Source of the DNA: Gallionella sp.
GTDB taxonomy: Bacteria > Pseudomonadota > Gammaproteobacteria > Burkholderiales > Gallionellaceae
Length of the DNA: 37,340 bases
Direction of reading: 5' to 3'
Assembly: GCA_030653355.1 (NCBI GenBank)
Contig: JAURZN010000142.1
Span: forward strand, 1-37,340
Below the pieces are notes generated by a model. That model did no database searches. It saw only the letters and a program-made list of their open reading frames with translations, and was not told the origin of the DNA. Both the position numbers and the translations under genes were made by a program. Position 1 is the first letter of the stretch, and the number at the start of each line of letters is the position of its first letter. Positions 1-37,340 of this stretch are shown here, one piece after another.

Positions 1-2310
1 TCGAACGACATCTGGACTTACCTCAGCGGCAAGACCAATCCGGGCAGGCTCGTCACAATCCGCACCATTCCCGGTGTGCCGGTACCAACTGCCACAGACG
101 CTTATGGGTGCGATGTCGCCTATACCTATCTGACCGCGCAAGTTGTCGCAGTCAACACCCAGCAGATGAATACGCTGGGCAGGCGGCTTTATCCGGGACT
201 GCCGACAGCCGCCGCCAATGCGGCCGTTCAGGGGGCGATCCAGACATCGACCAACTACATGCTCGGCATTTCCACAACGGCTCTGAATGCGACCAAACAG
301 GCGGCTATGAGCAATTTCATGATTGATGCGCAGTACATGCTGCCGGCGCAACTCGGTGATGCCGCCTCCGCGTCAGCCAATCTCGGCCAGGCGCAAGCGA
401 TACGTTCCACCTCCGAGAGCTACAAGATGATGGCAAAGATGGCAGAAAGCACCATGCCCAAAGTCAAGAATATCGTGGAGATTGTGCAGTATTCGGTTTT
501 TCCGATCATCCTGTTGCTGGTATTGCTGGCGGGCCATAAAGGCGGGTTAGTGTTGAAGGCTTATGTGATGAGCCTCATGTGGGTGCAATTGTGGCCGCCG
601 CTGTATGCAGTCATGCACCTCGTGATGACGATGCACGCCCAGGATCTGGCGGTCATGACTGGCGGGCTTGGTTTATCCATGTCGCAATACAGCCTGGTGA
701 ACAATGCCTACATCAGCGATGAAGCCATAGCGGGCATGATTTCGGCGACCGCAATACCCGCCATCGCGGCGGCAATCGTGAAGGGTGGGGACGTGGGCGC
801 ACAGGCGATTGCCGGGATGGTCTCGCCCGCGCGCGAATCGGAAAGAATTGCCTCTGGCATGTCCTCTGGGAATTTGCAGATGGGCAACGCATCGCTGGGC
901 AATCAGTCGTTCGATACGACGAGCGGGCTGCAACATAACACCCGGCCCACGATACGGCAAGGTGGATTCGAGAGCAGCACACAGGATGGCGTGAAGCGGT
1001 TTACGGGCACGGACGCGAACGGTAATGCGATGCAGATCAATGATGCGTCTGGCGCGGTACATACCCTGCCGGCAAAAATCAACCTCGGCAGCAAAGCATC
1101 AGGCGCACTCCAGACCGCCTCCGAAAACTCGGAAAGAACCGCCTTCACCGAATCTGTCGCGGCGCGGGAGGCAATGACTTCGGCGCTCAGCCAAACAGCC
1201 TCGTTCGAGAAAGGCCACGGAAAGAGTGCGGCTGCCGGACAACAGGACATGACCAGCTCACAAGCGTCATTCCTTCAGTCTTATAACGAGGCCCAGAAAA
1301 TCGCCCATAACTACGCATCGGGGCACGGCTTATCCCAAAAGCAAGAGGCCGAGCTGATAGCATCCGCAAGCGCAGAAGCAAGCGGCGGGATAAATGTCTT
1401 TGGCAACGGAGCGACTGTAAGCGCGGGGGCGACAGCCAAAGGCAAGAGTAGCTCTGGAACAACGCAAATGCAGAATGTTGCGCACCAGCTCGCCCAGGAC
1501 AAAGGATTCGCGAATGCCATTACGGCCATGCAGAGCGCAGCTCATCAAGACACATTCACTCAAGGCGAAGACAACACGGCAAAAGCTGCACAGGGGATCA
1601 GGAGCAGCTTCGATCAGGCAAAATCCCACGATGAATCAGCCCAGGCCGCCCATGAAAAATCACTCACCTTCAAAGAAGCGGCTTCGCGCACCAAAGAGAT
1701 GGCTGGCAGTTACGATGCGAACTACACCAATGAATTCGTGGGGTGGATGCAAACACAATCCGATCGCACCGGGCATCGCTATACGGTGGATGATGTCACC
1801 GATATGGCACTGCATGATAAGGGCGTGCTGGAGCAATACGCGGATCGTTTCGTGAGTGAGCAGCTTGTGCCCAGGATAGATCAGGCAATCGAAAAGCCGA
1901 CAAACAATGTGGCCGGGCAATATGAACAAAACAGAGCCGCCGTGCCGGGAACTGAGGCAGTCACCAATTCCCGCAACCGGAACGATGCGCAGGTAATGGG
2001 CGCAGCGAGAAGTGCAGGAGTTGACCCCAATACGGCACCCGTCAACCACGTTGCAGGACAGGTTCAGAAAATGACCGGACAGGCTAATGACAGAATCAAA
2101 GCGGGGCAGGGTGCAGTTACCGAAGAAGGCAAGCCATTGGAGCAAGATGCAACCAAATTCACCGACCCCGCCCGACAAAACAACATGAGTCTGGCGGCGC
2201 AGAATGCAACAGCCACAATCATGCCGGCAGGCACGATGTCACTGCTGAATAAAGCCGGGTTTGTGAGCTTGCACTTGATATGGCACAGAACTGGGATAAA
2301 CCGATTTTAG
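1..2310 (+). CDS. traG: TraG-like conjugative transfer protein, 5' partial and cut off by prophage
   Basis: The frame is open from base 1 through the GTG at 76 to a stop at 2310, so the true start lies before the window. The protein has the look of F-type TraG, the inner-membrane protein for mating-pair stabilisation and entry exclusion. It has a cluster of hydrophobic segments (about residues 135-190 and 220-245 counted from 76) followed by a long Gly/Ser/Ala/Gln-rich periplasmic-type region. The last 15-16 codons (2262-2310) appear to be phage left-end sequence, because TGGCA-core repeats begin there and continue downstream. The host gene therefore probably ends at about 2261 and its remainder should lie beyond the prophage right end. 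The family call rests on overall character, not on an alignment. Confidence 0.75.
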   Translation, partial: SNDIWTYLSGKTNPGRLVTIRTIPGVPVPTATDAYGCDVAYTYLTAQVVAVNTQQMNTLGRRLYPGLPTAAANAAVQGAIQTSTNYMLGISTTALNATKQAAMSNFMIDAQYMLPAQLGDAASASANLGQAQAIRSTSESYKMMAKMAESTMPKVKNIVEIVQYSVFPIILLLVLLAGHKGGLVLKAYVMSLMWVQLWPPLYAVMHLVMTMHAQDLAVMTGGLGLSMSQYSLVNNAYISDEAIAGMISATAIPAIAAAIVKGGDVGAQAIAGMVSPARESERIASGMSSGNLQMGNASLGNQSFDTTSGLQHNTRPTIRQGGFESSTQDGVKRFTGTDANGNAMQINDASGAVHTLPAKINLGSKASGALQTASENSERTAFTESVAAREAMTSALSQTASFEKGHGKSAAAGQQDMTSSQASFLQSYNEAQKIAHNYASGHGLSQKQEAELIASASAEASGGINVFGNGATVSAGATAKGKSSSGTTQMQNVAHQLAQDKGFANAITAMQSAAHQDTFTQGEDNTAKAAQGIRSSFDQAKSHDESAQAAHEKSLTFKEAASRTKEMAGSYDANYTNEFVGWMQTQSDRTGHRYTVDDVTDMALHDKGVLEQYADRFVSEQLVPRIDQAIEKPTNNVAGQYEQNRAAVPGTEAVTNSRNRNDAQVMGAARSAGVDPNTAPVNHVAGQVQKMTGQANDRIKAGQGAVTEEGKPLEQDATKFTDPARQNNMSLAAQNATATIMPAGTMSLLNKAGFVSLHLIWHRTGINRF

Positions 2311-2430
2311 CCCGGAGCTATATGGATATTGGGATAGACGCAGATTTGGCATAAAAAATCATTTGGCACAAAAATACGCAAAAAAGAACAACAACCGCGC
2401 ATATTTGCAAACGATTTGGCACAAAATAAT
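2262..2430 (+). repeat. Prophage left end with four transposase-site-like repeats
   Basis: Four copies of a TGGCA-core repeat occur at 2281, 2347, 2364 and 2417. The last three read ATTTGGCAYAAAA; the first reads ATATGGCACAGAA. The first lies about 10-29 bp inside a TG terminus candidate and the others about 80-160 bp in. This resembles the L1 / L2-L3 arrangement of MuA sites in phage Mu. No gene is seen between 2311 and 2436. The 5 bp before TG 2262 are GGGTT, the expected target duplication if 2262 is the terminus. Confidence 0.6.
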
Positions 2431-2436
2431 CAGGAT

Positions 2437-2988
2437 TTAATCAGCGTTAGAGAGTGGTGCTGCTACGGGTGACGCTGAAACATTGAAATCCACAAAATGC
2501 GCGCCAAGACGTTGCATCAAATTCATCTTCACAACATAGCCAGCATGCCCTTGCGCGCGCGCCAGTTCATTTTGGCATAGCACCACCAGCGCGCCTAATG
2601 CAGGCGGCTCGGTACTTTCAAACATTCTGGTACTGGCATCCCATGCAGAAACATCCTGTTCAGTGAAATCACGCTCTCCGCGTCCAACGATGGCCGATTC
2701 CAACTGGCGAAAATCCTTTGCCAGATCAGCGTGGCGGCGCGCACGATCGGGAAATCCAAATACCAACGCAATAGATGACACAACAGTAATCGCTAGCGCG
2801 ATCCACGCCAGCAAATCAGGGTTTGACAGGCTTGCCAAGGCTGCTGAGCCGCCAATCACGCCAGCCGCATTACCTAGCTTGTCGCATACCGTAAAGAACC
2901 GCTCACGCTTCTGGTGGTAGAGGGTTGATAGCTCTATCCGCTGTAGTACAGCGTGACGCTTATCCCACAAATAATCTTTATCGTTCAT
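2437..2988 (-). CDS. SLATT-like two-transmembrane protein (cargo gene)
   Basis: This is a 183-residue protein if translation starts at the ATG at 2988; a longer in-frame ATG at 3066 would add 26 basic residues. An N-terminal helix (1-36) is followed by two adjacent hydrophobic segments (about 38-54 and 58-79), then a basic PDRARRH stretch and a long helical cytoplasmic tail. That is the layout of SLATT (SMODS/SLOG-associated 2TM) domains, which are membrane effectors in nucleotide-signalling defence systems and also occur alone in prophages. It lies between the phage left end and the repressor, where Mu has no gene, and is transcribed leftward with the repressor. It could act in the lysogen as an exclusion or abortive-infection protein. 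That role is inference. Confidence 0.6.
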   Translation of the reverse strand: MNDKDYLWDKRHAVLQRIELSTLYHQKRERFFTVCDKLGNAAGVIGGSAALASLSNPDLLAWIALAITVVSSIALVFGFPDRARRHADLAKDFRQLESAIVGRGERDFTEQDVSAWDASTRMFESTEPPALGALVVLCQNELARAQGHAGYVVKMNLMQRLGAHFVDFNVSASPVAAPLSNAD

Positions 2989-3171
2989 CTTTATCCCGAT
3001 CAGGCGGTCTGGTTGGCGATGGCGTAATAGGTACACGACAAGAAACGGTCGTCGTATCGGTATCATTCACCCTTTTTCTCAACTCCGCATATTCGTAGCT
3101 TTCATTTAGCTGCTTTGGGTTATTTGAGGGAGGTTATGGCTTTTTTTTGTCGTTCATTGTGCGACCTTTTG

Positions 3172-3201
3172 TCAATTAAATCAAAGCGGAATTACTTCCG
3201 C
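3172..3201 (-). terminator. Hairpin at the end of the repressor gene
   Basis: GCGGAA (3186-3191) pairs with TTCCGC (3196-3201) around a 4-base loop. The hairpin overlaps the repressor stop codon (3192-3194). Read leftward it is followed by an AT-rich tract (TTTGATTTAATTGA) rather than a clean U run, so it is a weak intrinsic terminator or attenuator between the repressor and the downstream SLATT-like gene. Confidence 0.4.
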
Positions 3202-3770
3202 GCCTGCGCTTTTAATAGTTCATCTATAACCCGCTTAGCACCGGCTTCGCCAAGGCCGTGCATGGCCATCAGCTCCTGGATCAAGCTGGTCCATTCGGTT
3301 GGTAACGGGAAATCGAATTGCTTACTGATACGCACTGTTGCCTGAGTCGCCTCGCCCAGGCGCTTGAGCAAGGCCTCAAAGGCAGCAGGGGCATCGCCGA
3401 AAGATTCCCGTCTTTCACGCTCAATCTGCTGCCGGTCAGCCTCGAACAACGCCTGAGTATGCCGCCTTGATGCAGCGGCCTCTTCCTGGCTGCGGGCGGG
3501 TATATGGAAGCCGCCCTTACGGGATTTGCCCTTTTCAAAAAAGTCAGGATTTGCCTCAAGGAACGGCTGGATCAACGCCAACACCTCAGCGGGGGGCTGA
3601 TATTCGGTCAGGACACCACCCGGACCGCCGCCGCCTTTTACCTCGCGAGATAGCCATTCCTCTCTTTGGGATCGTCCAGTACAGCCGGGCATCGTTGTTG
3701 GCAAGCCTGCAACTTGCTGTTTGCCAAGTAGCGCCAACTCTCTTGAAGAAAACCATATTTTGTCTTTCAT
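3192..3770 (-). CDS. c: Mu c-type phage repressor
   Basis: The protein has 192 residues from the ATG at 3770 (an in-frame GTG lies at 3776); an AAGG sits 8 bp upstream of the ATG. Mu c is about the same length. The N-terminal 60 residues closely resemble the N-terminus of this phage's own transposase: W-(F/Y)-S-x2-(E/Q)-LA, then AGLP, WLSR-(E/Q)-V and LTEYQPP/RTEYQPP. This is the Mu repressor/transposase DNA-binding domain (HTH_Tnp_Mu_1). A charged, helical middle (about 75-140) and a C-terminal tail probably serve multimerisation and stability control. The gene is divergent from ner, and the shared intergenic region should hold the operators. Confidence 0.85.
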   Translation of the reverse strand: MKDKIWFSSRELALLGKQQVAGLPTTMPGCTGRSQREEWLSREVKGGGGPGGVLTEYQPPAEVLALIQPFLEANPDFFEKGKSRKGGFHIPARSQEEAAASRRHTQALFEADRQQIERERRESFGDAPAAFEALLKRLGEATQATVRISKQFDFPLPTEWTSLIQELMAMHGLGEAGAKRVIDELLKAQARK

Positions 3771-3780
3771 ACTCACCGCC

Positions 3781-3894
3781 TTAAGTAAGAAATACGTAGT
3801 TCAAAAAATTCACGTAAGTACAAAATCATTATCCGTTTGATTTAATTGATAAATTAAAAAATATCCGCAAAAGTGCGAAAAATTAAGTAAGAAA
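3781..3894. promoter_or_regulatory. Putative operator / internal enhancer region
   Basis: The 12-mer TTAAGTAAGAAA occurs exactly at 3781-3792 and 3883-3894, with a partial copy (CGTAAGTAC) near 3813. The region is AT-rich and separates the divergent repressor and ner genes. In Mu the equivalent O1-O3 operators bind both repressor and the transposase N-terminal domain, so these repeats are the natural candidates. Binding is inferred. Confidence 0.5.
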
Positions 3895-3897
3895 CTG

Positions 3898-3926
3898 TTG
3901 ACGAGTAATAAACAAAGTAATAAAGT
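3898..3926 (+). promoter_or_regulatory. Early promoter (Pe-like) upstream of ner
   Basis: TTGACG (3898-3903, 5/6 to consensus) and TAAAGT (3921-3926, 4/6) are separated by 17 bp. The predicted start of transcription, about 3933, coincides with the first ATG of the ner frame, which favours translation from the second ATG at 3960. The 3' end of one TTAAGTAAGAAA repeat is only 3 bp upstream of the -35 box, well placed for repression. Confidence 0.5.
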
Positions 3927-3959
3927 TCATCCATGTCAAATACGAAGCCACAAAAGAAC

Positions 3960-4286
3960 ATGCCAAAAAAACCAGACCCGAAAGACTGGACTCGCCACGA
4001 TGTTTTATATGCCGTGCGCCGTACCGGAACCTGCCTTGCTCAACTCTCCAAGTCGCTCGGATTTCATGAGGGTTCACTGGGTAATGCGCTTTATACCCCT
4101 TGCCCAAAATACGAGCGGTTGATTGCCGAGCATCTCGGTTTGCCGGTGCAAACCGTGTGGCCAACCCGTTATCACGCGGATGGCACACCCAAAAGCGGGC
4201 GCGGAGAACGCGGACTGGGTCGATACAAGGCTAAGTTTAACGGTTCTAAAGCTGAGCGCAACGTCAAATTAATAGGGAGCAAATAA
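3960..4286 (+). CDS. ner: Ner-like early regulator (Nlp/SfsB family HTH)
   Basis: A small basic DNA-binding protein: 108 residues from the ATG at 3960, or 117 from 3933. The 3960 start is preferred because the likely promoter puts +1 at about 3933 and because Ner proteins begin shortly before a D-W-x-R-x-D-V motif, here KDWTRHDV. The helix-turn-helix follows (CLAQLSKSLGFHEGSLGNAL), then the family-typical VWPTRYHADG. In Mu, Ner represses both the early and the repressor promoters to allow lytic growth. A C-terminal basic tail (about 30 residues, KSGRGERGLGRYKAKF) extends beyond the 75-residue Mu Ner. It is the first gene of the early operon. Confidence 0.85.
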   Translation: MPKKPDPKDWTRHDVLYAVRRTGTCLAQLSKSLGFHEGSLGNALYTPCPKYERLIAEHLGLPVQTVWPTRYHADGTPKSGRGERGLGRYKAKFNGSKAERNVKLIGSK

Positions 4287-4288
4287 AC

Positions 4289-4786
4289 ATGAAGCCGCGC
4301 ACCTGCCCAGGCCAGTCCGAGCTGGATTTTTTTGCCGTACCCGCTGCACCGCGCAGCGACAGCGGCGGGCTGGATATCTCGCTGGCGGTGCGCGAAACCC
4401 TGACCGATCTGCTGGGCGCCGCCACCTTGCAGGGGCATGACCGCCACGAAATCGCCGCGCGCATCTCGCGGCTTTCCAACCACGAAATCAGCAAGCACAT
4501 GCTGGACCGATACACCGCGCCCAGCGCCGATGCTTGGCGCTTTCCGCTGGAAGCCTTGCCCGCGATTACGCAGGCCAGCGGCGATTATCGCCTGCTGGAG
4601 CTGGTGGCGGAAGCCTGCGGCTGCAAGCTGTATCGCGGCGAAGAGGCGATGCTGGCCGAGATCGGCGCGCTCACCCTGCAGGAGCGCAACGTCAAGGCGC
4701 GGCTGGTGGATTTACGCAAGAACGTACCCGATGCCGTGATGGAACGGCTGGTGGGTGAAGTTTTAAAACGACTGGGGAGTAAGTGA
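4289..4786 (+). CDS. CII-like early regulatory protein (tentative)
   Basis: A 165-residue soluble protein starting 3 bp after ner, with AGGGAG upstream. The central part (FPLEALPAITQASGDYRLLE, followed by a Cys-containing segment) resembles the second half of the phage CII / CP76 regulatory family, where a regulator checks a tgd-x-r-iL type motif. The C-terminal 50 residues are helical (LTLQERNVKARLVDLRK). In many Mu-like phages a gene of this size sits between ner and A. Function is unknown; a role in early control or replication is inference. It ends by overlapping the next start (GTGATG). Confidence 0.5.
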   Translation: MKPRTCPGQSELDFFAVPAAPRSDSGGLDISLAVRETLTDLLGAATLQGHDRHEIAARISRLSNHEISKHMLDRYTAPSADAWRFPLEALPAITQASGDYRLLELVAEACGCKLYRGEEAMLAEIGALTLQERNVKARLVDLRKNVPDAVMERLVGEVLKRLGSK

Positions 4787-5148
4787 TGGCACGCAGATCA
4801 AAAATAGATTTATTACCCGACAGCGTGCGTCGTGAAATCGATCAACGCCTGTTAGCCAATCAGTTCAGTGATTACGTGGCGATTGCGAATGAATTATTTG
4901 CGCAAGGTAATCGCATCAGTAAAAGCGCGCTGCATCGCTATGGCCGTGAGCTGCAACGGCGTGTGCAGCTGGGTCGCGCGCAGGAGCAGCTTGCTGCTGC
5001 GGGCATCAGTACGGAACTGGCGGCCGAGCTGACCGGCGATGCCACGCTGGTGGTGGTGATCGATCGGCGCAATGGTCGGGCGCGGCTGATGAATTTGCCG
5101 CTGCGCGCCGTTGAGGTGATCGCATTACTCAAGGGGGCAGGGAAATGA
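4786..5148 (+). CDS. DUF3486 (Mu gp27-like) paralogue in the early region
   Basis: A 120-residue protein from the ATG at 4786, with GGAG 6 bp upstream. Its first 65 residues match the N-terminus of the second DUF3486 protein at 16238: MA-x-RSKI-x2-LP, then FS-x-Y, then SKSA-(L/I)-HRYG and a following Arg-rich helix. The C-terminal half differs (VVVIDRRNGRARLMNLPLRA). Mu gp27 is a packaging-associated small-terminase candidate; this copy lies immediately before transposase A and overlaps its start by 4 bp. It may be a DNA-binding accessory to replication or transposition, or an old duplication. The duplication itself is directly visible. Confidence 0.7.
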   Translation: MARRSKIDLLPDSVRREIDQRLLANQFSDYVAIANELFAQGNRISKSALHRYGRELQRRVQLGRAQEQLAAAGISTELAAELTGDATLVVVIDRRNGRARLMNLPLRAVEVIALLKGAGK

Positions 5149-7229
5149 ACAGCCCTTGGTATTCCGCCGCACAACTGGCGCAGATGAAGCTGGCGGGACT
5201 GCCCGGTAGCGAGCCTGGTATGCGTATGCGCGCTCAGTCTGAGAACTGGCTCTCGCGTCAGGTGCCAGGCAAGGGCGGCAAGAACGGCCTGCGCACGGAA
5301 TATCAGCCGCCCAGGGCGGTGCTGGATGAAATCAAATCAAGACGTATGTCAGAGGTGTTTGAGGCGCAGAAGCAATTGCCTGCCAGCATTGATGCGACAG
5401 CCACGCCCTGCCCTGCTGTCAAAAAACATGAAGTTTTCCGCGCCGATGGCGCGATGGTCAAGCGCGGGCTGATCCGCCGCGTTAAAACCGAGGCACAACT
5501 TAACGATGTGGACCGCGCGCGGCGCGATGCGTCACTGGTGATCTGTCAGGCGATCGAATCGGCGATGCTGCTGTCGGCGTGCTCGGCACGCCATGCGATG
5601 ATCGAGCTGGCGGAGCGTGTACTGGAGGGTGTGGCACGCCCTGAGCTGATTGATGCGGTGGCCACTACCTACATCAAGCCGCGCAAGACCGGCCAGACGG
5701 TTTCCTCGCTGGTGTCTCGCCTGCAAAAGATGTATGCCGCCTATGGCCAAGGGCGCAGCGAGGGCGATATGGCGCGCTATATGGTGCCGGGGAAAGCCGA
5801 AAAACACGGGCAGAATCCGATCCATGTTCATGTTTTTTTGATCTTTTATTGCCGTCCGAATCGTCCCCCCGTCAGTGAAGCCTGGCGCGCCGCACAAGGC
5901 TGGTTTGAAACACAAAGCCTGCCTTGCCCGGCGGTGGACACGTTTTATCGTATTGAAAAATCGCTGCCCGTCACGCTCAAATATCGTGGCCGCATGACCG
6001 GCGCAGCATGGCGCAGCCTGCTGCCCTATATTTCGCGCGACGTGAGCATGTTTTTTACCAACGACTTATGGGTGGCCGACGGCCACAGCTTCAAGGCAAA
6101 GGTACAGCACCCTATCCACGGCCAGCCGTTTACGCCGGAAGTGACGGTGGTGATTGACTGGGTATCGCGGCGCGTAGTGGGCTGGAGCGTTGATCTGGCG
6201 GAATCCACCATCGCGGTATCGGCGGCCTTCCGTCATGCCCAGCAGCAGACCCGCTGCCGCCCGCTGATCTACTACTCGGACAACGGCTCAGGCCACACCA
6301 GCAAGATGATTGACTGCCCGGTGCACGGCACGCTGGCGCGGCAGGGCATCGCGCATGAAACCGGCATCCCCGGCAACCCGCAGGGACGCGGCGTGATCGA
6401 GCGGCTGTGGGATGTGACCATCATCGCGCTGGCACGCACCTATCCGACCTGCACCTGGAAGGGCGCGGACAAGGAAGCGGTGCGCAAGATGCTGGTGGAA
6501 ATGAATAAGAAAGACGGGCTGGGCAAAGCCGCCCTGCCTTCCTGGCAGCAATTTATTGACGACTGCGAACGGGTGCTGGGTTGGGATGGTGAATATAACC
6601 GTGAACACGCGCACCGCTCGCTGGACAAGCGCACCCCGGCACAGGAATACGAACGTCGTCTGGATGAAAACGCCGCTGATTGCGGACCGACAGATGCAGA
6701 ACTAGACGTGTTGTGGATGCCGGAAGTGCGGCGCGTACCGGATCGCGGCCTGGTGCGGCTGTTCGGCAACGAATACAGCAACACCGCGCTGGTGGACTTG
6801 CTGGCCGAAGGCGAAGAGGTGCGCGTGCGCTACGACCTGCACAACGCCGACAAGGTTTGGCTGCTGCGCATGGATGGTCGCTATTTGTGCGAAGCCGAAT
6901 GGAACGCCCACAAGCGTGCCGCCTTCCCTGTGCCGCGTGTCGAGCAACTGCGCGAAGGTCGCGCAGACGGCAAGATCAAGCGCGGCGAACGCATTATCAA
7001 CGAGGCGAAGGCAGAGTTGGGCAACACCATCGAGGGTGAAAAATACCTCGAAGACATCACCGACTATATTGATTTGACGCCAAAAATGCCGGTGCGCGAA
7101 CTAACCGCCGCCGACTTTATGGATGCGCCCGCTGAAAAACAGCCCGAAGCCAGCTATCAGGACACCGTGATGTGGTTGAGCGGAGAAGGGCCAGACCCAA
7201 GAGAAAATAAGAATGTGGCCGCCGGTTAA
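5145..7229 (+). CDS. A: Mu-type DDE transposase A
   Basis: A 694-residue transposase that cuts the phage ends and joins them to target DNA in the transpososome. In order: N-terminal enhancer-binding domain shared with the repressor (1-65), end-binding region (about 90-230), catalytic core and C-terminal B-interaction region. The catalytic triad is visible as D312 (VADGHSF), D379 (YYSDNGSGH) and E419 (GVIERLW). The first spacing of 67 equals that of Mu; the second, 40, is shorter than in Mu. The start overlaps the preceding stop (ATGA) and a hairpin-plus-T-run covers its stop. It should act on the TGGCA-core sites at the left end. Confidence 0.95.
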   Translation: MNSPWYSAAQLAQMKLAGLPGSEPGMRMRAQSENWLSRQVPGKGGKNGLRTEYQPPRAVLDEIKSRRMSEVFEAQKQLPASIDATATPCPAVKKHEVFRADGAMVKRGLIRRVKTEAQLNDVDRARRDASLVICQAIESAMLLSACSARHAMIELAERVLEGVARPELIDAVATTYIKPRKTGQTVSSLVSRLQKMYAAYGQGRSEGDMARYMVPGKAEKHGQNPIHVHVFLIFYCRPNRPPVSEAWRAAQGWFETQSLPCPAVDTFYRIEKSLPVTLKYRGRMTGAAWRSLLPYISRDVSMFFTNDLWVADGHSFKAKVQHPIHGQPFTPEVTVVIDWVSRRVVGWSVDLAESTIAVSAAFRHAQQQTRCRPLIYYSDNGSGHTSKMIDCPVHGTLARQGIAHETGIPGNPQGRGVIERLWDVTIIALARTYPTCTWKGADKEAVRKMLVEMNKKDGLGKAALPSWQQFIDDCERVLGWDGEYNREHAHRSLDKRTPAQEYERRLDENAADCGPTDAELDVLWMPEVRRVPDRGLVRLFGNEYSNTALVDLLAEGEEVRVRYDLHNADKVWLLRMDGRYLCEAEWNAHKRAAFPVPRVEQLREGRADGKIKRGERIINEAKAELGNTIEGEKYLEDITDYIDLTPKMPVRELTAADFMDAPAEKQPEASYQDTVMWLSGEGPDPRENKNVAAG

Positions 7230-7253
7230 CTCGAATTAACCAACGGCCTTTTT
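7217..7253 (+). terminator. Intrinsic terminator/attenuator between A and B
   Basis: GGCCG-N2-GGTTAA (7217-7229) pairs with TTAACC-N2-CGGCC (7236-7248) around CTCGAA, directly followed by TTTTT (7249-7253). The stem contains the stop codon of A. It is well formed and should reduce transcription into B, or be overcome by antitermination or read-through. Confidence 0.75.
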
Positions 7254-7293
7254 GAAGCAGTAGCAACGGAAGTCACTAAAGAGGAGTTTAACA

Positions 7294-8025
7294 GTGAAAC
7301 AGCATTTTGTGGAAACAAGCAATCACCGCCAGTTCATGGCCGCCGTGGCGGCGGTAGAAAATCGTGGCAGCCCGGAGGCATGCATCCTGCTGCTGACGGG
7401 TGAACCGGGCACGGGTAAAAGCTGCACGGTGGACAACTGGGGCGCATCGGTAGATGCGATTTATCTGGAAGGCGTGCCGGGCATGAGCCTGTCATTTTTG
7501 CGTGATTATCTGGCCGACCAGACTGGCGTGATCGGTCGTAAAAAGTTTGACCAATACAAGGGCACGGTGGAGTTTTTCCGCGCCAACCGTCAACCGATCA
7601 TCCTGGATGAGGCGCAGCACGGCCTGCCCAATAAAGCCGAGTGCATCGAATACCTGCGCCGCATCGCCGAGACGGCCAACACCCTGCTGGTGCTGATCTG
7701 CCACACCTCCGAGAAGCATCGTTTCAGCGAGCATCGCCTGGCACACGTCGCCACCCGCGTATCCGCCGCACCAGAGTTGAAGGTTGCCAGCGTGGACGAC
7801 TGCCTGGCCTACTTGAACGCACTGTGCGAGGTGGGCGTAGATCACAGCGTGGCGCAACTGGTACACGCGCAATCGAGCGGGCGCTACCGCCTGATGAGCA
7901 ACGCCGGGCGCACACTGGAAGCGATTGCCGGAAAGAAAGCACTGCAACAGGTTACCGCCACCGACATTAAGGGTATTCGCCTGTGTGAAGACGCGATGAA
8001 GAGCCTGAAACGGGGTGAAAAATGA
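7294..8025 (+). CDS. B: Mu B-type AAA+ transposition ATPase
   Basis: A 243-residue AAA+ ATPase that in Mu captures target DNA and stimulates A. Walker A GEPGTGKS is at residues 36-43, Walker B IILDEA at 102-107, and a sensor-type LVLICHTS segment near 135. It lacks the N-terminal HTH of the 312-residue Mu B, as in the shorter form found in many Mu-like phages. It starts at a GTG with a very strong AAAGAGGAG site 8 bp upstream, separated from A by a terminator, so its level may be set independently. It overlaps the next gene by ATGA. Confidence 0.93.
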   Translation: MKQHFVETSNHRQFMAAVAAVENRGSPEACILLLTGEPGTGKSCTVDNWGASVDAIYLEGVPGMSLSFLRDYLADQTGVIGRKKFDQYKGTVEFFRANRQPIILDEAQHGLPNKAECIEYLRRIAETANTLLVLICHTSEKHRFSEHRLAHVATRVSAAPELKVASVDDCLAYLNALCEVGVDHSVAQLVHAQSSGRYRLMSNAGRTLEAIAGKKALQQVTATDIKGIRLCEDAMKSLKRGEK

Positions 8026-8417
8026 GCCATCAAGGCCAAACGGGTGCCCGCCCACAAGGATCTCGGATATCCCCGCGCACCGTCACCATCGGCCTGCGTC
8101 AGCGCGCCTGGTGGGTGATGCGTCGCCGTGTGACGTTTACCCTGCCAGAGCTGCTAGCCACGCTGGCCGACGGCACAGAGCGCGATGCGATCAGCAACCT
8201 CGGCAAGTATGTACGCGCACTGGAAAAGTCCGGGTTGTTGATGCGCGAAGCGGCACGCAAACCCGGCAGTGCGCTGACCAGTCCGGGGTCGATACGCTAC
8301 CGCCTGATGGTCGATGTCGGACGCCAGGCACCGGTATGGAGAGCCAAAAACAACACAGTGTACGACCCGAACAAGCAGGTCGAATACGCGTTGAATGCGG
8401 AGGCGTGCGATGAATGA
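8022..8417 (+). CDS. Winged-helix-like early protein of unknown function
   Basis: A 131-residue basic protein. Residues 30-90 (WWVMRRRVTFTLPELLATLA, then ISNLGKYVRALEKSGLL) have the pattern of a winged helix-turn-helix: a helix, a recognition-type helix ending in L-x-x-SG-LL, and a likely wing at SIRYRLMVDVG. It overlaps B at ATGA and the next gene by ATGAATGA, so translation is coupled. Genes like this lie in the semi-essential early region of Mu relatives. No specific function is recognised. Confidence 0.65.
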   Translation: MSHQGQTGARPQGSRISPRTVTIGLRQRAWWVMRRRVTFTLPELLATLADGTERDAISNLGKYVRALEKSGLLMREAARKPGSALTSPGSIRYRLMVDVGRQAPVWRAKNNTVYDPNKQVEYALNAEACDE

Positions 8418-8745
8418 CGTCTACACCTTCGAACTTTGCAAACAGGTATGTGACGCCAGAAGCATGACCGAGGTTGCATCCACCATCGGCTATTCGCGCA
8501 CGGCAGTGTCGCTGTATCTGTCCGGCAAATACGGCGCTGGCGTGGACAAGCTGGAAGCTGCGATCCGCAAACATTACGCGGTGCGCTACCCGTGCGAGCA
8601 CACCGAAATCGAGATCAGCGGAGCAGATTGCCAGCGCCGTGCCACTGCGCCACGCCCTTTCGGCGGACGCGCACGGGGCGCGCACTGGCTGGCTTGCCAA
8701 AGCTGCAAATACAACTTATCAGACCGCAACGGAGAACCATCATGA
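8410..8745 (+). CDS. Small HTH protein with Cys pair, unknown function
   Basis: 111 residues from the ATG at 8410, which overlaps the previous stop; an upstream in-frame ATG at 8395 would lie inside the previous gene. The N-terminus carries an XRE/LacI-like helix-turn-helix (MTEVASTIGYSRTAVSLYLS). The C-terminal part has C-E-H and C-Q-S-C cysteines (HWLACQSCKY), a possible zinc site. Proteins with this HTH plus CxxC arrangement recur in early regions of Mu-like phages. The role is unknown; DNA binding is inferred. Confidence 0.65.
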   Translation: MNDVYTFELCKQVCDARSMTEVASTIGYSRTAVSLYLSGKYGAGVDKLEAAIRKHYAVRYPCEHTEIEISGADCQRRATAPRPFGGRARGAHWLACQSCKYNLSDRNGEPS

Positions 8746-9035
8746 ATCCGCAAACAAATGCAGTACGTAAGAGCATCCCGTCTTTTTCAGAGCGTGCCGA
8801 CGTCGCGCTGACCGCGCAGCAATGCGTGAACTGGTGCAGATCACAAGGGTTGGAGGTCACTGGCGTGCAGCGCGGTGCGCACCGTCATCGCGTGTATATC
8901 AAGGGCAGCCCGCTGTGCGACAAGCTGGAAGGCGCGGTGCATCGCTTCGAGCGCGTGGTCAACGTCGAGCGGCGTTACTGGTTCGCCATCCGTTTCAATT
9001 GCGAAGTGCGCTGGAATGATGAGGTGAAATCATGA
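8742..9035 (+). CDS. Small early phage protein, unknown function
   Basis: 97 residues from the ATG at 8742, which overlaps the preceding stop and follows GGAGAACC; the frame is open much further upstream but that part is a shadow of the previous gene. The sequence includes LTAQQCVNWCRSQGLEVTGV, then a mixed alpha/beta C-terminus (RHRVYIKGSPLCDKLEGAVH and YWFAIRFNCEVRW). No known domain is recognised. It ends with ATGA overlapping the mini-cistron at 9032. Confidence 0.6.
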   Translation: MNPQTNAVRKSIPSFSERADVALTAQQCVNWCRSQGLEVTGVQRGAHRHRVYIKGSPLCDKLEGAVHRFERVVNVERRYWFAIRFNCEVRWNDEVKS

Positions 9036-9118
9036 AAACCGCACGGGTCTTCCCACGCTACGAAAATCCTTTGTACCGGCACCGAAGGGGCGGAGCTAAT
9101 GCTCCGATTGCTGAATGA
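9032..9118 (+). CDS. Repeat-derived mini-cistron, copy A (28 aa)
   Basis: It runs from ATG at 9032, overlapping the previous TGA, to a TGA at 9116-9118 that overlaps the next ATG. The peptide starts MKTARVFPR and ends RRGGANAPIAE. The same peptide frame occurs at 15332 (MTTARAVPRRGGAKAPIAE), again between two genes and again with ATGA at both ends. The DNA holds the hairpin CGGAGC-TAAT-GCTCCG (9091-9106). It is a dispersed repeat; whether the peptide itself matters is unknown, but translation through it would couple the flanking genes. Confidence 0.4.
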   Translation: MKTARVFPRYENPLYRHRRGGANAPIAE

Positions 9119-10059
9119 AAGCCGCCATCCTCAACGCGCTGGCAGGCTCTACTGGGCAGAACCCGGTCAGTCTTGATGTGCTGGCCAGGCTCGGCAAAAA
9201 AGCCGACGTGGCCGATGCGATCACTACTTTGCTTGAAGGTCGGCCGCCCGCTATCAACACGGCTCGGGTGATGCGTAGTGGTGTTTGGAACGATCTGTAT
9301 TGGCTGACTGGCGGGGTCGAGAAATTCAATATGCACAATTACAAAATCAATACTCCCAAGGAAGTCGCACCTACCCCAGCTGAAAAAGTCTGCACCGAAG
9401 CTGCACATATGAAGCTGCAACCCAAACTAGATAAGGAAATCATCATGAATGAATCTACCACACCTCTCATTGGCGGCAGTCGGCCAAGCGAGCTGAATAA
9501 AACCATTTACGACAAAATACTTGTGCACCCAGGAATCTCTCTGCTGGAGTTGATCAAGCATGCGCTACATAAATTTCCTAATAGCACGGAAAAGAAAGTT
9601 CGGAAAACCATCGACAACATGATTCGTGTCACAAAGAAAATCAGATCTGAAGGCGTTAAAAATGATCGAACCTTGCACCTGAACACCAATAAAGCGCCGG
9701 TGGCGCCACCACGCTTACCTGCTGCAAAACCGGTTGCATACGGAAAAGTCATTACTGGACCAGAGGCAGAAATGCTGCGAGGCAATCCTCAATTCGCCTC
9801 ATCGCCAGTTAAAGAACAGGAAGTAAAGACGCCGCCGCAACCAGCTACGCCTGTGGTGGATAACCCGGCACCTGCCGTTCTGACAGCGCGCACAAAATCG
9901 CAAACTGTTGCTGATAACGATTTTTCACTGATGCTGTCGGACGATGACAGCCTGTTTATCAATATTGGCGATGAGGTGTTCCGCCTGGATCCGCAGCAGC
10001 TTGCGCGATTGGATCGCTTTATGGCGCGCGTTTTCCCGGATGGTGTGCGGGCATTATGA
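9115..10059 (+). CDS. Unknown early protein, possibly two fused genes
   Basis: A 314-residue frame. The first 90 residues contain two helical stretches typical of a small winged helix (ILNALAGSTGQNPVSLDVLA, then WNDLYWLTGGVEKF). After residue 110 an in-frame ATG at 9445 is preceded by AAGGA with 8 bp spacing, and a second wHTH-like segment follows (YDKILVHPGISLLELIKHAL). The tail is Pro/Ala-rich (about 190-255), ending in an acidic C-terminal part (LMLSDDDSLFINIGDEVFRL). It may be a fusion of two genes or one gene with a shorter internal product. No function is recognised. It starts in the ATGA of the repeat mini-cistron. Confidence 0.55.
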   Translation: MKAAILNALAGSTGQNPVSLDVLARLGKKADVADAITTLLEGRPPAINTARVMRSGVWNDLYWLTGGVEKFNMHNYKINTPKEVAPTPAEKVCTEAAHMKLQPKLDKEIIMNESTTPLIGGSRPSELNKTIYDKILVHPGISLLELIKHALHKFPNSTEKKVRKTIDNMIRVTKKIRSEGVKNDRTLHLNTNKAPVAPPRLPAAKPVAYGKVITGPEAEMLRGNPQFASSPVKEQEVKTPPQPATPVVDNPAPAVLTARTKSQTVADNDFSLMLSDDDSLFINIGDEVFRLDPQQLARLDRFMARVFPDGVRAL

Positions 10060-10607
10060 AACTCTCTTGCCCGGGTTGCGGTGCTATCTTTTCGCTGGAT
10101 GCCTTGCTCGGCAATGAGGGTGCGCGCGAAGCGGTGATGGCGGCGATGCAGCTACCTGCCCCGTTGGGCTGGCACATGATCCGCTACATCGCGCTGTTCC
10201 GCCCGGCACAGCGGCAACTGTCGCTGGATCGTGTGGCCAATCTGATCAACGAGCTGCTGCCGATGATTACAGCGGCCAGGATTGAGCGCAATGGCCGTAC
10301 CTGTTCGGCACCGCAGGATTACTGGCGCATGGCGATGGATGACATGCTGGCTAAGCGCGACACGCTCACCCTGCCACTGAAAAGCCACGGCTATCTGCTG
10401 ACCATCATCGAAGGCTACGGCCTCAAGGCTGACCAGCGCCGCGAGCAGCAGCACGAAGACAAGCTGGCAGGCCGCACACCGGTGGGCGGCGTGTCGCATC
10501 ACACGCCATCGCCCGACGTAAAACCAGTCCTGATCGAGGTGAGCCAGCCTCGTTCGGTGATGCCTCAATCGGTCAAGGAAATACTTAAATCAACGAGGGG
10601 GGGTTAG
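10056..10607 (+). CDS. Conserved-type phage protein with N-terminal CPGC, unknown function
   Basis: 183 residues, starting in an ATGA overlap with the previous gene. The N-terminus MKLSCPGCGAIFSLDALL looks like half of a zinc knuckle (only one CxxC). A helical region follows (LFRPAQRQLSLDRVANLINE), with a basic section and a flexible C-terminus (HHTPSPDVKP). The pattern is familiar from early operons of transposable phages but no named domain is recognised. Binding to nucleic acid is a guess. Confidence 0.6.
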   Translation: MKLSCPGCGAIFSLDALLGNEGAREAVMAAMQLPAPLGWHMIRYIALFRPAQRQLSLDRVANLINELLPMITAARIERNGRTCSAPQDYWRMAMDDMLAKRDTLTLPLKSHGYLLTIIEGYGLKADQRREQQHEDKLAGRTPVGGVSHHTPSPDVKPVLIEVSQPRSVMPQSVKEILKSTRGG

Positions 10608-10609
10608 TC

Positions 10610-10933
10610 ATGTCGAATAAAAGCTGTGCTCTGGTGCTCACCGTTCTGTCCCGCCATGTCGGTTGTGGCAATGGGATCGGCATGAAAGAGCTTGCCCGTC
10701 AGCTCGACCTATTCCCGCGCATCATCCGCACGTATATCAGCGATCTGCGCGAAGACGGTCACGCCATCTGTGGCACGCCCAGGGACGGCTATTACATCGC
10801 CGCCACGGCGGATGAGCTGCAAACCACCTGCGACTTCCTGCACAACCGGGCGATGCACAGCCTGACGCTGGAAGCCAAGCTTAAACGTATCCCGCTGGCC
10901 GATCTGATCGGGCAGCTACACATACCAACCTAA
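10610..10933 (+). CDS. Small helix-turn-helix early protein
   Basis: 107 residues, ATG at 10610 after a purine-rich GAGGGGGGG. Residues 5-70 form a winged-helix pattern of the HTH_11/BirA type (GIGMKELARQLDLFPRIIRT, then YISDLREDGHAICGTPRDGY, the latter a wing). The C-terminus is helical. This family occurs as stand-alone proteins in early regions of Mu-like phages; the target is unknown. A GTGGGCA palindromic repeat separates it from gam. Confidence 0.65.
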   Translation: MSNKSCALVLTVLSRHVGCGNGIGMKELARQLDLFPRIIRTYISDLREDGHAICGTPRDGYYIAATADELQTTCDFLHNRAMHSLTLEAKLKRIPLADLIGQLHIPT

Positions 10934-10936
10934 CGC

Positions 10937-10952
10937 GTGGGCAGATGCCCAC
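10937..10952. repeat. GTGGGCA/TGCCCAC palindrome, host-type intergenic repeat
   Basis: GTGGGCA-GA-TGCCCAC followed by CCTACA resembles a palindromic element common between genes in proteobacterial chromosomes. It lies between the small HTH gene and gam. It could form a short hairpin in the early transcript; it has no T run. Confidence 0.5.
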
Positions 10953-10971
10953 CCTACACCCGAAAGGAAAC

Positions 10972-11489
10972 ATGATGGCTGCAATAAAAAACCGCATCAA
11001 AGCCAAAGCGCAACTGGACGTGCCGCAATCCCGCGACGAAGCCGCGCAATACATCCGCCAGATCGGCGACCTGCAACGCAAGATGCTGCGTGAACAGGCC
11101 GAGATGAACGATGCCATTGCCCACCTCACCGAGACCTACCAGCCGCGTCTGGAACTGCTCAAGGGCGACATCGGCACGCGTCAGGAAGGGCTACAAGCTT
11201 GGTGCGAAGCCAACCGCGCTGATTTGACCAACAATGGTCGCGTCAAGACCGCCAATCTGGTCACCGGCGAAATCCAGTGGCGTCAGCGTCCGCCCAGCGT
11301 GTCGGTGCGTGGCGCAGACAGCGTGATCGAGGCATTGAAGGGCTTTGGCCTGGATCGCTTCGTGCGCACCAAGGAAGAAGTCAACAAAGACGCCATCCTC
11401 AACCGGATGCTGTCAAAGGCGTGGCAGGCATCACCGTCGTCACCGGCGTGGAGGATTTTGTGATTACCCCGTTTGAGCAAGAAGCGTAA
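10972..11489 (+). pseudogene. gam: Gam-like host-nuclease inhibitor, frameshifted near the C-terminus
   Basis: Mu Gam protects double-strand DNA ends from host exonucleases. The frame from 10972 (AAAGGA 4 bp upstream; second ATG at 10975) shows the family pattern IGDLQRKMLREQAEMNDAIA, WCEANRADLTNNGRVKTANL and RTKEEVNKDAIL. It then leaves the family at about 11406 and stops at 11463. The -1 frame continues exactly as Gam should: DAVKGVAGITVVTGVEDF and TPFEQEA, stop at 11489. One G is missing at AACCGGATG (CGGGAT would restore the frame). The last ~27 residues are therefore lost unless this is a sequencing error; no slippery site is present. Confidence 0.85.
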
Positions 11490-11493
11490 CTAT

Positions 11494-11542
11494 GGAGTGC
11501 GCAACCTCGGTTGCGCTGAGCGGAGACGAGTCTCCGCACTCC
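11494..11542. repeat. Cruciform-type intergenic element
   Basis: An outer stem GGAGTGC (11494-11500) / GCACTCC (11536-11542) encloses two hairpins, GCAACC-TC-GGTTGC (11501-11514) and CGGAGAC-GA-GTCTCCG (11521-11536). The result is a three-way junction between gam and the HU gene. It resembles REP-like chromosomal repeats rather than a terminator, although an AT-rich GATTTTTAATC follows. It may separate gam from HU expression. Confidence 0.55.
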
Positions 11543-11590
11543 AAAACGATTTTTAATCACCTCATCTGAGGGAAAAAAAGGAGAAGCACC

Positions 11591-11875
11591 ATGAACCAAA
11601 AAGAACTGATCGCAGCTGTAACCGCTAAAACCGATTTGAGCATCGGTCAAACAAAAAGCCTTCTCAAAATATTAGGTGATGTTGTGCAAACTGAAATTCA
11701 AAAAGGCGAAGGCGCTGAAGTGACCTTGCCGGGCATCGGAAAAATCAGCGTCAAGCAGAGTCCAGCGCGCATCGGTCGCAATCCGGCCACGGGTGCTGAG
11801 ATATCAATACCTGCCAGAAACAAGCCGCACTTCAGCGCCGCCAAGGCGTTGAAAGACGCGGCAATGAGCAACTAA
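11591..11875 (+). CDS. HU-family DNA-binding protein
   Basis: 94 residues, the usual HU length, with AAGGAG 7 bp before the ATG. It has the HU helices (MNQKELIAAVTAKTDLSIGQ), the beta-core VTLPGIGKISV, and the DNA-contact arm R-x-GRNPATG followed by ISIPA and PHFSAAKALKDA. Mu transposition needs host HU to bend the left end; this phage carries its own copy, which could supply that architectural role or compact DNA. Some Mu relatives also encode HU. It is a single gene flanked by structured intergenic sequences. Confidence 0.92.
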   Translation: MNQKELIAAVTAKTDLSIGQTKSLLKILGDVVQTEIQKGEGAEVTLPGIGKISVKQSPARIGRNPATGAEISIPARNKPHFSAAKALKDAAMSN

Positions 11876-11879
11876 AACC

Positions 11880-11915
11880 CTCGCTTCCAGCCCGTTAAAC
11901 ATAGCGGGCTGCGAG
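11880..11915 (+). other. Hairpin after HU gene
   Basis: CTCGC-N4-AGCCCG (11880-11894) pairs with CGGGCT-GCGAG (11905-11915) around a 10-base AT-rich loop. It follows the HU stop closely, but there is no T run after it, so it is more likely an RNA-stability or partial termination element. Confidence 0.4.
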
Positions 11916-11940
11916 AGACGGTTTAACGACGGAGATGATC

Positions 11941-12525
11941 ATGAAAGAACGCCCGATTTTATTTAACAACCAAATGATGCGCGCCCTGCTCGATGGCAGT
12001 AAGGCGCAGACGCGGCGAATTGTTAAGCCACAACCTGACTATTTTGCATGTGGATGGCCTTGTGTATTTGGCAAGTGCTGCTTTGAGCGAAATTGCCTTT
12101 CGTCTCATAAGGATAACAAGCATTTAATCGTCCTAAAAAGTCCATTCGGAAAAACCGGCGACCAGCTATGGGTGCGTGAGACATGGGCGCGCCATCCAGA
12201 CTATTCGAACAATGCTGTCTATCGAGCAGACCCAGAATGTAAATATGACGTAGACAAATGGACGCCATCCATCCACATGCCGCGCTGGGCATCACGCATC
12301 CAGCTGGAGATTACCGGCGTGCGTGTCGAGCGGTTGCAGGATATCAGCGAGGCGGATGCGCTATCCGAAGGCGTCAATGTCCATCCAGATCATCACGGAA
12401 AGCCGCGCGACAGTATCTATTCTCCTGTGAATGCATACCGCGATTTGTGGGAATCCATCAACGGTCCAGGCTCATGGGACGTTGATCCTTGGGTATGGGT
12501 GATCGAGTTCAGGAGAGTGAAATGA
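11941..12525 (+). CDS. ASCH/PUA-like phage protein
   Basis: 194 residues from the ATG at 11941, chosen because GGAG is 6 bp upstream; the ATG at 11935 has no spacing. The N-terminus KERPILFNNQMMRALLDGSK followed by QTRR-x-VKPQP is characteristic of a phage family with an ASCH (PUA-fold, RNA-binding-like) core. Later come GDQLWVRETWA, MPRWASRI-x-LEITGVRVERL and a closing PWVWVIEFRR. A Cys-rich insert (CGWPCVFGKCCFERNC) might bind a metal. The function in phages is unknown, though RNA or modified-base binding is plausible. Confidence 0.75.
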   Translation: MKERPILFNNQMMRALLDGSKAQTRRIVKPQPDYFACGWPCVFGKCCFERNCLSSHKDNKHLIVLKSPFGKTGDQLWVRETWARHPDYSNNAVYRADPECKYDVDKWTPSIHMPRWASRIQLEITGVRVERLQDISEADALSEGVNVHPDHHGKPRDSIYSPVNAYRDLWESINGPGSWDVDPWVWVIEFRRVK

Positions 12526-12977
12526 GCAACCAATACCCCGCCAAATTCAAGCAAGCCGACATCGTGCGGCGTGAGATCACACTGATCCATGTCGCCAGGC
12601 AAAAACTCGGTATGGACGACGACACCTATCGCGCCATGCTGTGGGCGGTGGCGCGGGTGAAGAGTTCGACTGAGCTGGATTTTGCCGGGCGTAAGAAGGT
12701 GCTCGACCACATGAAGGCCAGCGGCTTCAAGGTAGTGGTCAAGCGTGCCGGTACGAGCGCCCGCCCTCGCCCCGCCGCCGATAAGGTCGCTCTGGTGGCC
12801 AAGATACGCGCACTGTTGATCGCCTGCGGCAACAAGCCGGACGCCTATGCCGACGGCATGAGCCGCCACATGTTCAAGGTAGATCGTTTCGAGTGGTGCA
12901 CCCCGCAGCAGCTCGGCAAGATCATCGCGGCGCTGTCCTATCAACAGCAACGCTCCGTAATGGAGAACAAACCATGA
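12522..12977 (+). CDS. gemA: GemA/gp16-like regulatory protein
   Basis: 151 residues from the ATG at 12522, overlapping the preceding stop. It matches the GemA (DUF1018) family pattern: an N-terminal I-x-LIHVARQKLGMDDDTYRA, a central SST-x-LDFAGRKKVLDHMKASGF and a C-terminal region with RFEWCTPQQLGKIIAALSY. In Mu GemA modulates host gene expression and DNA supercoiling via gyrase. It is the last early gene before the Mor/C activator, the same relative position as in Mu. Confidence 0.88.
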   Translation: MSNQYPAKFKQADIVRREITLIHVARQKLGMDDDTYRAMLWAVARVKSSTELDFAGRKKVLDHMKASGFKVVVKRAGTSARPRPAADKVALVAKIRALLIACGNKPDAYADGMSRHMFKVDRFEWCTPQQLGKIIAALSYQQQRSVMENKP

Positions 12978-12989
12978 ACCTGATGCTGC

Positions 12990-13031
12990 GCATCTCCCTC
13001 ACCCCAACCCTCTCCCACTGCGTGGGCGAGG
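12990..13031. repeat. CCCTCACCCCAACCCTCTCCC-type dispersed repeat
   Basis: CCTCACCCCAACCCTCTCCC, then CACTGCGTGGG, then CGAGGGGGC match a dispersed palindromic element widespread in proteobacterial genomes. It lies between gemA and the Mor/C gene and spuriously opens a 29-codon frame (12974-13063). A relative, CCTCTCC-N8-GGAGAGG, lies at 28673-28694. Confidence 0.5.
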
Positions 13032-13052
13032 GGGCAATCGTGAAAGGCCTTT

Positions 13053-13430
13053 ATGAATCTTAGCCCCTTCCTCTACGGCCTGACCGAGATCATCGGCCTG
13101 AAAGCCACGCTGCTGCTGGTGGAAGAGCACGGTGGCACACCGCTGTATGTCCCGTCAAAGATGACCGAACAACATCCGTTGGCCACGCTGATCGGTGTTG
13201 AAGCCGCACGCAAGCTGGCGCAGGCCTATCCGGGTGAAGTGATCAGTATCGCGCTGAATACCACAGGTGACCACGCCACTCACGCCGCCCAGCGTCGCGC
13301 GCGGATCCGCGAACTGGCCGCGCAAGGTTTGAGCCAGAAACAGATCGCCCGCGAACTGCGCACCACCGACAGGACGGTCAGGAAGGTATTGGGCGCGGAG
13401 GTGGATGACAGGCAGGTGGGATTGTTTTAA
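13053..13430 (+). CDS. Mor/C-family transcriptional activator
   Basis: 125 residues, close to Mu Mor (129) and C (140). The N-terminal half has the Mor-type dimerisation pattern (LTEIIGLKATLLLVEEHGGT, then LYVPSKM); the C-terminal HTH spans about 84-113 (IRELAAQGLSQKQIARELRT, TDRTVRKVL). In Mu, Mor activates the middle promoter and C activates the late promoters by binding dyads close to the -35 box. Only one such gene is seen here, directly before the late region. It is the best candidate to bind the GGAAC-N2-GTTCC dyads upstream of the late modules. Confidence 0.85.
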   Translation: MNLSPFLYGLTEIIGLKATLLLVEEHGGTPLYVPSKMTEQHPLATLIGVEAARKLAQAYPGEVISIALNTTGDHATHAAQRRARIRELAAQGLSQKQIARELRTTDRTVRKVLGAEVDDRQVGLF

Positions 13431-13459
13431 AGTTCGGTAGTTTTTACAGGGAAAGCGTG

Positions 13460-13903
13460 ATGAAAAATCTGATTGTATTAATGTTATTTGCAGCACTCTC
13501 AGCAGGCTGTCAGGAGCAAGCTGAAAAGCCAGCCCAAACACCTACGCCAGCTGTATATCAAAGTGGAAAGATAACACCTGAATCTGCTAAATCTCAGGCA
13601 TCTAAATTGCTAGAAATAATGAGTAAGGTTGAGCATATAGCCTCAATGGATTTGACTGATGCTGCTGTACATATGAAGCATTTTGATGCACCACTGATGA
13701 ATGAAGTAGGCCGCTGGCCAAACCAATATCTACCAGCCAATGCAGATATCAAACCCTATCAGATTTGTGTTGAAGCAGCTTTAGCGCTAAGTAATATGGA
13801 TGCGGCTAGGCAAAGAACGCGAGATTCTTCGGCACCAGATGTTGATAAGTGGCGTAATGAATACCATGACAAAAAATCACGCTGTGAAGAATCTCTGAAG
13901 TAA
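13460..13903 (+). CDS. Small lipoprotein (moron)
   Basis: 147 residues from the ATG at 13460 (a GTG lies at 13457). It has a signal sequence of type II: MKNLIVLMLFAALSAGC, lipobox LSAGC with Cys17, then a Pro/Thr/Gln-rich linker and a helical globular part. Mature protein would be membrane-anchored in the periplasm. The gene is AT-richer than its neighbours, follows the activator by 29 bp and has a strong terminator right after it. That is the layout of a moron, expressed apart from the lytic programme. Envelope lipoproteins of prophages often block superinfection; that role is inference. Confidence 0.75.
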   Translation: MKNLIVLMLFAALSAGCQEQAEKPAQTPTPAVYQSGKITPESAKSQASKLLEIMSKVEHIASMDLTDAAVHMKHFDAPLMNEVGRWPNQYLPANADIKPYQICVEAALALSNMDAARQRTRDSSAPDVDKWRNEYHDKKSRCEESLK

Positions 13904-13907
13904 TCAA

Positions 13908-13932
13908 GCCCCGCTCTGCGGGGTTTTTCTTT
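13908..13932 (+). terminator. Strong intrinsic terminator after lipoprotein gene
   Basis: CCCCGC (13909-13914), loop TCT, GCGGGG (13918-13923), then TTTTTCTTTT. It separates the early/middle region from the late promoter that begins at 13938. Confidence 0.9.
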
Positions 13933-13937
13933 TAAGC

Positions 13938-13987
13938 GGAACCCGTTCCGCCTTAACCGCCTTCGCGCGCGCGCGTAACCTGTGCGC
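13938..13987 (+). promoter_or_regulatory. Putative late promoter 1 (lysis module)
   Basis: Dyad GGAACCCGTTCC (13938-13949), -35-like CTTAAC (13952-13957), 18 bp, -10-like TAACCT (13976-13981), 6 bp, ATG at 13988. The spacing matches the element at 34693 base for base. The start of transcription would fall on the ATG, giving a leaderless mRNA. In position it corresponds to Mu Plys. Confidence 0.65.
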
Positions 13988-14173
13988 ATGGCTACCCCAA
14001 TCTCATCACCTGAAAATATCTGCGGTCGCTGCGCTCAATGGACGCGGCTTGATGACGCGCGGCTTCCTGATCACGGCGGCTGTGCGCATCGCCCGGCCGG
14101 GCATTACACGCACGGGCGGCAGGTGTGTTTGACCGTCCCCGTAAAGTTCGCGCCAAAAAGGAAACTTTCATGA
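13988..14173 (+). CDS. Small Cys-rich protein, first gene of the lysis operon
   Basis: 61 residues from the ATG at 13988, which is 6 bp after a -10-like TAACCT and has no Shine-Dalgarno, so it is probably read as a leaderless message. It has a CGRC pair (residues 12-15), GGC and a later Cys in HGRQVCLTVPVKF, an arrangement seen in small putative zinc proteins of phages. Function is unknown. Its stop overlaps the endolysin start (ATGA). Confidence 0.55.
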   Translation: MATPISSPENICGRCAQWTRLDDARLPDHGGCAHRPAGHYTHGRQVCLTVPVKFAPKRKLS

Positions 14174-14622
14174 ACCTTAGCCCACACTTCACGCTGGCAG
14201 AGATGCTGTTGTCGCAGGACGCGACACGCGCAGGTATAGCCAACATACCACCGCCCGAGGTGGTGACCAATTTAATCCGGCTGGCGACGCTGCTGGAAGG
14301 CGTGCGGCTGGTGTTGGGTGGTCATCCGATCAGTATCAGCAGCGGTTATCGCTGCAAGAAACTCAATACCCTGATCGGCGGCAGTCGCACCAGCCAGCAC
14401 ATGCAGGGGCTGGCGGCGGACTTTATCTGTCCGGCCTTTGGTACGCCACGGCAGATATGCGAGCAGCTGCTGGATATGGATTTTAGATTCGATCAGCTGA
14501 TCTTTGAAGGCGCGTGGGTGCATATTTCGCTGTCCGATATAGATGCGCCGTTGCGTAATCAGATGCAGACGGCGGTGTTTAAACCGGGTCACAAGACTCA
14601 ATATTTAAGAGGTTTGTTATGA
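14170..14622 (+). CDS. Endolysin, peptidase M15A family
   Basis: 150 residues from the ATG at 14170. It has the M15 zinc-peptidase pattern: SSGYRCKKLN, then S-x-H-x2-G-x-A-x-D with H77 and D84 (SQHMQGLAADF), and a later W-V-H (H118) as third metal ligand. Such enzymes cut peptide bridges in peptidoglycan. There is no signal peptide, so release should depend on the holin-like gene that follows. It occupies the place of Mu lys, although Mu uses a different fold. The start overlaps the preceding stop. Confidence 0.92.
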   Translation: MNLSPHFTLAEMLLSQDATRAGIANIPPPEVVTNLIRLATLLEGVRLVLGGHPISISSGYRCKKLNTLIGGSRTSQHMQGLAADFICPAFGTPRQICEQLLDMDFRFDQLIFEGAWVHISLSDIDAPLRNQMQTAVFKPGHKTQYLRGLL

Positions 14623-14843
14623 ATGCTGTTCTCCCTGTGGTGGCCGCGCCCGTCAAATTATGGTGGCAATCACGCACTCTTATTGTCAACGCCATTACCG
14701 CCGCGCTGGTGGCACTGGAGGCGGGAACCGGCCTGTTGCAGCCTTATTTGCCAGTTGATTTTTTTACCGTGATTGCGGTGGCGCTACCTATGGTCAATGC
14801 CATTCTGCGGGTGATTACTACGCAGGCGCTGGGGCGGTCATGA
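14619..14843 (+). CDS. Holin-like small membrane protein
   Basis: 74 residues with two hydrophobic segments (about 23-42, VNAITAALVALEAG, and 48-66, FFTVIAVALPMVNAILRVI) and a short basic C-terminus. It lies between endolysin and spanins with ATGA overlaps on both sides, the classic holin position. The sequence alone does not prove pore formation. Confidence 0.8.
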   Translation: MNAVLPVVAAPVKLWWQSRTLIVNAITAALVALEAGTGLLQPYLPVDFFTVIAVALPMVNAILRVITTQALGRS

Positions 14844-15331
14844 TCCCGTTGTTCTATCGTGTTTTAGGTGGCCTGGTGATGATGCTGGCCGTGTTCGCTG
14901 CGGGTTTATGGGCAGGAAAAGATTATGCGAAAAAGAAATGTGTGGCGGGACAGGTGGCGGCGCAAGGCGCAGCAATTATTGCAACGGCAAAGGAAGATAC
15001 GCGCCGTGAAACCATCGGCACGCAGCGCGAAACCAGCGGCGAGCGTATCCGCATCGTTTACAAAAACCTCAAGGAGCAGGCTGATGAAATCGTTAAAAAC
15101 AATCCTGAGTTTAACGATTGCGGCCTTGATGCTGACGGCCTGCGCCTCTGGAACGCCGCCAATAGCGGTAGCGCCGCGCCCGTGCCCGGCGAGCCTGAGT
15201 TCACCCTGTATCACACCGCCACCGGCCAAGTCGGGGAAGCTGACAGACTTGTTGCAGAACCACATCGAGGCGATGGAATGGTACAGCCAGTGCCGGGACA
15301 AGCAGGCCAAGTTGGCGGGGTGCGTAAATAA
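14840..15331 (+). CDS. Rz: Rz-like inner-membrane spanin
   Basis: 163 residues: one N-terminal membrane segment (about 5-26, FYRVLGGLVMMLAVFAAGLW), then a charged, helical periplasmic domain with likely coiled coil (about 50-90). It starts in an ATGA overlap with the holin-like gene. The outer-membrane partner Rz1 is embedded in the +1 frame from 15084, as in lambda. The two would bridge the envelope and fuse the membranes at the end of lysis. Confidence 0.85.
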   Translation: MIPLFYRVLGGLVMMLAVFAAGLWAGKDYAKKKCVAGQVAAQGAAIIATAKEDTRRETIGTQRETSGERIRIVYKNLKEQADEIVKNNPEFNDCGLDADGLRLWNAANSGSAAPVPGEPEFTLYHTATGQVGEADRLVAEPHRGDGMVQPVPGQAGQVGGVRK

Positions 15332-15335
15332 ATGA
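15084..15335 (+). CDS. Rz1: Rz1-like outer-membrane lipoprotein spanin, embedded in Rz
   Basis: 83 residues in another frame inside Rz; start ATG at 15084 with AAGGAG upstream. Type II signal MKSLKTILSLTIAALMLTAC, lipobox LTAC with Cys20, then a proline-rich stretch (PRPCP, ITPPP) typical of Rz1, and a short helical C-terminus. It ends 4 bp after Rz and its stop overlaps the ATG of the repeat mini-cistron. Confidence 0.9.
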   Translation: MKSLKTILSLTIAALMLTACASGTPPIAVAPRPCPASLSSPCITPPPAKSGKLTDLLQNHIEAMEWYSQCRDKQAKLAGCVNK

Positions 15336-15391
15336 CAACCGCAAGGGCAGTCCCACGCAGGGGCGGAGCTAAAGCTCCGATTGCTGAATGA
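15332..15391 (+). CDS. Repeat-derived mini-cistron, copy B (19 aa)
   Basis: The peptide is MTTARAVPRRGGAKAPIAE; start in ATGA with the Rz1 stop, stop in ATGA with the next gene. It contains the hairpin CGGAGC-TAAA-GCTCCG (15364-15379) and corresponds to copy A at 9032-9118 in sequence, frame and junction geometry. A degenerate copy lies at 27170-27222. Confidence 0.4.
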   Translation: MTTARAVPRRGGAKAPIAE

Positions 15392-15591
15392 CCGATCAAC
15401 TTGACCAGGCGCAAGCCTTTGAAGAACTCCGCCGTGCCGATGCGCTGCGCGATCAGGCGCTCAAACCTGCCATGCCTGCGCTGGGCTTTTGCTACAACTG
15501 CGACGAGGTGGTGTTCGAGGGGTGCTTTTGCGATACCGATTGCCGGGATGATTACGAAAAACGCGAAAGGCAATTATGCAGCTCCAGATAG
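15388..15591 (+). CDS. Small zinc-ribbon-like phage protein
   Basis: 67 residues with C-x2-C (FCYNCDE) and C-x-C-x3-C (GCFCDTDC) near residues 33-50, flanked by acidic helices and ending in EKRERQLCSSR. This is a zinc-ribbon layout of the kind found in small TraR/DksA-like or DUF2116-like phage proteins; which one is not clear. It starts at the ATG inside the repeat mini-cistron's stop and overlaps the next gene by 16 bp. Confidence 0.6.
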   Translation: MTDQLDQAQAFEELRRADALRDQALKPAMPALGFCYNCDEVVFEGCFCDTDCRDDYEKRERQLCSSR

Positions 15592-15932
15592 AAATGTGGC
15601 AGCTAATTACCGGATTGATATCGGTGGTGGCGGCTTATGCACTAGTTGTATGGGCATTCGGGACGATTTTGGTTAAGCAATTCAAAACGCAACTGGATCA
15701 ACGTTTTGAAGCTATACAAACTGACAATACTGCGCGTGCCAGAGATGAAGCGAAGATGGCAGAACAACTGCGTGAATTTGAAAAGGAGTTTTTGATATTT
15801 CAACGCGACATGCCGATCCAGTACGTACGGCGCGAAGATTACATACGCGGTCAGACGGTGATCGAATCCAAGCTGGATGCGGTCTATAGCAAGTTGGAAC
15901 TGGTGCAAATACAGGGGGCAAAACGTGATTGA
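15576..15932 (+). CDS. Mu gp25-like membrane protein (DUF2730 type)
   Basis: 118 residues: one N-terminal membrane segment (about 8-33, WQLITGLISVVAAYALVVWA), then a long charged helix (about 38-115) likely to form a coiled coil. Length, order and layout match Mu gp25. Its role in Mu is unknown. AAAGG lies 6 bp before the ATG; the gene overlaps both neighbours. Confidence 0.7.
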   Translation: MQLQIEMWQLITGLISVVAAYALVVWAFGTILVKQFKTQLDQRFEAIQTDNTARARDEAKMAEQLREFEKEFLIFQRDMPIQYVRREDYIRGQTVIESKLDAVYSKLELVQIQGAKRD

Positions 15933-16236
15933 TCATGAAAAGATTCGCCGCGAGAAAATACGCTGGGACATGCTGGTGACGCTGGATTATGCCCGACCTA
16001 TAGGAGCTTATGAAGAGCTGGTGTTGACCACGATTCAGGGGGTGTTCCAGGATGCTACGGCGCTGGAAGTTCGCCGCACGCTAGACTATCTGGCCGACCG
16101 CGAACTGGTCAAGCTGGTGAAAGAGCCTAGCGGTCGTTGGTTTGCCGATCTGACCCGCCACGGTATAGACGTGGTCGAGTACACGATAGATGTAGACCCG
16201 GGTATCGCGCGCCCAACCAAATACTGGGTGGGCTGA
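15925..16236 (+). CDS. Mu gp26-like winged-helix protein
   Basis: 103 residues from a GTG at 15925 (AGGGGG upstream) that overlaps the previous stop. Residues 30-80 look like a winged helix: ELVLTTIQGVFQDATALEVR, then LDYLADRELVKL with the wing at GRWFADLT. It lies between gp25-like and gp27-like genes, as in Mu, where gp26 has no assigned role. It may assist packaging. Confidence 0.7.
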   Translation: MIDHEKIRREKIRWDMLVTLDYARPIGAYEELVLTTIQGVFQDATALEVRRTLDYLADRELVKLVKEPSGRWFADLTRHGIDVVEYTIDVDPGIARPTKYWVG

Positions 16237-16237
16237 G

Positions 16238-16750
16238 ATGGCACCGCGCAGCAAGATCGTTCGCCTGCCAAAAGAGGTCAAAGCATGGCTGGATAAAGCG
16301 CTGGTTGAGGGTGACTTTTCCGGCTATGAGCTTTTATCTGAAGACCTGAAGGCGCGCGGCTTTGATCTATCAAAGAGCGCCATCCATCGCTACGGTCAGG
16401 AATTTGAGGCACGGCTGTCCGCGCTGAAGATGGCAACACAGCAGGCAAAAGCAATCTCAGACTCGGTACCTGACGATGAAGGCGCGATGAACGATGCGCT
16501 GATCCGGCTGGTGCAGCAGAAAGCATTCGACATGCTGCTCAAGATGGAAGAAGGCGCGTCCATGAAGGAAGTCAGCCTGATGGTGGCGCGGTTAAGCAAT
16601 GCTACGGTCAAGCAGAAACAATGGCAGGCCGAGGTACGCGAAAAAGCAAGCTCAGCTGCTGAAGAGGTTGAAAAGATCGCCAAGAAAGGCGGCTTGTCGC
16701 CTGCTGCTGTAAATGAGATCAGGAGCAGAATCCTTGGCATCCAGAACTGA
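16238..16750 (+). CDS. Mu gp27-like DUF3486 protein (small terminase candidate)
   Basis: 170 residues. The N-terminal half carries the DUF3486 pattern (MAPRSKIVRLP, then LSKSAIHRYGQEFEARL); the C-terminal half is helical (LVQQKAFDMLLKMEEGASMK, later AEEVEKIAKKGG). It lies directly before the large terminase, which supports a role in recognising phage DNA for headful packaging. Its N-terminus is duplicated in the early gene at 4786. Confidence 0.85.
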   Translation: MAPRSKIVRLPKEVKAWLDKALVEGDFSGYELLSEDLKARGFDLSKSAIHRYGQEFEARLSALKMATQQAKAISDSVPDDEGAMNDALIRLVQQKAFDMLLKMEEGASMKEVSLMVARLSNATVKQKQWQAEVREKASSAAEEVEKIAKKGGLSPAAVNEIRSRILGIQN

Positions 16751-18326
16751 GCGTAAGGGTGGCGGCGTAGCCGCCGGGAACCCACCGGCCTACCCCTTGC
16801 GGGTGAAATCCATCCCGGTCAGTCTCCCGGGCGATGCCGCGCGCAAAGATGCGCCACCGGCTGTGTTATTGCCCTATCAGATCCGCTGGATCGAAGATGA
16901 CAGCCCGTTAAAAATAGCTGAAAAATCACGCCGGGTCGGTTGGACATGGGGCGAGGCTGCTGATGATGTACTGATTGCAGCACGCGAAGAATATAACTCG
17001 AACGTGTTTTACATCGGCCCTACGCAAGACATGGCACTGGAGTTTATCGAAGCCTGTGCGATGTGGGCGCGTGCCTATGACTATGCCGCCTCTGAGATCG
17101 AAGAGGGTATCTTTGTCGATGGCGATAATGAGATCAAGACTTACAAGATCGATTTTCCTGCAACTGGCAGGCGTATCGTCGCGCTCAGCTCGCGCCCAAC
17201 CAATCTGCGCGGTAAGCAAGGTGTCATCGTCATCGATGAGGCTGCCTTCCACAATGATCTGGATGCGCTGCTCAAGGCCGCGATGGCGATGCTGCTGTGG
17301 GGCGACAAGGTACGCATCATCTCGACGCATGACGGTCAGGACAATGCCTTCAATGAACTCATCCAGGAAGTGCGTGCCGGTAAGCGCAAAGGTGTCGTAC
17401 ATCGCATCACTTTCCGTGAGGCTGTCGAGCAAGGGCTATATCTCAGGGTCTGCCTGCGCCGTGGTATCGCTTGGACTGCCGAAGGTGAGGCTGCATGGGT
17501 AGCTGATGCCTATGCCTTCTATGGTGATGATGCAGCCGAAGAGCTGGATGTTGTTCCCTCGCAATCGGGAGGTGCGTATCTGACGATGGGGCTGATCGAG
17601 GCGAGGATGAATCCGGACACGCCGCTGGTGCGCGGCAAATGGAAATCAGAGTTTGCTTACCTGCCGGACTGGGAGCGTCAGGCTGAAGTGGCCGAATGGT
17701 GTGAAGAGCATCTGAAACCGATACTGGATGGCCTGAATAAAGATATGGCGCATGGCCTCGGTGAAGACTTCGCGCGCCTGGGCGACTTGACGGTGCTGGA
17801 CATCATGGAAGAAGGCCGTGACCTGATCACCCGCGTGCGTGGCCAGATTGAACTGTCCAACTGCCCGTTCACCCAGCAGGAGCAGATCGTGTTCTACATC
17901 CTCAGCCGCCTGCCACGTTTTCGCTCGGCAGCATTCGATGCGCGCGGTAACGGCCAGTATCTGGCAGAACGTGCCGCACAGAAGTTTGGCCAGGCACGTA
18001 TCGAGCAGGTGATGTTGAGCAATGCCTTCTATCTTGAAAATATGCCGCGCTTCAAGGCGGCACTGCAAGACGGCACGCTGGATGACATCCCAAAAGACAA
18101 CCAGGTGCGTGACGACCTGCGCGCGCTGCAGCTTATCGACGGCATCCCGAAACTGGGTAAATCAAAGACACAGACCGGCGAAGGTGAAAAGCTGCAACGC
18201 CACGGCGACTCGGCGATCAGCTTGTTCCTCGGGCACTACGCGATGAAGCGCGAGGTCGCACCTATCGAATACCAGGGCGTCCCCAAGCGCACCGATGAAA
18301 ATTACAGCGGGAGAAGAGCATGGTAG
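16713..18326 (+). CDS. Mu gp28-like large terminase
   Basis: ATPase/nuclease that drives DNA into the prohead. The frame gives 537 residues. Visible motifs are the adenine/Walker A region LKIAEKSRRVGWTWGEA (about 67-83), Walker B VIVIDEAAFH (about 170-179) and the motif III-like IISTHDG. The nuclease part is probably C-terminal (FDARGNG). The true start is uncertain: ATG 16713, TTG 16734, or GTG 16803. The sequence 16754-16785 is a GGCGGC-GTA-GCCGCC palindrome resembling dispersed repeats, so the first 30 residues may not belong to the ancestral protein. Confidence 0.9.
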   Translation: MRSGAESLASRTERKGGGVAAGNPPAYPLRVKSIPVSLPGDAARKDAPPAVLLPYQIRWIEDDSPLKIAEKSRRVGWTWGEAADDVLIAAREEYNSNVFYIGPTQDMALEFIEACAMWARAYDYAASEIEEGIFVDGDNEIKTYKIDFPATGRRIVALSSRPTNLRGKQGVIVIDEAAFHNDLDALLKAAMAMLLWGDKVRIISTHDGQDNAFNELIQEVRAGKRKGVVHRITFREAVEQGLYLRVCLRRGIAWTAEGEAAWVADAYAFYGDDAAEELDVVPSQSGGAYLTMGLIEARMNPDTPLVRGKWKSEFAYLPDWERQAEVAEWCEEHLKPILDGLNKDMAHGLGEDFARLGDLTVLDIMEEGRDLITRVRGQIELSNCPFTQQEQIVFYILSRLPRFRSAAFDARGNGQYLAERAAQKFGQARIEQVMLSNAFYLENMPRFKAALQDGTLDDIPKDNQVRDDLRALQLIDGIPKLGKSKTQTGEGEKLQRHGDSAISLFLGHYAMKREVAPIEYQGVPKRTDENYSGRRAW

Positions 18327-19891
18327 CAACCTCGACGATACTGGATGCCTCGGGCAATCCGATCAAGCGCAGCGAACTGGCTGAGCCGCAGACCTCCAGG
18401 CTGATGCAACTGCACCGCGAATTCTCCGGGCATCCGTCACGGGGTTTAACGCCCGCACGGCTGGCGAAGATACTGGAGGCCGCCGAGCAGGGAGACATAC
18501 GCGCGCAGCATGATCTATTCCTGGACATGGAAGAGAAGGATGCGCATATCTTTGCCGAGATGGGCAAGCGCAAGCGCGCGTTGCTTACTGTGGATTGGGA
18601 CATCGTGCCGCCGCGCGGTGCCAGTGCTGCCGAGCGCAAGCTGGCAGGCTATGCCAAGGAATTGATCCAGGACGTGCCGAACTTTGAGGATGTGATCCTC
18701 GATGCGCTGGACGGCGTCGGCCACGGCTTTTCGTGTCAGGAGATCGAGTGGGAAATGCTGGGCGGCGAGTGGTTGCCTGGGGAAATACACCATCGCCCGC
18801 AAAGCTGGTTTCAGACTGACCGCGAGACGCGCAGCGAGATCCGCCTGCGCGACATGTCGCTGGATGGTCAGGCGTTGCAGCCGTTCGGCTGGATTAGCCA
18901 TGTACATAAGGCGAAGAGCGGCTATGTCGCCCGTTCTGGCTTGCACCGCGTGTTGGCGTGGCCGTATCTGTTCAAGAATTATTCCGTCGGCGATCTGGCC
19001 GAGTTTCTGGAGATATACGGCTTGCCGCTGCGCCTTGGAACCTATCAGGCAGGCGCGTCCGACGACGAAAAGGCCACGCTGCTGCGCGCTGTGATGAGTA
19101 TCGGCCACGATGCCGCCGGTATCGTGCCTGAGGGCATGCTGATTGATTTTAAAGAGGCGGCAAAAGGCAGCGAAGGCCCGTTCATGGCGATGATGGACTG
19201 GGCGGAGAAGAGTATCAGCAAGGCCGTGCTGGGTGGTACGCTCACCAGCCAGGCGGACGGCAAGAGCAGCACCAATGCGCTGGGCAATGTGCACAACGAG
19301 GTGCGCCATGATTTGATGATGTCGGATGCGATCCAGCTGGCCGGGACTTTGACCCGAGATCTGGTCTATCCACTGCTGGCACTGAACAAGGGGGGCGTAG
19401 ATGATAGACGCCGTCAGCCGCGCTTCCAGTTTGTGTTCGACGACAGCGAGGACCTTGCTGTACTGGCTGACGCGCTGCCCAAGCTGGTCGGCGTCGGCAT
19501 GCGCATCCCGTCTGAATGGGCGCATCAGCGCGCGGGGATACCGCTGGCCGAGGAGGGGGAAAGCGTATTGTCGCCACCTGCGGCGATGACGCAAAGCGCC
19601 CTGAAAATGGCTGCGCTGACGGCGGGTGTGGCGAAAGATTTATTCCCCGACCAAACCGCACTGGATGCTGCCATCGAAGGCATAGCACCCGAGCAGCTGG
19701 ACGCGCAAGCCCGCGCCTCGCTCAAGCCGGTGCTTGAACTAATCGCGGCCTCTGCCGACTATGCCGAGGTATTCAATGCACTGGCCGAGACCTTCCCGGC
19801 GATGGATACCGCGCAACTCGAACAGGCGCTGGCACGGGCGATGTTCGTGGCAGATGTTTGGGGTCGCTTGAGCGTGGAAAACAATGCCTGA
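18320..19891 (+). CDS. Mu gp29-like portal protein (DUF935)
   Basis: 523 residues, the usual size. It has the DUF935 character: ELAEPQTSRL near the N-terminus, LTPARLAKILEAAEQGD, KRKRALLTVDWDI, and FLEIYGLPLRLGTYQ in the middle. The dodecameric portal forms the packaging and tail-attachment vertex. It overlaps the terminase end by 7 bp and the next gene by 8 bp. Confidence 0.93.
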   Translation: MVATSTILDASGNPIKRSELAEPQTSRLMQLHREFSGHPSRGLTPARLAKILEAAEQGDIRAQHDLFLDMEEKDAHIFAEMGKRKRALLTVDWDIVPPRGASAAERKLAGYAKELIQDVPNFEDVILDALDGVGHGFSCQEIEWEMLGGEWLPGEIHHRPQSWFQTDRETRSEIRLRDMSLDGQALQPFGWISHVHKAKSGYVARSGLHRVLAWPYLFKNYSVGDLAEFLEIYGLPLRLGTYQAGASDDEKATLLRAVMSIGHDAAGIVPEGMLIDFKEAAKGSEGPFMAMMDWAEKSISKAVLGGTLTSQADGKSSTNALGNVHNEVRHDLMMSDAIQLAGTLTRDLVYPLLALNKGGVDDRRRQPRFQFVFDDSEDLAVLADALPKLVGVGMRIPSEWAHQRAGIPLAEEGESVLSPPAAMTQSALKMAALTAGVAKDLFPDQTALDAAIEGIAPEQLDAQARASLKPVLELIAASADYAEVFNALAETFPAMDTAQLEQALARAMFVADVWGRLSVENNA

Positions 19892-21194
19892 TCCTGTCGA
19901 TCTGTCAGCCGTCTTTGGCCTGCCACCCGAGCAGGCCATCGAATATTTCAAGGCCAAGGGCTATGCCATCACCTGGGATTGGCGCGAGCTGTGGCAAGAG
20001 GCACATGCCAATGCCTTCACAGTGGCCAAGGTGATGAATACCGACATCCTCAACGATATTCGCGGTGCGCTGGATGACGCGTTAAACGATGGCACCACCC
20101 TGCGTGATTTCCAGAAAAGTTTAACGCCTGTCCTGCAAGCCAAAGGTTGGTGGGGTAAGACCGAACACGTCAATACGCTGACTGGTGAAGTCAGCACCGC
20201 ACAGCTGGGCAGCCCGCGCCGTCTCAAGACCATCTACCAGACCAACCTGCAAACCGCCTACATGGCCGGGCGCTATAAACGCATGATGGAAAATGTCGGC
20301 ACGCATCCCTACTGGCAGTACGTCGCAGTGATGGATGGACGCACCCGCCCGACGCACCGCGCGATGAATGGCCGGGTGTTTCGCTATGATGACCCTGCGT
20401 GGGGCGCACTCTATCCGCCCAACGGATTTAACTGCCGCTGCCGTGTGAGTGCGATCAGCGAATTCGAGGCACAGCGCGATGATATCCACGTTGAATCGTC
20501 CGATGAGCGACTGATAGATCACAATATCACCCTAAAGGATGGCAGCACGGTGCCGGGTAAGGCGTTGCGCATCAAGGTGGATGGGCAAGATAAGTTGTTC
20601 GCGCCGGATGCGGGGTGGAGTTATAACCCGGGTCGTGCCGCATTCGGCACCGATATCGAGGTGATGCGCAAGATCAGTGCGGTGAAAGATCGTGCTGTCC
20701 GCGTGCAGGCCGTGCAGGCAATCAATAATTCAGAATTACGTCACCAGGTGTTTGCCAGCTGGGTCAGCACGGCATTGACCAAACGCGCACCAGGTCATGA
20801 AGCGCAGGTGGTAGGTTTTGTATCTGAGGAAATTGCCGACTTTGCGAAGGGTCATAATGGCGGTGTGGATGCGGCGCGTGTACTGGCGCTTCCGGAGAAA
20901 AGATTACTGCATGCAGATAGCTTCAAACATAAGGACGGGAATATTGCGCTCACACCAACTGAGTATCAGTCGCTTCCTGCCATCGTCGCCAAGCCGAATG
21001 CTGTTTATTGGGATACACAAGAGCGAGATATTGTTTACACCTATCCTGCGGAGGATGGCCGGGTTATTTATGTTCCCGCCAGGCTTGATTTCAGCGTAAA
21101 GAAACTCGGCAAAATGGATGTTCTGGTGAATGCCTACAAGGTAGAAGCGAAGCGCTTTAATTCAGATCGCTACATCAAGATGGGCGCTCCATGA
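19884..21194 (+). CDS. F: Mu gpF-like minor head protein fused to a nuclease-like (PBECR-type) domain
   Basis: 436 residues. Residues 1-200 are the Phage_Mu_F/SPP1 gp7 domain: KTIYQTNLQTAYMAGRYKRM, YVAVMDGRTRPTHRAMNG, then YPPNGFNCRCRV. The C-terminal part (about 300-436) ends in an alpha/beta region (NAVYWDTQERDIVYTYPAED, then VIYVPARLDF and VNAYKVE). This matches the layout of Barnase/EndoU/ColicinE5-like PBECR domains fused to phage head proteins. Such domains may be delivered with the DNA and act on host RNA. The head role is well supported; the nuclease is a family-level inference with no catalytic residues confirmed. Confidence 0.85.
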   Translation: MPDPVDLSAVFGLPPEQAIEYFKAKGYAITWDWRELWQEAHANAFTVAKVMNTDILNDIRGALDDALNDGTTLRDFQKSLTPVLQAKGWWGKTEHVNTLTGEVSTAQLGSPRRLKTIYQTNLQTAYMAGRYKRMMENVGTHPYWQYVAVMDGRTRPTHRAMNGRVFRYDDPAWGALYPPNGFNCRCRVSAISEFEAQRDDIHVESSDERLIDHNITLKDGSTVPGKALRIKVDGQDKLFAPDAGWSYNPGRAAFGTDIEVMRKISAVKDRAVRVQAVQAINNSELRHQVFASWVSTALTKRAPGHEAQVVGFVSEEIADFAKGHNGGVDAARVLALPEKRLLHADSFKHKDGNIALTPTEYQSLPAIVAKPNAVYWDTQERDIVYTYPAEDGRVIYVPARLDFSVKKLGKMDVLVNAYKVEAKRFNSDRYIKMGAP

Positions 21195-21310
21195 TGGGTG
21201 ACCGGCTGTTCACCATCACCTGCTGGGCAGGTACTCTTCCGCTGGCTCGCCGTCTAATTTCCAGCTTTCATCATGGGCGTGCAAGCATTATAGGGGGTTG
21301 CGGTGTTTGA
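21191..21310 (+). CDS. Possible 39-aa coupled small ORF
   Basis: The ATG at 21191 overlaps the gpF stop (ATGA), and the frame runs to a TGA that overlaps the GTG start of gpG by 8 bp. It fills the only gap between these two head genes. The peptide (MMGDRLFTITCWAGTLPLAR, later HHGRASIIGGCGV) matches nothing recognised. It may serve only to carry ribosomes to the weak GTG start of gpG. Confidence 0.3.
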   Translation: MMGDRLFTITCWAGTLPLARRLISSFHHGRASIIGGCGV

Positions 21311-21779
21311 AATCAAGATAGACGATAAAGCGGTGATGTCCATGCTTGACCGGATGGCCGCTACCGCGCACAACATGTCTCCGGTGATGAGCATGATCGC
21401 GCAGGAGCTGGAGCGGCAGACCGAGAAGAACTTTGCCTCCGAAGGCCGTCCGAAGTGGCTAGGGTTAAAGCCCTCTACGATTGCGATGCGTACCAAGCGC
21501 GGCACATGGCCTGGCATGATGTTGCAAGTCAGCGCCGGTGGGTTGTCATCCTCTATCGGCTCCAGTCATGATGCGATGAGCGCTACGGTCGGCAGTAATA
21601 AAAAATATGCGGCTATGCAGCAGCTAGGTGGGGTAACCAGTCCGCGCAGCATGATTCCCAATAAAGTTATCGCCGCCCGTCCCTTCCTGCCGATTGATGC
21701 GCAGGGCAACCTGCAAGCCGAGGCGTCGGAAAACATCCTCGGCCTGGTCGGCGACTACCTGCGTCGTGTCGCTGGATAA
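21303..21779 (+). CDS. G: Mu gpG-like virion morphogenesis protein (gp31)
   Basis: 158 residues from a GTG at 21303. It has the phage virion-morphogenesis (tail completion) pattern: ELERQTEKNFASEGRPKW, then LKPSTIAMR and L-x-V-SAGGLSSSI, later RPFLPID. In Mu gpG acts in head completion or tail joining. It closes the first late head block. Confidence 0.88.
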   Translation: MFEIKIDDKAVMSMLDRMAATAHNMSPVMSMIAQELERQTEKNFASEGRPKWLGLKPSTIAMRTKRGTWPGMMLQVSAGGLSSSIGSSHDAMSATVGSNKKYAAMQQLGGVTSPRSMIPNKVIAARPFLPIDAQGNLQAEASENILGLVGDYLRRVAG

Positions 21780-21957
21780 CAAGATCGCAAGGGTCTTCGC
21801 CTAAAAACATAGTCGCGCTACGCGCTCGTTGTTTTGAGCGAAACCCGCTCAGAAGCGATTTAAGCGGTTTTGCTCATACTGGTGCGGCGATGGTATGAAA
21901 AATAATAATCAATGGTTTTTAACGGGGAGTTAACGGGGTCTATGGCTACTCTAAGCT
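21780..21957. other. Intergenic region with long imperfect hairpin and possible promoter
   Basis: No gene is seen. GAGCGAAACCCGCT (21836-21849) pairs imperfectly with AGCGGTTTTGCTC (21863-21875); no T run follows. TTAACG (21930) and TAAGCT (21952) with 16 bp between could be a promoter for the moron that follows. TTAACGGGG occurs twice in 15 bp near 21919-21936. Confidence 0.4.
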
Positions 21958-22878
21958 ATGAATCGGAGTTACAATTCGCACATGAGCACATTACGAATCA
22001 CCTATGACGGTCCAGCACTCACTTCACATGAAATGGAGGTGAGGCAGCTTGCGCCAGCGCTACATGCGATCGGTGACTTGCTTGAACACGCGAATCGCGT
22101 GTTGAGTGGTGCAGACTCAAAAGTGTCTGTTAGCGTCAAGGGTTCATTCAAAACAGGAAGCTTTGGTATTGATCTGGTATTGCTGCAAGGTTGGGTGCGT
22201 GGCGTAGTGGATATGTTTAATACCCGTGAGGCTGTTGCTATATTAGGCTTGTTATCGATGCTCGGTCTTTCCGGAAAAGATGCCAAGAATGGTCTGATTG
22301 GCGTAATCAAATGGCTGCGCGGTCGCACCTTAACTCAGGTAGTCAAGTCAGATAGTCGTGCAACGCTCTATGTGGATGACGATGCGCTTGAAATAGAGCT
22401 GCAAGTATTGCAGCTGCTGATGGATATTGAAACGCGCCGCGCACTGGATGGTGTAATACGTGAGCCACTCGCACGTGATGGCGTAGATGTGTTTGCCAGC
22501 GGCACTGACAGCGCTATCGAGGTGACTGTCACGCACACTGAGTCATTTTGGTTTGCTGCCCCGGAAGCTGCTGAACAAACTATTTCTGAAACCGAGTCTG
22601 AAGAACGTCTGCAATTAGTCGCAGTCGTCTTTAAGGATGATAATAAATGGCGGTTTTCGGATGGGGCATCAGCTTTTTATGCAGCCATTCTGGATGATGT
22701 CTTTCTGAGTCGGGTTGATAAAGATGAAGAGCGTTTTGGTAAGAATGATATTTTTCGTGTCTTGATTAAGCGCAGGCATTATCTAGATGCTGGTGGTGTA
22801 TTACGCCAAGAAGTCAGCATACTGGAAGTGATTGAGCATACTCCAGCTGCTCGCCAGATTCGCTTGCCGCTTTTATGA
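21958..22878 (+). CDS. Unknown protein inserted between head genes (moron)
   Basis: 306 residues from 21958, or 298 from the ATG at 21982, where the conserved-looking part begins (MSTLRITYDGPALTSHEMEV). Features include APALHAIGDLLEHANRVL, VKGSFKTGSFGIDLVL, a hydrophobic segment (AVAILGLLSMLGLSG, about 92-106), and an acidic C-terminal half. I recognise it as a type of hypothetical protein scattered in phages and bacterial genomes, with no known function. It is AT-richer than its neighbours, preceded by its own regulatory region and followed by a late promoter, so it interrupts the head operon. A lysogen-expressed cargo function is plausible. Confidence 0.65.
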   Translation: MNRSYNSHMSTLRITYDGPALTSHEMEVRQLAPALHAIGDLLEHANRVLSGADSKVSVSVKGSFKTGSFGIDLVLLQGWVRGVVDMFNTREAVAILGLLSMLGLSGKDAKNGLIGVIKWLRGRTLTQVVKSDSRATLYVDDDALEIELQVLQLLMDIETRRALDGVIREPLARDGVDVFASGTDSAIEVTVTHTESFWFAAPEAAEQTISETESEERLQLVAVVFKDDNKWRFSDGASAFYAAILDDVFLSRVDKDEERFGKNDIFRVLIKRRHYLDAGGVLRQEVSILEVIEHTPAARQIRLPLL

Positions 22879-22924
22879 GTTTGGTTTAGTGTAAAAAAGC
22901 ACCTCAAATAGCTGCTGCACCACC

Positions 22925-22975
22925 GGAACCTGTTCCGCCTTAACGCCCCTCCCCCCGGTTGCCACAATGGCAACC
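22925..22975 (+). promoter_or_regulatory. Putative late promoter 2 (protease/capsid module)
   Basis: Dyad GGAACCTGTTCC (22925-22936), CTTAAC (22939-22944), 18 bp, -10-like CACAAT (22963-22968), 7 bp, ATG at 22976. The dyad-to--10 distance is 38 bp as in the other three elements. An upstream ATG (22967) overlaps the -10 and would not be in the transcript. Position corresponds to Mu PI. Confidence 0.65.
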
Positions 22976-24142
22976 ATGAAAACGACCTCACCCTCTCAGA
23001 AGCAGGACAGAGTTTCGGCGCAAGCCAAATCAAAACCCAAAAAGCCTGCTCTCGGTTTCGGCATCGCCGCCTGTTCGGTGGTGATGAATGACGACGGCGA
23101 AATCCAGCTCACCCCGGCGGGCGCTTTTCGCGGCATTGACGGTCGCCCGAAAGATGCGAAAAACTGGGTAATGGATGCCCGGGCTGCAGCCGAGGTAATC
23201 GCCTTTTGCTCGGCGCGCGAAAATGATTTCGTGATTGATTACGAGCATCAAACCCTGTTGACTGAGAAAAATGGTCAGCCAGCCCCTGCGGCAGGCTGGT
23301 TCTCAGGCGCGGCATTGCGCTGGTCTGAAGGCGAAGGATTGTTCGCCAAGGTGCGCTGGACAGCTAACGCACAAGCCTTCATTGACGGCGAAGAATACAA
23401 ATACATTTCCCCCGTGATTCTGTACGAAGCCGGTACAGGTCGCGTTCGCGGCATCCATTCAGCCGCACTCACCAATTACGCCTGTATCGACGGCATGGAC
23501 GATGTGCTGAGCCGTGCCGCTGCCAGTTATTCCCTTAACCCAGAAACAACAACACAGGAGAGTCTCACTATGGACATGGAAGAATTGTTGGAGCGTCTGC
23601 GCTATTTGCTCAATTTGCCTACTTTAACCACCCCCGAGCAGGTCGCCATCGAGCTGCAAAAGGCGGTTGATCTGATCAAGACCAGTGAGCCAGTGGCTAC
23701 AGCTGCCGCAAGCTTCAGTATCACAGGGCTACTGGCTGACAAAGACGTACAGATTGCTGCGCTCAAGGGTGCGGTGCCTGATCCTGCCAAGTATGTTCCG
23801 GTAGATGCGATGCAGGCATTGCAAACCGAACTGGCCGCACTGCGTGGCGAGAAGGTTACTCGCGACGTGGATGCCGTGGTGGTTACCGCCTTATCCGCTG
23901 GCAAGCTGCTGCCACCTCAGGAGAAGTGGGCGCGTGATCTGGGTAGTAAAGACCTCGATGCGCTGAATCAATATCTGGATACCGCCACGCAGGTCGCTGC
24001 GTTGACCGGCATGCAGACTGGCGGCAAAGCACCGGAAGGCGCTGCGCCTGGTGCGCTGGATGATGCCGAGCTGGCGATGTGCCGCAGCATGGGCGTGTCA
24101 CCGGAAGATTTTCAGAAAACCAAGGCTTTGCAAGCGGTTTAA
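22976..24142 (+). CDS. I: Mu gpI-like prohead protease with in-frame scaffold
   Basis: 388 residues from the ATG at 22976 (391 from 22967). The N-terminal 195 residues are the gpI protease region, with FVIDYEHQTLLTEKNGQPAP, AAGWF and ISPVILYEAGTGRVRGIHSA followed by LTNY. The C-terminal part is a helical scaffold. An internal in-frame ATG at 23570 with CAGGAGAG upstream would make the scaffold alone, the Mu I/Z arrangement. The protease processes scaffold and itself in prohead maturation. It opens the capsid module behind a putative late promoter and has no Shine-Dalgarno at its start. Confidence 0.92.
   Translation: MKTTSPSQKQDRVSAQAKSKPKKPALGFGIAACSVVMNDDGEIQLTPAGAFRGIDGRPKDAKNWVMDARAAAEVIAFCSARENDFVIDYEHQTLLTEKNGQPAPAAGWFSGAALRWSEGEGLFAKVRWTANAQAFIDGEEYKYISPVILYEAGTGRVRGIHSAALTNYACIDGMDDVLSRAAASYSLNPETTTQESLTMDMEELLERLRYLLNLPTLTTPEQVAIELQKAVDLIKTSEPVATAAASFSITGLLADKDVQIAALKGAVPDPAKYVPVDAMQALQTELAALRGEKVTRDVDAVVVTALSAGKLLPPQEKWARDLGSKDLDALNQYLDTATQVAALTGMQTGGKAPEGAAPGALDDAELAMCRSMGVSPEDFQKTKALQAV
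23570..24142 (+). CDS. Z: Internal in-frame scaffold protein (Mu Z-like)
   Basis: 190 residues, same frame as gpI. A good ribosome site (CAGGAGAG, 7 bp before ATG) lies within the protease coding region, exactly at the end of the protease domain. The product is helical and acidic (MDMEELLERLRYLLNLPTL, then PEQVAIELQKAVDLIK), as expected for a capsid scaffold. Confidence 0.75.
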   Translation: MDMEELLERLRYLLNLPTLTTPEQVAIELQKAVDLIKTSEPVATAAASFSITGLLADKDVQIAALKGAVPDPAKYVPVDAMQALQTELAALRGEKVTRDVDAVVVTALSAGKLLPPQEKWARDLGSKDLDALNQYLDTATQVAALTGMQTGGKAPEGAAPGALDDAELAMCRSMGVSPEDFQKTKALQAV

Positions 24143-24170
24143 CCCACTACATACCACTTAGGAGATAGAC

Positions 24171-24575
24171 ATGGCTGCACTTACGGCTGATCGCAATACC
24201 CATTTTAAAAACCCGCTGCTGATTTCTGTTCCGCTTGCAGCGAACGTCAAGATCTTTGCCGGTTCACTGGTTGCGGCCAACGCAGCAGGCTTGGCTACGC
24301 CGGGTGCTGCTGCTACCACCCTGACCTATCTGGGTCGCGCCGAAGAGCAAATCGATAATACCGGCGGTGCGGCCAGTGCCAAATCTGTGATGGTGCGCCG
24401 TGGTGAGGCATTCAAGTTTGCCAACCTCGCCGCTGATCCTGTTGTCCAGGCAAGTCTGGGCAAGGCTTGCTACATCGCAGACGATCAGACAGTCGCGCTG
24501 ACCAATGGCGGGGCAACCCGTTCGGCAGCAGGCATCGTGCTGGGCGTGGAAGCAGACGGCGTCTGGGTACTGTAA
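24171..24575 (+). CDS. Capsid decoration protein (DUF2190 type, gp33 position)
   Basis: 134 residues, mostly beta-type, with the DUF2190 pattern: LLISVPLAANVKIFAGSLVA, then A-x-G-LATPGAAA, LTYLGRAEEQIDN and VMVRRGEAFKF. It sits between scaffold and major capsid, where Mu relatives carry a head-decoration protein. AGGAGATAG is 5 bp before the ATG. Confidence 0.82.
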   Translation: MAALTADRNTHFKNPLLISVPLAANVKIFAGSLVAANAAGLATPGAAATTLTYLGRAEEQIDNTGGAASAKSVMVRRGEAFKFANLAADPVVQASLGKACYIADDQTVALTNGGATRSAAGIVLGVEADGVWVL

Positions 24576-24613
24576 GCGCCACACAATCAATTCAATAATC
24601 AGGAGATACACAC

Positions 24614-25651
24614 ATGAAATCTTTTAAATCTTTGGCATGGTTGGCTGGCTTAGTCGCACTGGCTTTTGCTTCGCTGGCATTCGGCGCACCTGTTCACACT
24701 GACCTGTTCGCTGATGGCGGCATCGGCTTTGCGATGGGCGGCATGCTCATCAATAAACAAAACCTGTCCAATGTCTTCATCAGCCTGAAGACCACCTTCA
24801 ACAACGCCTTCGACGCTGCCCCTAGTGTTTGGGAAAGAATCGCGATGAAGATCACCTCGACCACCACGCAGAACGACTATGCCTGGTTGTCAAAATTCCC
24901 CAAGATGCGTGCCTGGGTGGGTGATAAGAACGTCAAGTCGCTGGAAGCCTTCAAGTACAGTATCCCCAACCGCGACTTCGAGGCGACGGTCGAGGTTGAT
25001 CGTAACGACATCGAGGATGATCAGCTCGGCATCTACGCACCTCAGGCGCAGATGGCAGGCTTCTCAGCCAAGCAGTTGCCGGATGAGATCGTCATGGAAT
25101 TGGTTAATGCCAGCTTTGCCTCGCTGTGTTTCGATGGTCAGTTCTTCATCGATACCGATCACCCCGTCAGTGGTGTTTCAGTATCGAACAAGGGCACCAA
25201 AGTGTTGAGCGCCGCATCCAGTGCTGCGGCCGAGGCCAGCTTCGGCGCCGCGCGTCTGGCGATGCGCAAGTTCAAAGATGACGAAGGTCGCCCGCTGAAC
25301 ATCACGCCGAATGTGTTGCTGGTACCGCCTGCGCTGGAAACGACCGCTCTCAAGCTGCGCAATAGCGAGTTCCTTGCCGTGAACGATACCAACCCCTATC
25401 GCGGCACGTTCGAGGTGGTGGTGGATGCGCGCCTGACTTCGGATACCGCCTGGTTCCTGCTGGATATGTCACAGCCGGTCAAGCCGTTCATCTACCAGGA
25501 GCGCAAGGCGCCGGTATTCGTCGAGCAGACCGACCCGCAAGCGGACGATGTTTTCAGCCGCAAGAAGTTCAAGTTCGGCGCGGAAGCGCGTGCTGCGGGT
25601 GGCTACGGCTTCTGGCAGTTGGCTTTCGGCTCTGACGGCACCGTTGCATAA
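24614..25651 (+). CDS. T: Major capsid protein (Mu gpT) with signal-peptide-like extension
   Basis: 345 residues. From residue 44 it is a standard Mu major head protein: MLINKQNLSNVFISLKTTF, WLSKFPKMRAWVGDKNVKSL, then VEVDRNDIEDDQLGIYAPQ. Residues 1-43 are unusual: a basic, strongly hydrophobic start (MKSFKSLAWLAGLVALAFA, then SLAFGAPVH) that looks like a Sec signal peptide. It has a strong AGGAGATA site upstream, while the usual start (ATG 24743) has none. The extension is probably translated and may be removed by the prohead protease, or it may act as a delta-like assembly segment. Confidence 0.93.
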   Translation: MKSFKSLAWLAGLVALAFASLAFGAPVHTDLFADGGIGFAMGGMLINKQNLSNVFISLKTTFNNAFDAAPSVWERIAMKITSTTTQNDYAWLSKFPKMRAWVGDKNVKSLEAFKYSIPNRDFEATVEVDRNDIEDDQLGIYAPQAQMAGFSAKQLPDEIVMELVNASFASLCFDGQFFIDTDHPVSGVSVSNKGTKVLSAASSAAAEASFGAARLAMRKFKDDEGRPLNITPNVLLVPPALETTALKLRNSEFLAVNDTNPYRGTFEVVVDARLTSDTAWFLLDMSQPVKPFIYQERKAPVFVEQTDPQADDVFSRKKFKFGAEARAAGGYGFWQLAFGSDGTVA

Positions 25652-25678
25652 GAATACCCCCCGAGAGTAGTACGCTAA

Positions 25679-25706
25679 CCCCCGCGCCGCCCATCTGCGG
25701 CGGGGG
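25679..25706 (+). other. GC-rich hairpin downstream of major capsid gene
   Basis: CCCCCGCGCCGC pairs with GCGGCGGGGG around CCATCT. No T run follows. It probably stabilises the capsid mRNA 3' end or trims read-through into the connector genes. Confidence 0.5.
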
Positions 25707-25730
25707 TAACAAATTGATTAGGAGATAGAC

Positions 25731-25964
25731 ATGGCCGAAGCCAAAGTAAAAAAAGTAAAAGCACTCAGTATCGTATCCAGTCGCGAAGGTTTTCGTCGCG
25801 CAGGTCGTGCATTTGGTCGCGAGGCAACGGTGATCCCGGTATCCGAGCTGAGCCGGGATGAGATCAAGCTGCTCAAGAATGAAGCCATGCTGGTCGTCAG
25901 CGAAGTGGAAACCGATGCCCCCGCCGATGCGCAAGACTCCGGTGCCGGAAAGGCAGCTGAGTAA
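25731..25964 (+). CDS. Mu gp35-like protein (HI1506-related)
   Basis: 77 residues: basic start (MAEAKVKKVKALSIVSSREG, FRRAGRAFG), then VIPVSELSRDEIKLLKNEAM and an acidic tail. The SR-x-GFRRAGR and V-x-ELS-x-DE patterns are those of the gp35/HI1506 family found just after the major capsid gene in Mu relatives. The role is unknown. Its stop overlaps the next ATG (TAATG). Confidence 0.85.
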   Translation: MAEAKVKKVKALSIVSSREGFRRAGRAFGREATVIPVSELSRDEIKLLKNEAMLVVSEVETDAPADAQDSGAGKAAE

Positions 25965-26386
25965 TGTCTTACGCCACCCAGGCCAATATGATCGCACGCT
26001 TCGGCGAGGACGAAGTGCTGGCGCTGACAGACCGTGCCAGATCAGGTGTGATTGATGGATTGGTGTTGACTGACGCGTTGGCTGAGGCCGACGCCGAGAT
26101 TGATCCGTACCTTGCTCCGCGACATGTCTTGCCGCTGGCCAGTACGCCCCGGATACTCAGCGGTTTTGCCTGTGATATCGCACGCTACCGTTTATGTGGC
26201 GCGGGTGTCTCTGAGACTGATGAGGTGCGTAATCGCTACAAGGATGCAATTAAGTTTCTGGAAAAGATCGCCAGGGGCGAAATCGGGTTAGGTATGGATG
26301 CAGCTAACCATGTTGCTCAACCAACCAATACGGTGCAATTCGCAACACCGACAGGCCGCGTGTTTGATCGCGCAGCACGAGGCTAG
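25964..26386 (+). CDS. J: Mu gp36/gpJ-like head-tail connector (DUF1320)
   Basis: 140 residues: MSYATQANMIARFGEDEVLA, then D-x-ALAEADAEIDPYLAPRH and CDIARYRL, all typical of DUF1320 connector proteins. It is expected to join the portal and tail in the neck. Translation is coupled to the previous gene. Confidence 0.92.
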   Translation: MSYATQANMIARFGEDEVLALTDRARSGVIDGLVLTDALAEADAEIDPYLAPRHVLPLASTPRILSGFACDIARYRLCGAGVSETDEVRNRYKDAIKFLEKIARGEIGLGMDAANHVAQPTNTVQFATPTGRVFDRAARG

Positions 26387-26388
26387 AC

Positions 26389-26994
26389 ATGATCGCCACG
26401 ATCGAAGACGCCATCATCGCTCGCATCCAGGCTGCCAATGCTGCTACACCAGGCTTGGGCTACACGCTGGCAGAAGTCGCCAGTTATGGCGGTGAGCTGG
26501 ATGATGAACTTGGTAAGGTGGTGCGTAAGTTTCCCGCTGTCTGGGTGACGTTCGGCGGCACGGGCAAGCCCAAGCCGCTCGGTACATCGCGCAGCAAGTG
26601 GCTGACGCCTGCCACTTTTGTGGTGATGGTCGGTGCGCGTAATGTGCGCGGCGAGCGTTCGACGCGGCATGGCCTGACGGTAGGCGGTGTGGTCAAAGAG
26701 GTGGGCGCATATCAGATGCTGGAGGATATCGGTCTGTTGCTGATCAATAACGATCTGGGGTTGGCGGGCGTAGGACACTTTAAGCCGGGAGCGACACGTA
26801 CTTTATATAACACCAAACTCAACAATCAGGCGGTAGCCGTATTCGCCCGGGAGTGGCACACCGAGTTTGTCGAGACCGAACCGCGTGTGCCGATCGACCC
26901 GACCGATCCGATGTGGCTCAAGCTGGGTATCAATTACTACCTGAAGCCGGGCGACGATGTCGCAGATGCTGCAGATTTGACAACTTTACGATAA
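26389..26994 (+). CDS. K: Mu gp37/gpK-like protein (DUF1834)
   Basis: 201 residues: IATIEDAIIARIQAA at the start, an FPAVWVTFGG strand, ARNVRGERSTRHG, and a C-terminal D-PTDPMWLKLGINYYLKPG. Pattern and position match DUF1834, a tail-terminator-like protein that limits tail length and joins the head. It starts 2 bp after the preceding gene. Confidence 0.9.
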   Translation: MIATIEDAIIARIQAANAATPGLGYTLAEVASYGGELDDELGKVVRKFPAVWVTFGGTGKPKPLGTSRSKWLTPATFVVMVGARNVRGERSTRHGLTVGGVVKEVGAYQMLEDIGLLLINNDLGLAGVGHFKPGATRTLYNTKLNNQAVAVFAREWHTEFVETEPRVPIDPTDPMWLKLGINYYLKPGDDVADAADLTTLR

Positions 26995-27003
26995 GGATCC
27001 GCC

Positions 27004-27195
27004 ATGAACCTCATAGCCGCAACAGGATTAAAAGTGCCGATGGAAGGCAAGCCGCACGATTACATCACCGATGCAAAGGCGGTGGTCGTACCTGATAGCG
27101 CTTATTACCAGCGACGCATCACCGATGGCGATCTGATCGAGGTCAAAGCAACCGTTAAAACTACCACTGCCGCAAGGGCAGTCCCACAAAACTAA
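27004..27195 (+). CDS. Mu gp38-like DUF2635 protein
   Basis: 63 residues with the DUF2635 motif VPMEGKPHDYITDAKAVVVP followed by YYQRRITDGDLIEV. Function is unknown; it always precedes the sheath gene in Mu relatives. Its last nine residues (TAARAVPQN) come from the dispersed repeat found at 9032 and 15332, so the C-terminus was altered by the insertion of that repeat. Confidence 0.85.
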   Translation: MNLIAATGLKVPMEGKPHDYITDAKAVVVPDSAYYQRRITDGDLIEVKATVKTTTAARAVPQN

Positions 27196-27222
27196 CGGAG
27201 CTAGCGCTCCTGTTTCTGAATG
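27170..27222 (+). repeat. Dispersed start-codon repeat, degenerate copy C
   Basis: CCGCAAGGGCAGTCCCAC is identical to copy B (15339). The hairpin GGAGC-TAGC-GCTCC (27197-27210) is followed by 9 bp and an ATG (27220), as in copies A and B. Here the peptide frame is broken by TAA. The ATG opens a five-codon mini-cistron ending in TAATG at the sheath start. Confidence 0.6.
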
Positions 27223-27237
27223 AAGGGAATCACATAA
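27220..27237 (+). CDS. Five-codon leader cistron before sheath gene
   Basis: ATG-AAG-GGA-ATC-ACA-TAA overlaps the sheath ATG (TAATG). It carries the AAGGGA that serves as ribosome site for the sheath gene. It may couple translation; equally it may be incidental. Confidence 0.25.
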   Translation: MKGIT

Positions 27238-28658
27238 TGCCTAGCGCAAATATCGCTTTTGACAACATTCCGGCCAGTATCCGCAAGCCGGGCAAGTATT
27301 TTGAATTCAACACCAAGCTGGCCGTGCGCACCTTGCCGGGCAACATGCAAAAGACCCTGATCGTCGGTCAGCGTCTGGCAGCGGGTACGGTGCTGGCCAA
27401 TGTTGCTGTGGATGTATTCTCAGATGCCGATGCCGCGACGTTCTTCGGGCGTGGCTCAGTAGCTCACCTGATGGCGCGTTCGGCGTTGCAGGCCAACAAC
27501 TATCTGGCACTGACCATGATCGCGCTGGATGACGCTGCTGCCTCCGTAGCCGCAACGGGTACGGTGACAATAAGCGGCAATGCCTCTGCCGGTGGCGTAG
27601 TCACGCTAAACGTAGGCGATCAGTCGATCGTCGTGGCCGTCACGGCAGCCGATACGCCGACCATCATCGCCGCCGCGCTGGTAGCGCAGATCGCCAAGCA
27701 GCCTGATCTGCCGGTGACCGCTGCTGCTGTAGCGGGTGTGATTACGCTGACCGCCAAGAACAATGGCACGCTGGGCAATGGCCTTAAGGTTAGCGCCGTC
27801 GCTGCGGCTGCGGGTGTGACGGTTGCGGTGGTGGCGATGGCTGCCGGTGCTACAGATCCTGATATCGCTACTGTGCTGGCCACGGTGTTCGCCGCAGGCC
27901 ACAACATCATCATCAGTGCCTGGAACGATCAGACCAGTCTGACTGCTTTGCGTACCCATCTGGATGCGGTCTCCGGTCCACTAGAGCAGCGCGGTGCGAT
28001 CGGCATCTTTGGTCATACCGGCACACTGGCGGCGAGTACCACGCTGGCTGCCAATATCAACAGCGGACGCATCAGTGGTTTGTTGGTGCCGAACGGCTTT
28101 GAGGCTAGCTTTGAAGTGGCGGCGGCTTATGGTGCGGTAGTGGCCAGTGAAGAGGATCCGGCGCGGCCGCTCAATACCTTGCCGCTGATCGGCATTTTGG
28201 CGAACCCGCTGGCGAACCGTCTGGGGCGTGTCGAGCAGGAGAACGCGCTGTACAACGGCATTACCCCATCTGAGGTAGGCCCGGGCGAGAAGGTGCAGAT
28301 CGTGCGCGCCATCACCACTTATATGCTTGATGCGCAGGGTGTTCCGGACATCTCGATGCTGGACCTGACGACCATCCGCACCCTGGACTATGTGCGTAAA
28401 GCCTGCCGCGAGCGTATCGCGCTGCGCTTCCCGCGTGAAAAGCTCTCGGCGCGTACACCCGACAAGGTGCGTTCCGAGCTGCTGGACGTGCTCTACAAGC
28501 TCGAAGAGCTGGAGATCGTGCAGAACGTGGATCTGTGGAAGGGTCAGCTGATCGTTGAACGTGACCTGCAAGACCCGAACCGTCTGGATGCGAAGATCCC
28601 GACCAACGTGGTCAACGGCCTGCATGTGTTTGCCGGGCGCATCGATCTGTATCTGTAA
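27237..28658 (+). CDS. L: Tail sheath protein (Mu gpL)
   Basis: 473 residues, as in Mu. It begins with the family signature SANIAFDNIPASIRKPGKYF and NTKLAVRTLPGNMQKTLIV. The long middle part is Ala/Val/Thr-rich (about 95-205), probably a surface domain. The C-terminus contains LDLTTIRTLDYVRKACRERI and LDAKIPTNVVNGLHVFAGRI. The sheath contracts to drive the tube through the envelope. The start is ATG 27237. Confidence 0.95.
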   Translation: MPSANIAFDNIPASIRKPGKYFEFNTKLAVRTLPGNMQKTLIVGQRLAAGTVLANVAVDVFSDADAATFFGRGSVAHLMARSALQANNYLALTMIALDDAAASVAATGTVTISGNASAGGVVTLNVGDQSIVVAVTAADTPTIIAAALVAQIAKQPDLPVTAAAVAGVITLTAKNNGTLGNGLKVSAVAAAAGVTVAVVAMAAGATDPDIATVLATVFAAGHNIIISAWNDQTSLTALRTHLDAVSGPLEQRGAIGIFGHTGTLAASTTLAANINSGRISGLLVPNGFEASFEVAAAYGAVVASEEDPARPLNTLPLIGILANPLANRLGRVEQENALYNGITPSEVGPGEKVQIVRAITTYMLDAQGVPDISMLDLTTIRTLDYVRKACRERIALRFPREKLSARTPDKVRSELLDVLYKLEELEIVQNVDLWKGQLIVERDLQDPNRLDAKIPTNVVNGLHVFAGRIDLYL

Positions 28659-28672
28659 CCTTTCACCATAAA

Positions 28673-28694
28673 CCTCTCCTGACTGCGGGAGAGG
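28673..28694. repeat. CCTCTCC/GGAGAGG hairpin between sheath and tube
   Basis: CCTCTCC (28673) and GGAGAGG (28688) flank TGACTGCG. It belongs to the same dispersed family as the element at 12990. No T run follows. Confidence 0.45.
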
Positions 28695-28716
28695 GAATAA
28701 ATACAGGAGAATTATC

Positions 28717-29091
28717 ATGGCTTTAAAAGAGTATCTCGGTGCGATTGTGCTGGAAGTAAACACAGTTGAGGTGGAAGTAGAAAGCCTTGACGTGACCAAG
28801 AAAACAGGCCGCAAGCTGGTCAAGACCATGAATAGAACAGGTCGAGCAGCAGGTTTCTCCAAGGGTGTCGAGGAAATCGACCTCAAGGTATCGGTAGTCA
28901 TTCCCGTGACTGGTGATATTGACTGGGCAGCCATTGAGGGTGCGAAGCTGACGATATTCCCTACCGTTGCGGGCGGTAAGCGAACCAGCTATCTGGATTG
29001 CTTTACCCTAGACGTGGGCGAAAAATACAGCACTGACAACGAAGCCAAGCGTGATTTGAGCATGGCTTGCCTGCGCGAGGTGGTGGAATGA
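28717..29091 (+). CDS. M: Tail tube protein (Mu gpM)
   Basis: 124 residues, beta-rich, with the Mu tube pattern: ALKEYLGAIVLEVNTVEVEV, then TGRKLVKTMNRTGRAAGFSK and DIDWAAIEGAKLTIFPT. It forms the inner tube within the sheath. CAGGAG lies 8 bp before the ATG. The stop overlaps the start of the tail chaperone gene. Confidence 0.92.
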   Translation: MALKEYLGAIVLEVNTVEVEVESLDVTKKTGRKLVKTMNRTGRAAGFSKGVEEIDLKVSVVIPVTGDIDWAAIEGAKLTIFPTVAGGKRTSYLDCFTLDVGEKYSTDNEAKRDLSMACLREVVE

Positions 29092-29405
29092 TCACGGCTG
29101 ATGGCGTCCTGCCGATCGGGCTGGAGTTTGCTGGGAAAAGGCATTCCCGCTTCAAGATTCGCCCCGCAAAAGTACGCGATACGCTTGATGCGATTGCCGA
29201 GGTAGAAAGTGATAGCGGCTTGAAGTTTTACATTGCTGTTTTGGCAAAGCAGCTTGTTGAGCTGGGCGATATTCCTAAAGAGCAGATCACGGCGGCATTG
29301 CTGGCGGAGCTGTTCGATGTTGATCTGGCAGCAATACAGGTGGTGCAGGAGAATCTGGAAAAAAAGTTTCAGCCGCCGAAGGCCAGCTTAACCCCTATCG
29401 GCTAG
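29088..29405 (+). CDS. Tail assembly chaperone, upstream product (Mu gp41)
   Basis: 105 residues from the ATG at 29088 in an ATGA overlap with the tube gene; the frame upstream (29067) is shadow. It has helical GDIPKEQITAALLAELFDVD near the C-terminus. It carries the slippery site A-AAA-AAG (29360-29366) near its end. The unshifted product ends at TAG 29405. The protein chaperones tape-measure polymerisation. Confidence 0.85.
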   Translation: MITADGVLPIGLEFAGKRHSRFKIRPAKVRDTLDAIAEVESDSGLKFYIAVLAKQLVELGDIPKEQITAALLAELFDVDLAAIQVVQENLEKKFQPPKASLTPIG

Positions 29406-29575
29406 CAACGCTTGCACTTGTCAAGCATGGCTTTAGCAGGTCGGATGTACTGGAAATGTCTGAGGTCGAGGTGGTTGCTTATCTCGACCTTATTTGTGAA
29501 GCGACCGGTAAAAAGTCGGCACGCCGTGATGGCACAAAACAACGATTTGTGAGTACAAGAAAAAATGGCAAATGA
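29088..29575 (+). CDS. Tail assembly chaperone, -1 frameshift product
   Basis: Slippage at A-AAA-AAG (29360-29366) moves ribosomes to the -1 frame, which stays open from 29366 to TGA at 29573-29575. This adds about 69 residues (VSAAEGQLNPYRLATLALVK, later MSEVEVVAYLDLICEATGKK). There is no start codon with a ribosome site for this frame. It overlaps the tape-measure start by 11 bp. The extended form is known in Mu and most long-tailed phages, where it binds the tape measure. Confidence 0.85.
29347..29366 (+). promoter_or_regulatory. Programmed -1 frameshift site with upstream SD-like stimulator
   Basis: AGGAG (29347-29351) lies 8 bp before the heptamer A-AAA-AAG (29360-29366). An internal Shine-Dalgarno at about this distance stimulates -1 shifting in dnaX. 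The heptamer is in the correct register of the chaperone frame (codons GAA AAA AAG). Confidence 0.85.
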
Positions 29576-31322
29576 TCTTACCCTTGCATTGCGGCTAATT
29601 GCCAATAGCTCTGGCCTTAAAAATGGCCTGACGCAAGCAAGCGGGTCGGTAAAACGCTTCGGAAATTTCGCGCGTAATGAGTTCGACTCGTTAAAGTCTA
29701 GTTTCAATAGCCTATCCGGAAAGCTGGCGAGCATCGGCGTGAGTCTTTCCGTTGCTCAGCAAGTCATCAAAGCAGCAAAGCTGGATCAATCCCTGATACA
29801 GATCGGCCAGACAGCGGGTGCCAGTAAAGCGCAGGTTGCTGCATTGCGCGCCGAGCTTTTTAAGATGGCGCAGGAAACCGGCAAGCCTGTCGAAGATCTT
29901 CAGCAAGGTTTCAATAATCTCATCCAGTCCGGTATGTCTTGGGACGCCGCTCGCTCCACCATTAAAGATATCAACATTGCGATGGCTGTTACCGGGTCGC
30001 AAGCTGACACTTTATCTGGTGCGCTGAGTGTGGCTGGTCAGGCATTTGATTTTGATCTTTCCAAGCCGGGTCTGGCGCTGAAATTGCTGGATAAAATGAC
30101 CGTCGCTGGCAGGCTCGGCAATGCAGAGCTGGAGGGGTTGTCTGATGTTTTCTCGCGTATCGGTGTGAATGCGAAAGCGGCCGGGATGAACTTCGATCAG
30201 ACGCTGGCTTTCACGGAGACATTATCCCTGGTAGAGCGCCAGCCTGAACGGCTGGCCACACTGGCAGATAGCACGCTGCGTTTATTCAATAATGCCAACT
30301 ATCGCAAGTCGGCAAGCCAAGCCACCGGCGTGCAGTTTTTCAACAAAGACGGCACGCGACGCGCAGCAGCTGAGGTATTGCAGGACATTAAGACTCAATA
30401 CGATAAACTTAAAACCGACCAAGGGCGAGACGCCTTTATGTCAGCTGCATTTGGTAAAGCCGATCTCGATACGATCAAGGGTATGCGTACCCTGCTATCT
30501 GGCGACATGCTGGTTAAGTCCAGACAGTTTGGAAAAACGATCGAGGGGGCTAGTGGCACACTAAAAAAAGACCTCCAGGATGCGTTGGATAATTCTGTAT
30601 CTCAGACAGGTCGGCTTGGTGCTGCGCTCAGGCAAGCGGCGGATGATTTTTCCAAGCCAATCAATGAGACTTTATCCAATACCATTCGCTGGTCTATGGA
30701 TAAAAAGGAAAACGGCGGCCTTGGTATGAGTGGCAAGGATATGTTGCTGGGCGGCACAGGTGCAGTGCTGGGCACGCTCGCTGCGGCGCGTTATGGCAGT
30801 ATGGGCATCAAGGCTATCGCGGGTAAATTCGGCAGTGTGGGCGCAGGCGTGGCAACGGGTAAAGCACTCGAAGCTGCGGCTGGTATAACTCCGGTTTATG
30901 TGACTAACTTTGCGCAAATGGCTGGCAGTAGTGCGGCAAGTATAACTGCCGATGTAGCCGCATCAACTGCGGCTGCAGCTGCGGCACCGGGTTTATTAAA
31001 AACTGTTGCAACTGGCGCAAAATGGATTGCTTACTCCACTCTTCCGGAGATTGCTGCATTAGGTACCGGTGCGATGGCGGCATCTCTCGCAATGGTGACC
31101 GCAGCAGGTGCACTTGGTTATGGCGCTGGTACCTTGATAAACAAGGCTGGATTTGAGGGGTCTGATGCTCAGGAAACATTGGGCGGGACAATTGCAACGA
31201 TGCTTTCGTGGCTTGGTAACAAAGAAGCGCAACAGGCGCTTGAAATCAATCTGCATCTGGATGGTGAAAAGATCACCCAGGTTGTCACCGGCAAGATTGA
31301 TCGGACTGCACGCCGTAGTTAG
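29565..31322 (+). CDS. Tape measure protein (Mu gp42 position)
   Basis: 585 residues, in the TP901/PhageMin_Tail style. N-terminal helices start LALRLIANSSGLKNGLTQAS; the conserved core is LRAELFKMAQETGKPVEDLQ, QAFDFDLSKPGLALKLLDKM and LEGLSDVFSRIGVNAKAAGM. The C-terminal part has Ala/Gly-rich hydrophobic stretches (about 390-420 and 460-530) that may insert in the membrane. Its length sets the tail length, and a protein this short predicts a relatively short tail. It starts 11 bp inside the frameshift product. Confidence 0.9.
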   Translation: MANDLTLALRLIANSSGLKNGLTQASGSVKRFGNFARNEFDSLKSSFNSLSGKLASIGVSLSVAQQVIKAAKLDQSLIQIGQTAGASKAQVAALRAELFKMAQETGKPVEDLQQGFNNLIQSGMSWDAARSTIKDINIAMAVTGSQADTLSGALSVAGQAFDFDLSKPGLALKLLDKMTVAGRLGNAELEGLSDVFSRIGVNAKAAGMNFDQTLAFTETLSLVERQPERLATLADSTLRLFNNANYRKSASQATGVQFFNKDGTRRAAAEVLQDIKTQYDKLKTDQGRDAFMSAAFGKADLDTIKGMRTLLSGDMLVKSRQFGKTIEGASGTLKKDLQDALDNSVSQTGRLGAALRQAADDFSKPINETLSNTIRWSMDKKENGGLGMSGKDMLLGGTGAVLGTLAAARYGSMGIKAIAGKFGSVGAGVATGKALEAAAGITPVYVTNFAQMAGSSAASITADVAASTAAAAAAPGLLKTVATGAKWIAYSTLPEIAALGTGAMAASLAMVTAAGALGYGAGTLINKAGFEGSDAQETLGGTIATMLSWLGNKEAQQALEINLHLDGEKITQVVTGKIDRTARRS

Positions 31323-31329
31323 CAGCTAC

Positions 31330-31379
31330 GGAACATCTTCCTAGCGGAAGCGCTTCCCCCTTGCGCGTAAGCTGCGCGC
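31330..31379 (+). promoter_or_regulatory. Putative late promoter 3 (baseplate module)
   Basis: Dyad-like GGAACATCTTCC (31330-31341), 38 bp to -10-like TAAGCT (31368-31373), 6 bp, ATG at 31380. The -35 position (GCGGAA, 31344-31349) is degenerate, but a second perfect palindrome GGAAGCGCTTCC (31346-31357) overlaps it. The 3' part (TTGCGCGTAAGCTGCGCGC) resembles the corresponding stretch of promoters 1 and 4. Confidence 0.55.
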
Positions 31380-32627
31380 ATGGCCTGGAACGATACCCTA
31401 CTTGATGCGACCTTTCGCGGTGTGACGTTTGATTGCGTCGGCACTAGCGATGCGGTTCAGCACGCACTGGTCGAACACGATTACCCTTATGTCGCCGGTG
31501 CCGATGTCGAGGATATGGGCACACAGGCGCGGCATGTGTCTATTCGCGCCGTGTTCTACGGCATCGATTATGAAAGCCGATTGCAAACCTTTATCGCCGC
31601 ACTGGACGGTGTAAAGATTGATGCGATACCGGATGAGACCTCGCCCCTCGGCGGCTGGTTGCAGCATCCTGTTTTCGGGATGATGTTCTGCCAGGTGGCG
31701 ACCTATCGCATCGCACATGATGCTGAGGCCGTTGACGAGGCTCAGGTCGAGATCGAGTTTGTTGAATCCACCCCTGCTGCCCCTTTCTTTATTCGCGAGC
31801 TGGCTGTGCAAAAGGCTGAGGCTATTGCTCAGCACGGCACGGCTGCCACAGCGGCCGCCACCGAAAACATGGGGGCTGTGGTGGATCGGATGCGCAATCC
31901 ATTGGCTGCACTGGATGCCTTGCGCACCGCACTGACCGGGCCGTTGCTGGCGATCAGTAAGCAGGCGGGTGTGGTGCTCTCTGGTCTGGATGTGCTGGCT
32001 TACCCTCGCGCCTGGGGAAATGATATTTCCGCACTGGTTGGCGGCATCCTCGATGTGCGACAGTTTGGTGATCAGCTGGTGGCCGACTGGGCGAGCATTC
32101 AAAGCGATCTGAACGCCTTTTCTATCTTCAGCACTCCCTCTTCAGTTGTGCCTGCCCCTATTTCCTACAGCAACACACCGAGCGAGGCGCAAGGCATCGC
32201 CGCTGCGGCCGCGACGATGCAGGTCAATACCGCATCAGGGTTGGCCGATGCAGCTGGCGTGTTGTTGGCGGTCGAGGCAGCCACGCCCACCCTCTCACCA
32301 GTGCAGATCGAAGCGATCGCTAATACGGCACGCACTGCGATCGAGGCTGCCATCGTGCAGGTACGGGCGATCTATGGCGTTGAGCAGGGGCGCACGATAA
32401 CAGAACCGCTGAAAGACCAAGGGTTGGCGGTTCAGGAGGCGGCGCGGGCGATCATTGTCACGCGTCCGCCACTTATACAGCGCACAGCAGAGGCAGATGG
32501 CAATTTCCGCCTGCTGGCGCATCTGTGGTACGGCGATCACACGCGGGCGACTGAGCTGTATCGTCTGAATGGCGCACGCAGCCCGTTCGTGCGTCAAGGA
32601 GAGGTGGTGAGTGGCTATGCCAGGTAA
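31380..32627 (+). CDS. N: DNA circularisation/baseplate protein (Mu gpN)
   Basis: 415 residues; begins MAWNDTLLDATFRGVTFDCV and contains LVEHDYPYVAGADVEDMGTQ and FIAALDGVKIDAIPDETSPL, the gpN/DNA-circularisation-N signature. The C-terminus, with FRLLAHLWYGDHTRATELYR then LNGARSPFVRQGE, is typical. It acts in the baseplate and in Mu was linked to non-covalent circularisation of injected DNA. It starts 6 bp after a -10-like box without a Shine-Dalgarno, so the message is probably leaderless. Confidence 0.93.
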   Translation: MAWNDTLLDATFRGVTFDCVGTSDAVQHALVEHDYPYVAGADVEDMGTQARHVSIRAVFYGIDYESRLQTFIAALDGVKIDAIPDETSPLGGWLQHPVFGMMFCQVATYRIAHDAEAVDEAQVEIEFVESTPAAPFFIRELAVQKAEAIAQHGTAATAAATENMGAVVDRMRNPLAALDALRTALTGPLLAISKQAGVVLSGLDVLAYPRAWGNDISALVGGILDVRQFGDQLVADWASIQSDLNAFSIFSTPSSVVPAPISYSNTPSEAQGIAAAAATMQVNTASGLADAAGVLLAVEAATPTLSPVQIEAIANTARTAIEAAIVQVRAIYGVEQGRTITEPLKDQGLAVQEAARAIIVTRPPLIQRTAEADGNFRLLAHLWYGDHTRATELYRLNGARSPFVRQGEVVSGYAR

Positions 32628-32841
32628 TTCAATGAATATAGTGGCAATGTGTATTGGTTACATCATTATGTGTTTGGCTGCGGGCGGCGCTATAGCTGCG
32701 ACCGCAATTTGGGTTTCTCTTTTGAGTAATCGGGCGCAGCATGCTTTGTTGAATTCGTTTGGCGGGTGGAAGGTTTTTATGGAGTACCGCACCTGGCTCA
32801 ATGAACGCAAGACTGACAGTTCTGCTAGAGATGCAGAGTAA
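32617..32841 (+). CDS. Small membrane protein 1 between gpN and gpP
   Basis: 74 residues from ATG 32617 (76 from GTG 32611), with AAGGAGAGG upstream inside gpN. One strong hydrophobic segment (about 6-34, MNIVAMCIGYIIMCLAAGGA, then IAATAIWVSLL) and a short basic/charged C-terminus. It is AT-richer than its neighbours and has no counterpart in Mu. It is paired with a second one-TM protein and could be an exclusion or inner-membrane baseplate factor; the function is unknown. Confidence 0.55.
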   Translation: MPGNSMNIVAMCIGYIIMCLAAGGAIAATAIWVSLLSNRAQHALLNSFGGWKVFMEYRTWLNERKTDSSARDAE

Positions 32842-33004
32842 TATGCTAAATAAAATCAAGGCACATCCTGTTCTGAATCTGACATTAAGACTGGCGTCTA
32901 TCATCCTGATCGGTGCGCTGGTTATGGTTGGAATGAAGGCTGTTGAGTGGCTTATTCCGAATCAACCCGTCATCATTAAAGTCATTGACCATGCCTGCGA
33001 TTGA
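32831..33004 (+). CDS. Small membrane protein 2 between gpN and gpP
   Basis: 57 residues from the ATG at 32831, which overlaps the previous gene, or 53 from the ATG at 32843. One hydrophobic segment (about 19-36, LRLASIILIGALVMVGMK), then WLIPNQPVIIKVIDHACD. It overlaps the gpP start by 14 bp. Its base composition is like that of the preceding small gene, suggesting both arrived together. No known family is recognised. Confidence 0.5.
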   Translation: MQSNMLNKIKAHPVLNLTLRLASIILIGALVMVGMKAVEWLIPNQPVIIKVIDHACD

Positions 33005-34109
33005 TAATGTCGAACTGTTGATCGGCGGAAAAGCGCACGGCGACTGGTCCAGCTATGAAGTCGATTCTGATCTGCTCACCCCCGCCGATGCATGGCATGT
33101 CACGCTCGGGATGTCTGGCGGGCAGATGCCGCCCGACGTGGTTGCCGGTGCGCCGGTGGTGGTCAAGGTCGGCGGCGATACGGTGATGACCGGGCGCATC
33201 GATGAGGTCAGCCATCAGGTTAGTAAAGCGTCGCATACCCTGACGCTGTCAGGTCGCGATGGTGCTGCCGTGCTGCTGGACTGTTCCGCGCCGATCTTTA
33301 CCGCGCGCATGGCCAGTCTGGATGAGATCATCGCCAAGGTGGTTCGCCCGATGGGCATCACTAAAATCCGCATCGATGCTGAAGCGACCAGTACGCGCGA
33401 AAAAATCAACATCGAGCCTGGCGACAGCGCATGGGATGTGCTTTCGCATGCTGCCGAAGCCAATGGCCTGTGGCCGTGGTTCGAGCCTGACGGCACGCTG
33501 GTGGTCGGAGGGCCTGACTACAGCCTGCCTGTGGTGGCCACGCTGGTGCTACGCCGGGATGGCCAAGGCAACAACGTAATCAGCCTGGACAAGACTGATT
33601 CGGTTGCCGAGCGTTATTCGCAGGTGACGGTGCTTGGCCAGGCACACGGTACGGAAACTGAGCCGGGAAAACACGCGCTGCGCGCCTCTGAAAAAGATAT
33701 CGGCATCAGCTGGTATCGTCCGAAGATTGTCAGCGACCACGAAGCTGATAATACCGACATCTGCCGCAAGCGCGCACGCAAGCTGATCTCGGATAGTCGT
33801 CTGAAGGGGCTGACGCTGACGGCTACGGTTCAGGGCCATCGCATCGGTAGCACCGATGGCGTAGGAGTTGGCCTGTTGTGGACCCCCGGCCAGCGTATCT
33901 ATGTCGTTTCAGAACCGCACGGAGTAGCTGATATTTATTTCCTGATGGCGCGTAAGTTCACCCGCTCACGTAGCGACGGCACGCGTACCACGCTGACGCT
34001 CAAGGAAGATGGCGTCTGGGCGCTGGATGCGCATCCGCACAAACGTAAGCACCGGCGCGGTAAAAACAGTGCGCCTGCGCAAATCCAAGTTTTTCCAAGC
34101 GCAACATGA
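32991..34109 (+). CDS. P: Baseplate hub protein (Mu gpP)
   Basis: 372 residues from the ATG at 32991, where the family sequence begins (MPAIDNVELLIGGKAHGDWS); the frame extends upstream to 32943 but that is shadow of the small membrane gene. It contains HVTLGMSGGQMPPDVVAGAP, VTLSGRDGAAVLLDC-type hub strands and VTVLGQAHGTETEPGKHA. It forms the central hub under the tube. It overlaps the next gene by 4 bp. Confidence 0.92.
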   Translation: MPAIDNVELLIGGKAHGDWSSYEVDSDLLTPADAWHVTLGMSGGQMPPDVVAGAPVVVKVGGDTVMTGRIDEVSHQVSKASHTLTLSGRDGAAVLLDCSAPIFTARMASLDEIIAKVVRPMGITKIRIDAEATSTREKINIEPGDSAWDVLSHAAEANGLWPWFEPDGTLVVGGPDYSLPVVATLVLRRDGQGNNVISLDKTDSVAERYSQVTVLGQAHGTETEPGKHALRASEKDIGISWYRPKIVSDHEADNTDICRKRARKLISDSRLKGLTLTATVQGHRIGSTDGVGVGLLWTPGQRIYVVSEPHGVADIYFLMARKFTRSRSDGTRTTLTLKEDGVWALDAHPHKRKHRRGKNSAPAQIQVFPSAT

Positions 34110-34663
34110 TCAAGACGATAGATGCCCGTATTCGCCGCGCCTTAAGCGGCATCCGCCTCACCTTTAGGGGGGTGCTGACACTGGTGAAATCTGCCAGCGC
34201 GGTGCAGTTGGTACAGCTGGATGGTATGAGTGGCGAGCAGTTGCAGGATGCCGAGTTATTTCAGCAGTTTGGTTTTACCAGCAATCCGCCTGCCGGCACG
34301 ATGGCGATCATCTTGCCGGTCGGTGGTCAGACTGCACACGGCATCGTCATCGCTACCGAGCACGGCACGCTACGCCTCAAGGGGCTGGCCAGTGGCGAGG
34401 CGGCGATCTATAACCAATGGGGTGATCACGTTATCCTGTCGAAAGATCGGCGCATGAAGGTGGTATCGGCGCTGGCTGTGGATATCACCACGCCGACTGT
34501 TAACATGAGCGGCGATCTTAACGTGGCGGGCAGCATTGTTGCTCAGGCTGATATTAGCGACCACGGCAACAAGAGCATGGCCGGGATGCGCACCACCTAC
34601 AACGGCCATACGCAAAACGACCCTCAAGGCGGCAGCGTCAGCCCGCCGACTCAGCAGATGTAA
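34106..34663 (+). CDS. Baseplate spike protein (Mu gp45/gpQ position)
   Basis: 185 residues: MIKTIDARIRRALSGIRLTF, then VQLDGMSGEQLQDAELFQQF and GFTSNPPAGTMAIILPVGGQ, all typical of Mu gp45, the membrane-piercing spike. It ends with the beta-helix part (VNMSGDLNVAGSIVAQADIS) and a TYNGHTQNDPQGG tip that resembles the metal-binding tip (HxH-type) in the Mu spike. Confidence 0.93.
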   Translation: MIKTIDARIRRALSGIRLTFRGVLTLVKSASAVQLVQLDGMSGEQLQDAELFQQFGFTSNPPAGTMAIILPVGGQTAHGIVIATEHGTLRLKGLASGEAAIYNQWGDHVILSKDRRMKVVSALAVDITTPTVNMSGDLNVAGSIVAQADISDHGNKSMAGMRTTYNGHTQNDPQGGSVSPPTQQM

Positions 34664-34692
34664 TCCATCAAAACCCGCAATGTTTGAATGGC

Positions 34693-34742
34693 GGAACCTG
34701 TTCCGTCTTAACTGACCATCCGCGCGCGCGTAACCTCGCGGC
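34693..34742 (+). promoter_or_regulatory. Putative late promoter 4 (distal baseplate/fibre module)
   Basis: Dyad GGAACCTGTTCC (34693-34704), CTTAAC (34707-34712), 18 bp, -10-like TAACCT (34731-34736), 6 bp, ATG at 34743. The dyad, -35, -10 and ATG are spaced exactly as in the element at 13938, and both contain CGCGCGCGCG just before TAACCT. Confidence 0.65.
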
Positions 34743-35111
34743 ATGGATACCTTGATAGACCCGACAAGTAAAGACTATGTGCTGTTGCAAGGCGCTGCCG
34801 AGCGTGATCCGGCAGGCGGCCTGGCCAATGCGTGCTACCTGCGTCTGTCTATTCCGCTGGGTAGTTACTGGGCGGAAAAAACCATCGGCAGTCGCCTTCA
34901 TGAGTTGAAGCGCGAGAAGGATGTCGCGCGGGTCGCTATCCTCGCCAAACAATATGCTGAAGCTGCGCTGGCGCCCTGTGTCGCTGATGGTCGCGCTACC
35001 AGTATCACCGTATCCACCGAGCGTGCTGCAGGCCGTCTTAATCTGTTGATCAAGGCGCTGGCGGCGAATGGCCAGACGTTAACTTTTCAACACCCTGTCG
35101 GAGTGATTTAA
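34743..35111 (+). CDS. V: Baseplate protein gp46-like
   Basis: 122 residues with the Phage GP46 pattern: KDYVLLQGAAERDPAGGLAN, LRLSIPLGSYWAEKTIGSRL, then EAALAPCVADGRA. It is a wedge component of the Mu baseplate (gp25/T4-like). It starts 6 bp after the -10-like box of putative late promoter 4 with no Shine-Dalgarno. Confidence 0.92.
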   Translation: MDTLIDPTSKDYVLLQGAAERDPAGGLANACYLRLSIPLGSYWAEKTIGSRLHELKREKDVARVAILAKQYAEAALAPCVADGRATSITVSTERAAGRLNLLIKALAANGQTLTFQHPVGVI

Positions 35112-35112
35112 C

Positions 35113-36168
35113 GTGCCTTTTACCACACCAGATTACCGCCAGATTCGCACCAATATTTTGCGCGACATCGCTAACCAGCGGCCTGATGCCTATGTGGGCG
35201 ATGATTCGGATTTTGCCATGCGCGCAAACGCCACCGCCTCAGCCGTCGAAGGCTTGTATCAGCATCAGCAATGGGTCGTCCGTCAGCTCTTTCCGGATAC
35301 GGCGGATAGCGATTACCTCGAACGCCATGCCAGCCTGCGAAACATCGCTCGTAAATCGGCTGCTGTGGCCACGGGCACGATTCGGTTTTCCGGCGTGGCC
35401 AGTAGTGCGATCGCAATCGGAACTGAAGCTAAGACGACCAGCGGTGTGGCGTATCTCACCAGTGCGGCGGGTGTGATCGGTGTGGGCGGCACGGTAGATA
35501 TTGCCGCCCAGGCATCGGTGGCTGGATTGTCTGGAAATCAGCTGGCTGCTGCCGCGCTGACTTTGAGCGCGTCGCCTACCGGTGTGCAATCGGCAGCCAG
35601 TATCCTCAGCATGACCGGCGGCGCTGATGCAGAGAGCGATGCCGATTTGTTGACGCGTGTGTTGTATGACATGCGCATGCCGCCGATGGGTGGGGCACAG
35701 CATGATTATTTTTCCTGGGCGATGGAAGTTCCAGGTGTGACGGATGCCTATGTGTTTGCGCAACGCCGTGCAATCAATGCTGTGGATGTAGTAATTGAGG
35801 CGGCAGGCGGTTTGCCGTCTGCTCAATTAATCGCAGATGTGACGAGCTATCTTACTAAGCAATCTCCACCTTGTGTTGATCTACTGGTGATGGCTCCGAC
35901 GTTAATAACCGTTGATGTTGCAGCGAGTTTAACGCTGTCTGGCACGACCTTGGTAGATGCCACTGCGCGTATTAATTCGTTGATGGCGGCATGGTTTGCC
36001 ACTCTTCACGTAGGTGATCCTGTTCCGCGTGCGCGTCTTGTGAGTCTGATGATGGGTGTAACTGGCGTGGTGGATGTCAATTTGACCGTCCCTGCCGCCA
36101 ATGTCGTTGCGCTGGTTGATGCGACGCACAGCGAGCTTGCCATACTGGGAACGGTGACACTGACATGA
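35113..36168 (+). CDS. W: Baseplate J-like wedge protein (Mu gp47)
   Basis: 351 residues from a GTG at 35113. Signature parts are TTPDYRQIRTNILRDIANQR, then SDFAMRANATASAVEGLYQH, LFPDTADSDYLERHASLRNI and MPPMGGAQHDYFSWAMEVPG. The middle is a beta-rich domain of J type. It builds the baseplate periphery with gp46 and gp48. It overlaps the next gene by ATGA. Confidence 0.94.
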   Translation: MPFTTPDYRQIRTNILRDIANQRPDAYVGDDSDFAMRANATASAVEGLYQHQQWVVRQLFPDTADSDYLERHASLRNIARKSAAVATGTIRFSGVASSAIAIGTEAKTTSGVAYLTSAAGVIGVGGTVDIAAQASVAGLSGNQLAAAALTLSASPTGVQSAASILSMTGGADAESDADLLTRVLYDMRMPPMGGAQHDYFSWAMEVPGVTDAYVFAQRRAINAVDVVIEAAGGLPSAQLIADVTSYLTKQSPPCVDLLVMAPTLITVDVAASLTLSGTTLVDATARINSLMAAWFATLHVGDPVPRARLVSLMMGVTGVVDVNLTVPAANVVALVDATHSELAILGTVTLT

Positions 36169-36749
36169 GCGCGATGATCTCTGCCGATCTACTCAAACGC
36201 TTGCTTCCACCGCTCGCTTATGACCCGAATGCGCCAGTGGTGTCTGTTGAATTGTCAGCTGATGGCGCTGCGCTGGATACCGCGCAGGTATCAGCTGACC
36301 GTTTGATAGATGAATCCGACCCACGTTTGACCAGCGAGCTGTTGGCTGACTGGGAGCGAGTGCTTGGCCTGCCGGATAGTTGTGCGGGCACTGCGCTAGT
36401 GACAGTCTCACAGCGTCGCGCACGCGTGCTGGAAAAACTGCGCAAGGTGCGCGGTCAGAGCCGTCAGTTCTATCTCGATATGGCTGCCAACCTAGGCTAT
36501 GCCAGCGCCTCAATCACCGAATTCCGCCCGATGAGCTGCGGCGATCCGTGCGGTAGTGCCGTGTACGGCGAAGAATGGCGTTTTGTATGGCGCGTCAATG
36601 TAGATAATACCTTGACTGTCTATGAGATGCGCTGCGGTGATCCATGCAATAGCCCACTGAGATCTTGGCATTCGTCCGAACTCCAATGCCGCCTAAATAA
36701 GCTCAAACCCGCACATACCACTGTGCTGATGAATTATGGAGTCGCCTAG
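36165..36749 (+). CDS. R: Baseplate protein gp48-like (DUF2313, YmfQ type)
   Basis: 194 residues: SADLLKRLLPPLAYDPNAP, ADRLIDESDPRLTSELLADW, ERVLGLPDSC and RARVLEKLRKVRGQS, then the paired Cys motifs CGDPCGSAVYG and CGDPCNSPLRSW typical of DUF2313. It is the last baseplate gene before the fibre. Confidence 0.93.
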   Translation: MSAMISADLLKRLLPPLAYDPNAPVVSVELSADGAALDTAQVSADRLIDESDPRLTSELLADWERVLGLPDSCAGTALVTVSQRRARVLEKLRKVRGQSRQFYLDMAANLGYASASITEFRPMSCGDPCGSAVYGEEWRFVWRVNVDNTLTVYEMRCGDPCNSPLRSWHSSELQCRLNKLKPAHTTVLMNYGVA

Positions 36750-37340
36750 ATGACTATTCCTACCGTACCGGTAACCGTCACAATCGCCGACCAGAACGGC
36801 AGCGTATTAGCTGGTGCAAAGATCAGCGCCATCCTAACGCGCGATGAAGTCTATGGTGGTTTCGTCGTGCCGAATCAGGTGGTTGCCACAACTAATGCTA
36901 GCGGCATCGCTGTGCTTAATTTGTTCCCGAATCAATTGGGTACACAGGGTAGCCAATATATTTTCAAGATCGTTTCATCGAGTGGTAAGGCATTGTCGCT
37001 GACAGGCACCGTGCCGAATGCGGCCTGCAACCTAGAAAATATTGTCAACATGCCGGCGTATTCTGGGAAGCCGGACGGTCAACTGGCTATTGATGCTGCG
37101 ATCGATATGCTTACGGCTGCAAATGACTTGCTTGCCGCAGCCGCAAATGTAGTAGATGGCAACACCGTCCTGTACGGCCCGGCCATCCCGACGACAGAGG
37201 GCATCGATGGCAACTTCTACATCAACACGGCCAGCAATATGCTGTACGGCCCAAAAGCCGCAGGCGCGTGGCCAGCTGGCACCTCACTGATCGGCCCAGC
37301 GGGCGCGACTGGTGCTGCTGGTGCGCAAGGTGTACAGGGC
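36750..37340 (+). CDS. Tail fibre protein, collagen-like, 3' partial
   Basis: Starts at the ATG at 36750 immediately after the TAG of gp48 and stays open for 197 codons to the end of the window. The N-terminal domain (MTIPTVPVTVTIADQNGSVL, then GAKISAILTRDEVYGGFVVP) is a beta-sandwich-like baseplate-attachment part. A linker with paired LYGP motifs follows (NTVLYGPAIPT and NMLYGPKAAGAWP), then Gly-X-Y repeats starting at about residue 183 (GPAGATGAAGAQGVQG). Collagen-like repeats form trimeric stalks in phage fibres. The receptor-binding tip is outside the window; it may be subject to host-range variation as in Mu. Confidence 0.85.
   Translation, partial: MTIPTVPVTVTIADQNGSVLAGAKISAILTRDEVYGGFVVPNQVVATTNASGIAVLNLFPNQLGTQGSQYIFKIVSSSGKALSLTGTVPNAACNLENIVNMPAYSGKPDGQLAIDAAIDMLTAANDLLAAAANVVDGNTVLYGPAIPTTEGIDGNFYINTASNMLYGPKAAGAWPAGTSLIGPAGATGAAGAQGVQG

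Follow-up and report, generated by a model that had tools for sequence, protein, structure and literature searches.

How a Mu-like prophage might switch on its late operons, and where the resulting messages begin, are the questions raised by four short repeated elements in the window (the whole 37,340-nt stretch of contig analysed here). Profile matches across the contig identified the gene content of a Mu-like prophage (Table 1), which likewise includes a gp45 gene. The gene next after GemA encodes a protein that belongs by its phrog_836 match (4.4e-24) to the Mor/C family and scores 22.7 bits against the Pfam Mor model, below that model's cut-off of 24.9.

A search of the + strand with the pattern GGAACNNSTTCC gave matches at exactly 13938, 22925, 31330 and 34693. 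Each is accompanied by a hexamer 38 bp from the dyad start (TAACCT, CACAAT, TAAGCT and TAACCT, respectively) and by an ATG a further 6, 7, 6 and 6 bp on, so that every part of this arrangement lies precisely where the initial annotation had placed it. All four elements are co-oriented and share a common geometry of dyad, TTAACN (in three of the four), 17 bp, a TANNNT-like −10 and ATG. The motif CTTAAC was indeed present in three elements, as had been claimed, while the 18-bp spacer assigned to it gave way to TTAACN with 17 bp, which is best read as the more canonical −35 register. In the exceptional copy at 31330, GCGGAA replaces CTTAAC and the dyad is imperfect; at 22925, the hexamer overlaps a second in-frame ATG (CACAATG, 22967). 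Assuming +1 at the A of the ATG, the dyad centre falls at −44.5 in three elements and at −45.5 in the 22925 element with its 7-bp gap.

Table 1. Features of the four elements and of the prophage genes around them. Arms are complementary bases flanking the −10; positions are those of the window.
Feature	Position	Strand	Basis or remark
CII-like match	4289		below its Pfam cut-off
Mu transposase-like gene	5145		
AAA ATPase	7294		
GemA	12489		
Mor/C-like candidate late activator, 125 aa, next after GemA	13053..13430	+	phrog_836 late transcriptional activator, 4.4e-24
Element 1, dyad GGAACCCGTTCC	13938..13949	+	pattern search; matrix score 56.9
Element 1, −35-like TTAACC	13953..13958	+	17 bp before hexamer
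Element 1, arms flanking −10 TAACCT (13976-13981)	13969..13987	+	fold; GCGCGCG subclass, swap test alone not significant
First lysis-operon gene, 61 aa; ATG = predicted +1	13988..14173	+	no family match
M15 peptidase endolysin, after 61-aa gene	14164-14622		
Element 2, dyad GGAACCTGTTCC	22925..22936	+	pattern search; matrix score 37.6
Element 2, −35-like TTAACG	22940..22945	+	pattern search
Element 2, arms GGTTGCCA/TGGCAACC around −10 CACAAT (22963-22968)	22957..22975	+	fold, swap test
Mu I-like protease; ATG = predicted +1	22976..24142	+	PF10123, 1.7e-108
gpT head protein	24614		
Element 3, imperfect dyad GGAACATCTTCC	31330..31341	+	pattern search; matrix score 19.1
Element 3, arms GCGCGTA/TGCGCGC around −10 TAAGCT (31368-31373)	31363..31379	+	fold, swap test
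N-like baseplate hub/DNA circularisation gene; ATG = predicted +1	31380..32627	+	PF07157, 3.6e-22
Element 4, dyad GGAACCTGTTCC	34693..34704	+	pattern search; matrix score 52.9
Element 4, −35-like TTAACT	34708..34713	+	pattern search
Element 4, arms flanking −10 TAACCT (34731-34736)	34724..34742	+	fold; GCGCGCG subclass, swap test alone not significant
gp46-like baseplate gene; ATG = predicted +1	34743..35111	+	PF07409, 1.4e-16

The full pattern, observed four times, occurred on average 0.003 times and at most once in 300 dinucleotide shuffles of the window, and the dyad alone gave 7 strand matches at four places against 0.06 (maximum 2) in such shuffles. Scored with a weight matrix derived from 32 elements on other contigs, each less than 80% identical to the window's own, the four elements came out at the top of the window, and the next places scored 12.0 and then 0.7. 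Over the 2.6-Mb assembly as a whole, the dyad by itself was not enriched, with 12 strand matches as against 36 for a reversed-pattern control; the signal therefore resides in clustering and geometry and not in the dyad alone. A one-mismatch search of 199 genomes returned a match in 8, with many control hits; the hexamer was correctly placed in 6 of 19 stretches, 5 of which also had the ATG, and the record titles of those six name Gallionella (twice), Gallionellaceae, Sideroxydans, Sulfuriferula and Nitrosomonadales. Given the many control hits in that scan and the lack of assembly-wide enrichment, we rejected dyad counts as proof. With a generalised pattern, 14 of 398 genomes of the phylum (the prophage's own genome included) had a match, compared with 2 for the control. 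By eye, one locus of that survey besides the own genome, L167, resembles an element.

None of the four element starts has a Shine–Dalgarno sequence as judged by anti-Shine–Dalgarno duplex energy (+1.7, −1.3, +0.7 and −1.1, against a mean of −4.8 at 25 other, hand-chosen starts in the window), which bears out what the initial annotation had said of these ATGs. They thus combine a missing Shine–Dalgarno sequence with a −10 six to seven nucleotides before the AUG, the configuration expected of leaderless starts. Lambda cI, transcribed from PRM, is a leaderless phage mRNA; there, as predicted here, the RNA starts at the AUG and no Shine–Dalgarno sequence is present, whereas the window would place several late operons, lysis and structural, under one activator. 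Phage transcripts are often leaderless according to an excerpt of PMC5312081, so leaderlessness itself is not new. Our searches, in a literature taken mostly from outside subscription journals, turned up no account of late regulons with leaderless messages in Mu-like phages, and an earlier description is possible.

Orthologous genes fetched with proteins as bait made it possible to ask whether the element precedes the same genes in relatives, in counts that include many near-identical sequences and are therefore not independent. It does so for the I protease, where the whole element was found in 6 of 6 orthologues with the hexamer 6–7 nt before the start, and largely for N, where the hexamer stands exactly 6 nt 5′ of the ATG in 21 of 25 assessed, at another spacing in two (L150, L139) and the element is absent from two (L143, L153); 26 N loci had been fetched, with L151 lacking a start, L132 cut before the dyad and an upstream ATG taken for L152. 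The expectation held less well for gp46, with the element present in 7 of 12 assessed (14 fetched) and absent from the other 5, in which the stop codon by eye abuts or overlaps the ATG, as in coupled genes. Elements also lie downstream of relatives of the Mor/C-like gene at 71% and 57% identity. Of 14 Mor-like loci fetched, 6 were scanned, and in 3 of these no element was seen past the gene: hardly any sequence remains there in L103, L104 offers 1.3 kb, and L105, at 35% identity, offers 10 kb. When 23 viral stretches were fetched by dyad and CTTAAC alone, a [TC]A...T hexamer was in place in 14, and in all 14 an ATG followed 6–7 nt on. N-termini are shared at the predicted leaderless ATGs, and C occupies position −1 in 25 of 28 elements that had not been fetched with a CATG pattern. 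The dyad itself varies among relatives (GGAAGATATTCC, GGAAACGCTTCC, TGAAGCGCTTCA, TGAAGCCCTTCA), so the form GGAAC-N2-STTCC that was first described stands for the window, and GGAAC belongs as one version to a broader GAA-N4-TTC class. A minor feature is a terminator just 5′ of the dyad, found in 5 of 50 elements and in 28 of 2,040 random pieces.

Named Mu-like phages have the same arrangement. Both B23 and D3112 carry two elements of the same geometry with TGAA-type dyads, of the variant form GAA-N4-TTC, and a further dyad of B23, at 28422, is not followed by an ATG at the expected distance. In Curvibacter phage TJ1 one element passed the filter and two more, with GACACT, were seen by eye; a longer dyad stands in front of four operons of RR1-B, of which one is by eye possibly leaderless, and TGAAGCCC-type dyads precede three operons of Klebsiella phage ST405-OXA48phi1.1. 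D3112-like regions occurred in 122 phage records, of which we read seven besides D3112; since these Pseudomonas phages have it, the arrangement is not special to the window's phage. The deposited start of the I protease is exactly the predicted leaderless ATG, with a shared N-terminus, in LESphi4, JBD93 and CF53c, and the depositors' starts agree with the prediction for two genes of B23; in DMS3, MP48 and D3112 the protease start is annotated 122–126 nt 3′ of the predicted ATG. Software-predicted promoters are listed in a study of D3112-like phages (excerpt of PMC4378225). In DMS3, JBD93 and LESphi4 the anti-CRISPR genes, plus one more small gene, precede the I promoter, which thus also marks the border of that locus. 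SuMu I and YPCBV-1 have, by eye, dyads with leaders.

In two genomes of one genus (loci L007 and L010), the element stands in front of a Mor-family gene (phrog_836, 2e-31 and 5e-29; Pfam Mor, 57.1 and 62.3 bits), which ties the dyad to the activator family. Here the dyad, CTTATC or CTTAAC and TACAGT are in register, with no ATG at +1: CCATAAAC occupies the place of C-ATG in other elements, and the ATG comes 24 or 21 nt later behind a Shine–Dalgarno sequence, giving a gene with a leader. The promoter signal is therefore separable from the start codon, and the position of the hexamer and its T-A...T form are kept at loci that had not been selected for it. Such a site in front of a gene of its presumed activator family suggests feedback or a cascade.

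Comparison with Mu separates what is familiar from what differs. The Mu promoters Plys, PI, PP and Pmom, as characterized in excerpts of PMC4461284 and PMC4287176, resemble the window in having an activator dyad upstream of or overlapping the −35 and a weak −10, and the Mu late promoters use host RNA polymerase and a Mor/C family activator for lysis, head and tail genes, as is proposed here. With +1 at the A of the ATG, the window dyads adjoin the −35, and their centres agree with the range of about −43 to −45 expected of Mu-type late promoters. The Mor dyad at Mu Pm is centred at −43.5 (excerpts of PMC4287176 and PMC4390567), compared with −44.5 in the window, and in both phages the activator gene comes after gemA; Pm is, however, the middle promoter used by Mor, whereas the window elements, with the core GAA-N4-TTC, would drive late genes directly. 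By our count from the design of the Mu lys oligo, described in an excerpt of PMC4461284 as carrying 20 nt past the start, the +1 of Plys lies about 6 nt after TAGACT. The parallel with Mu drawn by the annotation is sound for Plys and PI, as the lysis and I operons are each preceded by an element, and loose for PP, since the Mu tail promoter precedes P and the window's tail elements precede N and gp46. The activator site also differs in sequence, GGAACNNSTTCC being absent by eye from the Mu lys, I and P oligos, which agrees with the earlier remark that the dyad is unlike the Mu C site. Finally, the Mu lys and I messages have leaders whereas the window genes are predicted to be leaderless, and Mu deploys Mor and then C where one such gene is seen in the window.

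We consider it probable that the four elements are sigma70-type late promoters of the Mu-like prophage, activated by the Mor/C-like protein and giving leaderless mRNAs. A dimer of the 13053 product would bind the dyad centred at −44.5 and recruit the sigma70 polymerase of the host to a promoter that is weak in itself (TTAACN, 17 bp, TANNNT). Transcription would begin with the A of the start codon, give or take one or two bases, and the lysis, I-protease, N and gp46 messages would be leaderless and read without a Shine–Dalgarno sequence. We infer each of the identity of the activator, the exact +1 and leaderless translation from sequence. All three parts of the original proposal, the late-promoter reading, the candidacy of the 13053 product and the leaderless starts, draw support from sequence comparison with relatives. 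The element before the Mor-family genes of L007 and L010 slightly strengthens this explanation.

A feature that the initial annotation did not report, and that is new here, is that in each element the sequences on either side of the −10 complement one another, although they differ from element to element: examples are GGTTGCC/GGCAACC (window), GGTTGGC/GCCAACC (L016), CTCGC/GCGAG (L028) and GTCGCCAT/ATGGCGAC (L008). We compared own with swapped arms in 51 non-redundant elements of 107 found, excluding loci that duplicate the window; most had been selected by a [TC]A...T hexamer and ATG, which biases hexamer counts, arms were never a selection criterion, and the stem search ended at the ATG by construction. 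Own arms folded at a mean of −9.04 kcal/mol against −6.80 ± 0.28 for swapped arms, with 0 of 20,000 permutations as low, and a plain pairing score (14.4 own, 11.6 ± 0.3 swapped) exceeded all 200 swaps; an earlier set of 40 (of 65) elements agrees. Arms are weak in L020, L044, L046, L058, L069 and L099, of which L046, L058 and L069 were kept in the set and may be stray matches. As a gauge of strand preference, arm mismatches are G-T rather than A-C by 12 to 4, on a background of 71% G-T, and so favour pairing in neither RNA nor DNA. By eye, the Mu lys −10 is flanked by a 5-bp repeat, CTGAT/ATCAG; the inverted repeat of Mu PI was not counted as a case of arms, as it lies at the start region and not around the −10. 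SuMu gp46 passed the filter without arms, and MP22 and JBD16C have strong arms with no clear dyad of the GAA-N4-TTC class.

The arms may prevent read-through RNA from being translated, they may help to open the DNA, or they may in part follow from flanks rich in GC. That they act in DNA, with supercoiling or unwinding by the activator exposing the −10 in a hairpin loop, is a tentative possibility. The −10 does lie in or beside the loop, and L007 keeps strong arms despite the leader and Shine–Dalgarno sequence of its gene, a case without a leaderless start that argues against a purely translational role. Stems of 5–8 bp are, however, short for cruciforms. Mu C has been reported to unwind promoter DNA at Pmom (in an excerpt of PMC4461284), a precedent for such a role. 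It is conceivable, if doubtful, that the arms have no pairing role and merely reflect GC-rich flanks that hinder melting without the activator. GCGCGCG runs occur in 22 of the 51 elements, including window elements 1 and 4, and in these the pairing of own arms does not surpass that of swapped arms (−9.68 against −9.41 ± 0.21; 1,946 of 20,000), yet in the other 29 own arms pair far better (−8.56 against −6.35 ± 0.34; 0 of 20,000).

Complementarity beyond composition, which would form an RNA hairpin if transcribed, also favours late promoters of the Mu type with a more upstream RNA start, the arms being the 5′ hairpin of a leader and the hexamer not a −10. We regard such a start as improbable, because L007 and L010 keep the hexamer where no ATG follows at +1, and because the only other box seen by eye, TTAACN, would, if taken as the −10, shift the dyad from about −44 to near −20. 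Binding of the dyads by a repressor or another phage regulator is very improbable: the early region does offer further candidates, such as the CII-like match, but the dyad centre fits that of Mor at Pm (excerpt of PMC4287176), element 1 lies only 0.5 kb past the Mor/C-like gene, whose relatives at 71% and 57% identity are also followed by elements, and in two genomes a Mor-family gene stands directly behind one.

Within the preferred reading of activated, leaderless late promoters, we offer a guess at the purpose of the arms: in RNA reading through from upstream they may fold into a hairpin against the AUG, so that the gene stays off as long as its own promoter is inactive. A widespread late regulon of Mu-like phages whose promoters double as a lock, their own RNA being leaderless and translatable while read-through RNA folds on the AUG, or whose arms instead open the DNA, seems to us rather unlikely on present evidence. 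If the lock were real, a lysis or structural gene could be read from nothing but its own promoter in the activated state, and an activator gene behind the same promoter would keep an ordinary leader. The regulon predicts leaderless translation of late genes across a broad Mu-like group that includes the laboratory phages D3112, DMS3 and JBD93. Its motif and geometry provide a tool for locating late promoters and correcting start codons in Mu-like phages, and it may serve as a naturally occurring case in which to study how structural protein is made in quantity by a phage in the absence of Shine–Dalgarno sequences.

The start of the I protease, the gene behind the window's second element, is annotated at the predicted leaderless ATG in three relatives of phage D3112 (LESphi4, JBD93 and CF53c); in the D3112 record itself (L098, 19793-19918), the annotated start lies downstream of the predicted leaderless start and in a different frame. 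Directly before the I promoter, the window carries a 306-aa gene whose product had no match in a Pfam search, possibly an accessory gene. The early region encodes an HU-like protein, and the ORF at the window's left end matches the TraG N-terminal region, so the prophage adjoins a conjugation gene.

A hairpin followed by a T run, resembling an intrinsic terminator, ends against dyad 1 (window 13909-13934), and hairpins of this kind occur at four further elements (5 of 50 in total). Phage RR1-B carries four copies of the repeat GACCGGAACCG(A/G)GTTCCGGTC, three of them followed by T-rich sequence; this repeat may be terminator and activator site in one.

In two genomes of the same genus, the promoter element stands directly 5′ of a Mor-family activator gene, which suggests feedback or a two-step cascade. 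Behind this element, the same as the window's, these genes have leaders of 24 (L007) and 21 nt (L010) and a Shine-Dalgarno sequence.

Positions of the genes and repeats discussed
Feature	Sequence	Position	Strand	Remark
Promoter element with Mor-family activator gene	L007	1501-1964		element immediately 5′
Promoter element with Mor-family activator gene	L010	1501-1937	reverse	element immediately 5′
TraG N-terminal match	window	1-2310		PF07916
HU-like DNA-binding protein gene	window	11591-11875		PF00216
306-aa gene	window	21958-22878		
Repeat	L092 (RR1-B)	11535, 18999, 26076, 31113
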